A DNA stretch of 64,000 bases from Dactylorhiza incarnata (lineage: Eukaryota > Streptophyta > Magnoliopsida > Asparagales > Orchidaceae), in the NCBI GenBank assembly GCA_033032865.1, contig JAWHQI010000185.1, positions 1,116,001 through 1,180,000 on the forward strand, written 5' to 3'. The notes under the pieces are model-generated. The model did no database searches. It saw nothing but the letters and a program-made list of their open reading frames with translations, and was not told the origin of the DNA. Of this stretch, positions 1-64,000 are shown piece by piece (position 1 is the stretch's first letter; each line of letters begins with the position of its first letter). Made by a program: the position numbers and the translations under genes.

Positions 1-965
1 TCCTTTTGAGACCTTTTCAGAAGGACCACAAGGCTAAAAACATTTTTCCAATGGCTCATTTATTGCTAGGAATGAATGGAGTATTCCAGAACACAACAAA
101 TACATTCTTGGAATGTATTCAATCCTGATGGACGGGTCGGGACCAAAAGAAGAAAACCAAATCAAATGTTCAATAGGAATTCCTTTTCAGGACAGCCTAA
201 AAAGGGAAAGAAATTCAAATACCAATGACACAGAATAAGTATGCTGAAGAGGAGAAGAAATACACAGGGCATTGATCACTATTATCAGTCTGTCAAAAAA
301 GGTTTCATCTTCTTCTTTCTCCTCAAACCCTAAGACAGAAATACAGTGCTCTCTCTGCACAGGAAAATAGACAGCTGCTTCTTCTTCATCATCATACAAC
401 AACTAGATTACAAGAAGTGCTTAGAGAAAAGGATCAAGCAAATAACCCTTGCAAATCATCACTATCATAAGCAAGGGTTCATCTTATACAGATCCAGTGA
501 AAATCAAAAGCTGTAGTTTTATTAATCCCTCTTCAAAGGATTCAGTGGTTCTAAGAGTCTCCTTATCAAAAGACTCAATGGTTCTAAGAGTCTCCTTATC
601 AAAAGACTCAGTGGTTCTAAGAGTCTCCTTATCAAAAGACTCAGTGGTTCTAAGAGTCTCCTTATCAAAAGACTCAGACACAGGTTGTGTAATCCTACCA
701 GGGAGGTAGAAGAGAGGACTACCCACATTTTGGGGAACCTCTATAAAAATTCCCGTGTCTTCTGTGTCTGCTTGTCTGTGTTGTCCCTATTTAAGTTTTC
801 TGTGTTTATTTTTCAGCAATCTATCTTTACTTTATTATGTCTATTGGATTGTTGATTGCATAATACTTAGATTTTTTATTGTGTGTGCATAATTAGGGTA
901 GAAAATATTTAAAACTCTATTTACCTCCCTCTAGAGAATACTTAGAGGCACACTATGCATTTTTA
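1..965 (+). mobile_element. 3' part of a B-type copia LTR
   Basis: This stretch aligns by eye with the last ~1 kb of the B-2 LTR (24330-25891) and, on the other strand, with the B-1 LTRs (26884-28193, 41045-42379). Shared landmarks are a block around 45-120, the 33-bp repeat, a CTATAAAA box at 741 and the tail near 940-965. The terminus reads TATGCATTTTTA where intact copies end GTGCACTTTCA, so it is mutated. No PBS follows, so this is a 3' LTR whose body lies left of the window. Base 966 onward is the interior of another element. Confidence 0.75.
546..678 (+). repeat. 33-bp minisatellite, 4 copies, in B-type LTR
   Basis: Four head-to-tail units begin TGGTTCTAAGAGTCTCC and continue through TTATCAAAAGACTCAG. 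They are nearly identical. Decayed relatives with one to three units occur at 13955-14135, 25515-25610, 27120-27205 (minus) and 41320-41395 (minus), so the repeat is a family hallmark whose copy number varies. Eleven-residue repeats in overlapping frames are by-products of the period. Confidence 0.9.
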
Positions 966-1055
966 GGGAGATTTAGGCTTCAGCCACCATCGCATCCCCT
1001 AGTACCGCTATGAGCCCTTCACCGGGTAACACTCGAGAAGTCTAGGATTCACCCT
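966..1055 (+). repeat. ~85-bp dispersed conserved block, copy 1
   Basis: It resembles blocks at 7388-7480, 56795-56885 and 61809-61900. The shared core runs from GGGAGATTTAGG through TAGTACCG to TCACCGGGTA and CTCGAGAAGTC. It has no convincing reading frame. Its function is unknown. Confidence 0.6.
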
Positions 1056-1165
1056 AAACTTCTAAGTATAACTAAACGGTAGACAAGAGTAGTTTAAATA
1101 GGAGAACTTGATAGGAAAATTCCCGTCCCAAATTTGGGACGGATTAGTATTGCTCAAGTAAGGAT

Positions 1166-1412
1166 AGGTAAGTCCTGTGAGGGATAGGCTCGGTATATTA
1201 GAAAGAGAGTAAGTCCTGGGAGCGGTAGGCTCGGTAAATTAGAAGGATGGGTAAGTCCTGCGAGCGGTAGGCTCGGTATATTAGAAGGACGGGTAAATCC
1301 TGCGAGCAGTAAGCTCGGTATATTAGAAGGATGGGTAAGTCCTGCGAGCGGTAGGCTCTGTAAAAATGAGAAGGATGGGTTAGTCCTGCTAGCGGTAGGC
1401 TCAGTGTTTCAC
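1166..1412 (+). repeat. 42-bp tandem repeat, about 6 copies
   Basis: Units begin GGGTAAGTCCTGCGAGCGG and continue TAGGCTCGGTATATTAGAAG. Outer copies are degenerate and the central ones are closer. The 14-residue periodic peptide on the minus strand is a by-product of the 42-bp period. Confidence 0.85.
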
Positions 1413-1439
1413 TTAGAGGCATTATTGTATCAAGTAGTA

Positions 1440-1735
1440 CGCAGATACCATATGTGTTCTTAGGGGCGTACATAAGGTCTAGGCTGGGAGGTGTCATACT
1501 GGCCTAGGAGTGGTGGACCCAATCCACTGCCCCTGTTTGCCTCAACGGGGTGTACCTGAGCGGAGACTCGAAAAGAGGGAGAGAGGTGGTACTTACTAAA
1601 TAGTAAACGGATACCCTGTGCTCTTAGGGACGTACGCAAGGTCTAGGCTGGGAGATGTGTAACATAAGCCTAGAAGTGGACAGCCCGATCAACTGCCCTA
1701 TTTGCTTCAATTGGGTACCTGAGTTGACACACTCT
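1440..1735 (+). repeat. Duplicated ~120-bp block
   Basis: Two diverged direct copies (about 1440-1558 and 1607-1724) share AAGGTCTAGGCTGGGAG, an 'actgccc...tttgc' stretch and GGTGTACCTGAG or GGGTACCTGAG. A related fragment with GGTCTAGGTTAGG lies near 57275, which supports kinship of the two long LTRs. Confidence 0.6.
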
Positions 1736-2761
1736 AACAATGAGAACTAACAAAAGGTCTGTACGTACAGAGTTGGGTAGGTGAGTTGCATCATTGCATT
1801 ACACATCATAACATAGCATTCTTGCATCATCAGAGACCTCATCGTATAAATTAGTATGAGCTCTTTTATATGATTAGTTTACCTTAGTGCTAGATCACTT
1901 AGCTTATCTGCTTTGTGTGTGCGCATATAAGTTAAGGTTATTCTTATAGCTGCTCTTATATGATGTTACTGCCTTTTATATACTCTAGATGTGCTACTAT
2001 AGCTGGTCTATAAATAATGTTGTTCTTTTATATACCCTAGAAATATTACCATCCATACCTGATGATTCCTTATACTGTATTTGGAACCATATGAACTATT
2101 TAGTATACTCATTTCACTTTGTTGTACCTCTATAATACTCCTGGACATGTTTAGAGAAAAGGTGTTTGATGTATACACATATACTTGATAGTTAGGTCCA
2201 TATCACCTGCTTGTTTTCCATTACTCCTTGTTGTCCTCCGCTTCCTCCTCCTATACGGTGCCTAGGAGTCATGGGTGGAGGCGGTGAGGAACATGCTGAG
2301 TCTTATAGACTAACTATCAGTGGACCATATCATTTTAGGAGCTGTTATGCTGGAGCAGCAGGACCCCATATAGGAGAATAGGACAAGAGAACGTTATAGG
2401 ATGGAGTAGCCCGTTCAAGCAGTAGCCACAGTAAGTGTGAGTGTAGATGTTTTTGAGACTTCCACATGAGCATGAGTGAACCTGTAGTGAGGAGATTGAT
2501 GCACTGGGCTTAAGCCCCTGTTCACTTTAGTACTTTCTTATCGTGGACTTTGTATTTTGATTTTTTTACATAATTTGATTTGTGGACTAGTTTTTGTTTA
2601 ACGCTTCTATTACTTTAATATGTGGTTGGCCTGGATGATGTTGATTAATCGGTAGAATCGGAGTACTATGGTGGCGACCATCCCGTAACTTGGTGCCACC
2701 GCAAGACAGTGGTTCTGGGTGGTAAGACTCAGGAATGAATGCAAAAAAAGAGGGTCTTACA

Positions 2762-3729
2762 CTCCTTATTTTGGGTGGGCAGAATCTCCTCTTCCTAACA
2801 CTCCTTCAGATGATGAGGAATATTCTAATACTCCTCAAGTTTTTGAGACTATTATTGTACCATTTTGGCAGTATTTTAGGGGGAGATTCTACATACTAAG
2901 GATACTTGTACTATAGTTGCTGCTTCTGAGAGTGCACCCTATATTGCAATTGTTTTTGTTGCTTCTCCTATCATGGTTTACAAGAAAAGGTCTTGGGAGA
3001 TTATACCTCTTCCTGCTCATGGATATGAAAATTATCATATCTAACTAATTAAGGATGTTGATAAAGATATTCCAAAAGCAAAAAAAGGTTAAGATGGTAG
3101 AAATCTATTAATTAGAACCACTCCTGAACTCTCTCTAAGAGCATATATTCATATTGTTCCTCTTGTTTCAGAACCTTCCCTCAGGATTCTCAGGAAATAA
3201 GTAGCTCAAATTGTAAAGGACAATCTCAATCTCCAAATGAGCAAAACTATTATAGACTCTGATTATGAGAAATCATTAATTAAGAATATGAAACTTAAGC
3301 TTCATATAAGAGGTTATAGTTTGTTAGGTGTATACAATATTGCTTCTGTTGATTGGAACAAAATGTTATTCATGCAGAAATCATTATTGAATAATCCTGG
3401 TAGAGAACCAAGATGTTTCTCCAAATACTGTGAAAAGAATCAAAAACCATTTCTCTCTCATATATATGATTTCCTTGTTATTAACACCTTTAAGGGGTCT
3501 AAGAACTGAAGTATTTTCTCCTCATGCAGTACATCTAATTTCTCTTCTTTTAAGGTAAAGGTTCGGGATGACATATAATATAATGGAAGGAATTAGAGTT
3601 TGGTAAATAATTTTGTCTATCTTTCTCAATGTTTATTCATGTATATGTCATTCCAGAACCTCATGTTTCTTCTTTCAGAAAAGTCACTTAAAAATCATGT
3701 AAAATCTGATATATCAAATAAGGGGAGAT
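2762..3729 (+). pseudogene. 3' internal remnant of B-type element B'
   Basis: This AT-rich stretch lies between a gypsy-type LTR end and a PPT/LTR boundary, so it is the internal tail of a B-type element. Short open stretches (for example 3237-3509, 90 codons from an ATG) show no domain I recognise, and stops in every frame interrupt anything longer. By position it corresponds to the accessory-gene tail of B-1 and B-2, but I see no clear residue similarity to those. The 5' part of this element should lie left of the window. Confidence 0.4.
3714..3729 (+). other. Polypurine tract of B'
   Basis: The purine-rich AAATAAGGGGAGAT sits directly before the LTR start TGTTGAG. The arrangement matches the PPT/LTR junctions of B-2 (24318-24330) and B-1 (minus, 28194-28206). 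Confidence 0.7.
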
Positions 3730-3897
3730 TGTTGAGAAAAAACTCTTATGATTTGATATACTAGATCAAATAAAGTGATTTAGGTAATTTCCTAAGAATG
3801 AATAGAAAGGTAATATATTGTAAATATAAAAGATGTAATCAAGAACAATGCAGCCAAAGTTTCAGAATGCACTCAAGAAGAAAACCCAACTAAGTTA
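3730..3897 (+). mobile_element. Left piece of B' 3' LTR, split by element A
   Basis: The LTR begins TGTTGAGAAAA and resembles the start of the B-2 LTR. It is interrupted at 3897/3898 by element A and resumes at 13168. The bases flanking A (agtta at 3893-3897, tgtta at 13168-13172) match 4 of 5, as expected for an aged target-site duplication. Confidence 0.7.
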
Positions 3898-5151
3898 TGT
3901 TGGAACATTATTTTCTACATCCCTTTGATTTGAGAATAACAAATCCTACTTGTATTTGATCTTGTTTGCCATTGTGTTTTTAGCATGCAGGTTTGAACTG
4001 ATATGACACTAGGTTGCTGCATTATTGGTCTAGAACTGCCCACAAGCAGAAATTATGATTGTGGTCTAACGCCAGGCGTTAAGACTTAACACTGGGCGTT
4101 GACGATCAATGAGATGACTTGCCACTGAGATGATCGACAAGATGGCTTGTCGCTGAGAAAATGAAAGAGGTTTAATGCTAGGGGTTAGGTCTTAACACTG
4201 GGCATTAACTCTCGATGATTATGGCAAGGAGGGAAGTAGTCGTGATTGAAGGGATACTTTAGGAATGATCTGACGTAACACCAGCGTTAGCATCAACGCA
4301 AGGTTGCCTAAAATGAATGTTTCCTAAAGTGCAGAATCTCCATCCCATTTTGAAAATCCGAGCCATCAAAACCATTCCATACTGGGTCAACGCCAATCGT
4401 TAGCCTTCATACCAGCATTGGCCTCCATTCCTATAAATTGGTGGACTTTGTCTTCTCCAACTACTGATCGAAGAGAGCCCTATTCCAGCACTTCAGAAAC
4501 TCTGAGAGGTACGTATTTTCTAGACCATCGTCTCCCACACAAATTCGAGATAAGAATTCAAGGAGGATCGGATCAACGCTTACCTAACGTGAAGAACGCA
4601 CGCTTTGACTTTGAGAATGTTCAGCGAGCCTTCTTCGTCTCCAGAATTCTTCATGTAGAGTTTTTATTTGTATTTTGTATTTTGTCTTGTAACTCTTTTC
4701 ATAACTATCGTGAAGTAAATTTGGCTCATGTTGGCAACTAGGTCTGGGTAGGAATTAGGGAGAAATTTGCCTCGTATTGGCGACTGGGTCTATGGAGTAG
4801 ATCTAAGGGGTGCTCGAGGCCTTTCTGGGGATAGAAGGGCTTGAGCGGCTTGAGGCTGTATCCAGGAAGGATAGGCTAAAGCCAACCGGTTCTTGGTGAG
4901 AAGAGTCGGTATAGAAAACAAAAAGAATATTTTACTTTATCGCCTACGATTTCTAGCGTCATAAGAAATCAAATTTTGTAATCTTATATTTCAAGTTAAT
5001 AAAATCATGTCTTTCATTTATATTACTTGATCTCCTCTTTTGTGTGGTTTTAACTTTAATTTAATCTCTTATCATTTCAAGTATTTTAAAATATAACAAA
5101 AGTTTGAAAACCCTTATTCACCCCCCTTTAAGGGTGCCTTAAGATTTAACA
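3898..5151 (+). mobile_element. Element A 5' LTR
   Basis: Starts TGTTGGAACATT and ends GATTTAACA just before the PBS. U3 carries a cluster of TAACGCC/GGCGTTA palindromes (about 4067-4420), then a TATAAAT box at 4432-4438. Downstream are paired 'cgcctcgt.ttggcgac' stretches and a tail close to CACCCCCCTTTAAGGG. It differs from the 3' LTR at many sites, so this insertion is clearly older than C1 and B-1. Confidence 0.85.
4067..4438 (+). promoter_or_regulatory. U3 palindrome cluster plus TATA box (A 5' LTR)
   Basis: TAACGCCAGGCGTT at 4067-4080 is a near-perfect palindrome, and variants recur (AACACTGGGCGTT, AACACCAGCGTTAGC, AACGCCAATCGTTAGCC). The last copies end less than 20 bp before CTATAAATTG at 4431. 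The same arrangement in the 3' LTR lies at 12075-12453. The TATA call is by consensus only. Confidence 0.6.
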
Positions 5152-5153
5152 AG

Positions 5154-5171
5154 TGGTATTAGAAGTAGGTT
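5154..5171 (+). other. Primer-binding site of element A
   Basis: TGGTATTAGAAGTAGGTT lies two bases past the LTR end. It is a mutated form of the initiator tRNA-Met complement TGGTATCAGAGC used by most plant copia elements; element C has TGGTAGCAGAGCTAGGTT at the same place. Confidence 0.75.
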
Positions 5172-5200
5172 ATTCCAAATCGGCTTAACATCTGGTAATA

Positions 5201-6754
5201 ATGGCATCTCATTATCTCTCTTCTATTAGTGCGGGGAATTTTTATGTTGAAGAAAAATCAATTGCACCACCTTTATTCGAAGGGAGAAATTATAAAGGGT
5301 GGAAATTTTTAATGGAAAAATTCATTAAAACTATAGATATCGAAGCCTGGAATATTGCGATTGTAAGACCAGCGGACGAAACAATTAAAAAGGAATGTCA
5401 CCTAAATACAAAGGCTTTAAATAGTATTTTTTGTGCTTTATCTCAAGAAATTTTCAAATTGATATATTGTTTCTCTAGTGCATACAAAGTATGGAAATTT
5501 CTTGAAGAAATGTATGTCTTCCTCTCACAGGTACAGAATAAACGCAAGAAGTGGAGAACAGACAAGCTTGCACATATGGTCAACAATGCTCCTCTCATGA
5601 TGAATCGATGGAGTGCACATCAAGAGGATGAGAAGAAGAAATCCTATCTTTTGAAGAGGACTGTCTAAAAGATGTCAAAGGAACTATTTGTTCAAATCTT
5701 GTCTCTTCTGATAGCAATGTAAGGAAATAAAAGTCTTCTCTTTTTGTGACAAATTCCGTTTACACATTACATATGCTACAAATTGCTAAACGTAAAATGA
5801 AGAAATTGAAAATTGCTAAAAAGAAATTACGTTTAGAAAATAAAAGGTTAAAAGCTAATGTTAATGTAAAATCAAATTTTGAATTACTTAGTTCTCACTC
5901 TTGCTCTTTAGTTAAAATTGCTTCACCTTGTAACTCTTGTAATGATTTAAAAGATAATTACAAGGAACTTGAAAAAAAGTTATTTTTGCAAAAGAACAAA
6001 ATGAAAAATTATGTTTAGAAAACTCTTCTCTAAATAGCAATTGTGCTATGTGTAAAAAACTAAAATTAAAATTAAAGAGATGGATGAAACATTTGAGGAA
6101 TTAAGAAATGACTACAAACTCACATTGAATCTATTGTCACCACTCTTAAAAATAGCACAACTGCTTATAATAAAGCTAGACATAATCTCAAAATTAAGAA
6201 TAATGAATTAGAAACTAAAATCAACTTGCTTAAAGAAATCATAAAGAAAAATTCTCAAAACATACATTCACAATCTCAAGAAAAATTCAAAAGCAAGTTA
6301 AATATGAACTTTCTTAATTTGACTAAGCCAAACATCGGAAATGAAAAAACATCGAAAGATTGTAAATGAAATTCTAAGATATTATCATCACTATCAATCC
6401 TCTCCCAACATAAAATTAAATGCAAACAAATTTCCCTTAAATAATAAATTCAAAAGTCTTTTTTATCCAAACATTCAAGTAAATGACTATGGAAATTTGA
6501 AAAATAAAAAGAACGTTCTTCCAAGGTATGAATGGAGACCCATACGTAAGAATGACGCACTAAAGTCAATTGAATGGGTCCACTCATCCTTATCTTCCCA
6601 AAGGCATACCGATGTATTTGGGTACCCAAAGGAACCATCCCACTTGGTCCTCTTTGGATACCTAAATCTCAAATTCATTAGGTATCATCAAATGCATGAA
6701 GTAGAATCTATTCAAAATAGACCATACAAATTTCTACTTCATGATATGCTTTAA
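5201..6754 (+). pseudogene. gag: gag-like gene of element A (SIRE-type), frameshifted
   Basis: The ATG at 5201 opens a Gag N-terminal domain of the copia type: a LFEGRNYKGWKFLMEKF stretch, then helices through FKLIYCFSSAYKVWKFLEEMY. A frameshift near 5515 breaks it. Homology to element C shows that the same protein continues in other frames through a lysine-rich coiled coil (about 5746-6250) to a segment with FGYPKEPS (WVPKG in C), ending at 6754. No CCHC zinc knuckle is visible. In SIRE-like elements the protease would follow shortly after this point; here translation stops and pol is absent. The product would be a virion structural protein. It is non-functional as it stands. Confidence 0.7.
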
Positions 6755-7387
6755 CATTTTTTTATCCATCATGACATGGTTTTCTAATATAATATTTTAA
6801 ATTTGACTTTGTCCTCTAAAGCCTAATTGAAGTTAACAAATTAAATTAAATAAAAAGTAGAAGTCAAGTTTTCATTTATAAATGACCAATCTATTATCAC
6901 TAAAATCATGCATATTTGTCTTGCTCAATCATTTTTTTGGCATATCCTATAATATTAAGCTCAAATGATTGTGCAAAACTCAAGAATTAAGGTTGTTGGA
7001 GACAATGATCTAAAATTTTAACTTCTGCAACTTTTTACAATTTCTTCTCATTTTTTCACTTCATTAGACAGCTCTTACATTGCACAAACATTATTGAGCA
7101 GAATCGGAAGTGAAATCAAAGAAAATCTAGGCTATACGAGTAAAATATGCACTCTTTGTGAGCTAACACAGGCGCTAAGACCTAACGCCAGCGTTAGCTC
7201 GAATGTTCAATATTCTGTGTTGTTTAAAATTTTGAAAATCTCTAAAAATATTTTTTTTATAATACCTATCTTTATCTGTATGCCTTTGTGTGATCTTTGA
7301 AAAATCTAATACAAAATTATAAAATAATAAACTTATCAAAAATTATTTTTTAAACTTAATTTTTCTATTTTCATGTATCTTGTGAAA
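6755..7387 (+). other. Post-gag non-coding DNA of A with a motif cluster
   Basis: AT-rich DNA without supported ORFs. A cluster at 7163-7197 (GGCGCTAAGACC, TAACGCCAGCGTTAGCTCG) repeats the LTR palindrome. Element C has a motif cluster at the equivalent place (61497-61535), but with C's own LTR version (GCGCTAGTGC, GTGCTAGCTCG). Confidence 0.6.
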
Positions 7388-7480
7388 GGGAGATTTGGGA
7401 TGTCACCCCCATCATATCTCCTTGTACCGGTGCGATCCCTTCACCGGGTATACCTCGAGAAGTCCAAGATCCACTCAAAA
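7388..7480 (+). repeat. ~85-bp dispersed conserved block, copy 2
   Basis: Inside element A. It contains CCGGTGCGATCCCTTCACCG, which can form a six-base-pair hairpin (CCGGTG with CACCGG). It marks the left edge of the stretch present in A but missing from C. Confidence 0.65.
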
Positions 7481-7943
7481 TTGCTAAGTCCAACAAATGT
7501 CTCTCAAAGATAAACTATAGACACATGTACATCATTGCAAATATCCGACAAAGGAAACTATCATATCTTGCCTTACATAAAAAGTATGCATATTCATATT
7601 TTGTAATTAAAAAAGGTTTAATAAAATAGAACGTCATACCAATACTTATCCTTACAATTCATTGAATATCTTTAAAACTAAAGTGATATGCTATTATATC
7701 TTTAAATAGGCCATTATTCTGATCCATTGTCGATAGAAAGTTTATAGATTGTTTTTACATTATAAAGTCAACCAAGGATTAAGTGAAAACCTTTTTTAAA
7801 GCATCAAAATTATAATTATGAAAGCCTGAATAAAACCTAGAACACAACACAGAAACAATTCACAAAATAGATAAAAACAAGAAAAAGGTAAAAAGCATGA
7901 TAACAGCTAACGTTGGGCGCAAGTGGTAACGCTAGGCGTTAGA

Positions 7944-9096
7944 CTAAATTGTCCAAATGCTAAAAACTACTATTACATAACAGTAAGCACCCCAAAACTC
8001 TATACGCTCACTAATAGAATCTGTCCCCTCTGTACTTGAACTTCCTGGATCTCTTGACCTTCGAGTACAACGTGTCGAGTGGCATGGCGGATCCTCCACG
8101 AGAATGTCCCAATCCCTCTCCTCTGCAGGTGTCGATTTCAACTTCAGGGCCCTGATCATATATCGCACCATCTTCTCGATCCGTGACACTCAGCGTGTCG
8201 TGTTCTCCTTGAATTCCTTGAATGACTCCTGATGCTCCTGATTTGTCTCACGGAGTGAAACTCCTCGTCCTAGGGGTGGTCAAAAAGATGATGGTATATC
8301 TCGTGATAGAGTAACTCGAATGGTTGAAGTAGAATAAAGCTCAAGGATAAGATCATTAATATAGTTACTTGATAATGTATGCATACTTCTCAATCACCAC
8401 CCTTTGAATGAGTCCTCCAAAGGGAAGTGTGTTGAGACGAGACTGTCTTGTATCCTTCAATTTAAATGTATAAGGAATCTGTGAGAGTAAAAGATCTGCC
8501 ACATCAAAAACTTCTTCCTGTATAATATGATAAGTAACAATACTCAGTTGTGTAGTGATCTTCTTTGTATCTCCGGACTTCAACATTAAAGTGTGTCGCA
8601 AAATATCTTGAATTATGAATGCTTCTTCCCTAAGTGAAGAAACATCCGTAATTTGCTCTCTAGTCTCCTTCCCATGCAAAACCAGATTCACTGGTGTCCA
8701 GTCTCACTCATCACTATACTTCTCAACCACATCCAGATGATTCTCACTCTCTATTAACCCAAACTCATTCCGCAGATCTTCATGTGTGATTTGAACAACT
8801 TCAAACTATATCATAGACATCACTCCTCCATGAATTTCGGTTTCTAACTGATCAAACAAATGGTTATTGAATTCCCGAATAAAATCTATGGAAAAACAGT
8901 CATCAGTAATCACTAATAACACTCCTGATACAGCCATGAGGTTTTGAATATGGCATGATGGGGGAGGTCTATTTGCAACACCATGCCTTTGCTAATATAC
9001 GCTTTCTCAATCCCCACACAAGATTGATAAGACTCTTGGGGTGGATGGGTCAAAGACTTTCTGGCACGAATCCCATGTGCACTGGAAGAAGCCATA
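7944..9096 (-). pseudogene. Antisense accessory gene of element A (putative plant-transposon domain), broken
   Basis: Read on the minus strand, an ATG at about 9096 (context GTTATGGCTTC) directly follows a T-rich stretch ending ATATGCAG, a good 3' splice site. An open stretch follows to 8913, then a frameshift. Recognisable segments continue in other frames: a FIREFNNHL stretch with ITHEDLRNEFGL after it, and a 108-codon segment at 8691-8365 with AFIIQDILRHTLML and RLNTLPFGGLIQRVVIEKY. The pattern of hydrophobic positions (a 'REF.....L' helix, then an 'It.e.l...fgL' strand, then a helical region ending 'RL.tLPf..Li') is what I associate with the plant 'putative transposon protein' domain. It also parallels the sense gene of B-1. 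Biochemical function is unknown. Confidence 0.5.
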
Positions 9097-9583
9097 ACCT
9101 GCATATTTTGACACAACAAAAAATCAACAACAACAAAAAATTTAATCAACACCCGACGTTATTGTTAACTCCAGGCGCATGCTTTGAAACTTCCTATCAC
9201 CTTCAGTACACAACACTGACCTTTATTAACACATATAACTCACAAAATTTCATAAAAAGTAAGGAATAAATGGGAAATCACCAATTAAACTCAAAACAAC
9301 TAAAAAGGTCAAGCAAAAACTCATCTTTGAGAAGAATCTCAAAAACCCCATTCTTCAACTCAAAACTTAAAACCCTAGATCTCAAAATCCTAGATCTATC
9401 ATATACCATAATAAAACACTTCAATACTTCAAAGGATTATAATTTAGGGGTAGAGAAATGCTTTAATCACAAAATATAAGAAGAAAACATAAATTTTACT
9501 TAGATTTGAGAAGGGGGGTCGACAAAACTGGAAGATAAATGGTTTGAAATGGAGAGAATAAGAAAAGAACTCGGATTTGGGGC

Positions 9584-9656
9584 TTTTATATAAAGTGGAC
9601 TCAACGCCGGTGTTGAGCATAATGCTAGGCGTTAGCTCCTTTTTTCTCTATAAATG
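9584..9656. promoter_or_regulatory. Putative bidirectional promoter inside element A
   Basis: A motif core at 9603-9636 (AACGCCGGTGTT and GCTAGGCGTTAGC) is flanked on the left by TTTTATATAAA (9584-9594, a TATA box read on the minus strand toward the accessory gene). On the right is CTATAAATG (9649-9657, read on the plus strand). The right half copies the LTR arrangement, where GGCGTTAGCCTCC is followed by CTATAAATTG. The minus transcript would run about 490 bp before the accessory ATG and could lose an intron in its leader. Confidence 0.5.
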
Positions 9657-10330
9657 CAATTTCTTTGTTGCCTATCTATTGGTATACCATTATATATATG
9701 TTTACACCTTATTTACTCCATCATTTACAGAAAAAACAAAAATCAAAATATAAAAGATAAAACCATTTCAAAACCACCAAAAATATGCGTAAATAGCCTT
9801 CCAATCAATTCCAAATTCTCTGAAATTTCTACACTAAGAAGGTCTATATACATACTACCTATTCCAAAGATTTTTTTTTTCAAAAATCTCAAAAAACATT
9901 GTTCTGATTGTGCGTTGAGTAGTTAACGCCGGGCGTTAGCTCCTTTTGCCAAACTGAAATTCTGATTTCTCTGCACTATTTTAGGTATTTTTATAATAAT
10001 TTTTCTCTATTTATTTTCTCAATTTTTGAAATTATTTTGTTATTAGTTTGGTTGTTTTTATTCTAAAATAAAAAAATTCAAATAATTCAAAATAATCAAA
10101 AATATGTTTTTGTTATTTGTTTTGCTTTGAAATATTTACAAAACCATGGTTTGACAATAAGACTTCACAAGAGCAAACATCTTAGTTATTTTTGTTTCAA
10201 ATGGTCAAAATTGATTTTGGCATACACACAAAGATTTTCTTCGATGTCTAATTCTAATTTCAAATTTCTTAAACATTGTTTATCTTGTAATGCCTTGACC
10301 TTAATTTGATTATGTGCAATGAAATAGTCT

Positions 10331-11660
10331 ATAGAAAATTGTGTATGATCGCCTAGCATGCCTCTAAGTATTAGTAATGTTCTATGTTAATTAATGAATC
10401 TTACATTCACTATTTTGGTAATCTACATGTGCTCATAATCTTAGTCTTGCATGATTGTGTAGTGTAATAGTTTTTAACATATTAAGTTGGATAAATTACC
10501 TACACCATCTTTCAAACAATGAATTTCTTGCACACATAGAAGTATTATTTCAAAATTACTAATGTTTGCATCAACAAGTGAATTCGGAGACCTTTGGCCC
10601 AAACTTAAAAAAATTATAATGAAATAAAAAACCAAAGATAACTCCACCAAGCACTTCTCACCCTCCTGATAAGTCTTATTGAGTATTGTGAGGTTGAGCA
10701 CCTTGGAAAGAATTGTAAAGTGTCTTGTGCAAACACATTCCTTTTTATCACTTCTATTTGTACACCAGATCACTAAAAAATATAAAAATGCTTATGTGAT
10801 CCCCCAAGAAATACTTTGCTCCCTGATAAGTCTTAATGAGCATTGAGTGAGCCAAGCACCTTGGTAGTTGTACTCTTTTTATGTGCTTTGAAATTTTATT
10901 CTAGATTTAATGTGTGAAAGTAATTACAAGATTACAATCTTAATGTTGTTGTTACTATTTCATTACATATGTCATGTGTTTTGATTATTTAACTTATGTA
11001 CTTTTATCAAAACATCTTATGCACAGATCATTGTTTTTCATAAAGCTTCTAATCATGAGAATTGGATCCTAATGCAAAATTACATAATTCTCTAAAAACT
11101 TAAGTAAAAGCACTAGATTGCAATGCTTGATTTCTACAATGTTTTCTTTACTTGAAATATGAATTGGTTACATTATAGTTATTATCTTTTTGAATATGTT
11201 AAATCATGATTGCCTATTAGTTATAAAAATTTTCAAAGTTAAATTCTCAAATGTGAAGAGTCTAGACATATTGTTGGAATGGTCAAACTATAATAAAATA
11301 CTACTCTTAATTGTTTTGTTTTTGTTTTTCGCATTTCTCTTTTGGTCATGTCTTTCGTTTATCATGCTTACTTCTTAGGTCTTTCTTCACTTGTGCTTGT
11401 CAAACTATATTGCATCTCTCTCAACAAGTAATATTCTTCTTTAAAATTAATTTGCAAAGTAAGTGGTAGAATTCCTTTGGTAAAATCATGGAATGTTGCT
11501 CTTTCATGCTTATCATATATTTTTCGGCTATGCTACTCTCTCCCTTAGCTCGATCATGACTTACCTTATGTTTAAACAAAAAATCTTAATCCTCTCTTAG
11601 TTATGTCCTATCTTTTGTCTTCCCTCTTCTAGTTTTGTATCAACTCCACCAACTTTTGCT
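10331..11660 (+). other. Non-coding 3' internal region of A, conserved with C
   Basis: No supported genes. Several stretches align with element C at 62100-62900, including two direct copies of CCTGATAAGTCTTA followed by 'gcaccttgg' at 10672-10715 and 10823-10868. Matching copies in C lie at 62432-62478 and 62600-62645. Confidence 0.6.
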
Positions 11661-11669
11661 AATAACAAA

Positions 11670-11909
11670 AGGGGGAGAATAAAATGATAAATCTTAATGA
11701 TTAAAGGAATAGGATTCACTAAATTAAGGGGGGGGGGGGGCATAAACTAAGCTGGAGCACTTAAGTAGGAGGAGAAGAACTTAAATAATCTACAATTCTT
11801 ATTATTGTCTCTATATTGCTTAGTTTTAAATATTCTTCTAAAAACACTCCTCTCTTATATATGAATCTAATTTATCTATATTGGATTTGTTATTATCAAA
11901 AGGGGGAGA
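11670..11909 (+). other. PPT region of A with a second PPT-like tract
   Basis: CAAAAGGGGGAGAT (11896-11909) is the expected polypurine tract at the 3' LTR edge. An almost identical tract, CAAAAGGGGGAGAA, lies at about 11668-11681, about 230 bp upstream. A run of 12 G at 11729-11740 lies between them. Confidence 0.65.
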
Positions 11910-13167
11910 TGGAACATGGTTTTCCGCATCCCTTTGATTTGAGAATAACAAATCCTACTTGTATTTGATCTTGTTTGCCATTGTGTTTTTAGTATGCAGG
12001 TTTGAAATGATATGACACTAGGTTGCTGCATTATTGTCTGGAACTGCCCACAAGCAAAAATTATGATTGTGGTCTAACGCCAGGCGTTAAGACTTAACGT
12101 TGGGTGTTGATGATCGATGAGATGACTTGCCGCTGAGATGATCGACGAGATGGCTTATCGCTAAGAAAATGAAAGAGGTTTAACGCTAAGTGCTAGGTCT
12201 TAACACTGGGCGTTAACTCTCGATGATTATGGCAAGGAGGGAAGTAGTCGTGATTGAAGGGATACTTTAGGAATGATCTGACCTACCGCCAGCGTTAGCA
12301 TTAACGCCAGCATTAGGGTTGCCTAAAATGAATGTTTCCTAAAGTGCAGAATCTCCTTCCCATTTTGAAGATCTGAGCCAACAAAACAATTCCATACTAG
12401 GTTAATGCCAGGCATTAGCCTTAACGCTGGCGTTAGCCTCCAGTCCTATAAATTGCGGACTTCATCTTCTCCAACTACTGATCGAAGAGAGCCCTATTCC
12501 AGCACTTCAAAAAGTCTAAGAGGGACATATTTTCCAGGCCATCGTCTCCCACACAAATCCGAGAGAAGAATTCAAGGAGGATCGGATCAACGCTTACTCA
12601 ACGCGAAGAACGCACGCTTCAGCTTCGAGAATATTTAGTGAGCCTTCGCCGTCTCCGAAATTCTTCATAGGGAGTTTTATTTGTATTTTGTTTTTTGTTT
12701 TGTAACTCTTTTCATAACTATCATGAAGTAAATTCGCTTTTTGTTGGCGACTATGTCTAGGTAGGACTTAGGGAGAAATTCGCCTCGTGTTGGCGACTGG
12801 TTCTAAGGAGTAGATCTAGGGGGTGCTCGAGGCCTTTCTAGGGATAGAAGGGCTATAGCGGCTTGAGGCTTTATCTGGGAAGGATAGGCTAAAGCCAACC
12901 GGTTCTTCGTGAGAAGAGTCGGTATAGAAAATAAAAGGAATATTTTACTTTATCGCCTACGATTTCTAGCATCATAAGAAATCAAATTTTGTAATATGAT
13001 ATTTCAAGTTAATAAAATCATGTATTTCATTTATATTACTTGATCTCTTCTTTTTATGTGGTTTTATCTTTAATTTAATCTCTTATCATTTCAAGTATTT
13101 TAAAATATAACAAAAGTTTTAAAACCCTTATTCACCGCCCCCTCTAATGGCGCCTCAAGATCCAACA
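11910..13167 (+). mobile_element. Element A 3' LTR
   Basis: Begins TGGAACATGG, missing the 'TGT' of the 5' copy (small deletion at the PPT/LTR edge), and ends GATCCAACA. It has the palindrome cluster at 12075-12436 with the TATAAAT box at 12447-12453. The next five bases (tgtta) match the other flank at 4 of 5 positions. Confidence 0.85.
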
Positions 13168-14214
13168 TGTTAAACCTCTCTGTGGTGAGAAGTATTTAGC
13201 GTGCGTCGAGAAGATGTCATGTGTCGAGAATTATTTGAGACACATTGAAACATATGTTCCTTCTTTGCATCGTATTCTTATTCCAAATAAAGTATGCTCA
13301 GAGGACAAATACTCAGTTTATGTCGAAATATCTCTTCACAAAATTTCGATGTTCATTGATAAGTATTCAAACCATATATAATAGAATGTCGAAATCTTTT
13401 CATATGACTATTATCAATTTTAGAGTAGATCAATATCGTGATTGAGATCAAACTCAAGGTGTTATAGATTCATCTATAAAAGGATTTTATGTTGATTAAA
13501 ACCTTAATGGAAGCCATATATTGTGTAGATGTTATATATCTATATACACACACATGAGAAGATTTTAAGGATAGTATAAGGAAAAACATATTATGAATCA
13601 ACTCTTCTCTTCTTCAATATTCAGAATTCTCCTCTATCTCTCTAAGAAGAAGTTCTCTCCAAGAAACATAGTCAACTAGATCATCTTCTCTATCTGGTCT
13701 AAAGCTCTCCTTCTCAATGGCTCTTCATGCTCTTCCTCGAAATATCTCACAGGATTGGATTGATCTTCTTTCAATTGAATCCATCCTTATCTTCCTAGAG
13801 GAATAGTCATGCCACTGCTATATTCTTAAGAAGCTACATACTACTTAAAAAGAAAATCCTTTAGTAATTTCTTAAAGAAGGATTACTTTGTGGAAAATTT
13901 TCTTCCATATGATATCTGAAAAAGAGTTTTAAGAATCTCTTTTAGAAAGACTAAGTTAGTTCTAAGGGTCTCCATGTCAAAAGACTCAGATCGGTCCTGA
14001 GAATCCCGTTATAAAAGGATTCATATTGGTTTGGGATCACCTAATCAAAAGATTCATTATATTTATTTTGTGAATCTCCTTATCAAAAGATTAACAAAAA
14101 TGGTTCTAAGAGTCTCCTTATCAAAAGACACAGTATTGTTTAGTGGAATTCCTACTAAGGGGTAGAAGAGGGGATGTACCCAAGTTTTTAAGGGGAACCA
14201 CTATATTGTTTTGG
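13168..14214 (+). mobile_element. Right piece of B' LTR
   Basis: Continues the LTR broken at 3897. It carries degraded 33-bp units (13955-14135), the GGTAGAAGAGG...GTACCCA landmark and 'ggggaaccactata', as in the other B-type LTRs. The last ~200 bp expected of a B-type LTR are missing; the sequence changes near 14214 to the internal tail of A'. It has fewer CGTCGA motifs than B-1. Confidence 0.6.
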
Positions 14215-14413
14215 GGAGTCAAGTTCATAGGAAGTTTTTAGTAGGGGGAGCATTCACTGAGGGGGAGAATTCATTTAGGGGGAGCATTTGAACATGCCTA
14301 TTTTTCATGCTATCTATGTTAGTTCTCTATTATAAACACAAATTCCTATCAATTGAATTATTTCTTTCTAAGGGGATTTGTTATTATCAAAAGGGGGGGG
14401 GGGGGGGGGGGGT
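14215..14413 (+). mobile_element. 3' internal tail of element A' with reiterated PPT-like tracts
   Basis: Three tracts, AGTAGGGGGAGCATTC, GAGGGGGAGAATTC and TTAGGGGGAGCATTTG, are followed by the terminal TATCAAAA plus G(20) at 14393-14412, where element A has CAAAAGGGGGAGAT. The right end of element C (63865-63915) shows the same reiterated pattern. The long G run is either slippage or an assembly artefact. Confidence 0.7.
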
Positions 14414-16015
14414 TGTTGGAACATGCTTTCCGCATCTCTTGGTTTGACAATAACAAATCCTATTGTATTTGATCATACTTGCTTTGTGTTTATAGTATGC
14501 AGGATTCTATGCTTTCAAATCACCATGGAAATGTATTTTGTTGTTGCTACCGCGTAACGTCAGTACTATCGCTGGCGCTAGTGTTCGTTCGATGAAATGG
14601 AAGCTGCGTTCGACGAACTGGCGCTCGACGAAATGAAACCTGTGTTCGACGAACTGCATGCTCTGCCATGGCGCTCGACGAAATGCATGCTTTACCGCGA
14701 CCGTTAGAACTACAGCTGGCGCTAGCGATCGACGAAATGGAGGTCGACGAAATGAAGGTGGAGTTCGACGTAGATGCGCCCGACGAAGTGCTCTACCGCG
14801 GTGCATTACAACTACCGCTGGCTCTAGTATTCATTCGACGAAATGAAGGCTGCGCTCGACGAAATGCTTATCACTGCGTTCGATGAATTTGCGATCGACG
14901 AAAGTTGAATCCCGTTCGACAAAAATTCAGTTGACGAAATATGAGGCCAGCCCGACGAAAAGAGATGTGCTCTACCGCGGCGCGTTAGCACTACCGATGG
15001 CGCTAGTATAAATGGAAAGAATTGCAAGAAGGAAACAGTGGAGAAAAAGGAATGTCGACGGGATGCTATTTTGGCAAGTTCTATCGCGGTGCGTTAAGTC
15101 TAATGCCCGGCAGTAGCTTTTGGAAACTTCCCGTCTGGAGTTGATTGACGAGCAGATTTGGAAGAAGATTGTGGCTGAAGGAAGGATATCGCGTTACCGC
15201 GGGGCATTAGCATTACCGCGGTGCGCCAGTGTTTGGCACTCAAAATGTTGCCTAAACTACCTCGATCCGTGTGCTTCATTGCCTAATGTGGATACCACGT
15301 GGCAGTAGTACTACCGCAGGTGGTAGTGGCTGATTCTACAAAAAGACGCGCGCCTCCTCTGTTGGTGCTTGCTGTTCCAGAACAATTTGAAGCAATATTT
15401 TCATAGCACTCGTGAGAGCCTTCCCAAGAAGCCCAAAGAACTACGTCAATGATCATAAACGCAAAAGAACTTGAAGACCAATCCGATCGCATCTACATCG
15501 ACATCAAGTTCTTCATTTGAGGAAGTCTTAGTTCTTGTCTTGTTTTAGTTTTCAAATTGTAATCTTTATAACTTTTGCTAAGTAGAGGAACTCGCCACAC
15601 GACGACTAGGACCTTGCGGGGACTAGGAGAAAATTCGCCTCGCGTTGGCGACTAGGTCTAGGTTGTAGATCTAGGGAGTGCTCGAGGCCTTTCCAGTGAG
15701 GGAAGGGCTAGAGCGGCTTGAGGCCTTGTCTAGTGAGAGATAGGCTAAAGCCAACCGGTCCTTAGGAGAAGCGTCGGTATAGAAAACCAAAAGAGTTTTC
15801 ATTGGTCGCCTCTTTCCAAGCGTTATTGGGAAAAGTTTTGTAATCCAATTTATTTCAAGTTAATGATCAATGAGAATATGTTTGTCTCTTTATCTCTGAT
15901 TCGTGCTTAATGTTTTTCATTGATTCCAACCTAAAAGCAATTAATTTCTCTAAATAATTTCGAAAATCTTACAACCCTTATTCACCCCCCTCTAAGGGGG
16001 CCTACAGATCCAATA
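14414..16015 (+). mobile_element. Element A' 3' LTR (1.6 kb)
   Basis: Starts TGTTGGAACATGC and ends GATCCAATA (CAACA mutated). Downstream landmarks match the A and C LTRs: 'cgcctcgcgttggcgac', 'gtgctcgaggcctttcc', 'gctaaagccaaccggt', 'acaacccttattcacccc'. Its U3 differs from theirs: TCGACGAA-type repeats (14575-14950) and CTACCGCGG/GCGTTAGCA motifs end six bases before a TATAAAT box at 15007-15013. Base 16016 onward is the interior of the gypsy-1 LTR. Confidence 0.8.
14553..15013 (+). promoter_or_regulatory. TCGACGAA-type motif array plus TATA (A' LTR)
   Basis: More than a dozen copies of TTCGACGAA/CTCGACGAA and close variants occur in under 400 bp, mixed with CCGCGGTGCGTTA and GGCGCTAG. The last, GATGGCGCTAG, abuts TATAAAT at 15007. 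Open frames on both strands here are by-products of the repeat. Confidence 0.6.
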
Positions 16016-17017
16016 GGCTGGATAGCCCATGAATGCTTGGATTCATGTGGGGAGAGTGTCCCGACAAGACAAGTCCCCTTCATGGCTGTGGCGAGAACAA
16101 AGTATGTTGGTGCGCCCGTTGGCAAGATGAGCCATGTAAGTGGTGAGGTCCCAGTGGAGTTCTTGGCTTTTGGCTTTTTGATTGTGGCGAGAACAAGTAT
16201 GCTGGTGCGCCCGTTGGCAAGATGAGCCATGTAAGTGGTGAGGTCCCATTGGAGTTCTTGGCCTTGGGCTTGTACGCCCATGGGGGAATTGATGAGTACC
16301 CTTTGTTTGTTATGAAATGTTGATGTGTGTTGTTATGTTAGAAGCATACACGCCATAGGGTGCCTTGGGTGAAACCTAAGTTTGCATACATGTTGCATTG
16401 CTAGATCCCCTTACTTTTATTGCTCAACATAGAAACGTGGTTGATGATTGTGACACCAATGCTTGTCATGTTTATGTTAATATTGTTTATTACATTTGCA
16501 TACGAAGTGCTGACTTGCAGGGTGATGTAGTTCCCCGGGGTCCGCTAGGACGACTGGGAGGAGGGGTGTTGTTACACCATTGTTGGTCAGCCAAAGCTGA
16601 CCCTCGTTTACCACTCTTTGTGATTTGGATGCTGGGCAAGGATCGCAGGCTGGACCTAGCTCGTCGGCCAAAAAGGCCTAAGCTTCATGAAGTGCTCTTT
16701 TCATGCTTTCTAGTTTGATTTGATGTCTTTACCTATTTCGACTTGCATGCCGAGGTAGCTTAGGATTATGATGATCTGTTGGATATTTATATGCCATGTT
16801 TGACTTGAGTTGGAGTTTTGTTAGGCCATAAGGTCATAGTACTCTTATGTAGATGTGGACAACTTCTGTGGTTTGTTTTATTGTTTCCGCTGTGTTAGTT
16901 CTTAGTTTTGAGATGGTTAGATCTATATCACTTTTTAATGCTAAAGCTGTGGCGATTATATGCTGTGGGGTCCCGACCAGACCTATATTATATAGTCATT
17001 GCAGGGGAGGTGTTATA
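16016..17017 (+). mobile_element. Gypsy-1 5' LTR (right part)
   Basis: It aligns almost continuously with 22640-23621 of the 3' LTR, starting at 'ggct.g.tagccc.tgaatgc'. It contains a diverged tandem pair of 'gtggcgagaacaa...tatg.tggtgcgcccgttggcaagatgagccatgtaag' blocks (16085-16250) and ends GGAGGTGTTATA, a mutated form of the family terminus GGTGTTACA. Confidence 0.85.
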
Positions 17018-17020
17018 ATT

Positions 17021-17038
17021 TGGTATTAGAGGGAGGTT
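17021..17038 (+). other. Primer-binding site of gypsy-1
   Basis: TGGTATTAGAGGGAGGTT, three bases past the LTR end, resembles the initiator tRNA-Met complement. Confidence 0.7.
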
Positions 17039-17180
17039 AGCATTCTTGTTGAAGTTTAGCGTGTTTGGACCGCGTTAAGAGGTTGTCCACATAGGAGTAC
17101 TTTGCGGGACCATGAGTGTCCTTGCGTTCGAATCTTGCGAATAGAGTTTGATTCGTGTTTCCTTGCTTATGCTTAAGCGG

Positions 17181-17972
17181 GAGAGACCCTAGGGGACAAG
17201 CAGTCCCAGTTCGCAGCGTTTATGTTAGAAGGCGACGCCAAGCTGTGGTGGGTGAATCATAGCAGTCGTCATTTCCCTGGACGTGCCCCGTCCATGGAAG
17301 AGTTCGGGAATGCCTTCCTGAAGCGCTATATCCCCTCTTCGACGAGGTTAGCCATTCAGCGGCAATTCTTGCACTTGGTGCAGCGCAAGAAGATGGTAGA
17401 TGAGTACTTGCAGGAGTTTACTCGGTTAGGTCATTACGCAGGAACGACCATGACAGACGATGAGGAGAGGGATAATCTCTTCTGTCAGGGTCTGAGAGAG
17501 AACTTAAGGCAACCTCTGATAGCCTTAAAGAATGCAGGGTTCAATGAGTTAGTTGAAGCTGCTCGAACTTTGGAGAATGATGTGGAGCGAACCCAGCGCC
17601 GCAAGGGTTTAGCCGCAAAGTAGGGAGAAAGTAAGCCATCTCAGTCTCAAGGGAAGTCTGAGAAAAGTTGGTGGGAGAAAAAGCCCCATCCTTTTAGGAC
17701 TGGCGATAGGAGCGGTGCGGCTTCTGGAGAGTTCCATTCCAAGGGGCCATTGACATGCTACAAGTGTGGCAAAGTGGGCCACATAGCTCGGGTCTGTTTC
17801 GAGAATGGAGTTGAGCCAGAGCAGAGACAGGAGCAGTCGGTGCGTTTCGATCCTAGTGTTGGGGAGAAAGGGAAGGCGACGGAGTCTAGTGCTTCCCGTT
17901 TTCCTCCTGTGCAGCCTAGAGCGTACAACCTCGGGCAGTAGGAAGCGATTCATCAACCTGACGTGGTGACAG
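17181..17972 (+). pseudogene. gag: gag of gypsy-1, N-terminus deleted
   Basis: Retrotransposon Gag core begins mid-domain at about 17181. The sequence switches there from the non-coding leader, so the first part of Gag has been deleted; gypsy-2 still has a little more, including DAEDWLARI. Visible parts are FMLEGDAKLWWVNHS, FLKRYIPSSTR, the major homology-like QGLRENLRQPL stretch and a CCHC zinc knuckle CYKCGKVGHIARVC at 17758-17799. In-frame TAGs occur at about 17621 and 17939. At the second, gypsy-2 has a glutamine codon, so it is a C-to-T change. The exon ends at a GT donor at 17973. Confidence 0.8.
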
Positions 17973-18046
17973 GTACAAAAGTTCTATGTTTCATTTAATA
18001 GTTTTAACCTATTTGCGACCTTTCATATTCGTTATATGTGTGATAG
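17973..18046 (+). other. Putative 74-bp intron between gag and protease (gypsy-1)
   Basis: The sequence starts GTACAAAAG after ...GTGACAG and ends GTGTGATAG before the codons leading into protease. Removing it joins the zinc-knuckle frame to the DTGASHSF frame exactly, in phase 1. Left in, the reading frame meets a TAA after nine intron codons. A TTTTAAC branch-like site lies at 18002-18008. Gypsy-2 has the same structure at 44524-44594. Confidence 0.6.
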
Positions 18047-21000
18047 ACTTTGTGCTAGTGTCTGGCTTCCCCTCTAGAGTGTTGTTCGACACGGGAGCGT
18101 CACACTCTTTCCTCGCAGAAAGCTTTATCCGGAGGATCGGTGTTGAGACTGTTGAGGCAGAAACAGAGCTTAGTGTGCGCATGTCGAATGGGTCTTTCAT
18201 GACCACTGTAAGGAAATGACGCATTGCGCTGAGGATTTGCGAGTATGATTTCGAGTTGGTAGCAGCAATTCTACCCCTAGCCGAATTTGACTTCACCCTG
18301 GGGATGGAATGACTTGCAGAGCAATGAGCTAGTATTGACTGCTTGTTGAAGGTGGTGATCTTAAGAAGTGAAGGAAGAGCGGAGGTCAAGTTCGAGGGCC
18401 TAGGCGGAGTGGCCTGCTCCCTGAATTTTGCCGTGCAAATGGTGCGTGCGGTGAATCAAGGAGGTGAGGCATTTGTCGCTTTGTTGGAGACTCACTCCAC
18501 AAAGTTGGCGATCGGAGAAGTGCCAGTGGTAGAGGAATTCGAGGGAGTGTTCCCTGAGGAGCTTTCGGGAGCGCCTCCTCAGTGTGAAATAAACTTTTCA
18601 ATTGAGTTGGTGTCGAATGCGAGGCCGGTGTTGCATCCTCTATTTAGGATGGCACCGAAGGAACTGGCTGAGTTAAAGGTGCAGTTGCAAGAGTTGCTCG
18701 AGCCGGGGTACATTATGCCCAGCTCCTCACCTTGGAGTGCGCCGATGTTGTTCGTTAAGAAGAAATACGGTATTATACGGCTGTGCATAGACTATCGCGA
18801 GTTGAATAAGTTCACCATCAAAAATAAGTACCCGATTCTGCGAATCGATGATTTGTTTGATCAGCTGGTGGGGTCGACGGTGTTCTCCAAAGTTGGACTT
18901 GAAGTCGGGTTACTATCAGTTAAGGATCCGAGAAGAGGACATTCCCAAGACAGCGTTTGGGATGAGATATGGTCACTTTGAGTTTTCGGTGATGTCGTTC
19001 AGTTTGACGAACGCGCCATCAGTGTTCATGGATTTAATGAACCGAGTGTTTCGACAATACATGGATTCATTCATGGTGGTGTTCATTGATGACATCTTAG
19101 TGTATTCGAATTCGAAGGCTGAGCATGAGTCTCATCTGAGAATAGTGTTGCAGACATTGAGGGAGAACCAGCTTTATGCGAAGTTCTCAGAGAGTGAGTT
19201 CTGGATCAGGCTTGTGGCATTCTTGGGCCACATGATTAGTGGAGATGGGGTGGCGGTGGATCCTGCGAAGATTGAAGCCATTAGTGATTGGCCTGTACTG
19301 AGAACCGTGGCGGAAGTCCGGAGTTTCCTTGGACTAGCCGGTTATTACAGAAGGTTCGTTGAGAACTTTTCGTGGGTGGCTTTGCCCCTCACCACTCTTA
19401 CCCAGAAGGAACAGAAGTTTGTGTGGACGCTGGAGTGTGCCCGTGCGTTCAAAACCTTGAAGGAAAGATTGATGTATGATCCAATCCTAAGTCTTCCTAG
19501 TGGGACTAAGGGATTCCAAATTTTCAGCGATGCGTCAGGGTGCAGTTTGGGTTGCGTGCTTGTGTAGCATGGCAATGTGATAGCTTATGGGTCGAGGCAG
19601 CTAAAGTCTCATGAGAGATATTACCCCGTCCACGACTTGGAATTGGCGGCGGTAATTTTTGCGTTGATGTAGTGGCGGCACTATGTCTATGGTGCGAAGG
19701 TTGAAATCTTCACGGACCACAAAAGCTTGTGGTATCTTTTAGATCAGAAGGATCTTAATATGAGGCAGCGTAGGTGGGTCGAGTTCCTTGGGGACTATGC
19801 CGTAGCGATTCAGTATATGCCAGGCAAGGCCAATGTGGTGGATGGCTCCTTGAGTAGGAAGTACTCTGGCAAGGGAATTAGATTGAAGCGCATGACGAGC
19901 GTTTGGTGCGAGAGTTCGACTCTCTTGGCATTGTGTGTGTGTGGCTAGGGGTGAGTCTAGCGTAGCTCGGCTGAATTGGATCGAGATGCAATGCGATCTT
20001 GTAGATCGAATTCAAGAGGCAACCAGTGCAGATGAAGAGTGTCAGCAATTGGCATTAGAAGCTCAGCAAAGTGAAGGCAGTGCGTTGGAGATGGTCAGTG
20101 GACCGTTAAAGAGAAATGGAAGGGTGGTTGTCCCTCGTTTTGGCAAGCTCCGTGAGGAGTTGATGTTTGAGGCTCACTTCACGAAGTACTCCATTCATCC
20201 AGGAAGTACGAAGATGTACTTGGATTTGAAGAAATCCTTTTGGTGGCCTGGGATGAAGCGGGATGTAGCTTTGTATGTAAGCTGATGTCAGACGTGCGCC
20301 TTAATGAAGGCGGAATGCCAAAGGCCGGGTGGATTCTTGAAACCTCTTCCTATCCCCGAGTGGAATTTCGATGACATCTCCATGGATTTTGTGCATGGTT
20401 TACCTCGATCGCGTCAAAGTAACGATGCGATTTGGGTGATTGTGGATCGCCTGACCAAGGTAGCCCACTTCATTCCAAATCGGAAGGATGATAGCATGGA
20501 GAAGCTTGTGGAGCTTAATGTTCGAAACATTGTGCGGTTGCACGGAATTCCAAAGAGCATCATTAGTGATCGCGATGGACGTTTTACGTCCAAAGACTGG
20601 AGGTTAGTGCAGCGAAGTTTGGGCACAAAACTGAAGTTTAGTACCGCGTTCCATCCGCAGACCAATGGCCAAACGGAGAGAACGAATCGTACGATGGAGG
20701 ACATGTTGAGAATGTGTGCTCTCGATTTCGGAAAAAGTTGGGAAGACCACCTCTTCATGGTGGAGTTTGCCTACAACAATTGTTTTCAGGTGAGTATCAA
20801 AATGGCGCCATACGAGGCTTTGTATGGAAGACGGTGGCGAACGCCGATGTCTTGGATAGAGGCGGGAGACACCCAGTTGTTAGGAAAAGAAGTGGTGGCA
20901 GATGCTTGTGAGATGGTGCGGATGATCCAGGAGCGCATGAAGGTTGCTCAGGATCGGCAGACAAAGTATTTTAATGCGCGCCACGGAAATGTGGAGTTTG

Positions 21001-21500
21001 CGGTGGGCGACATGGTTTACCTGAAGATCAAGCCGTTCAAAGGCATTTCACGGATTTGACGACTCAAGAAATTGAGTCCGAAATATTTGGGTCCGTTTAA
21101 GGTTACTGAGCGCATAGGCGAAGCAACCTATCGGTTGGCGTTGTCCGTAGAGCTAAGCGGATTACATGATATGTTTCATGTTTCAGTGCGGAGGAAATAT
21201 TTGGTGGAGCCGGAGGATGTGGTTGAGTCTTCGACAGTTCCGGTAACCGAAGATCTGAGTACGATAGTTCGTCCAGTTTGTGTGGAGGATTCTGAAGTCT
21301 GGCGGTTGCGTAACAAAGAGGTCAAGCTAGTGAAAGTGCGTTGGGATAATTGCGGACGAGATGAGTTCTCATGGGAGCGAGAGCAAACAATGCGGGATAA
21401 CCTCCCGGAACTATTCATTTCAGGTATGTGTGTTAGTTGTGCTTTTGTTAATGTTTTAAATTTCGAAGACGAAATTCTTTTAAGGGGGGTGGATTTGTAA
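18047..21500 (+). pseudogene. pol: pol of gypsy-1 (PR-RT-RH-INT-chromodomain-like), disrupted
   Basis: Protease carries LFDTGASHSF (about 18087-18116). RT runs from a [12 protein letters not shown] stretch (about 18575) and contains the catalytic FIDDILVYS (about 19084-19110); a frameshift near 18890 separates its two halves. RNase H follows with FSDASG, FTDHKSL and a DGSLSRK end (to about 19860), interrupted by TAGs near 19566 and 19669. Integrase has a zinc-binding region, then the DDE core: D in SMDFVHG, D in ISDRDGRF and E in NGQTERTNR. A stop at about 20283 splits the zinc-binding Cys pair. The C-terminal stretch ending SWEREQTMRDNLPELF is chromodomain-like, typical of the Tekay/Del clade. 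The frame runs through the PPT and ends at TAA inside the 3' LTR. Confidence 0.85.
21480..21495 (+). other. Polypurine tract of gypsy-1
   Basis: TTAAGGGGGGTGGATT directly precedes TGTAACACC. It lies within the last codons of pol. Confidence 0.8.
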
Positions 21501-23621
21501 CACCATAGGATTCACTCTAGCTATTTTTCGAGAAACAGCTATTTCTCGAGAAAGGCAGGGTCAGTCCACTTCTCGAGAAATAGTTATTTCTCAAGAAGTG
21601 AAGGTTGTAGCTGCTTCTTGAGAAACAGCTATTTCTCGAGAAGTGAAGGCAGTGAGTTCATCGAACGTGGTTTGACGAACAACCAGCGCTATAGTTTGCC
21701 GAAGCGAGTTCGTTGATTTGAGTTCGATGAACCGCTAGCGCTGGAGTTCGCTGAAGTGAGTTCATTGAATTGAGTTTGACGAACCGCTGGCGCTGGAGTT
21801 CGCGCGTTCGTCGAACTGAGTTTGACGAACCGCTAGCACTGGAGTTCGCCGAAGCGGGTTCGTCGACCTGAGTTGATGAACAGCTGGCGCTGGAGCCCAT
21901 TCGATGAACAGTTCGTGCTGATTTCGATGAAGCGCGGGCGCAGGCGTAAGCAGCGTTCCTGGATGCCCGATCTTTCTGGATATTGATCCTTCGGTCTAGA
22001 TAGGAGCATCCTAAGGTCTTATTTAGGTAAGAGAGTCCCTTTTATGGCTTCGGGAAATCCTTTGTGTTGTTGGAGGCGTAGAAAAGAGTAAGGGTTGGAG
22101 GGAGAAGAAGGCTAGATCCGCCATTGTTGGAGCACCAGAGCTCCGTTCGCCGATCCGAGACCAGATCCGTGGAGAGGACTAGAAGGCGCTTCTTTCTATC
22201 CGTTCCTTTCAACCGATCCATGGCGAGGAAGAGAACTCTTAGGGTAATGACATCTCTCCTCCCGGTTTTAAGATGCGTGCATGGCATCTATGCTTTTACT
22301 TCCCTTTTTCTGAAATTTATGGCACCAGATCTCTCAAATGAGAGGGGTTTGGGTCGCCTTGGTTCAAGAAGGACCATCAGGTTGATTGAGTCCGTCCCCG
22401 ACATGATTTGCACTAGAGATCCGCTCCGTTAGTGGATTAGGCATTCTGTGTGAAGCCAAAATCGTGACCGGCGGTCCAATCCGGTGATGTTGCTTAACAT
22501 GCATATTAGGGATTTTGCTAGAAATCCGATGACGGAGAAAACGTCGTTTGTGTTGCCCTTATGTTCGTGTGAGAATGAACGTTGGTTTGGAAAGGGTAAT
22601 GGTGATATGAATGTGAAGACATGGTTTGTCTTTGTTGTCGGCTCGCTAGCCCGTGAATGCTTGGATTCATGTGGGGAGAGTGTCCCGGCAAGACAAGTCC
22701 CCTTCGTGGTTGTGGCAAGAACAAAGTATGTTGGTGCGCCCGTTGGCAAGATGAGCCATGTAAGTGTTGAGGTCCTAGTGGAGTTCTTGGCTTTTCGCTT
22801 TGTGATTGTGGCAAGAACAAGTATGCTGGTGCGCCCATTGGCAAGATGAGCCATGTAAGTGGTGAGGTCCCAGTGGAGTTCTTGGCCTTGGGATTGTACG
22901 CTCGTGGGGGAATTGATGAGTACCCTTTGTTTGTTATGAAATGTTGATGTGTGTTGTTATGTTAGAAGCATACACGCCATAGGGTGCCTTGGGTGAAACC
23001 CAGGTTTGCATACATGTTGCATTGCTAGATCCCCTTACTTTTATTGCTCAACATAGAAATGTGGATGATGATTGTGACACCCATGCTTGTCATGTTTATG
23101 TTAATACTGTTTATTACATTTGCATACAAAGTGCTGACTTGCAGGGTGATGTAGTTCCCCGGGGTCCGCTAGGACGGCCGGGAGGAGGGGTGTTGTTACA
23201 CCGTTGTTGGTCAGCCAAAGCTGACCCCCGTTTACCGCTCTTTGTGATTTGGATGCAGGTCAAGGATCGCAGGCTGGACCTAGCTCGCCGGCCATAAAGG
23301 CCTAAGCTTCATGAAGTGCTCTTTTCATGCTTTCTAGTTTGATTTGATGTCTTTACCTGTTACGGCTTGCATGCCGAGGTAGCTTAGGATTGTGATGATC
23401 TGTTGGATATTTATATGCCCTGTTTGACTTGAGTTGGAGTTTTGTAAAGCCTTAAGGCCGTAGTACTCTTATGTAGATGTGGACAACTTCTGTGGTTTGT
23501 TTTTTTGTTTCCGCTGTGTTAGTTCTGAGTTTTGAGATGGTTAGATCTATATCACTTTTTAATGCTAAAGCTGTGGCGATTATATGCTGTGGGGTCCCGG
23601 CCGGACCTATATTATATAGTA
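21496..23621 (+). mobile_element. Gypsy-1 3' LTR
   Basis: Starts TGTAACACCATAGG. U3 carries a CTCGAG palindrome array and ~53-bp repeats (21525-21940). The right half from 22640 matches the 5' LTR. It stops at 'atatagt', short of the final GGAGGTGTTA terminus, where B-2 internal sequence begins. The gypsy-2 3' LTR (2154 bp) supports an original length near 2.15 kb. Confidence 0.85.
21522..21940 (+). repeat. CTCGAG palindrome array and ~53-bp GAACCGCTAGCGC repeats
   Basis: Four copies of TTCTCGAGAA and two decayed ones (CTCAAGAAG, CTTGAGAA) occupy 21525-21645. Four to five units containing TTTGACGAACCGCTAGCGC and GGAGTTCGCCGAAGCG follow. This is the motif-dense zone of this LTR. Confidence 0.75.
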
Positions 23622-24125
23622 AGGTTCAGAAGGGGGAGAAAATCCAGGAGGAGGAGATGCTTAATCAAGGAAAGGGGGAGAACTTTCATGAGGCGGAAGT
23701 AATTGGTCAAGACAATGTGATTGGCCATGAGAAGGAAAAAAGTGTACATGAAGAGATTGCCCCAAATGCCCCAGATGTTGATATTCCTGATCCCAACAAA
23801 CTCACAGCCTTTCAAACAGGAATAGTCCAAGGGGAGCCTTCTACAGTAATCCAGGGGGAGATGATTGCTTCAACTCAGGGGGAGCCCCTAGAAGATGATC
23901 TGCTCCTGGATGAGGTTTCAAATATTGCTAAGGAGGCTGCTCTAACTATTGATCAAGATGCACAATCTTAGGGGAAGCCTCCCAAAGAAAATAATCTCAT
24001 TAAGAAGTTGTCTAGGATGCTGAAGATGAAGACGAGCCACTGAAGTTTTGCACCAAGAAATGTAATACCACAAGTATTTTCAAGGAAGAGGAAAGCTCCA
24101 GAAAATGTATAGTACTGTGCAGGTA
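23622..24125 (+). pseudogene. Accessory-gene tail of element B-2
   Basis: An acidic, low-complexity C-terminal segment with repeated QGE units (IVQGEPS, VIQGEMI, STQGEPL). It begins KVQKGEK and ends with a SRKRKAP basic motif. The minus-strand gene of B-1 (28870-28389) has the same architecture: KKVKKG, QGE repeats, then TRKRKTP. An in-frame TAG at 23969 replaces what is probably another Q of a QG unit, and a further stop follows. Upstream sequence is lost to the gypsy-1 junction at 23621. The basic ending could be a nuclear-localisation or nucleic-acid-binding tail (inference). Confidence 0.65.
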
Positions 24126-24329
24126 CACAAATTATATTATATCATATGGTGTATACAATTATCATGATTATGAAGATCAATATGATTTCTTGAAAGCACA
24201 TCATATTATCTGTGTTTATAATGTCATTATTGATCTGTGTATATGTGTTTGTATTTAATTTTTTGTCAAAGTATGTTTGGAATCACTCACTTTATTTTGT
24301 AAAATTTGTTAAGATAAATAGGGAGAGAT
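24126..24329 (+). other. B-2 3' untranslated region and PPT
   Basis: AT-rich DNA ending AAGATAAATAGGGAGAGAT, the polypurine tract. No ORF of interest. Confidence 0.65.
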
Positions 24330-25891
24330 TATTGGGAAAACCCCTTATAATTTATCGAACAAATTATCTTAAAGTGATTTCATCAGTTAGGTTATATTAC
24401 CCACATTGTATAGAAAGGGTAAAATGGTCATTAGATGTCATAGGAGTTCACACTCACCTTAGAGTGTCAAGACCAAGTCAAGATAAGCACAAATTCAGTT
24501 GAGTTAAAACTTGTATCGAATAGAAGTCGGCGCAACTTCGACTAGATGTCGACACAACTCTGACTGAAAGTCGAAGTAACTCAAACAACTTGTTGAAGTA
24601 TCAAGTCAAGTTGACGCAACGTTGAAAGAAACTCGACGCAGAAGGAAGAGCATGTCGAAGCCATCTTAGAAGTCGGTGTAACTTTGACTACAAGTCGACG
24701 TAGAAGATGAAGTTCATGTCCGAGTCTTCAACTCGACGGATGAGTTCAGTCAAAGCTAAGAAGTAATTCGAAGCTTCTTCTATAAGAACTCAGAGGTGAA
24801 TCTATTTGAAGGATAATGAATTCGACGTAGCGACGAATATAGACAGAAATGGAAGGTTTTCTGCTGTCCTTTCTGGTGCTTTTCTAGATGATTAATAAGG
24901 ATGAAATATGTTCTCTAACGGCTCATTTATTGCCAAGAATGGAATGGAGTATTTCAGTGATACAACAATGACATTTTTGGAAGTTATTCAAATCAGATGA
25001 ACAGGTTGGGAACAAAAATAGAAGGAAACATTTATTGTCTAATGGACATTCCTTCTAAGGACAATCCAGAAGAAGAAAGAAATTCAAACACAAAACAATA
25101 GAGAATAAGTATGCTGAGTAAGAAAGAAAACAAAAAGTATTCATTATTCTCTCTGTCGAATAGGGTTGCTTCTTTTTCCTCCTCCAACCCTAAGAAAGAA
25201 TAGAAAAACAGCTTCTCTGCACAGGAAAAGATCACCACTAGACTGCTGCTTCTTCTTCTTCTACATCATATAGCAACAAGCTAACAGAAGTGTGGAGAGG
25301 ATCAGGATCAAAGCTTATATCCCTTGCAATCATCACTATCTTAAGCAAGGGTTCATCATATTCAGATCCTGAAATATATAGAAGAAACAACATCTATAGA
25401 GATAGATGTTGAAGGATTCTAACTGAAGAATCTTATTCTCTTCTTCCTCTTCTTCTACTATTCTCATTCTTCAACTGTAAAAGAGTTTTAAGAATCCCTC
25501 TTCAAAGGATTCAGTGGTTCTAAGAGTCCCCTTAGCAAAAGACTCAGTGGTTCTATGAGTCTCCTTATCAAAATACTCAGTGGTTCTGAGAGTCTCCTTA
25601 TCAAAAGACTCAGGCACTATTAGTGCAATCCTACCAAGGAGGTAGAAGAGTGGACTGCCCACATTTTGGGGAACCACTATAAAATTTATGTGTCTACAGC
25701 ATTGCTTTTCTGTGCTGTCCAGTTTACTGTTTTTCTATTTCATATTTTCTGTGCTTACTTTATTCTTTTTTGGTATTGATGAATGCATAGTACTTAGTTG
25801 TTTTATTGTGTGTGCATAATTTGGATATAAAAGTTTTAAAACTCTATTCACCCCCTCTAGAGAAAACTTAGAGGCACACTGTGCACTTTCA
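24330..25891 (+). mobile_element. B-2 3' LTR
   Basis: Begins TATTGGGAAAA (terminal TG mutated to TA) and ends GTGCACTTTCA. An array of AGTCGACG-type motifs lies at 24515-24770, followed by CTATAAG at 24781. Landmarks shared with 1-965 follow, then decayed 33-bp units (25515-25610) and an ACTATAAAAT box at 25675. Immediately after it is the interior of copia D's RNase H region. Confidence 0.8.
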
Positions 25892-26077
25892 CGCTCCAAG
25901 CACATACTTCGACGGTGTCATCTTATTCGAGAGATTATCAATCGAGAAGATGTGAGCATTTGCAGAGTACCGACTGAGGAAAACATGGCAGATCCACTAA
26001 CAAAGCCTCTTGCGTAAAGGAAGCATGATGGTCATGTTAGATCAATGGGTATTAGATACCTGAATAATCATCTTTAG
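25892..26077 (+). pseudogene. pol: RNase H tail of copia D pol
   Basis: The last ~60 codons of a TNT1-94-like Pol polyprotein. SKHILRRCHLIREII, ICRVPTEENMADPLTKPLA and RSMGIRYL are visible, ending at TAG 26075-26077. One in-frame TAA after KPLA replaces a codon that is CAG in copia C1, consistent with C-to-T change. Everything upstream is displaced by B-2. Confidence 0.85.
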
Positions 26078-26883
26078 TGGGAGACTTGTGGATTGTATGT
26101 TTGTTGGTTGTTTATTCATATGATGAATTGTGATTTGTACTATGTACTTCATTTTACATTTATAACAAGTTCTTTTATTATGTCAACTATTTGTATATGA
26201 TAGATTAATTAACATAATGAATGCCCTTAGAATGTTTGCTTCTAGAGGAATTCATGTGCGTGACTTAAATGTGAGGGACTATGTTTATAAGAAGCTTCAT
26301 TCTTAAATGGTCCCTGGTCGAGGTATCATCCTAGAAATTAGGGCGAGGATGATACATTAAGAATAGTATGTGGGTGACTGATGACCGGTTCTCACGGGTC
26401 ATGATATGGGATATCAATTCATCACATAGGTACTTGTTAGGAACAAGTTGTACTGGACAGACCCACCGTGGGACTACTTTGTGGATTGTTATATGAACGT
26501 GTCACAAGTAGATCTCAAGTGATAATGATGTTTGTGGTTCTTTGACCTTAAGTCACAGCATTCATCATGTGAGGAAGAGCGTACTTTGATGTCATCTAAA
26601 GTCTTCCTTGAGAAAGGTTGATGATAAGGGTGGTTATTGGGTATGTTACGAATCATTTGGGTGTTTGTGTGTGGACAGAAATGGAATTTGTCCTCTTATA
26701 TGACATGAGTTACATCCATGGGCCCCGTGATGGAATGAGACTGAGAAATGCATGGACATGCTGGGTTGAGCCAATATGTGATATTGAGCTTACCACTTTC
26801 TGAAGGTCGATTCTAGATCAAGAAAACATGGGTTGAACAATTATGAGGGTGGCACGGTCCATGCCTCTAGTTCAATCCGGAGG
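26078..26883 (+). other. Copia D 3' non-coding region (left part)
   Basis: Homologous to the reverse complement of copia C1's 3' non-coding stretch (32160-32993); for example both contain CATGGGCCCC and GGTTCTCACGGGTC/GACCTGTGAGAACC. It is broken at 26883 by B-1 and resumes at 42380. Confidence 0.75.
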
Positions 26884-28193
26884 TGAAAGTGCACAGTTAA
26901 CCTCACTAGAATTCTCTAGAGGGGGTGAATAGAGATTAAAAATACTTTGTGCAATTATATATATATATGTGTAATAATCACAGATTTAAGCTTCCCACAC
27001 ACCAACAAGAATTAAGCAAGTAAAGAAGAAAAATAACAAGAAGAAAATCACAGCACAACACAAGGAAATATAGTGGTTCCCCAAACTTTGGGTAGTCCAC
27101 TGTTCTACCCCCTTTGGTAGGAATTCACTAACTTGCACTGAGTCTTTTGATAAGGAGACTCTTAGAACCAGACTGAGTCTTTTGATAAGGAGACTCTTAG
27201 AACCACTACAACTGAATTTTTTGAAGAGAGATTCTAAAAACTCTTTTACATAGTTTGAAAATGAAATAAGGATAAGAAGAAGAAGTAGAACAAGTAGAAG
27301 GACAGAAAACACTATATGTAAGAAAGAATCTTCTTCCTAGCAAGAAGATTAGAAGCACAAGTATAGTGAATATGATCTCTCTTCTATAGTGAGAAGGAGA
27401 TTGTAAGCTTTTCTCTCTTTTGTGAGAGCTTTCAGAATTTGCAGCAGAATGGCTTGAGAAGATGAAGGCTTTTTCTTTGCTGCAGCACACTATCTCTTAT
27501 CTCAGCTTTTTCACTCTTCACTTGGGAGCTCTTCCTCTTTTTCAAATGTATATGGTGGATCACTTCTTGTCATTCTTTGCCGACCTCCTCCTTATTTATA
27601 GCTCTGTTTAAAATATATTGCTAAAGGAGAATAATTAATTTAGCAGACAGAGAATTAGAAAGAGATAAGAGTTTCCATAATCAATATTTCTATAGAAGGA
27701 AAAGAATTCATTCTGATTTCAAATAATATCCATAATAATCTTAATCAAATTAGCCAAAAATCAAATAGAAGGAAATGCTGATTCAGAACGGCTATAAAAG
27801 AATAATCTCATTCCATAAAAATCAGATCTACAGAAAGAAGGAAAGATATCTGGCGTGTTTTTGAATTACTTATAGATATCGACGTGCGTCGATTACTATT
27901 CGACGTAAACGTCGATTTCATCCTGGCTGGACGTCGAAAGGAGAATAAGGAAGGTGCGTCGACAAAGGTGCGTCGACTTTATCAAATGCGTCGACTAGAA
28001 GTCAGAGGTACGTCGACTATAATTACGTCGAATTCTTCTAAGAGTTACTTCGACTCATTCTGAGAGAAACGTCGACTATATTTCGACGTTGCGTCGAATA
28101 CTTTTCGACGCATATTTACTTAGCCTAGTTTTTCATACTTAGAATTTATATTCTTCTTAATTCTAGGGGTTAAGATAAATATTTTCCCCAACA
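26884..28193 (-). mobile_element. B-1 3' LTR
   Basis: Reads TGAAAGTGCACAG to TTCCCCAACA on the plus strand. It contains two 33-bp units (27120-27205), a minus-strand TATAAATAAG at 27600-27591 and about 15 CGTCGA/TCGACG motifs at 27884-28110. Confidence 0.9.
27884..28110 (-). promoter_or_regulatory. CGTCGA motif array (B-1 LTR U3)
   Basis: About 15 CGTCGA/TCGAC cores in 227 bp (for example TATCGACGTGCGTCGATTAC). The copy in the other LTR is at 42062-42300. The same core recurs in gag and at the accessory promoter of this element. Confidence 0.7.
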
Positions 28194-28206
28194 ATCTCCC
28201 CCTATT
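28194..28206 (-). other. Polypurine tract of B-1
   Basis: On the minus strand AATAGGGGGAGAT directly precedes the LTR start TGTTGGGG. Confidence 0.85.
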
Positions 28207-28388
28207 TGTCTTAACCCTATATAGAGAAATTGTATCAGTATTTAATCAACTCAGCAAGACATTCATATAGGTTAGAAATATGTTAAATAATCAGAAGAAT
28301 ATATAATAAGAAATTATATAAACAAATTTCATGTTCAGTTGACTAATCAGCATTTAAGCATAGACAATTGTTCAAATAGAGTATATCA

Positions 28389-30123
28389 TCATTGTTTAGG
28401 GGTAGGAGGAGTTTTTCTTTTCCTAGTGAATACTTTTGTGGGTTGTTCCTTCTCAGTAGCAGGTGATTCCCTCAGCTCCCCCTGAGTCTCAGCAATTTGC
28501 TCCCCCTGAGTCAAAGTAGTTTGCTCCCGCTGGAATGGAACTTCCTTTGAGCCTTTTACTTCTTCTTCAGTTTCTCTTTTATCTCCAGTTTCAGGTATAA
28601 CAGCATCTGGCTCCCCCTGAGCTTCAGCTTCCTCTTCAGCTTCATTCTCTGCTCTACTTGCCTCCCCTTGCAATAGATCCACTTGTTGTGCAGCTTCTCT
28701 TGTTATAATCAGTACATTTGATATCTGCTCTTCAGTATGTAGCTCTGGTACTACTTCATTCCCAATGGTCTTGAGTAGAGCTAAACTGCCATATTTTGAA
28801 GAATGAGGGGTTTTGTGAGAGGGAGTTTTGTGGCTGGAGAGCTGCTCTTCATCTAACTTTTCCCCTTCTTGACCTTCTTAGCCAAAGAGGTGAAGAAAGA
28901 CTTGGTGACCCTAGATGAAGAGATAGAGGATTTCAGGCTTTGCACAGAGGCATTGACCCCATCTATTTGGGTTTGCATGTGCATGATGGAAGAGTGAAGT
29001 TGAGAGCATTGTCCATCCAGCATGTCCTGAAATTTTTGGGCTGCTGTCTGGATACACTGGGTGATGAAGTTTTCAGTGGATGGAGATGGTTCCGGTTGTG
29101 TTGGAGGAGGAGGAGACAATGGTGGAGGTGTATGTGATGAAGATGGAGAGGGGACTGTATCATTTTGATGAGGTGTTTATGATGGAGGAGGTAGAGGAAT
29201 ATATGAGGTTTGAGCAGGTGATTGAGTTGGTATTTGTGAAGGTGTGGATGATGGTGGTACAGAAGAGATGTCTGTATGAGGAGGAGGAGGAGGAGGAGAA
29301 GATGGATGAGCAGGAAAGATAGGAGGAGATGGAGTCCTTTCAGGAATGGCACCAGGCTTGGGAATTTGCCTGGTCCATTTTGAGAAGAGAGCAATGGACA
29401 TCCTTTTGCCTGGAGGGATGGGAATTCCTTTTGACTTGCATAGGTCAGGGAAGGAGTGGAAGTGAACTTGGCTCATAATTCTCATGTAGGCATTCTCTTT
29501 GTGAGAATATATATAGCCTATCATTTTGAGCAGGCAGCTTGCCCAGTCTACCTTCTTCTTCAGCACAAGGGCCCCCATGATGTTCAGTTGCTGCTTGGGC
29601 ACTGCATCATGGGCAGAGATCTTACAAAGTAATATTTTCCCTACTATGTCTGCCAACAGTCTATACTCATCAGAGAAGTCTATTTTCTTCAGGTGGATTG
29701 GTCTATCTTTGGAGAACTTCATGGTGATTAACAGATTCTTTATTTCATCAGGGGTAAGTTCCACAGGTTCATCACCTGATAGGGGAATTATTTTAGTTAT
29801 TCTTTAGAAAATGATTTGCTTTCCCTATTTGAACAAAGATAATATTGGACTGTACCTGATGGTAGATCAAAGGTGGTCCTAATGTGTTCTGCAGAAATTG
29901 AGATAGGTGTCTCATGGATTGTTCCTGTGATTTCTCCTTGTTCAGATATCTGAACAAGAGTCATCAGCTCTATGAGTTCTGTCTCCAGGAGCTTGCATCT
30001 TGTGGAGATGAGCTTATCCAGACCAGCTTCAGTGAAGAGAGCTATGATGCTCTTATAATTTTCTGCGTCGGCTTGGAAGAATTCGAGGTCAATGTCGAAC
30101 CCAGAGTTTATCTTGGGAGCCAT
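28389..30123 (-). pseudogene. Accessory gene of B-1 with 80-bp intron (putative plant-transposon domain)
   Basis: The ATG at 30123 has a good plant context (GCAATGGC) behind a pyrimidine-rich leader. Exon 1 (30123-29856) contains LIELMTLVQISEQGEITG and ISISAEHIRTTFDLPSG. A GT-AG intron (29855-29776) follows. Exon 2 has a helical domain (YRLLADIVGKILL, MIGYIYS, SFPDLCKSKGIPIPPGKRM), a long proline/histidine-rich linker (about 29370-29120) and a coiled-coil-like stretch ending LAKKVKKG. After a one-G loss in a G run near 28862 the frame shifts into an acidic tail with QGE repeats and TRKRKTP at the end, matching B-2. One in-frame TAA lies at 29179-29177. The fold resembles what I know as the plant 'putative transposon protein' domain; activity is unknown. 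Confidence 0.6.
29776..29855 (-). other. Putative 80-bp intron in the accessory gene
   Basis: On the minus strand the donor is ATCAG|GTACAG and the acceptor CCCCTATCAG|GTGATG. Excision joins the two open frames in phase 1. Without excision, exon 1 meets a stop at 29799-29797. The intron is AT-rich. Confidence 0.65.
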
Positions 30124-30213
30124 TGCAGGTCAGTGAGAAAGAGGAAGAAATGGCTGGACTGAGAGGTAAGAGGGATGAAAGATGCAGAGTGCGAGAGGAT
30201 TTCTAACTGAAGA

Positions 30214-30426
30214 GTCTATTTAAGTTAGGTGAAACGTCGAAATGAGACACAATTCGAGGCATATTCGGTACTACAGTGGATGTGACCGAAAATATTTTAG
30301 TATTGCCGCTCTTTTTCATGAAGTCGACGTTACGTTGAGTGGAATCCGACGTAAGCGTCGATACAGTCTGAGGTAAGATGTTAGGGTTTCATATCGACGG
30401 TGCGTTGATTATAAAATCGACGTGAC
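30214..30426 (-). promoter_or_regulatory. Putative promoter of the B-1 accessory gene
   Basis: On the minus strand CTTAAATAG (30223-30216) lies about 95 bp upstream of the accessory ATG, with a CT-rich leader between. Eight bp further upstream begins a cluster of CGTCGA/TCGACG cores (30234-30425), the same core as in the LTR array. Confidence 0.5.
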
Positions 30427-30521
30427 TTTCATTTTCCTGAAAAATTTTGGGTTTTCCCTTGAGAGATTATTTCTTCCTGCTTCTAATGTTTTCTAAGATA
30501 GTCTTGGACTAATTTTTATAA

Positions 30522-30967
30522 TCAATTAGATTGATTGTACCAACATTGATTGGCAATGTGGCCAGTTTTACTGCAGATATAACATCTGACTATCTTTAGA
30601 TTATGGGATTTTGAGTTTAGAGAGGGATAATGGTGTTGATTAGGATAAACATTTTGATTAGGATAAAAATTTTGGTTAGGATAAAAGTTTTGATTAGGAT
30701 AGAAATTATGATCAGGATGAATGGGTCCTGAATGGGGGTTACGATGGAAGGTTTTTGGAGGATGGAAGTGTTCTGTCTTTATGTTGCTCTGAGTTTGTAT
30801 GCGTCGATATCTATTCGACGTATGTTGCGAGTTGCGTCGATATATATTCGACGCTTTCTCTAGATTGCGTTGATCTGGAGTCGATGCATGGAAGTAGTTG
30901 AGTCGATTGTAAGTCGACGCAGTTTTATTCATGCGTCGATTTGAGGTCGAAGCATCTGAGAGATTGT
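30522..30967 (-). pseudogene. gag: C-terminal gag of B-1 with second zinc knuckle
   Basis: Continuation of B-1 gag on the far side of C1. An N-terminal stretch rich in repeated S/T-N-R units is encoded by CGTCGA-bearing repeats. A YPNQNF repeat follows, then a zinc knuckle CYICSKTGHIANQC and a stop. In SIRE-like elements this second knuckle precedes protease; here about 400 bp of non-coding DNA and the accessory gene follow instead. Confidence 0.75.
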
Positions 30968-32018
30968 TGTTGGGTTTTTCTAGAACCATACATCAAATGT
31001 AGGCGCAGCGGAAATGAAGAGAAACAACCCAAAAGATTCGGATCGACCATGAATATGGAATCAAGAAGTGAATCAAAGTGCTAGGTATGAAATTACCTTG
31101 GCGGGATTGGATCAAATCCAACCTAGATGCTCCAAGAAGAAGATTGCCTTCGTCGGCTTTGCAAGAGTTCTCACGTAGAATAATGTCTACGTCTCTACAG
31201 CAGTCCACACGAGCCGGGAGAAGAAGAATACACCTTGCGCTTCCACGGATTGCTAGATCCGCTTCAGGAAGAACAACACCGGCGACAATCGTCGGAGAGG
31301 AGGTCGGCGGAGGCGATTCAGACGGAACTCCTTCCGTCTAGGGTTCGAGCGGAACTCCTTCCGTCGGCTTCTATTTCGTTAGTTCTGAGAACCCTAAAAG
31401 AAGTCCTATTTATACCCAAAGGATAAACAGCTTCTAGAAGAATCGCTATCCGCAGACCACACAGCAGAATAGGGGCTTCTGTTACAATTCGTCGGGATTC
31501 CATGGAACAGCATTCGTCGAGTTTTCACGGGACAATCCGACGAATTCCGACGAATCACATCAGACGGCAACATTTGCCGAGTTAATGCTCTCTGTGACAA
31601 TTCGTCGAGATTCCACGGAACAATCCGACGAATCCGACGAATCATGTCAGACGGCAACATTTGCCGAGTTAAGGATCTCTGTAACAATTCGTCGGGATTC
31701 CACGGAACAATCCGACGAATCCGACGAATCATGTCAGACGACAACATTTGCCGAGTTAAGGATCTCTGTAACAATTCGTCGGGATTCCACGGAACAATCC
31801 GACGACTCCGACGAATTCTATCTGTGTAAACCCGACGAATTCAGACAGCAACATTTGCTGGACTTCCCCCATTCTATATGGTGATTGGTAACCTTTACCA
31901 ACATAGTCAATCTTCCAACTTCTCCACATGCTCTTATGTGCGACCCTGCAGGCTCATATCGCGTTGGCAGTGACATTACATGTTTGACCACTTCTAGATC
32001 ACAATGGTAACTCCAACA
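30968..32018 (-). mobile_element. C1 3' LTR
   Basis: Plus-strand termini TGTTGGGTTTTTC and AACTCCAACA. It contains an 87-bp tandem array (31481-31861) and, 66 bp downstream of it on the minus strand, a TATAAATAGG box (31414-31405). Confidence 0.95.
31405..31861 (-). promoter_or_regulatory. 87-bp tandem array plus TATA box (C1 U3)
   Basis: One 113-bp variant unit and three 87-bp units carry AATTCGTCGGGATTCCACGG, CCGACGAATCCGACGAATC and GGCAACATTTGCCGAG, each partly self-complementary. On the minus strand TATAAATAGG follows. The 5' LTR copy is at 38526-38982. Open frames across it are by-products of the 29-codon period. Confidence 0.75.
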
Positions 32019-32993
32019 GTCTCCCACTTGATCTTGAAAGTATCAAACAAAAACCTCACAAACAATGAGCGGCATCTAGCAATGCATCATTGCTCCCCAA
32101 GCAATAAGAGTTCATAACTCATAAGCCTTTATGACCAATGTTCCAGCGTTGTCTTTGTCCCTGTGTCCCTTACATCCGGAAAGAACTAGAGGCATGGACC
32201 GTGTCACCCTCTTAATAGCTCAATCCAAGTTTCTTGATCTAGAATGGACTTCCAGAGAATGGTGAGCTCAATATCACATATTGACTCAACCAAGCATGGC
32301 CATGCATTTCTCAGTCCAATTCCATCAAGGGGCCCATGGATGCAACTCCTGTTATATAGGAGGACAAATCCCATATCTGCTCACACCCAAACACCCAAAT
32401 GATTCGTAACGTACCCAACGACCACCCTTATCATCAACCTTCTTCAAGGAAGACTTTAGATGACATCAAAGCACGCTCTTCCTCACTCAATGAATGCTGT
32501 GACTTCAGGTCAAAGGACCACAACATCATTGTCAAATGAGACCTACTTGTGACACTTTTAAGTAACAATCCACAAAGTAGTCTCAGGTTGGGTCTGTCCA
32601 GTACAACTTGTTCACTAACAAGTACCCACGTCATGACTTGATATCACAATATCATGACCTGTGAGAACCGGTCATCAGTCAACACACATGCTAGTCTTAA
32701 TGTATCATCATCACCCTTAGCTTCTACGATGATACCTCGACCAGGGACCTTTTAAGAATGAAGCTTCGAGAACATAGGCTCTCACATTCAAGTCACGTAC
32801 TTGATGTCCTATGGAAGCGAACATTCTAAGGGTATTTATCACGAATTTTATTCTATCATATAGAAACAGTATATCGTAATAAAAGAACTTGCCATTAATT
32901 GTAAAAGGAAATCATTGGAACACAATTCATCATATGAATAAATATTAAACAGCCAACAGAATATTATTTTACATGCAACCCACAAGACTCCCA
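32019..32993 (-). other. C1 3' non-coding region and PPT
   Basis: About 1 kb between the pol stop and the 3' LTR with no credible ORF. It is similar to copia D at 26078-26883 and 42380-42540, so it is a conserved family feature. The PPT on the minus strand is CAAGTGGGAGAC at 32030-32019. Confidence 0.8.
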
Positions 32994-35549
32994 CTAGAGT
33001 TGATCACTCAGGTATCGTATACCCATTGATCTAGTATAACCATCATGCTTTCTCTGCGCGAGAGGCTTTGTCAGTGGATCTGCAATATTCTCCTTAGTCG
33101 GCACTCTACAAATGTTCACATCTCCTCATTCGACAATCTCACGAATAAGATGGAACCGCCGAAGTATTTGCTTGGAGCGCTGATGGGATCTAGGTTCCTT
33201 AGATTGTGCAATTGCACCATTGTTATCACAGTAGAGAACTATGGGACCAACAATGCTAGGAACTACATCTAGCTCGCCGATGAATTTCCTAATCCATACA
33301 GCCTCCTTCGCTGCGTTTGCCGCAGCGATATACTCGGCCTCAGTTGTAGAATCAGCAACTGTCTCTTGCTTGGAACTCTTCCAGCTCACAGCTCCTCCAT
33401 TCAGGCAAAACACAAACCCTGACTGAGACTTTGAATCATCCCTATCAGTTTGGAAGCTGGCATCCGTGTAACCACTTACAACGAGCTCTTCCTTTCCACC
33501 ATACACCAAGAATACATCCTTAGTCCTTCTCAAGTACTTCAGGATATTCTTTACGGCTATCCAGTGACATTCACCGGGATCAGACTGATACCTGCTAGTC
33601 ATGCTCAAAGCAAAAGAGACATCGGGTCGAGTACATAACATTGCATACATGATTGACCCAATTGCCGAAGCATATGGAATCAACTTCATGCGGTCCTTAT
33701 CTTCATAAGATTTTGGACACTGATCCTTAGAGAGATTCACACCATGAGACATGGGCAAAAATCCTTTCTTGGACTCAAGCATGTTGAACCGCTTCAACAC
33801 TTTCTCAATGTACGTACTCTGGGTCAAACCCAGCAACTTCTTCGATCTATCTCTATAGATCTTAATACCGAGTATGTAAGTCGCTTCACCCAAGTCCTTC
33901 ATAGAAAAGCAGTTCCCTAGGTTATTCTTAACAACTTTCAGGGTAGGTATGTCATTCCCGATCAACAGTATGTCATCTACATACAATATCAGGAAGACAA
34001 CAATGCTCCCACTGATTCGCTTGTAAACACACGGTTCATCTTCATTCTTGACAAAACCAAACTCTTTGATCTTCTCATCAAAACGAAGATTCCAACTTCT
34101 AGAGGCTTGTTTCAATCCATAGATGGACCTATTCAGCTTGCATGTTTTAGTGGCTTCATTTGGGGATACAAAACCCTCGGGTTTTGTCATGTACACTTCC
34201 TCAAGGAGGTTTCCATTTAGGAAAGCCGTTTTGACATCCATCTGCCAGATCTCGTAGTCATAATACGCAGCAATAGCAAGCAATATCCTAATGGACTTTA
34301 CCATGGCAACAGGGGAAAAGGTTTCATCATAGTCAACACCATGAATTTGCTTGAAACCTTTAGCCACAAGTCGCCCTTTGAATGTCTGTACATTCCCATC
34401 CATGTCGGTCTTCTTCTTGAAGACCCACTTGCACCCTATGGGTCGTACCCCTTCAGGTGGTTCCACCAAGTTCCAAACTTGGTTTGTATACATGGAGTCC
34501 ATTTCGGATTTCATAGCCTCAAGCCATTTGTCGGAGTCCGGTCCATTCATAGCCTCTTGGTAGGTTGCTGGTTCATCATAATGATCCATAAGCAACACAT
34601 TACCTATTTGAGACACGAGAAATCCATATCTCTCAGGCTCAAATCTTGGTCTACCAGATCTACGTAGGACTTGTGTCTCTTGAACAGGTTCTCCAGCTAC
34701 AACATCTTGTAGTCCTGGCTCAGAATCCAACTCTGGTTCATTCATTACTTGTGGTTCTTGAACTTCTTCAAGTTCTACCTTTTGCGTCTTTCTTGACAAG
34801 AACTCTTTCTCCAAGAAGACACCCGTCCTTGCGACAAACACTTTGCCCTCAGACGGTAGGTAAAAGTAATATCCTTTCGTTTCCTTAGGATATCCCACCA
34901 GATAACACTTATCTGATTTGGGTTCCAGCTTGTCAGGCATTTGACGTCGTACGTATGCCTCACAGCCCCAAATTTTAATGAATGACATACTAGGACGCTT
35001 CCCAGTCCATATCTCATATGGTGTCTTTAAAACCATTTTCGTTGGAGCGCGATTCAGTGTTATTGCAGCAGTCTCTAAAGCAAAACCCCAAAAGGAAACA
35101 GGCAAGTCTGCATGACTCATCATCGACCGTACCATGTCTAACAAAGTATGATTTCTCCTCTCAGACACACCATTATGCTGCGGTGTCCTAGGTGGAGTGA
35201 GCTGTGATACAATACCACACTCTTTCAGATGATCACGGAACTCATGACTCAGGTATTCGCCACCTCGATCAGATCGGAGTGCTTTAACCTTTTTACCCAA
35301 TTGGTTCTCCACTTCATTCTTAAACTCTTTGAACTTTTCAAAGGTTTCGGATTTGCACTTCATAAGATACACGTATCCGTATCTACTGAAATCATCAGTA
35401 AATGTAACGAAGTAGAAATACCCACCTCTAGCCATAGAACTCATGGGTCCGCATACATCACTATGTACAACACCCAAGAGATCCTCAGCCCTCTCAGTAT
35501 AACCAGTGAAAGGAGCTTTAGTCATCTTGCCTAACAAACAAGACTCGCA
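32994..35549 (-). pseudogene. pol: pol of copia C1 (INT-RT-RNase H)
   Basis: An 803-codon open stretch (35537-33126). Integrase comes first with catalytic D27, D90 and E126, giving the D-35-E spacing (HSDVCGPM, RSDRGGEY, VSERRNHT). RT follows with QMDVKTAFLNG and YVDDILLIGND (YVDD at residues 519-522), then RNase H with YTDASF (D692), the TTEAEY region and YCDNNGAIAQ (D771). An in-frame TGA at 33128 (CGA to TGA fits CpG deamination) cuts off the last 43 codons, which run to TAG at 32996-32994 and include VPTKENIADPLTKPLAQ. Upstream it is continuous with the protease segment except for one TGA at 35552-35550. It would copy and integrate the element in virus-like particles. Confidence 0.93.
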
Positions 35550-36350
35550 TCACTCAAATGATTCATAATCAAATGAGTCCAATAGTCCATCTTTATGGAG
35601 CTTGGATTTGCGTTTCTCGTTTATATGGCCCAAACGACAATGCCAGAGATATGTAGGATTTGAGTCATTTGTTCTTAGTCTTTTATTATTATCTACATTA
35701 TAGATCGGATGGTCTAGGTTCAAAACATAAAGACCATTAAACAATTGAGCTACAGCATAACAAACATCATTCTTAAATATAGAACAACAATTGTTCTTAA
35801 TTATAAAAGAAAATCCAATCATGTCCAAGCATGAAATGGATATAATGTTTCTAGTTATAGCCGGAACAAAATAACAATTTTTAAGTTCTATTACAAGCCC
35901 ACTGGGCAAAGAAAGACGGTAAACCCCCACGGCTACAGTAGCAACTCTTGCTCCATTGCCGACGCGCAGGTCCACCTCTCCTTTACTCAGCAATCTCCTC
36001 CTTCCCAGTTCCTGCACATTTGTACAAATGTGAGAATCACATCTGGTATCCAATACCCAAGATGAAGGAGCAGAAAGGTTTATCTCTATAACGTAAATAT
36101 TCAAAGCGGAAGTCATACCTCCCTTCATTTTCCGCAGACCGTCAATGTACGAAGGACAATTCCTCCTCCAATGACCAGCCTTGCCACAGTGGTGGCATTT
36201 CCCTTCCTTCACGATGCTCTTCTTTTTCAGCGCAGAAGATTTGGGCTCAAGATGTGACTTAGGTCCCACCTTCGTCTTCTTGAAGCCCTTGGCCTTACCC
36301 TTGCCTTTATGTACCATCAATATGGGACTAGCAGGCTTGGCCTTCTTCAT
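35550..36350 (-). pseudogene. gag-pol: C1 zinc knuckle, protease and pre-integrase segment
   Basis: Same frame as the upstream gag and downstream pol. It contains a lysine-rich linker, the zinc knuckle CHHCGKAGHWRRNC, a protease region with WVLDTRCDSHICT and a GAG-pre-integrase stretch (LWHCRLGHINEKR). The protease active-site motif is normally DTG; here the glycine is arginine and a second glycine is aspartate. Both fit G-to-A change, so the protease should be dead. Ends at an in-frame TGA. Confidence 0.9.
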
Positions 36351-36356
36351 GTTTAT

Positions 36357-36950
36357 CTAGGCAGTTCGCAACATGCCTAGGAGCTCGGGCAGTGTCTTGT
36401 CTATTTCATTCATGTTGTAGTTCAAGACAAACTGCTCATAACTATCCGGCAACGATTGCAGGATAAGATCTGTGGCCAACTCTTGACCCAGAGGAAAACC
36501 CAGTCTCTCCAGGTTCTCTATATACCCAATCATCTTGAGTACGTGAGTACCAACCGAGTCTCGAGCTCCCATTTTGCACTGAAATAATGCCTTCGTGATA
36601 TCGAACCTCTCTTGATGAGCTTGCCCTTGAAACATTTTCTTTAGGTGCTCGTCAATCTCCTTGCACCCCATGTTCTCGTGTTGCTTCTGAAGCTCAGAGT
36701 TCATGGTGGCAAGCATAAGGCACTCAACGTCTAAGGCGTCATCGGTATACTTCTTATAAGCATCCTTATCAACACGGGACGAGTTCCCGATCGGCACCTC
36801 GGGGGCTTCTTCTTCCAAGACGTAGAGCTTTCGCTCTTGCCTTGGAACAATTCTCAGGTTCCTATACCAGTCCATATAGTTCGTCCCACTAAGCTTGTCC
36901 TTCTCAAGGATAGCTCTCAGGGACAAGGTGGGATGTGAACCACTTGCCAT
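36357..36950 (-). pseudogene. gag: gag N-terminal part of copia C1
   Basis: From the ATG at 36950, 197 codons of a retrotransposon Gag (UBN2-like): LSGTNYMDWYRNLRIV, MLATMNSELQKQHE, ITKALFQCKMGARDSVGTHVLKM, LATDLILQSLPDSYEQFVLNYN, LPELLGMLRTA. A TAG at 36359-36357, probably from GAG, interrupts it; the frame continues into the zinc-knuckle segment. It would form the particle shell and bind genomic RNA. Confidence 0.92.
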
Positions 36951-38069
36951 GGAATTCTACAAGAATTCATGCAGAATTTAATCAGTACCTTAATTTCAAA
37001 ATACAATTTATTTTAATTTGGACTTCAATTAAACACTCCCACTATTTTATTCAAATTGATAACCCTCACTATCAATTCAGAGGGTCCATGCGAGCTACTC
37101 TCTTAGTGGACAAGATCCGTATTTCACCAACACCACGAGTCCGCTTTGGCGTTCCTCTCATAATGCGGTTATTTAGGTAGGCAACGCTTGCCAATTGCAT
37201 CCTCATGCAACTCTTGTATGGCTAGTGAATAACTCCTTATTCGCATCCATCATATGGTGCATGCCAACCCTATGCCTCTAGGCACTCAACCTTTGAGGTC
37301 ACCTAGTTAAGTTAGACCCGATGTCGACAGTGGGATATCACACTTATCCGCTCGCACCCTTACCAAGATAGATTAATGCACCTTGCTTTGGCAAGCCCAC
37401 ACTTCATCGATCGAGGCAGGAAGAGTGTCATCCATCGGAAGGCATCCGAACACTTAATATTTGATGAAGAGATTTTAATTTTTAATAATAGGTTAACACT
37501 TAACCATGATCAACATTTGATCAAGTGCACATCAACAGGAAAAAAAAGCTTTCGAAAATCCACATGCATCCCTTATGTGCATAACATAAGACTATCAACC
37601 TTTGATAGACGAAAGGGCTAAATCTGGACATTTAGAACTCTTCCAAATCTTCAGATTTACATGCATTGGACAAAGGCAAAGACAACTCGACTTAAAGCAG
37701 TAGACAAGCTCGTCTCTCATTGTTGGATTCAAAATCCAAAACAATACAAGGGTTTATTAACCACTTGAGGGACGGTTACTGCTAAGGAGACAACAATTTC
37801 TAACAATTAGAAATAACCACGAAATCCCAGACGTTCCTGGCGGGGTTCCAAGGGGCAGCGCCCTTGGCGAGCGGGGTTAAGGGGCAGAGCCCTTGCGGGG
37901 TGCGGGGCAGAGCCCCGACCAAAATTTTGAAATCCCACCACTAGAAACCACACAAAATCACATCAAATGTGATATTCCAAGAAGAAATCTTGACATTTAG
38001 AATGCTTCCAAATACCTAGATTTGCACGTACTGGAATAACCTAACTTCTGAAACAACATTCATGATCTG
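36951..38069 (-). other. C1 5' leader with GC-rich stem-loops
   Basis: Untranslated leader between PBS and gag. Three self-complementary stretches, AAGGGGCAGCGCCCTTGG (37850-37867), AAGGGGCAGAGCCCTT (37879-37894) and GCGGGGCAGAGCCCCG (37902-37917), can each form a short tight hairpin. Nothing else is recognised. Confidence 0.65.
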
Positions 38070-38087
38070 AACCTGGCTCTGATACCA
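38070..38087 (-). other. Primer-binding site of C1
   Basis: On the minus strand TGGTATCAGAGCCAGGTT, one base inside the 5' LTR; an exact-looking initiator tRNA-Met complement. Confidence 0.93.
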
Positions 38088-38088
38088 C

Positions 38089-39139
38089 TGTTGGGTTTTT
38101 CTAGAACCATACATCAAATGTAGGCGCAGCGGAAATGAAGAGAAACAACCCAAAAGATTCGGATCGACCATGAATATTGAATCAAGAAGTGAATCAAAAT
38201 GCTAGGTATGAAATTACCTTGGCGGGATTGGATCAAATCCAACCTAGATGCTCCAAGAAGAAGATTGCCTTCTTCGGCTTTGCAAGAGTTCTCACGTAGA
38301 ATAATGTCTACGTCTCTACAGCAGTCCACACGAGCCGGGAGAAGAAGACTACACCTTGCGCTTCCACGGATTGCTAGATCCGCTTCAGGAAGAACAACAC
38401 CGACGACAATCGTCGGAGAGGAGGTCGGCGGAGGCGATTCAGACGGAACTCCTTCCGTCTAGGGTTCGAGCGGAACTCCTTCCGTCGGCTTCTATTTCGT
38501 TAGTTCTGAGAACCCTAAAAGAAGTCCTATTTATACCCAAAGGATAAACAGCTTCTAGAAGAATCGCTATCCGCAGACCACACAGCAGAATAGGGGCTTC
38601 TGTTACAATTCGTCGGGATTCCACGGAACAGCATTCGTCGAGTTTTCACGGGACAATCCGACGAATTCCGACGAATCACATCAGACGGCAACATTTGCCG
38701 AGTTAATGCTCTCTGTGACAATTCGTCGAGATTCCACGGAACAATCCGACGAATCCGACGAATCATGTCAGACGGCAACATTTGCCGAGTTAAGGATCTC
38801 TGTAACAATTCGTCGGGATTCCACGAAACAATCCGACGAATCCGACGAATCATGTCAGACGGCAACATTTGCCGAGTTAAGGATCTCTGTAACAATTCGT
38901 CAGGATTCCACGGAACAATCCGACGAATCCGACGAATTCTATCCGTGTAAACCCGACGAATTCAGACAGCAACATTTGCTGGACTTCCCCCATTCTATAT
39001 GGTGATTGGTAACCTTTACCAACATAGTCAATCTTCCAACTTCTCCACATGCTCTTATGTGCGACCCTGCAGGCTCATATCGCGTTGGCCGTGACATTAC
39101 ATGTTTGACCACTTCTAGATCACAATGGTAACTCCAACA
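38089..39139 (-). mobile_element. C1 5' LTR
   Basis: Same length (1051 bp) and termini as the 3' LTR. About 12 substitutions are counted by eye and no indels. Contains the 87-bp array at 38602-38982. Confidence 0.95.
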
Positions 39140-40944
39140 ATTGCGTCGAGTAGAATTCGACGTACTATCATTCATGCATTGATATGAAGTCGACGCAATT
39201 GTGTCTTCACAAATTTTACTTTTCCCTTTTTCTGATTTTATTTCTTTATGATTTGTTTATTTGAATTAGTTGCCTTCTTAGAAGTAGTTTGAGAGTCTTC
39301 ATCTGTATAGTATGATGTTTCATCAAAATTTTTTATCTCATTGAGGGAGTCTTCTTCTTGGTTTATTGAGTTAGTGGGTTTAGTGAATTTAATAGGGCTC
39401 ATCCAAGCAGGTTTGTTTGATGGAATAAGACTAGCTGAGGGATCAGCTCCTAGCCCAAGATTTTTGTGTCTTCTTGTTTGTTTTTCTGTGATTTCTTTAA
39501 GTGTTTGGCTTCTCATTTTTATTGATTCTTCAAAAGCTTTTGCTTGGGATACCTTATTCTTAAGAAGCTGGTTTTCTATTTTAGAACAAGTATCCTCTAT
39601 ATTTTTCTGGTTTTTAATGACATTAATTTGTTCTTTTAGATTCTTAATTTCTTGTTTAGCTCTTAGTTGATCTAAACATAATCCTTTAAAATCATTTTTG
39701 AAATCATCACACAGAAAATCTATGTCATCAAAGATACTTACCTCATCCTTATCCTCAGATTCCTCTATGAGAATAAGGCTATTTTCTTTATCATCTTCAG
39801 AAGAGATGCTTCCTTCTGATTCTGTCTCACTCCATGATTTAGCACCATGTTCTTCCTTTGAGCTTTCAAAAGCCATTAAGCATAGGTCTTCTTGCTTAGA
39901 CTCTTCATTGTCACTTTTGGATGAGGTGCTGTCCTCAGAATCTGTTTCACTCCAAGCTTCTGCAATGAAGCCTCTTTCTTTCTTCTTCCCCTTTTTCTTG
40001 AGATCTTTCTTTTTCAGATCTTTCTTCTTCTCAGTATTTTCTGGACATTCTGGTGCAATGTGTCCAGTTTTCCTGCAGGAGTAACAAATGATTTCTTTAG
40101 TAGGAGTTTTATCATACCTTGGTTTTGATTCTCTCCTTCTAGACCCATCTGTCCTGACCCATTTCTTGAATCTTCTGGCCAGGAGGCTGAACAATTCTTC
40201 TTTAGTGACAGGGGTCTCTTCTTATGTTGCTTTCAAAGCAATGTTTCTATCTTTTGAGGAGGTTGGAGTGCTTCCTCTTCTTTCCTTCTCTTCTCTGGTT
40301 TTCAGCAGTTGCTCGTAGGATTTGAGTTTTCCTAAGAGGGCATCTGTTGAGATTTCCTTTTGTCCTCTTGTATCTCTTATTGCCCATATTCTTGAGTCCC
40401 ATGAACTTGGGAGACTCATCAACAGTTTGTCATTGATCTCTGTGAGAGAGATCTCTCTATCCAGGCTCCTAAATTGATTGATGATCAGACTGAATCTGTC
40501 ATACATCTCAGATATGCTTTCTTCATGCTTCTTTTGAAAGTTCTCATATTGGGAGATCAATAGAGCCTTTCTATCTTTCCTTTCATCAGCACTTCCTTCT
40601 ACCATCTTTGTAAGAGCCTCCCAGATTTCTTTGGCTGATTCACAGTCAACAACCTTTTGAAAGATTTCATTTGAGAGGGTTGAGACAAGAATGTTCACAG
40701 CTTTTGCATCACATGTTCCCGCCTTCTTCTCTTCAACTGTCCACTCAGCCTTTGGGACAAGTGTTTGAGTCACTTCAACACTTGAGTCTCTTCTATAAGG
40801 CTTGGGAGGACCTGTCAAGATAACATTAAATAATTCTTCATCAATAGAATTCATATAAATCCTAATTCTTGTTTTCCAAACTGCAAACTTTTCAAGATTG
40901 CACATTGGTGGTCTGGTGGAAGCATAATCTTTGATTTATGCCAT
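39140..40944 (-). pseudogene. gag: gag of element B-1 (SIRE-like)
   Basis: The ATG at 40944 is followed one codon later by a TAA (CAA in the expected family sequence). The body has a UBN2-type Gag domain (FAVWKTRIRIYMNS, EIWEALTKMVEGS, QYENFQKKHEESISEMYDRF, DKLLMSLPSSWD), a TAA at 40224-40222 and a zinc knuckle CYSCRKTGHIAPEC. After that come a lysine-rich stretch, acidic SETDSEDSTSS-type repeats, a coiled coil and PSNKPAWMSPIKF. A frameshift just before 39238 shifts the frame into S/T-rich repeats that carry the CGTCGA core, where C1 is inserted. Knuckle, acidic repeats, coiled coil and second knuckle in that order are typical of SIRE/Maximus Gag. Confidence 0.85.
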
Positions 40945-41024
40945 GTGAAAAATAATTTTTATAAATATATATATATATATAAGAAGTAGGATCTTTTTGA
41001 TCAAGGAGTTAACCTTTTTAGATC

Positions 41025-41042
41025 AACCTGGCTCTGATACCA
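41025..41042 (-). other. Primer-binding site of B-1
   Basis: On the minus strand TGGTATCAGAGCCAGGTT, two bases inside the 5' LTR; initiator tRNA-Met complement. Confidence 0.93.
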
Positions 41043-41044
41043 AT

Positions 41045-42379
41045 TGAAAGTGCACAGTTAACCTCACTAGAATTCTCTAGGGGGCGGGGGGGGGGGGGGG
41101 GGTGAATAGAGATTAAAAATACTTTGTGCAATTATATATATATATATGTGTGTGTGTAATAATCACAGATTTAAGCTTCCCACACACCAACAAGAATTAC
41201 GCAAGTAAAGAAGAAAAATAACAAGAAGAAAATCACAGCACAACACAAGGAAATATAGTGGTTCCCCAAACTTTGGGTAGTCCACTGTTCTACCCCCTTT
41301 GGTAGGAATTCACTAACTTGCACTGAGTCTTTTGATAAGGAGACTCTTAGAACCAGACTGAGTCTTTTGATAAGGAGACTCTTAGAACCACTACAACTGA
41401 ATTTTTTGAAGAGAGATTCTAAAAACTCTTTTACACAGTTTGAAAATGAAATAAGGATAAGAAGAAGAAGTAGAACAAGTAGAAGGACAGAAAACACTAT
41501 ATGTAAGAAATAATCTTCTTCCTAGCAAGAAGATTAGAAGCACGAGTGTAGTGAATATGATCTCTCTTCTATAGTGAGAAGGAGATTGTATGCTTTTCAC
41601 TCTTTTGTGAGAGCTTTCAGAATTTGCAGCAGAATGGCTTGAGAAGATGACTGCTTTTTCTTTGCTGCAGCACACTATCTCTTATCTCAGCTTTCTCACT
41701 CTTCACTTGGGAGCTCTTCCTCTTTTTCAAATGTATATGGTGGATCACTTCTTATCATTCTCTGTCGATCTGCTCCTTATTTATAGCTCTGTTTAAAATA
41801 TATTGCTAAAAGGAGAATAATCAATTTAGCAAATAGAGAATTAGAAAGAGATATGAGTTTCCATAATCAATGTTTCTGTAGAAGGAAAAGAATTCATTCT
41901 GATTTCAAATAATATCCATAATAATCTTAATCAAATTAGCCAAGAATCAAATAGAAGGAAAGGCTGATTCAGAACGACTATAAAAGAATAATATCATTCC
42001 ATAAAAATCAGATCTACAGAAAGAAGGAAAGAGATCTGGCGTGTTTTTGAATTACTTATAGATATCGACGTGCGTCGATTACTATTCGACGTAAACGTCG
42101 ATTTCATCCTGGCTGGACGTCGAGAGGAGAATAAGGAAGGTGCGTCGACAAAGGTGCGTCGACTTTATCAAATGCGTCGACTAGAAGTCAGAGGTACGTC
42201 GATTATGATTACGTCGAATTCTTCTAAGAGTTACTTCGACTCATTCTGAGAGAAACGTCGACTATATTTTGACGTTGCGTCGAATACTATTCGACGCATA
42301 TTTACTTAGCCTAATTTGTCATACTTAGAATTTATATTCTTCTTAATTCTAGGGGTTAAGATAAATCATTTCCCCAACA
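41045..42379 (-). mobile_element. B-1 5' LTR
   Basis: Pairs with 26884-28193. It is 25 bp longer, mainly because of an expanded G run after CTAGGGGGC (about 41080-41102) and a longer TA/TG run (41132-41158). CGTCGA array at 42062-42300. Confidence 0.92.
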
Positions 42380-42540
42380 GGCGGTAAAGGACAAAGGGAC
42401 ATGAAGACACTGATACATTGGTCACAGACAGACTTGTTTGAGTTATGAACTCTTATTGCTTAGGTAGTAATGATGCATTGCTAGATGCCGCTCATTATTT
42501 GGGAGACTTTTGTTGATTCCTTTAAGATCAATTAGGAGAC
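42380..42540 (+). other. Copia D 3' non-coding region (right part) and PPT
   Basis: Resumes the sequence cut at 26883 and resembles the reverse complement of 32019-32170. It ends with the purine-rich AATTAGGAGAC at the LTR edge. Confidence 0.75.
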
Positions 42541-43684
42541 TGTTGGAGTTTCTAAGGTGATCCAAAAGTTATCAAGTAGTTAGTCTTACTGCCAATGCGA
42601 TATGAGCCTATAGGGTCGCACATAGGAGCGTTTGAAGAAATTGGAGAAAGGATTGTGTTGGCCTTGCTCATATTGGATATGAGTGAAAGCACCAATCCTA
42701 TGTCTATGTGGAATAGAGTTAGTTTGGGAAGACTGCTCTTTAGATATTGTGAATATTGTATGGAGCATGTCGATGAGGCCTTAAGACGATATTGTGAATA
42801 TCGTGGAGAAGACTTCAAGATAATATTGTGAATGTGGTCATGACAGATAGCCAGTAGTCGGGATCACAAGATGATATTATGAATATCAACTCGAGATCGA
42901 CGTCGTCAAGAATGTCTTAACGACATAGACTATCTTGAAATTCTTGTCGAGACCATCTCGACGGGATGTTCTGTCACTGGTTGGATCGTTGAGAATGTCT
43001 CGACGAATTCATTGAGAAGTCTCAACAAATGAAGAATGTTTCCCGACGACTATTTATGTCCTGTTCTGATGGGTCTGCGGATAGAGGAGCCTTTTATCTG
43101 CCTTGTACTCGTGGTTATAAAAGGAATAGATATTTTAGGTTTTCATATATGTGATCCCTAACAGAACCGAGATCGATGGAAACATCCAGATCGGCGATCC
43201 CGTTGCATCTTATGGAGATCAAAAGGAATTGTTCCTCTTTGAGAAGTTGTTTTTCCTGGTCGCTGTTCCTGAAGACCCATTGCCGCCTCTCCTTGCCGGA
43301 TATAACAATCCATTGAGACGTAGAGGGCTCTACTTCTCCGACCTAATTCTTGTCTGACAAGGACTTAGTGTTCTCTTGAAGCTCATGTGGACTTCTGTAA
43401 AGGTGTGGATCCATTTTATACACTTACTCCTTCAAACGAGCTTACCGATCTCGATTCAGCCGTAGGAACAAGGAAGAAGAAGAATCGGAATAGGAATCTA
43501 ATTCCTAGAAGAATTTTTCTTGGAGCATCCGATTGAGTAGTGACTCAATGTCGAACAGGCAATTATTTATTATTGCAATTTCTTGATTCATGGTATCGCA
43601 AGATCCATTCTTGAAACTTTTGGGTTGTTCTTGAATATTTTGCTGCGCACATCTGATGTGTCTACCCTTAAGGAAAACCCAACA
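42541..43684 (+). mobile_element. Copia D 3' LTR
   Basis: Starts TGTTGGAGTTTC. Its last ~110 bp match the end of the C1 LTR read on the minus strand (TTCTTGATTC, ACTTTTGGGTTGTTC, CTGCGC, AAACCCAACA). In place of C1's 87-bp array it has 'gatattgtgaatat' repeats (42735-42890) and TCGACG-like motifs (42898-43030), followed by GGTTATAAAAGG at 43113. It directly abuts gypsy-2 gag. Confidence 0.8.
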
Positions 43685-44523
43685 ATCGGCACTCTGACAG
43701 ATGCTGAGGATTGGTTGGCGAGGATTCAAGAACTTCTGAAAGCGGCTGAGACACCAGAGGACAAGTAGTCCCAGTTTGCGGCTTTTATGTTAGAAGGAGA
43801 CGCAAAGTTGTGGTGGGTGAATCATAGCGGTTGTCATTTCCCTGGACGAGCACCATCCATGGGAGAGGTTGCGAGCGCTTTCCATAAGTATTATATCCCT
43901 TCTTCAACGAGGTTAGTTCTTCAAAGGCATTTCCTGCACATGGTGCAGTGCTAGAAGATGGTAGATGAGTACCTGCAAGAGTTTACTTGTTTGGGTCATT
44001 ACGTGGGGATGACCTTGGTGGATGATGAGGAGAGTGATAACCTATACTATCAAGGATTAAGAGAAAATCTGAGGCAACCACTTATAGCCTTAAAGAATAT
44101 AGGTTTCAATGAGCTAGTCGAAGCAGCACGAATGTTGGGGTGCGATATGGAGTGAACCCAGTACCATAAAGGTTTTGCGGAAAAGCAAGGAGAAGGGAAG
44201 TCTTCTCAGTCTCAGTAGAAATCAGAAGGGAGGCGATGGAAGAAAAAGGCCCATCCCTTTAGGTCTGGTGAGAAAAGTGGTGTATCTTCCGAGAAGTTCC
44301 ATTCCAGGTCACCTTTGACGTGTTATCAGTGTGGAAAGTCGGGCCACATAGCTCGGAATTAAGCCGCATGAATGTTGGAGTAGAGCAATCAGTGCATTTG
44401 GGTCCCAGTTATGCGGATAAAGAGAAAGCGGATGAGTCAAGTTCTTGAAGCTTCCCTCCAGTGTAGCCATAGCATATAACCTTGGGCAGCAGGAAACGAT
44501 TTTTCATCCCGATGTGGTGACAA
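43685..44523 (+). pseudogene. gag: gag of gypsy-2 (partial)
   Basis: Starts with TLTDAEDWLARIQELL, further into the N-terminus than gypsy-1 retains. FMLEGDAKLWWVNHS, VDEYLQEFTCLGHY and QGLRENLRQPL follow. TAGs at about 43766 and 43951 and a TGA at about 44153 interrupt it. The zinc knuckle CYQCGKSGHIAR has lost its last Cys to a stop. It ends at a GT donor at 44524. Confidence 0.8.
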
Positions 44524-44594
44524 GTATGAAAAGGCATTGTTTGGTAGCTTAAAATAGTTTGCGACCTTTTGTGTTTTATTATATGTGTGTTTAG
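44524..44594 (+). other. Putative 71-bp intron between gag and protease (gypsy-2)
   Basis: GTATGAAAAG after ...GTGACAA, ending GTGTGTTTAG. It is phase 1 and reopens the protease frame, exactly as in gypsy-1. Unspliced, a TAA is reached after ten intron codons. Shared text inside the two introns (TTTGCGACCTTT, TTATATGTGTG) shows common descent. Confidence 0.6.
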
Positions 44595-47500
44595 GCTTCG
44601 TGCTAGTTTCTGGCTATCCCGCCATAGTGTTGTTAGATATGGGTGTGTCACACTCGTTTCTCACGGAAAGCTTTACCCGGAGAATCGGTGTTGAGACTGT
44701 CGAGGAGAAGATAGAGCTTAGCGTGCGCATGCCGAATAGGTCTTTCTTGACCACCGAAAAGAAAGGATGCATTGTTTTGAGAATAGGAGATTTTGACTTT
44801 GGGTTGGTAGAAGCAATTCTACCACTAGCAGAGTTTGACGTGATCTTGGGGTGGACTCGCTTGTAGAGCAGCGGGCCAATATTAACTGTCTCTTGATGGT
44901 AGTTACCCTGAGGACTAAAGGTAGAGCGGAGGTCAAATTCGAGGGCCTTAGTGGACTGTCCTTCTCTCTGATTTTGGTCATGCAGATGGTGCGTGCTGTG
45001 AACCAGGCTTTGTTGGAGAATCACTCTGCAAATTTGGCAATTAAAGAATTGCTTGTATTGGTAGAGTTCAAATATGTGTTCCCTGAGGAGCTTCTGGGAT
45101 CACCTCCTCGGTGTGAGATCGACTTTTTGATAGAGTTGGTACAAGGTGCAAGGCCGGCGTCACATCCTCCATTTAGGATGACACCGAAGGAACTGGCCGA
45201 GCTTAAGGTTCAACTGCAAGAGTTGTTAGAGCAGAGGTATATTAGACCCAGCTCTTCACCATGGAGCGCCCTGGTGTTATTCGTAAAGAAAAAGGATGGT
45301 AGTATGCGGTTGTGCATAGACTACAATGAGTTGAATAAGTTGACCGTTAAAAACAATTATCTAATTTTGCAAATAGATGATTGTTTGACTAGTTAGTGAG
45401 GTCAGTGGTGTACTCCAAGTTAGACTTAATGTTAGTATACTATCAGTTGAGGATTCAAGAAGAGGCCATTCCAAAGACAGCATTTGGGATGAGGTACAGT
45501 CACTTTGAGTTCTCGGTGATGCCGTTCAGTTGGACAAGCGCACCATCAGTGTTCATGGATCAAATGAACAAAGTTTTTCGGCAATACCTGGATTCGTTCG
45601 TGGTAGTATTCATTGATGATATCCTAGTGTATTCTAAGTTGAAGGTGGAGCATGAGACTCACTTGAGGGCGGTCTTGTTGATTCTGAGGGAGAACCAGCT
45701 TATGCTAAGTTCTCGAAGTGGGAGTTCTGGATTGAGAGGGTGGCATTTTTGGGTCACGTGATCAGTGGCGGTAGATCCGACGAAGATCGAATCCATTAGA
45801 GATTGTCCTGTATTGAGAACCATGGTGGAAGTCAAGAGTTTCCTTAGACTAGCTGGTTATTATAGAAGGTTTGTTGAGAACTTTTCGCAGATAACGTTGC
45901 CCCTCGCCTCTCTTACTCGCAAGAATTAGAAGTTTCTGTGGACGCCGTAATGTGCCCGTGCATTTAAAATCCTGAAGGAAAGTTGATGTCTACTCCAATT
46001 CTAAGTCTTCCTAGTGGGACCGAAGGGTTTCAGATCTTTAGCGTTGTGTCTGGTTGTGGTTTAGGTTATGTGCTAGTGCAGCACAATAATATAAATGCTT
46101 ATGGGTCGAGGCAGTTGAAGCCTCATTAGATGAATTACCCCATCCATGATTTGGTGTTAGCGGCAGTGATTTTTGCGTTTAAGTTGCGGTGGCACTATGT
46201 GTATGGTGCGAAGGTGGAGATCTTCACGGACCACAAAAGCCTGAAGTATCTCCTGGATCAGAAAGATCTAAATATGCAGCAGTGTAGGTGGGTCGAGTTC
46301 CTTAGGGACTACGGCGTGGTAATTCAGTATACGTCAGGCAAGGCCAATGTTGTGGTCGACGCCTTGAGTAGAAAGTATTCCAGGCAAGGGAATTGGATTG
46401 AAGTGCATGATGAGCGTTTGGTGAGATACTTCGAGTCTCTTAGCATTGTTTGTGTGGATAGAGGAGAGTCTAGCGCATCTCAGTTGAACTGGATAAAGTT
46501 GTAGTGTGATTTAGCTAATCGAATTCGTGAGGCAACCAACATGGACGAAGAGTTTTAACCATTGGTGTTGAAGCTCAGCAAAGCGAAGGCAGTGCTTTGG
46601 AGATGGTCAGGGGACTCTTGAAGAGGAGCATAAGGGTGTGTGTACTGCGCTTTGGCAAGCTCTGTGAGGAGTTGATGTTTGAGGCTCACTTTATGAAGTA
46701 CCATTCATCCAGGCAGTACAAAGATGTACTTGGATATGAAGAAATCCTTTTGGTGGCCTGGGATGAAGCGATATGTAGCTTTGTATGTAAGTCGATGCCA
46801 GACTTGTGCCTTAATGAAAGCTATGTGCCAAAGGTCAGGCGGGTTCTTGAAACCTCTTCATATCCCCGGGTGGAAATTTGATGACATCTCCGTGGATTTT
46901 TTTCATGGTTAGCCTCGGTCGCAACAGGGTAATGATGCAATTTTGGTGATTGTGGATCGCCTGACCAAGGTGTATCACTTCATTTCCAATTGGAAGGAAA
47001 ATAGCGTGGAGAGGAACTTGGAATTGTATGCTCGTAACATTGTGCGATTGCACGGGATTCTAAAGAGCATTGTTATTGATAGAGATGGATAGCTCACGTC
47101 CAAGGACTGGAGGATAGTGCAAAAGAGTTGGGGAACAAAGCTTAAGTTCAGTACAACATTCCATCCACAGATCTACGGTCAAATGGAGAGAACTAATCAT
47201 ACTTTGGGGGATATGTTGAGTATGTGTGCACTCAATTTTGGCACGAGTTGGGAAAATCACCTTTTCATGGTAGAGTTTGTTTACAATAACAGTTTTCAAG
47301 GGAGTACCAAGATGGTTCCATACGAACCCTTGCATGGTAGGTAGTGTTGAACGCCAATGTCTTGGATGGAGGCGAGAGACACCCATCTTGTGGGAAAGGA
47401 GGTGGTGGAGGATGCTTGTGAGTTGGTGCATACGATCCAGGAGTGCATGAAGGTTGCTCAGGATTGGCAAGCAAAGTATTTCAATGCGCGCCAAAGAAAT

Positions 47501-47943
47501 GTGGAGTTTGCGGTAGACGACATGGTCTATTTGAAGATCAAGCCATTCAAATACATTTCGCGAATTTGGCAACTCTTCCGAGGTATTTGGGACTATATGA
47601 GGTTATGGAGCGCGTATGCAAAGCAGCCTGTCGGTTGGCGTTGTCTGCAGAGCTGAGTGTATTACAAGATGTTTTTTATGTCTCAGTGCTGAGAAAGGCT
47701 TTGGTGTAGCCGAGTGATGTGATTGAAATGGCATCAGTGTAGGTAGCGTAAGATCTAAGGATGATATTTTGTCTGGTTTCCGTGGTGGATTCAGAGATCC
47801 GGCGTTTGCGAAATAAAGATGTCGAGCTCTTAAAAGTGCGTTGGAACAATTACGGGAGAGACGAATTTTCTTGGGAGCGCGAGCAAGTGACGTGGGAGGA
47901 CTTCCCAGAACTGTTTGTTGTAGGTATGCGTTTTATGTTTTAG
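44595..47943 (+). pseudogene. pol: pol of gypsy-2, heavily disrupted
   Basis: Protease has LLDMGVSHSF (DTG changed to DMG). RT halves occupy 44851-45396 and 45396-45761, with FIDDILVYS intact but a frameshift between them and another after it. RNase H (46130-46380) keeps [13 protein letters not shown] and VDALSRK. Integrase pieces follow: SVDFFHG, a stop after VIDRDG, and GQMERTNH where gypsy-1 has GQTERTNR. The chromodomain-like tail ends WEREQVTWEDFPELF with TAG at 47941. Compared with gypsy-1 it has many more indels and stops. Confidence 0.85.
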
Positions 47944-47975
47944 TAATATTTTAAATTTTGAGGATGAAATTCTTC

Positions 47976-47990
47976 TAAGGGGGGTGGAGT
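47976..47990 (+). other. Polypurine tract of gypsy-2
   Basis: CTAAGGGGGGTGGAGT directly before TGTAACACC, matching gypsy-1. Confidence 0.8.
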
Positions 47991-50144
47991 TGTAACACCC
48001 CAAATTTCTGCTGAGTGTGGAGGCTGAAAAGCCAAAGCTAAGAGTGTTGTAACAGGAAGCTGCCGCAGACGGTAGCTCTATTGTCGGGCAGTAGTGCATT
48101 GAGTTCTATCCTTTTTGTCTAGAATTGAAGCCCTGTCTAGTGGAATCTTCTATACTCGTCTATCCGATTCGACTATAAGGTTAATCTAGCTGATTTGACT
48201 AGAACGCTCGTCTAGACAATTCAACTTGAAGGCTCGTCTGCCCCGATTCAACTAGATGTCTGGCTGATTTAGGTAGAAGCGTGCAGTTTTCTGGAGCTAC
48301 CGTTAGGCGTTAGCGCTAACATTGGCAGTAGTGGGTTCGACTAGATGTTCACCCAATTTGACTAGATGTCTGATCGATCCGTGTAGAAGCATGTGGTTTG
48401 CCTGGAGCTAATGTTGGGCATTAGCGATAGCGTTGGTGGTAGTGTGTTCGACCAGATAGTTGCCCGATTCTACTATATGTCTAGTCAAATCGAGGCAGTG
48501 AGCGTTGTAAGTGCTGGAGGTACCGCGGTGCGGTAGCGCTAATGCTAGTGATAGTTGACTAAACTAGATCTGCAAACAAGTGATTTTTGGGTGTCCGATC
48601 TTCTTAGAACTTGATCTGATGGCTACGAGTGTTGTGCATGTGAACCCTAAATAGGGCAGAGGGGTTTTCCCTTCTCATTTGTTAAGACTTTTAGTACGTG
48701 ACGGCTAAGGAGCGTGAGAGTTAGGAGGAGGAAGACGACCTAGATCCGCCATTGCTGGAGATTCAGAGCTCTGTTCGTAGATCCAAGACCGGCTACGTGG
48801 AGAGGGCTTGAAGGAACACATTTTCATCTATGCTTTTCAAGATCGCCATGCCAAGGAAGAGATTGAACAAGGTAACAACCCTCTTCCTCCCGGTCTTAGG
48901 ATGTCTGCATGGCATATTTGTTGTTTATGCTTTCTTTTCATGCAATTTTTGGCACCGAATCTCTCAAGTGAGAAGGATCCGGGTTGCCTTGGTTAAGAGG
49001 AAACACCAGGTCAATTGAGTCTATCCCCGACATGAGTTTCTTTAGAGATCCGCTCCGTTAGTATATTAGGCATTTTGGGTGATGTCAAAATCCGACCGGT
49101 GGTCTGATTCGATGATGTTGCTTGACGTGCTTATTAGGGATTTTTGCTAGAAATCCGACTGCAGCAAAGACGGCATTGGGATGCCCTTATTTTTGTGTGA
49201 GAATGAATGTTGGCTTAGGGCGGAAAAATATGTGTGATGAATATTTGGGGAAATGTGAGTACCCTTGTTATTATCCCATTTGGGGAAATGAGAGTAACCA
49301 TTGGGGGAAATGCGAGTACCCGTGTTAATGTATCATTGGGTAAATGAGATTACCAATTGGGGAGATTTGAGTCCTCATGTTGTTCTGTCATTGGGGAAAT
49401 GTGAGTACCCATTGGGGAAATGTGAGTACCCATGTTATTGATGTGATGTGATTATGTGATATGTGTGATGATTTGTTAGAATCATACATGATATAGGGTG
49501 CCTTGGGTGAAACCCGGGTTTGCATACATGCTGCATAGATATGCCCCTTTACTTATTTGCTTAACATAGATATGTGGATGATGCTTGCGACACCTTTACT
49601 TTCTTGTTTCTATGTTGTTTATGTTTATTTACATGTGCATACGAAGTGCTGACTTGCAGGGTGATGTAGTTCCCCGAGTTTCGCTAGGACGGCCTGGAGG
49701 AGGAGGTGTTGTTATGTAGTTTTGTGGTTAGCCCTGGCTGACCCATGTTATGCCATTTCTTCTGTGATGGTTGCAGGACAAGGATCGCAAGGTGGACCCA
49801 GCTCGCCGGCCAAAAAGGCATAAGCCTCAAGAAGTGTACCTCCTCCTGCTTGTTTACTTGTTTCTTTTGTTTTGTTCTGGCTTGCACGCCGCTACTATGT
49901 TAGTTTGAGTATGGTTTGGATTTTGATTTGAACATTTGTTATGTAAGGCCTTTAGGCCAAAGCACTCCTTTGTAAATGTGGATAGCTTCTTTGTTTAGTT
50001 TAATTTTTTTCGCTGTGTTTGGTCTGTGTTTTGAGATGGATAGAAATTCTTATATCACTTTATAATACTAAAGTTATGGCGATTATTTGTTGTGGGGTCC
50101 TGGCCGGACCCATATTATATGGTCATTGTAGTGGAGGTGTTACA
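47991..50144 (+). mobile_element. Gypsy-2 3' LTR, complete
   Basis: TGTAACACCCC to GGAGGTGTTACA, 2154 bp. Motif-dense zone 48060-48560 (CGTCTAGACA, TTCGACTAGATG, GGCGTTAGCGC, CCGCGGTGCGGTAGCGC). A block of 'ggggaaatg.gagtacc' repeats lies at 49245-49430. The right half is similar to gypsy-1. Confidence 0.88.
49245..49430 (+). repeat. Tandem 'TTGGGGAAATGTGAGTACCC' repeats
   Basis: About seven imperfect units with variable spacing inside the gypsy-2 LTR. Gypsy-1 has a tandem pair of unrelated blocks at the matching position. Confidence 0.8.
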
Positions 50145-50149
50145 TAGTG

Positions 50150-50370
50150 GGTGTGACGACACTCGGCGGGGGTGGCGACACTCGACATGGGAGGCAACAC
50201 ACGGAGGGGGCGGTGACACTCGACGGGGGTGGTGACACTCGGCCGAGGCGGTGACACTCGACGGGGGTTGTGACACTCGGCGAGGGTGGCGATATTCGGC
50301 GGGCGTAAATATTCGGTGGGCAGCAATATTTGCGGGGCGACAACATTTGGTGAGCTGCAACATTTGGCTA
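50150..50370. repeat. Degenerate 18-bp minisatellite, about 12 copies
   Basis: Units of the form GGTGACACTCGACGGGGG drift to GGCGATATTCGGCGGG and GCAACATTTGGCT at the right end. It lies immediately right of the gypsy-2 LTR. Six-residue periodic peptides on the minus strand reflect the period. Confidence 0.85.
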
Positions 50371-50454
50371 CAGCACGTGCTCGATGCTCGTTGTGTGAAT
50401 GGGCTCAGTCCACCCATGGGTTGCCTTGGGTGTGCACGTGCTTCGCTCGTGCTA

Positions 50455-50578
50455 ACCCAAGGTGGAATTGCATGGGTTCTTCAGAAGTGGACAACTACTA
50501 TCATTCGCCTGTGTGCACCCAAGGTGGAATTGCGTGGGTTCTTCCGAAGTGGACAACAACTATCGCATGAGCATCACA
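50455..50578. repeat. Two copies of a ~61-bp direct repeat
   Basis: Both copies contain CCCAAGGTGGAATTGC, TGGGTTCTTC and GAAGTGGACAAC. Confidence 0.85.
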
Positions 50579-50579
50579 T

Positions 50580-51555
50580 GTGCTCGACTTCTCTCACAAA
50601 TAGGCTACACTTGCATGCGAGTCACAAAAAAATTCAGACCCATAACAATCTGCACTAAGAAAATTCAAAGCCATAACATTCAACTACTACAGATTTTTCC
50701 GAGAAGCAGCTCTGATTTGTCACTTACAAATCACAAATCCTAACTTCTTCAAAATATTGCCTATGCACTTACCCATTTAACTAAGGGAAAGCAAACTTGA
50801 TGGTCGTGTATTTCTTATTTTCAAAAACTGTACATGACCTTAATTTGAACAAAGAAATATTGAATGCAGGTCAAATTAATGCACAATGAACGCGACATTA
50901 AAAAATTTCTAATTGTGATAATGGTATTTTATTATTGTTGTGGCCTGCCTACTTGCTAACCCATGACTATTTGAGCTAAACCCTTAAAGCTATAATGAAA
51001 ATGATATAAAAATCATTAATGGTTTTTTGTATAAATTAGCATGAAAGAAAATGGAAAGAGAGCAATCAAGTGCAGTTTTATCAAGCCAAACTACTGATAA
51101 TTCATGAAAAATGACTGAAATAAAAATAAAAAACCAACCACATCTCAAAACTTTGAAAGAAAATTGAAAAAATTGGAATGGTCTCCATTGTGGTAATAGC
51201 TAGGTATTTCCTCCCATTTTTTATTCAACTACTCTTGCAAACAGGTAAACTGCATTGCAGATAATGGTTGAAAATTTTGTTCTTTCATAACTATTACTTA
51301 TGCCCTAATGATGAAACTCACCAAGGTAAACTGCATTACAGTTGAATTCCGCCAACATAGAGATTAAAATGGAGGAAAAAGGATTAAACATAGGAAATTA
51401 ATTTTACAAACACCTTAAAAGAGTATGCAAATGACACCTTGTCTTCCTTTATTATTTTCTTATCCTACATATAAGCCTCATATCACCAAGTCCATTGATG
51501 CCTGTAAATAAAGAACAAATCAAAAAACTGAGAAAGATAGAGTGATGGAAGAGAG
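50580..51555. other. AT-rich DNA without recognised transposon or gene
   Basis: No long ORF, LTR or repeat family seen elsewhere in the window. GGTAAACTGCATTGCAG (51245) recurs as GGTAAACTGCATTACAG (51325). On the minus strand a TTTATTTACAG acceptor-like site lies near 51503. It could be intronic or intergenic host DNA. Confidence 0.4.
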
Positions 51556-51697
51556 TGTTGGAACCTTAGTTTTGATTTGAGTTAGGATCCATCTTTATTG
51601 TCTAAGTTTTTATCATAACACATCTTATAACTTAGATCAAATCCTATTAAGATAGAAGGCTGAAAAGAATATATATATATATAAATAATATACTGAG

Positions 51698-51701
<4 letters not shown>

Positions 51702-51731
<30 letters not shown>
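51702..51731. repeat. (TA)n microsatellite
   Basis: An uninterrupted TA run, with a shorter one at about 51670, inside solo LTR E. Confidence 0.9.
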
Positions 51732-51733
<2 letters not shown>

Positions 51734-51775
51734 GGCTGAGAAAATAAGAGAAGAATAAAAATAACACATGTTCAT

Positions 51776-52075
51776 TCTGCGCTTGACGAAATCCAGCTAT
51801 CTCAGCGGTCGACGATCCCGTCTCAATGGTTCAGCGGTCGACGAACAGATTGCCTCAGCGGTCGACGAACAGACCCCATCTCAGCGGTCGATGAAAAGAT
51901 GCGTTCGACGAACTCAAGTCTGCGTTTGACAAACAGCTCAATGTTTCAGCGGTCGACGAATCCTTCAATTCGATGAACTCAAGTCTGCGTTCAATGAATC
52001 TTCAACAGAAGCTCAGGACGACGAATCAAATGTTTAGGTCGACAAACTTGAAGCTGAGCTCGACAAAATATCTTC
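51776..52075 (+). promoter_or_regulatory. CAGCGGTCGACGAA motif array (LTR E)
   Basis: Five copies of CAGCGGTCGACGA(A/T) or near variants plus several TTCGACGAA/TTCGATGAA cores in 300 bp, followed by ATTATATATG near 52110. Confidence 0.65.
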
Positions 52076-53109
52076 AGCATTATTTTAATATCATTCTCAG
52101 TTCGACTAATATTATATATGCTGACAGAGCAATATTTTGAATAGTTTCAAATTATATATTGCTGCCTTTCCTTTGTTTGAATTAGCCGTTGCAGAACAAT
52201 AAATGTTATAGCCGTTGCAGCAATGCCAAAGACGGCAATTTATGTTCTCGAGGATCTAGGAAATTAAAGAGACATTATCGATCTCTTTCCTCTCTTGTCG
52301 GCAAGAATTCAAATCAGCCGAACAGCTCTCCAGAATATTTACTCAGAGAGAAGATCAGACAAGATAGAGAACAAGGAAAAGAAATAAGAAAAGGCAGAAC
52401 AAGAACAGGAAGAAGAAAATATACAGAAGCAAAAAAAAGCAGATCTACATTGTTCTTGATAAGAACAAATATTATTTATCTTCTTTTTGCTAACTCTTCT
52501 CTGCAGATCATCTTTACCCTGAGACACCAATCAAGATCATTTGCTCAGGGATTTAAACTGCATAAAGAAAAAGAGTTATTACAATCAGAAGAAGAAGCCT
52601 CCACAAGCTGTCATCAATTCAATCAGACAGCGGGAGCTCTTCAACATCATCTGCAAAGATCCAATCTCAACAACCCATCAGGATCATCAAGAGTCTTCTC
52701 AGCAAAGAGAAGAACAGTATATCTTTTCTCCTTTCCCTCTTGTATAGGGTTATAACTCCCTTCAAAAGTTAACTCTCGGTGACAGGGCACCTTAGCAAAA
52801 ACCTGTGATTTGGTTTTTGAGTTACCTTGTCAAAAGCCCATATGGTGGCAGGGCACCTGATCAAAAACCTGTAGTGGATTCCTACCAGTGGGTAGAAGAG
52901 TAGATGTACCCAGGTTTATTGGGGAACTACTATAGCTCCTTGTGTCATGTGGTTGCTTGTTTTGTTTATGCATTTATTTCTTTATAATCTGTGATGAATC
53001 TGTGATAATAAATTAGAAATATAAATCACTTTGTTTTACACTTATATATATCATTATTTTGAAATAACTTAAAAAGAGTTTTTAATTTAAGAACTAAACT
53101 CTCCTTTCA

Positions 53110-53574
53110 GAGAGCTTATATGAAATCAAAAAGGAATTTACAAAAGTCCAACCTTGTATTCATAGCCCTAATGCAAAGCACGATAATCAAGAACTAAGAA
53201 TGAGGGTGTGCAGAGTAGTGGAGAATGAATGGGACATGGATTTAAAATCTAGGGTTTACCTGTAAAGGTAGTAAGAATTTTGGAGGTGCAGTATCCTCAG
53301 GCGTCCGAGGCCTATCGTATAGGGAAAAGATGATGGGTTCTGAATAGATGTAAGAGAATATTTATACACAGATCGCTATCAGGACTTATGGAAATGTCGA
53401 TGTCTTCGGGGGAGGAGTACGACTTCGGGCGTGGACGCCAGTGATTGCGAGGTCTTTGTCGAGGCGGAATATGGCTGCGTCAGGCGTCACTTGTAGGCGA
53501 GGCAGAAGCCGTGGCGGCCGGATTTGTGGGAGAGTTGAGAGCATCATTTTTTTGCCGATCGTGGGAGCGTCGGG
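53110..53574 (-). promoter_or_regulatory. Possible promoter and first exon of a host gene (minus strand)
   Basis: On the minus strand GTATAAATATTC (about 53367-53356) is a good TATA box. About 90 bp downstream, TTTACAGGTAAACCC near 53262 contains a CAG|GTAAAC donor. Upstream DNA (53395-53574) is GC-rich, as many plant promoters are. There is no start codon or domain to identify a product. Solo LTR E would then lie in its first intron. Speculative. Confidence 0.25.
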
Positions 53575-53646
53575 TGAAAGTGCACATTGTGCCTCTGAGT
53601 ATTCTCTAGAGGGGGTGAATAGAGATTTAAAATCTTTTATACCCTA
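53575..53646 (-). mobile_element. End fragment of a B-type LTR (B'')
   Basis: TGAAAGTGCACATTGTGCCTC, then CTCTAGAGGGGGTGAATAGAG, matching the plus-strand start of the B-1 LTRs. It is cut at 53646 by a gypsy-type LTR start. The rest should lie right of the window. Confidence 0.75.
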
Positions 53647-53867
53647 TGTAACATCCCTCCTACAACTAGACCCCTAGGATGATTTTGTCATGACTAGGTC
53701 ATGACAAAACCCTAGTAAGCATAAAGAGATCATAAGACCTTGGCAAATAGGTGAAGACCACATTAGTCTGTAAATAGTGCATTCCAATTATCCAAGGGTT
53801 TGACTTTAGGGCATCACCATGACCCATGACCCCACCATAACACGTCTAACCCATTAAGGGGTCCCTT
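53647..53867 (+). mobile_element. Start of a gypsy-type LTR (fragment)
   Basis: Begins TGTAACATCCC and runs 221 bp until a second LTR start at 53868. It contains a perfect 12-bp inverted repeat. Orientation is inferred from the TGTAACA start. Confidence 0.5.
53683..53709. repeat. 12-bp perfect inverted repeat, 3-bp loop
   Basis: TTTTGTCATGAC at 53683-53694 pairs exactly with GTCATGACAAAA at 53698-53709 around TAG. Confidence 0.95.
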
Positions 53868-53914
53868 TGTAACACCCAATTGTCTAATTGTATAAAGAGA
53901 AGTAATGAGAGTTC

Positions 53915-54200
53915 AGAGCTAACGTCGACGCTAGGTGCTAACGCTAGCGCTAGCGGTTGTCTAGATGAACCGTCGAGACGCGCTCCATACCACTGAGAGG
54001 AGCCCTATGCCATCGAGACGCTATCGCTAGCACTGACAGTAGTGGTGGTCTAGACGAACTACTGAGACGAGATCAACACCATTGAGATGAGCTCTATACC
54101 GTTGAGATGCTAGCGCTGGCGGTAGTGATCGAACTGGCGAGCTTTGTTCCATCGAGGCGCTAGCGCTAGCGCAGGCGGTAGATGAACCGACGGAATGCTG
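53915..54200 (+). promoter_or_regulatory. GCGCTAGCGC motif array
   Basis: Dense CGCTAGCGCTAGCG, CGTCGAGACG, GTCTAGACGA and GCTAGCGCTGGCGGTAG motifs, many palindromic; a possible TATA (CTTAAAAAGCC) follows at 54422. Confidence 0.55.
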
Positions 54201-56794
54201 ACGCGATCAATTTTGGTGGAGTAAATTAGAGTCAAGGAAGGCCAAAGGCCTTCCCAATTGATGGGGATTCATTCCCCTTATCAATTATGAGAAGTTTAAG
54301 AGATTTTCCAACACTCATGGGGGATGAATTTAGTGGTTTTTAGGGATGGCGAAATTTCACCATTGATGGTGTTAATGGTGGAATCCCAAGCTTCGCCTCT
54401 TCCTCTCCCCGAATTGGCTCCTTAAAAAGCCTCAAGGAGTGAAGGGAATGAGTTTCCTCAAGTTTTCAGAAGAGATCGAACCCTCTAAACCCATACCGAC
54501 ATGTCACCCAAGAGCTCACGACCAACAATGGCGGACCGGCGATCGACATGGCTACAAGCCACCACTCAGGTCCTCCCCTCCTCCTCTCTTTTTGTGGATA
54601 GATCTCATCATGATGGCCGCAAGGTTTGGGGCCTATTGGCCTTGGATCGGCATGGCCGAAATCTTGGGTTCAAGCTTTAATTTTCTTGCCTTAATCACTA
54701 ATTATTACCGCCTCCGGCCGACCAACCACCGTCCATCGTCGGTCGCCACCTCAACTGAGGTGGTGGTGGCATTGGCCGACCGGGAGAGGGTCCAGGTGGC
54801 CACGAAATCACCTCCCAAGTTGGTACAGGTCGGGCCAATCATGGTCGTTGGCTTATTGGAGAAGATGAATCGATGCCCTCCATTTAGACAGATTATAAAA
54901 TTTTATGGTTATTTAACATTACAATTTCTCCTAGAAATGAACGTTTTTGAAACTGAAAATTGAACCCCTTAGAGGACTTTTTAGGAAAAATGGCTAGAGA
55001 CAAAAGTTGTAGATATTTGTGTCTAGTCTAATATAAAATTGATTTGAGATGATTAGGCCACGGGCTTGACATCAGCACTCAGATTGGTGCAAGGTGTCAT
55101 AAGGTTGACCAGAAATTAGAATCGGTGCCCCCACTAAACTACTCATTCGAATGCTTTGAAATTTGGACCATACGCTGGACATACCCTTACCCTCAACATA
55201 TCCAAAAATGGGAATTTTTGGAGAAACTTTTTCTGCAGGTTTTGTAGAAATTTAATAAACCATGTATGAATTAATTTTAGGGTCTACAAACCTCCAAAGC
55301 CTACCAAATTTTGTTGGGTGGTCCTTAGGGTTATGACACGACTCTGGTAAAAATTTCATCCCATTTGGGATTGATTTGGTTGGGTAATTAAGTAACCCAA
55401 ATTTGGTCAAACTAGGGGATATTAGGTCAAAGGTGCACTTGATGGATTTGAGGAGTCCACCCTCTTCCAAATGCCGTGAAACCTTGGCCACTAATTTAAC
55501 ATCATATAAAACACCCACACAAGTGGTTTTGGGTGCTGTGGGATAGATGTGCCCTAGAACCCTAATGTGAACCCTAGGGTTGTGTATTGAACCTATTGAA
55601 GGACATATGGTCATATATCATCGGATTGACTTAAAACTTGGTAGAGAGGTTCATAGGGAGGTATTATGCCCTGGATAGTTTATCTGAAATTTTTAGGAAC
55701 ATTTATCCCCTCTGAATTAATTAAGAACCAATTAGGACGTTTCCTTATAAGAGGAATTTACATGTTTATATAATCTTGGATATTCATGAAATTTTGGTAG
55801 TGAGCTTGTATTGGTGATATTGTTCTTTGATAATTTTATTGTGAATTTTAGATTGATCTATATAGTACTTCATTCGCAAGTCCATTGTTTGTCTTATTTA
55901 TAAAAGGAATTAATTAAGGATTTTATTTTCCCTGGAAAGTCATGAAATTTGGTCAGAGGACTTGTGAGGGCAAGAATATGATCTGTAAATTTTAGTGTAA
56001 TTTTTGGAGGAGTTTTTATATGGTTCTCTTCACAAAGTGCCCTATGATTTGTTTATTTAAATAAAGGATTTATATGGTCAAATTAATTTGGAAAATTATG
56101 GAACTCGAGAAGTGAACTTTTCTGATTATCTTGGACATCTGTTAATTTTCCTGTAATTTTTGAACAGGTATTTTTGTTACTTTCCTTGTTAATCCTTGAT
56201 TTTGATAAATTAGTTAATATTTTATCTAGAGGTCAAAACCTTTTTGGAAATTTATGAACTTCATATATGGCTATTATTTTGAGGATATATAGTTGTATAA
56301 ATTTTTGTAAGGCCATGGCTTATAAGAAAACCATACTTGGTTTTCAAAGTCATAGGTTCATTGATTTTGAGGAAATTATAATAAATGCTAAATAAATTAG
56401 GAATCTTATGAATTTCTGGAGATAGTCTTAAAATGTCATAACACACTCAATAATAATCTTGGGTCATTTGGATGAGCATTTAAAGTCTTTCACTTTTATC
56501 CATCATATAGTTCAAGTGGTCTGTGTATAGTGACAATGCTGAACTAGGGAAAACATGTAGGTCTTACATGGGGAGTTAAGGAAGTGGGTGTACCCAGACT
56601 GTTTGGGTTGGAATGTATCACCAAAGGAAAGTAAGAGTAAGATGTCTGGTTGGCTATGAGGCATGAGTGTGCTTGGGATTGACGAAAGATTGTCATTCCC
56701 TTGGAGTGAAGTAAAACACTTAGCGTTAGTAAATGTAACATTAATTGTGGTTGGGTCAAGGATAGACACCAATAAGAATAAGTGCCTTAGAAAG

Positions 56795-56885
56795 GCCGAT
56801 TTGGGCTATCATCCCATCATACCTCCAAGTACCGTTGCGAGCCCCTCACAGGGTAGACCTCGGGAAGTCCAAGACTAACCCAAAA
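56795..56885 (+). repeat. ~85-bp dispersed conserved block, copy 3
   Basis: GATTTGGGCTATCATCCCATC through AAGTACCGTTGCGAG to GGTAGACCTCGGGAAGTCC. Confidence 0.65.
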
Positions 56886-57482
56886 CAGTTGGAATAATTT
56901 GTTATGCAAGATTAACTCAATAATACACTCACCCACACCCCGTTGGTACGGGTGGTTAGTTGGTTTGGCCTTTTGAGTGGTAGGCTCGGTGGTTGTAGGT
57001 ACGAACGGGTTTGTCTAGCGAGCCGGTGGCTCAGAAGGTTATGGTGATGGGCAGGTTAGCTCAGGGAGCTTATGGCTCGGAGATGTATAATATTCATAAT
57101 TACATGTGCATAATGGTGGTGGGTCTTCTGTATTGGACGGTCGTTCACACCGTTGTCGATACGCTGATTCAGCAAGTGCGGTTTTGCACTTGGCCAAGGA
57201 AAGACTGGTGGACCAGCCAGCAAGAGTATGCAGGCACTCCGCATTTGTGTTCTTTGCGTTGAAGCGTATGATAGGTCTAGGTTAGGTAGTGGGAATACCA
57301 ATCTAGAGGTGGGCGAGGCCAAACCCGCCGCTTCTGTTTGCCACTATGGGGGTATCCCAGGAATCTTAGCTATCTCCAAAAAGGGGGAACTAAAGGTCTT
57401 TGCGCATAGAGTCAGGTGTGTGTGTGTGTGTTGCACTTGTGTGAACATAATATTAAACTGCATAAACAGTGTGTCATAGGAT

Positions 57483-58690
57483 TGTTGGAACATGGTCTTC
57501 CGCATCTCCTTGGTTTGAGAATAAAAATTCCTATGTGTATTTGATCTTGTGTGTATAAGTGTGTAGGAAATAAAACCATATGACTCAAGGATAACATATG
57601 AAGGTTGCCCCAAAGTTTGAAGCCAGAATTCCAACATGTTCACTAGCATCGGTGGTAACACCTAGCATAGGCGCTAGCTCTGATTAGAGCAATTTTGGGA
57701 GGCAGATATAGAAGGAGATAGCATCAGGCGATAACATCTAAAGCAGGCGATAACACCTAGCGTGGGCGGTATCTACTATTGCAGACGATAACATAAATTA
57801 ATAGAGGAAGGCGGTCGGCTTGCTTAAAATGAAGGATTCTCATGCGGAGAATATTTCTTAATCCAGGATAGCGCCGGCGGTAGCGATAGCACAGGCGCTA
57901 GCTCCAAGACTATAAAAATGACCCATTGGATCCGTCTTCTTCATCCTCTTATGATCCTAAATTCCAGAGCTTCATGCCACATCATATAGACGAAGATTCG
58001 GAGAGAGAATCCCACAAATCCATGAAGGCTTAAGGAGATAATTGGAGAAGATTTCAACACACTTCATCACCATGACGAAAGACCGCATCGACTACGATCA
58101 TACTCTGTGGGTCTTCGTCTACTTCTCTAAGAGATCGATATATGGAATTCTTATATTGTTGTTGTTATTTCATTTATCCATCTCTTTTAAATCGTGTAGT
58201 AAATTCGCCTCGTGTTGGCGACTAGATCTGGGTAGGACTTAGGGCATAAATTTACCTCGTGTTGGCGACTAGATAAAGGATAGGTCTAAGGGGTGCTCGA
58301 GGCCATATCTAGGGAAGGATTGGCTAGAGCGGCTTGAGGCTGTATCCGGGGAAGGATAGGCTAAAGCCACCAGTTCGTGGGGATACGAGTCGGGATAGAA
58401 AACAAAAAGAGATTTTCATTTATTCGCCTTTGATTTCCAGCGTCATAGAAATCTAGTTTTGTAATCAATTTTTATCAATAATAATCATGTCTCTTTTTGT
58501 AATGAAATTGATTTACTCTTCATTTCTCTAAATTATTTATTTCTTACTCTTTCATTATAAAACAATTTAGATATTCATTCTAAATCACTATTTCAATCTC
58601 TTAATCTTTCAAGTATTTCAAAATATAATATAAGTTTTTACAACCCTTATTCACCCCCCCCCCCCTCTAAGGGGACCTGCCGATCCAACA
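57483..58690 (+). mobile_element. Element C 5' LTR
   Basis: TGTTGGAACATGG to CGATCCAACA, 1208 bp. U3 motif cluster 57647-57902, TATAAAAA at 57911-57918, 'gtgttggcgac' pair and a C(12) run at 58654-58665 where A has six C. Confidence 0.88.
57647..57918 (+). promoter_or_regulatory. GGCGCTAGC/GGCGGTA motif cluster plus TATA (C LTR)
   Basis: TAACACCTAGCATAGGCGC, CACCTAGCGTGGGCGGTA, AGCGCCGGCGGTAGCG and CACAGGCGCTAGCTCC; the last ends eight bases before TATAAAAA. Confidence 0.6.
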
Positions 58691-58692
58691 AG

Positions 58693-58710
58693 TGGTAGCA
58701 GAGCTAGGTT
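58693..58710 (+). other. Primer-binding site of element C
   Basis: TGGTAGCAGAGCTAGGTT, two bases past the LTR; initiator tRNA-Met-like complement. Confidence 0.85.
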
Positions 58711-58739
58711 ATTCCAAATCGGCTTAACAACTGGGAATA

Positions 58740-60254
58740 ATCCCATCTCATGATCTCGCTTCTATTAGTGGGGGGGGGGGGGATTTTTATGAAGAAGAAA
58801 AATCACTAGCACCACATTAATTTAAGACAAATTATAGAGGATGGAAAATTTTAATTGAAAATTTTATTAAAACTTTAAATATCGAGGCATGGAATCTAAC
58901 AATAGTAAGACCAACGAATGAATCAAATGAAAAGGAACGTCATCTAAATGTAAAAGCCAAACACTATTTATTTTGTGGTTTATCAAATGAAGTTTTCAAA
59001 TTAATATATTGTTTTTCTAGTGCATACAAAGTATGGAAATTTCTTGAAGAAATGTATGATTCTCCATCTACAGGTATGGAACAAACGCTAGAATTGGAGA
59101 ACATACAAGTTTGTACAGATGTTCAAGAAAGCTCCTCTCATGATTAATCAATGGAGAGCACATCAAGTGGAAAAGAAGAAATCTTGTCTTTGGAAGACGA
59201 ATGCCAAAAAGATAAAGATAACAAAGGAACATTATGCTCAAATCTCACCGCGTCCAAAAGCGCTGTAAGGAAATCAAATTCCATCTTTTGCAATTCTATT
59301 TATAATTGCTACAAACTACTAAGCGTAAAATTTAGAAATTAAAAAATTTAAATTCCAAATTGCATTTATAAAATAAAAACTTAAAAGCTAAAATTAATGT
59401 AGAAATAAAGATTGATGTGTTTGATTATTCTCCGCATTGCACTTTAATTGAAAATATAAATCCGTCTTTTGATTGTAATAATATTAAAGAAAAATTCAAG
59501 GATCTTGAAAAAGAACTTATTTTTGTAAAAGAACATAATGAAAAGTTATCTTTAGAAAATTCATCATTGAAAAGTGATTGTGCTACGTGCCAAAATTATA
59601 AAATTGAAATCATGGAGATGGACGAAACATTTGAGGAATTTAGAAATAAATATCAAAATCATATTGACTCTATTGTTTCCACTCTTAAAAATAGCATAAT
59701 AGCTTATAATAAAGCTTGGCATAATCTAAAGATCAAGAATGATGAATTAAAATCAAAAATCAACTTGCTTATGAAAATTATAAATAAAAATTCACAATAT
59801 CAAGAAATATCTAAAAGCAAGTTGAATATGAATATGAATATCTTAACTAAGTCTAATAATAGAAGTAAGAAATGCAAAATGTTTGTAAATCCAAATCCAA
59901 ATCACTATTATTTAAAAAATCATGTATCTCCCAAATTAAACTCAAATATGCAAAAGTTTCCTATGAACAACACCTTCGATAATCACAATGGAAATTTGAT
60001 GCATAAGAATTACAATAAACCAAGATTTGAATGGAGGGCGAAAATTAAAAATGAAACATTAACTTCACATGAAAGGACCCATTCATCACTATCTACTCAC
60101 AAACCTACACATTATATTTGGGTACCCAAAGGAACCACCACACATGGTTGCCTTTGGATACCTAAATCTCTTATTCATTAGGTATCACCAAATGCATGAA
60201 ATAGAATATTTTCAAAATGAGATATACAAATTTCTACTTCATGATATGCTTTAA
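58740..60254 (+). pseudogene. gag: gag-like gene of element C, start lost
   Basis: The start codon of A is ATC here, and a G(13) run at 58770-58782 disrupts the next codons. Homology to A runs through the Gag domain (QLIYCF-like stretch, KVWKFLEEMYDSPSTG) into an acidic GKEEILSLEDEC segment. The best-preserved part is 59417-60181 (254 codons): a long coiled coil (KFKDLEKELIFVKEHNEKL, MDETFEEFRNKY), then YIWVPKGTTTH. A frameshift there moves the last residues to another frame ending LLHDML at 60254. No zinc knuckle and no pol follow. Confidence 0.7.
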
Positions 60255-61808
60255 TGTCTTTTAATTTTTCTTTTTGTTTTCTTATTTTTTTAAGTTATCA
60301 TGTAATGGTCATCATATATATTATTGGAAATATGATTCTATCTCTTAAAACTTAATGAGTTTATAAATCAAATTGATCAAATTTCAAAATCATATTTCTA
60401 TTTTGATGACCTATCTATCTTTCTTATATTCATTGCCTATATATATCATATAGTATTCATATAAATTGAACTATAAATTTGTTATATGATATGTAAATCA
60501 AATCAAGTTATTAGGTAATTAAGCACCTTAGCCTTTATCAACAAAATTAGAGAAATAACATAATCTAAAAGAAAGTTCAAAATCTAAAAGAAAGTTCAAT
60601 GTTCAATATGTTCTTTTTCTTTTTCAAAACAAAAATTGTAGTGTGTTCACTCCTTGATGTCAAACATGATCTAAACCATCACTATTGTTCACCTATAAAA
60701 AATCACATATTAATTCAAAATTCATAATTAAAAAGAAAATCACTAAAATGTATTGAAAGAATTTACCATTATAATGAATATTGAATTCACAGGCACCACC
60801 ATGATCTATTAATGTCCTTTGCTAAAAGTCTTCTAAAAACAACTAATTCTATCACATTTATATAAATTATATGATGACAATTGATATTATAATTACATAC
60901 CATGGTTAGTATATTATGTGTGTATTGTGATTTATTTCAAGTTTAGACCTTAGAATCACCATGATATCAATAAGATCAAATCAAATAGAATCTTCACTTC
61001 ATTTTAGGTCAATAAATTGAAACACTATCATACTTTGGCATAAAATTAATCTTAAATTTATCATACTAACATTGTCACCTAAAGAGTATCAGTATCTATG
61101 TTAGGATTTATATGTTTACCAAGATATACAGGCTGGGTATTCTTATCTAAGGCATATCTATGTTATTCTTCGCATGAACATCATTTCATACTAATCATTT
61201 AAATCATGCTTATTTGGCTTATTCGAACATGATATCATGTGTCTTCATTTCCTATCTTTTTCAAGTTATACTATTTTGATAAACACAAGCCTTTAGAAAA
61301 GTCAAAATGAAGGTATAATAAAATATCTCATTCAATGTTTATTTGGTAAAGTCATATACAAAATCGCTAATGTTTCATGCAATTTGCACTATCTAGACAT
61401 CTCCAAAAATTCTAAAATTTCTGCATGAAACTACTCTTGGGACACTTAATCAAGATCAAAAATTGGAATTTTCAAAATCTTAAAAAATAGTGTACTATTT
61501 GTCGCGCTAGTGCTAGTGCCGGTGCTAGCTCGCCTATGTGATTTTCTGTAATTTTAAAATTCTGAAAAATCACTAAAAATATATTATTTTATATGTACTA
61601 CTCACTTTTGCATTTCTACCTATATTTGATTTTTGAAAAATTAAAATACAAAATTTCAAAAGCCAAATTACAAAAAATATTCTTCTTACTTCCTTTCTTT
61701 GGTTATTTGTTTGATTTCTATTTCTATATTCAAAAATCAAATACAAAAATATAAAACATCAAACATTATTTTTTGAACCTAACTTTTTTATTTACATGTA
61801 TCTTGTGA
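60255..61808 (+). other. Post-gag non-coding DNA of C
   Basis: AT-rich with no supported gene. A motif cluster at 61497-61535 (GCGCTAGTGCTAGTGCCGG, GTGCTAGCTCG) occupies the same place as 7163-7197 in A. Confidence 0.6.
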
Positions 61809-61900
61809 AAGGGAGATTTGGGATGTCACCCCATCACATCTCCTAGTACCGGTGCGAACCCCTCAAAGGGTAGACCTCGGGAAGTCCAACATCAATTTTA
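61809..61900 (+). repeat. ~85-bp dispersed conserved block, copy 4
   Basis: AAGGGAGATTTGGGATGTC through TAGTACCGGTGCG to GTAGACCTCGGGAAGTCC, close to copy 2. Confidence 0.7.
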
Positions 61901-63780
61901 AGAGTTCAAACTTTAAATCAAAATTATTTTTCAAAAATATCAAAAATACTGTATCGACTTTATTATGAAAATCAAGCATGATTTAATCCATCATTTAGAC
62001 CTTCTATAATGTTACAATTCATCTTTTCAAACTACTTTGAACATTATTTTTATCATGCTTTGATATATCTACTCATATGTGCACCAATTGTAATGAAAAG
62101 GTTGTGTAGAACCAAGCTTAGCAAGCCTCTAAGTATGAGTAAATGTTTTATGGTTGATAATGATTTTTATTCCCTCACTTATTTTGGCAAAGTCTACAGG
62201 TGCTTTTAATCTAAGAATGTCTTCTTGTGTATTGTAACTGTACAATGAATTAAACTTTGCACAAGTATCTTACCTACACCACCTTTATTTGCACTCTTAA
62301 TATTTAAGAAAAGTGGTTGTGCTTTCAAAATTACATTGGTTTGCAAAACAAGTGTATTCAGAGACATTTGTACAAAAAATAATCATTAAACAAATTGATA
62401 AAGATAACTCCACCATGCACTACTTGAACCTCCTGATAAGTCTTAATAAGCGTTGTGAGGTTTAGCACCTTGGAAAGAATAGTAAAGTGTCTTGTGCAAA
62501 CCTTCATTTTTACACCACTTATTCTTAAGTACACCGGATCACAAAAATTATATATATTGAAAAATAAAGTATGTGATCCCCCAAGCACTATTTTGCACCC
62601 TGATAAGTCTTAATGAAGATTGTGTGTGCAAAGCACCTTGGTAGTTGTACATTTTTTTATGTGCATTGAAGTGTGTGTAAGTAAAATTATTTGTGTTTTA
62701 TTGTGCACTTTACTCTACATATGTCTTGTATTTTTGATTAAATCATTTGGTTACTCTATTCAAAATACACTTATGTGCACATCATTATCCTTCATAACAC
62801 TTCTTCTCATGAGTATTGGATCCTAATGCTAAATTATATACTCCTCTTTATTTATAAATGCACTAGATAACCTAGCATGTTTTCTACAATGTTTGGTATG
62901 TTTTAAATTTATGAATTATAATAACATTGTAGGAGTTTCTCTTTGATATCCTTCTTTCATGCTTGGTTACTTTATTATCAAACTTAAAGATTTTAAATGA
63001 AAATGATTTACAAAACATCTTTCTTTTTTGGAATTTAACTCATATATCTTCTTATGAATCATCATGATTACAAAAAGATGTTTCTTGTATTTCTATAAGT
63101 CTTCCGCATCATCACCATATTTTTTTTACCTTGCGCTTTCATGCTTAAATCAAAGTCTTAAATCTCAAAATTCCTTTTTCAACAAATGGGAGACTTGCTT
63201 GGTAGTATTTATATTGGTTGTTCTAACACGAATATCATTTTTATTCGAAAAACACTGATTCATTAATGGATTTCAAAATAGCTATATGAGTTTTCCAAAA
63301 ATTCAAATAAAAATCTAAACTCATAGGCTATGAACTTATCATTAGATTCAAATGCTAAATGTTTCCAATTATTATTATCCCATGATTACATATCTCACCA
63401 TTGTGGGGGCGTAGGTTTGTAGACATTAGATAACCTAATCTCTAAGTCATGTCTTGTCCTTAACCGAGGAGGGTTCCAGTGGGGCCTTGCTAGATGCTAG
63501 GGGGAAAGTGTGTTAGGTTGAGTAATTTCTAGTGTTTGCATATGGGACTAACACCCCAACCTACGGCATGTGTGCAGCTCCTCATGACCATCCGTAACTT
63601 AGTACGGGGCTAGGGTGTAGACATATTTTCTGGGTAGATTGGTTACTTGGAAATCATTACCTTATTATGCTTAAAACTCCTTATCATTTCATTTCCTCTA
63701 AAAAGCTCGATCATGGCTTATCTTTTTATAAAAAATCCTCTTTTATGTCGATTGCTTCCTTGCCACTTTTGCTAATAACA
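61901..63780 (+). other. Non-coding 3' internal region of C
   Basis: No gene. It shares with A the direct-repeat pair at 62432-62478 and 62600-62645 and the AGCTCGATCATG phrase near 63707. A stretch at about 63400-63640 is more GC-rich than its surroundings and has no counterpart in A. Confidence 0.55.
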
Positions 63781-63920
63781 AAAGGGGGGAGAACTAACAT
63801 GATAATTAATAATCGCTATCAAATGGGAAAACTAACATAATTAATGAGTAAGATGATAGCTTACATATTAGGGGAGCATTCACATAGGGGGAGCATGAAT
63901 TTAGGGGGAGCAATTCTAAA
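63776..63920 (+). other. Reiterated PPT-like tracts of C
   Basis: CAAAAGGGGGGAGAAC, TTAGGGGAGCATTC, ATAGGGGGAGCATG and TTAGGGGGAGCAATTC occur in 140 bp. The terminal PPT and 3' LTR should follow right of the window. Confidence 0.7.
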
Positions 63921-64000
63921 TACTAAAATCGATAATTATCCTAAGTCATCACTCACACACACACAAGTAGGTTTCATCATGCATATATATTAATGCTCTT

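Follow-up and report, generated by a model that had tools for sequence, protein, structure and literature searches.

Family-specific palindromic CpG arrays at LTR and internal accessory-gene promoters in Dactylorhiza incarnata: probable binding sites in Sirevirus-type retrotransposons

Retrotransposons in one stretch of the Dactylorhiza incarnata genome carry clusters of short CpG palindromes that differ from family to family, which raises the question of what these clusters are and why some of them recur in front of an internal accessory gene. The DNA analysed, here called the window, is a 64,000-nt stretch (assembly GCA_033032865.1, contig JAWHQI010000185.1, positions 1,116,001-1,180,000, forward strand), and its elements were compared with further loci, designated by L-numbers (e.g. 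L010, L013). The host genome is large. The array unit is a short inverted-repeat dyad whose half-site and spacer differ by family: TAACGC-N3-GCGTTA in A, TAGCGC-N2-GCGCTA in C and CGTCGA-N7-TCGACG in B.

Repeated CpG-containing k-mers (k=6 and k=8) were counted against 500 dinucleotide-preserving shuffles. As the original prediction had held, CpG motifs were denser than composition accounts for: at k=6 all 11 array regions exceeded the shuffles (0/500 reaching the observed count), while at k=8 the A 5′ U3 was reached by 48/500 and the remaining ten regions by 0/500. The accessory promoter of A was reached by 1/500 shuffles (k=6) and 2/500 (k=8), that of B by 7/500 at k=6 and by 162/500 at k=8, i.e. 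not above shuffles. Two of three coding controls were null, and A gag was weakly enriched (19/500 at k=6, 5/500 at k=8). When the window and the next 10 kb (74 kb in all) were scanned for dyads against block shuffles, the dyads exceeded shuffles in all families tested. The A dyad had 20 matches versus 0.9 (12 of them inside A), and the C dyad 25 versus 0.6, with 10 inside C and most of the others in the D, A′ and A arrays, which are related. The B dyad had 38 versus 1.3; of these, 27 fell in an LTR or an internal control region of either B or B2, the latter being another B-type element immediately past the window (L013). Two words quoted earlier for these arrays, GGCGCTAGC and CAGCGGTCGACGAA, account for few sites, since they occur only four and three times, respectively, in the whole window.

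The features of family A, whose accessory gene is antisense, are as follows.

3898..5154, + strand: A 5′ LTR; U3 palindromes 4067-4402 in pairs 20 bp apart, TATA 4432
7164..7196, unstranded: palindromes flanking the A accessory gene towards gag
7906..7941, unstranded: A palindromes near the accessory gene 3′ end
8365..8991, − strand: antisense A accessory gene fragments; weak PF20167 match, E 2.2e-5, below gathering score
9585..9635, − strand: antisense A accessory gene promoter; TATATAAA at 9585-9592, palindromes centred 16.5 and 35 bp upstream
9905..9940, unstranded: distal A palindromes upstream of the accessory gene's promoter; pol-type A elements L010 and L022 retain related ones
11910..13170, + strand: A 3′ LTR; U3 palindromes 12075-12435, doublet at −37/−18.5 from TATA

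The two LTRs are 90% identical. Across 27 A LTR copies the U3 holds 3.9 dyads on average compared with 0.02 in shuffles; no copy has fewer than two in U3, and the remainder of these LTRs contains none. The TATA is preceded by a pair of palindromes spaced about 18 bp, whose distance from it is nearly equal in the LTR and in the antisense accessory promoter, and the two promoters have a common order (N3 distal, N2 proximal) and a common 18.5-bp spacing; one A locus, L012, has the proximal palindrome only. Since LTR transcription runs opposite to the accessory gene, the array in front of that gene is part of its own promoter.

Family B has an accessory gene in the sense orientation.

26884..28200, − strand: B 3′ LTR; CGTCGA array 27879-28111, 95% identical to the B 5′ LTR
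28389..30129, − strand: accessory gene of B in the orientation of gag; spread over more than one frame here, ATG 30123
30235..30430, unstranded: B accessory promoter array; CGTCGA/TCGACG half-sites ~110-300 bp upstream of ATG 30123
30802..30952, unstranded: B palindromes inside the gag C-terminal frame, 33-bp period; the array resumes at 39144-39195 past nested C1
41045..42380, − strand: B 5′ LTR; CGTCGA array 42065-42297

GTCGA cores in B and B2 are dense before the accessory gene and in the LTR U3 and nearly absent from the accessory coding sequence, where five of six B copies hold one core and the other copy holds no core, and where L043 has one core and the other three of four B2 copies have none (the L013 gene being covered in part only). 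One of the six B copies, L036, is without internal arrays. The B TATA has no CpG within 60 bp upstream and no adjoining doublet.

The remaining arrays of the A and C type are these.

14415..16009, + strand: A′ LTR-like copy; array of TACCGC-N2/3-GCGGTA and TCGACGAA from ~14590, TATA-like site 15007, further palindromes to ~15330, i.e. downstream of that site
53922..54190, unstranded: D array of the TAGCGC-N2-GCGCTA type; one copy in the window, candidate LTR
57483..58693, + strand: C LTR; TAGCGC-N2-GCGCTA palindromes 57663-57900, doublet at −35.5/−17.5 from TATA 57911
61502..61527, unstranded: C-type palindromes in C, adjoining the site where the accessory region is missing

A second C LTR copy (L013:42-1223), one of the ten LTR promoters scanned for doublets, has a TATA-like variant only. 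An A-like accessory of another family, A3, encodes a protein mostly 48-61% identical to that of A by segment. The LTR of the A3 element was found neither by reading (L039) nor by blastn with the A, A′, C and two further LTRs (L040), so that placement of A3 in the C family was not adopted. C is 78% identical to the A3 promoter flank over 403 bp; because A shares part of that stretch (83% over 188 bp), the assignment is only provisional.

Arrays also occur in three further elements or candidate elements.

21519..21960, + strand: gypsy-1 array; three CTCGAG, TTCGWCGAA-like motifs and CGCTAGCGC, in the pol-3′ LTR linker, outside the LTRs
30968..32018, − strand: C1 3′ LTR; CCGACGAATC array in 87-bp tandem repeats
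38089..39139, − strand: C1 5′ LTR; array identical in kind to that of the 3′ LTR
51802..52060, unstranded: E array; CAGCGGTCGACGAA, one copy in the window, candidate LTR

C1 is a gag-pol copia in which no accessory gene was found; its TATA has two CpG within 60 bp upstream and no adjoining doublet. The idea that almost every LTR bears an array thus stands as regards real, family-specific arrays and fails for gypsy-1: a CTCGAG array had been placed in its LTRs, yet neither contains a single CTCGAG and both are CpG-poor (o/e 0.47 and 0.54).

The arrays close in before the TATA as proposed, the A, A′ and C palindromes ending ~2-12 bp before it and the C1 array ~73 bp before it. Upstream of the TATA, the two centres of a doublet are separated by 18-19 bp in 9 of 10 LTR promoters, in five of six A internal promoters and in A3. 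A strict palindrome search (7/8 pairs) missed most sites, clear ones with decayed CpG included, and was therefore replaced by a degenerate scan; single-promoter shuffle tests of the degenerate doublet were mostly not significant (0-114/300 shuffles reaching the observed count), because those stretches are CpG-rich. Recurrence of the LTR motif at the internal accessory promoter was confirmed for A and B and extended to B2 (L013). A scan of seven accessory promoters with eight LTR-derived dyads likewise found the within-family match that had been proposed: the A promoters matched the A dyad and the overlapping A′ N3 variant, those of B and B2 the two B-type dyads only, and that of A3 the C/D and A′ N2 dyads only. 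Blind dyad discovery, performed without LTR information, recovered CGTCGA-N7 from the B2 promoter (0/40 shuffles reached it) and TAGCGC from that of A3, with N2 and N8 tied and not above shuffles (7/40); applied to just the accessory promoters of A and B, it yielded nothing above shuffles.

A, B and C carry the polypurine tract (PPT) hallmarks of Sireviruses: AGGGGGAG is followed by AT and then by the TG(TT) of the 3′ LTR, which starts 10 bp after the octamer start. The sequence is exact in B of the window and the spacing in L041 and L042; C has TT in place of AT, and the window A copy has the AT and a damaged LTR start. Linkers hold two octamers in A, two in L011, three in the A-pol element L010, three upstream of A′, three in C, four in B, seven in L041, six in L042, two in L043, none in C1 and one in gypsy-1. 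A Ty1/copia gag (PF14223) was found in B (3.6e-23) and B2 (1.1e-16), with a weak match in A (8.7e-5, below cut-off), and a Ty1/copia pol (RVT_2, 9.6e-27) in L010, which has A LTRs. Arrays of this type have been known since Bousios et al. (2010), who reported repeated motifs (RMs) of palindromic CpG sequence in Sirevirus LTRs on the upstream side of the TATA and additional copies ahead of the env-like gene, and who were unable to name the factor that reads them (PMC2829016).

On these grounds the arrays are likely to be palindromic RM promoter arrays of Sirevirus-type Ty1/copia elements, in which a dimeric DNA-binding factor with sequence specificity would most likely recognise each family's own dyad near the TATA. 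Binding of such a protein to the dyads as DNA would activate transcription, driving genomic RNA from the LTR; through the same sites at the internal promoter, the one factor would independently drive the accessory gene. As to its origin, we lean towards one or more host factors rather than an element-encoded protein. Weighing against the promoter-array account are the missing TATA-side doublet in B and C1, the mostly non-significant shuffle tests on single promoters, the B copy L036 with its lack of internal arrays, the lone proximal palindrome of L012, the TATA-like variant of C in L013 and the k=8 result for the B accessory promoter.

An element-encoded, VANC-like reader is possible, although we regard it as rather unlikely that the dyads of a family are bound, both in its LTR and at the accessory promoter, by the family's own accessory protein, which would thereby protect or activate the family. 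The within-family dyad match speaks for it, as does conservation of the accessory gene by purifying selection (dN/dS 0.09 and 0.22 between families where computable, with synonymous sites near saturation), and the A and A3 proteins differ along with their promoter dyads; VANC itself provides a precedent (PMC5735166), and the intact B protein (L034) ends in a basic stretch that by eye resembles a nuclear signal. Against it, C1, the pol-type A-LTR elements L010 and L022 and the C copy have arrays yet matched none of the accessory proteins of A, A3 and B; the missing A3 LTR also counts against it, as do the absence of a PDB fold match for a low-confidence model (pLDDT 62.6) of a PF20167 relative and the absence of any Pfam family in the B accessory, searched in the intact copy L034. 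The A accessory scores 24.9 bits against PF20167 (Transposase_32), short of the Pfam gathering cut-off of 45. A protein-database search at E 1e-3 returned no relatives of the B accessory, whose HHalign match to PF20167 relatives was weak (probability 4%, E 0.009). All accessory-bearing copies examined are without pol. It is a tentative extension, and an improbable one, that Sireviruses maintain family-private circuits in which a nuclear accessory protein and the palindromes change together, accessory-only and pol-only copies sharing arrays and complementing each other. Canonical PF20167 elements (L029-L033; gypsy/Athila-like as judged by eye from pol frames and a sense accessory) were rejected as a further case: CpG rises just upstream of their accessory gene, visual inspection showed no dyad array there, and in the parts fetched no 3′ LTR could be recognised.

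The match between LTR and internal promoter might instead reflect descent rather than selection, the accessory promoter being a copied piece of LTR core promoter. The equal dyad order and spacing in A would fit such copying, as would a 38-bp C LTR stretch 87% identical to the A3 leader; that stretch, however, is essentially the palindrome pair, and self-comparison at E 1e-8 gave no LTR-to-internal match in A or B, so that we judge copying improbable. Still less probable is that the arrays act as RNA hairpins, supplying small-RNA silencing or being maintained for their RNA structure, as has been reported for maize Sirevirus palindromes, to which small RNAs map (PMC10760457). Folding is stronger than in shuffles in gypsy-1 (z −9.1), C1 (−8.1), the B2 LTR (−4.8) and promoter (−4.6), the A 3′ U3 (−3.5) and the B LTR (−3.0), but not in the A 5′ U3 (−0.8), A′ (+0.5), C (−0.7) or E (+2.0), and it may be a side effect. 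Hairpins were therefore rejected as a common feature of the arrays, which this variation makes better explained as DNA sites; a fixed TATA distance on the antisense strand would also be left unexplained, and recurrence of the LTR doublet there at nearly the same distance makes promoter function separable from RNA-level roles. Functionless slippage of CpG-rich tandem repeats, which C1, part of gypsy-1 and the B gag array indeed are, is very improbable as a general account, because the dyads of A, C and most B promoters stand in unrelated spacers, exceed dinucleotide shuffles and recur at promoters.

The reading as Sirevirus-type promoter arrays agrees with the published RM boxes in the family-specific, high-copy CpG palindromes in U3 upstream of the TATA, the extra palindromes before an accessory gene and the PPT hallmarks, and the LTR/internal match is sharper here than in the 2010 description. 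Unlike 12 of 13 published RMs (PMC2829016), the A and B half-sites have no CGG-CCG core, which an LTR in L031 (TGTCGG..CCGACA) does have; further differences are the 7-bp B spacer, the antisense orientation of the A accessory gene, the absence of pol from the accessory-bearing copies examined, and the arrays in C1, a copia without PPT hallmarks, and in a gypsy linker. New here are the half-sites without CGG-CCG, the antisense accessory, the doublet-TATA spacing common to LTR and internal promoter, and the turnover of arrays between sister LTRs; neither the antisense case nor the doublet geometry appeared in the titles and abstract openings listed from an openly licensed library. Grande and Retand also have an antisense gene between pol and the 3′ LTR, for which a nuclear or DNA-binding role is suspected, and that of Grande has its own promoter, as in A; unlike A, Retand is a gypsy lineage with TRP28 and Grande has gene23, and the text portions covered mention no palindromes common to LTR and internal promoter (PMC7264820, PMC11963269).

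Arabidopsis VANDAL elements are Mutator-like DNA transposons, whereas LTR pairs, gag-2 and the PPT show those studied here to be LTR retrotransposons. Binding and demethylation were measured for VANC, and the main text of the VANC paper does not mention palindromes (PMC5735166). Both systems nevertheless combine family-specific arrays of short motifs in non-coding parts with an element that encodes an accessory protein, and in both the motifs turn over between relatives (PMC5735166). The reader of the dyads becomes testable with one family-specific protein, one family-specific 15-bp site and two promoters, and family-private circuits, if they exist, would be the LTR-retrotransposon counterpart of VANC.

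Within the 3.27-Gb assembly that contains the window, element boundaries were drawn from LTR pairs, which gave the following layout:

3898-13170: element A, bounded by an LTR pair, containing fragments of gag and, in antisense orientation, an accessory gene (an extra gene carried by the element)
26884-42380, minus strand: element B, bounded by an LTR pair, with gag and a sense accessory gene, and with C1 nested inside
Nested within B: C1, a copia element with gag-pol
57483 to about 65225: element C, extending past the window end

A tblastn search with C1 pol and the RT and RNase H of locus L010 as queries found no pol in window A or its copies L009, L011, L012, L019 and L028 (a single RNase H match at L019 lies outside the A element), nor in B or the fetched part of B2, the second B-type element just beyond the window (L013). 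The same search did match pol in three loci that carry A LTRs and lack an A-type accessory gene (L010, L016 and L022). Two complementary kinds of element lie between A LTRs: gag-pol without accessory gene (L010, L016, L022) and gag plus accessory gene without pol (window A, L009, L011, L012, L019, L028).

The CpG palindrome clusters that the original prediction described in these LTRs exceed composition-matched expectation. All 11 array regions surpassed dinucleotide shuffles in repeated CpG words at k=6 (0/500 shuffles reached the observed value), while at k=8 the U3 of the A 5′ LTR, the LTR part that holds the dyads, was weaker (48/500 shuffles). The accessory promoters were weaker than the arrays, at 1/500 (k=6) and 2/500 (k=8) shuffles for A and 7/500 and 162/500 for B; two of three coding controls were null and A gag was weakly enriched (19/500 and 5/500 shuffles). 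Dyad discovery in nine arrays returned a top dyad with 5-9 occurrences each, against a shuffle maximum of 3, and both half-sites and spacers were family-specific (TAACGC-N3-GCGTTA in A, TAGCGC-N2-GCGCTA in C, CGTCGA-N7-TCGACG in B). When these LTR-derived dyads were scanned over 74 kb (the window and the next 10 kb), 12 of 20 A matches fell within A, and 27 of 38 B matches in B or B2 at an LTR or an internal control region. Matches to the C dyad were less confined to one element: 10 of 25 lay in C, and most of the others in the arrays of D, A′ and A. The palindrome TTCGWCGAA is common to A′, the gypsy-1 linker and E (14609, 14645, 14834, 21807, 51904), and C1 carries the related TCGACGAA.

The arrays were also followed across genomic copies. 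Every one of 27 A LTRs with at least 1000 aligned bases (seven short loci, L001-L007, were excluded as duplicates of longer ones) holds 2-5 dyads in U3, a mean of 3.89 against 0.018 in shuffles, and none holds a dyad outside U3. Of 32 adjacent dyad pairs closer than 70 bp, 31 have a spacing of 20 bp, at homologous places, and at least one dyad occupies the accessory-promoter region of 6/6 A accessory copies. In six B copies, of which 3.1-3.3 kb each was examined, dyads occur in three places, namely the LTR U3, the accessory promoter and the C-terminal frame of gag, where they form an array with a 33-bp period; L036 has neither internal array. A single GTCGA core lies within the accessory coding sequence of 5/6 copies, at one shared position close to the start codon; L036 has none. 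Promoter dyads are present in all three further B2-type copies, and LTR dyads in both whose fetched part included the 3′ LTR; L043 showed no recognisable LTR within its fetched part. In the window, the B gag palindromes (30802-30952 and 39144-39195) repeat every 11 codons inside the reading frame, and this array is the C1 insertion site.

The LTRs of A, C and A′ and four others have their first 60 bp in common (77-86%) and aligned R-U5 parts at about 68-83%, and the array region was not alignable in 7/8 comparisons with A (three with C copies), the sole exception being a close A relative, L018. When seven accessory promoters were tabulated against eight LTR dyads, the matches fell close to the diagonal, bearing out for A and B/B2 the predicted within-family match between LTR and internal motifs. 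A3, an A-like accessory of another family that is mostly 48-61% identical to that of A by segment, has a C-type dyad in its promoter; because its own LTR was not obtained, agreement for C is provisional.

A degenerate scan (TAnCGC-N2/3-GCGnTA) upstream of TATA found a palindrome pair 18-19 bp apart in 9/10 LTR promoters of the A/C/A′ group. Window A's 5′ LTR retains the distal palindrome alone, the L013 copy of C bears a TATA-like variant in place of TATA, and the A′ pair is displaced to -27/-8.5. The antisense accessory promoters of A carry the pair at -35/-16.5 in 5/6 cases (L012 has the proximal one only), with the N3 palindrome distal and the N2 one proximal, as in the LTR; in the A3 promoter the pair lies at -36.5/-18.5, and the L031 LTR has a different palindrome pair at -40.5/-18. 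No doublet was seen upstream of TATA in the B and C1 promoters. Because these stretches are CpG-rich, single-promoter shuffle tests were mostly not significant; the evidence for the doublet geometry is its repeated spacing, same-family copies not being independent.

The accessory genes gave, where dN/dS was computable, values of 0.09 (A-like pair L012 and L008) and 0.22 (B and B2), with synonymous sites near saturation in both comparisons; within-family pairs ranged over 0.12-1.28 (L035 left out), as expected of dead copies. The A protein matches PF20167 (Transposase_32) weakly, below the gathering score, and no Pfam domain was found in that of B, whose frame is 110 aa in most of the best 150 matches and up to 597 aa in a minority. 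The low-confidence predicted model of P0001, a PF20167 relative, had no PDB match; a canonical PF20167 protein of the same genome has relatives in Platanthera orchids (identity up to 47%), which points to a probable orchid or other monocot host. The Gypsy/Athila-like loci L029-L033 contain PF20167 frames of 385-503 aa, and their CpG count peaks immediately before the gene, at 16-32 per 250 bp. Separately, one short conserved stretch turns up repeatedly, in several linkers as well as in unrelated-looking places (7297-7471, 56790-56885, 61729-61893; L014:746-931; by eye, L039 at about 46-105), and L013:1440-3300 appears by eye to be another LTR-like stretch, with TCGACGA clusters.

The palindrome arrays are real and ordered, and of a kind already described. 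Sirevirus LTRs possess palindromic, CpG-containing RM boxes upstream of TATA, and nine env-bearing Sireviruses have extra linker boxes, 77 of 79 upstream of the env gene; the authors of that study supported an internal promoter and were unable to name a factor that binds the boxes (Bousios et al. 2010, PMC2829016). The elements here carry the PPT hallmarks of Sireviruses, C1 excepted, and resemble them in having CpG palindromes both upstream of TATA and upstream of the accessory gene. They differ in that half-sites lack CGG-CCG, B dyads are long-spacer, the accessory gene can be antisense, and an array also occurs in copia C1, where the PPT hallmark is absent. The targets of VANC, the VANDAL anti-silencing protein, are described in PMC5735166 as short-motif arrays evolving by tandem repeats, and a 2026 sunflower paper already invokes VANC when discussing the extra genes of LTR elements. 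A VANC-like reading of the palindromes by the accessory protein is not established, and is a proposal worth testing.
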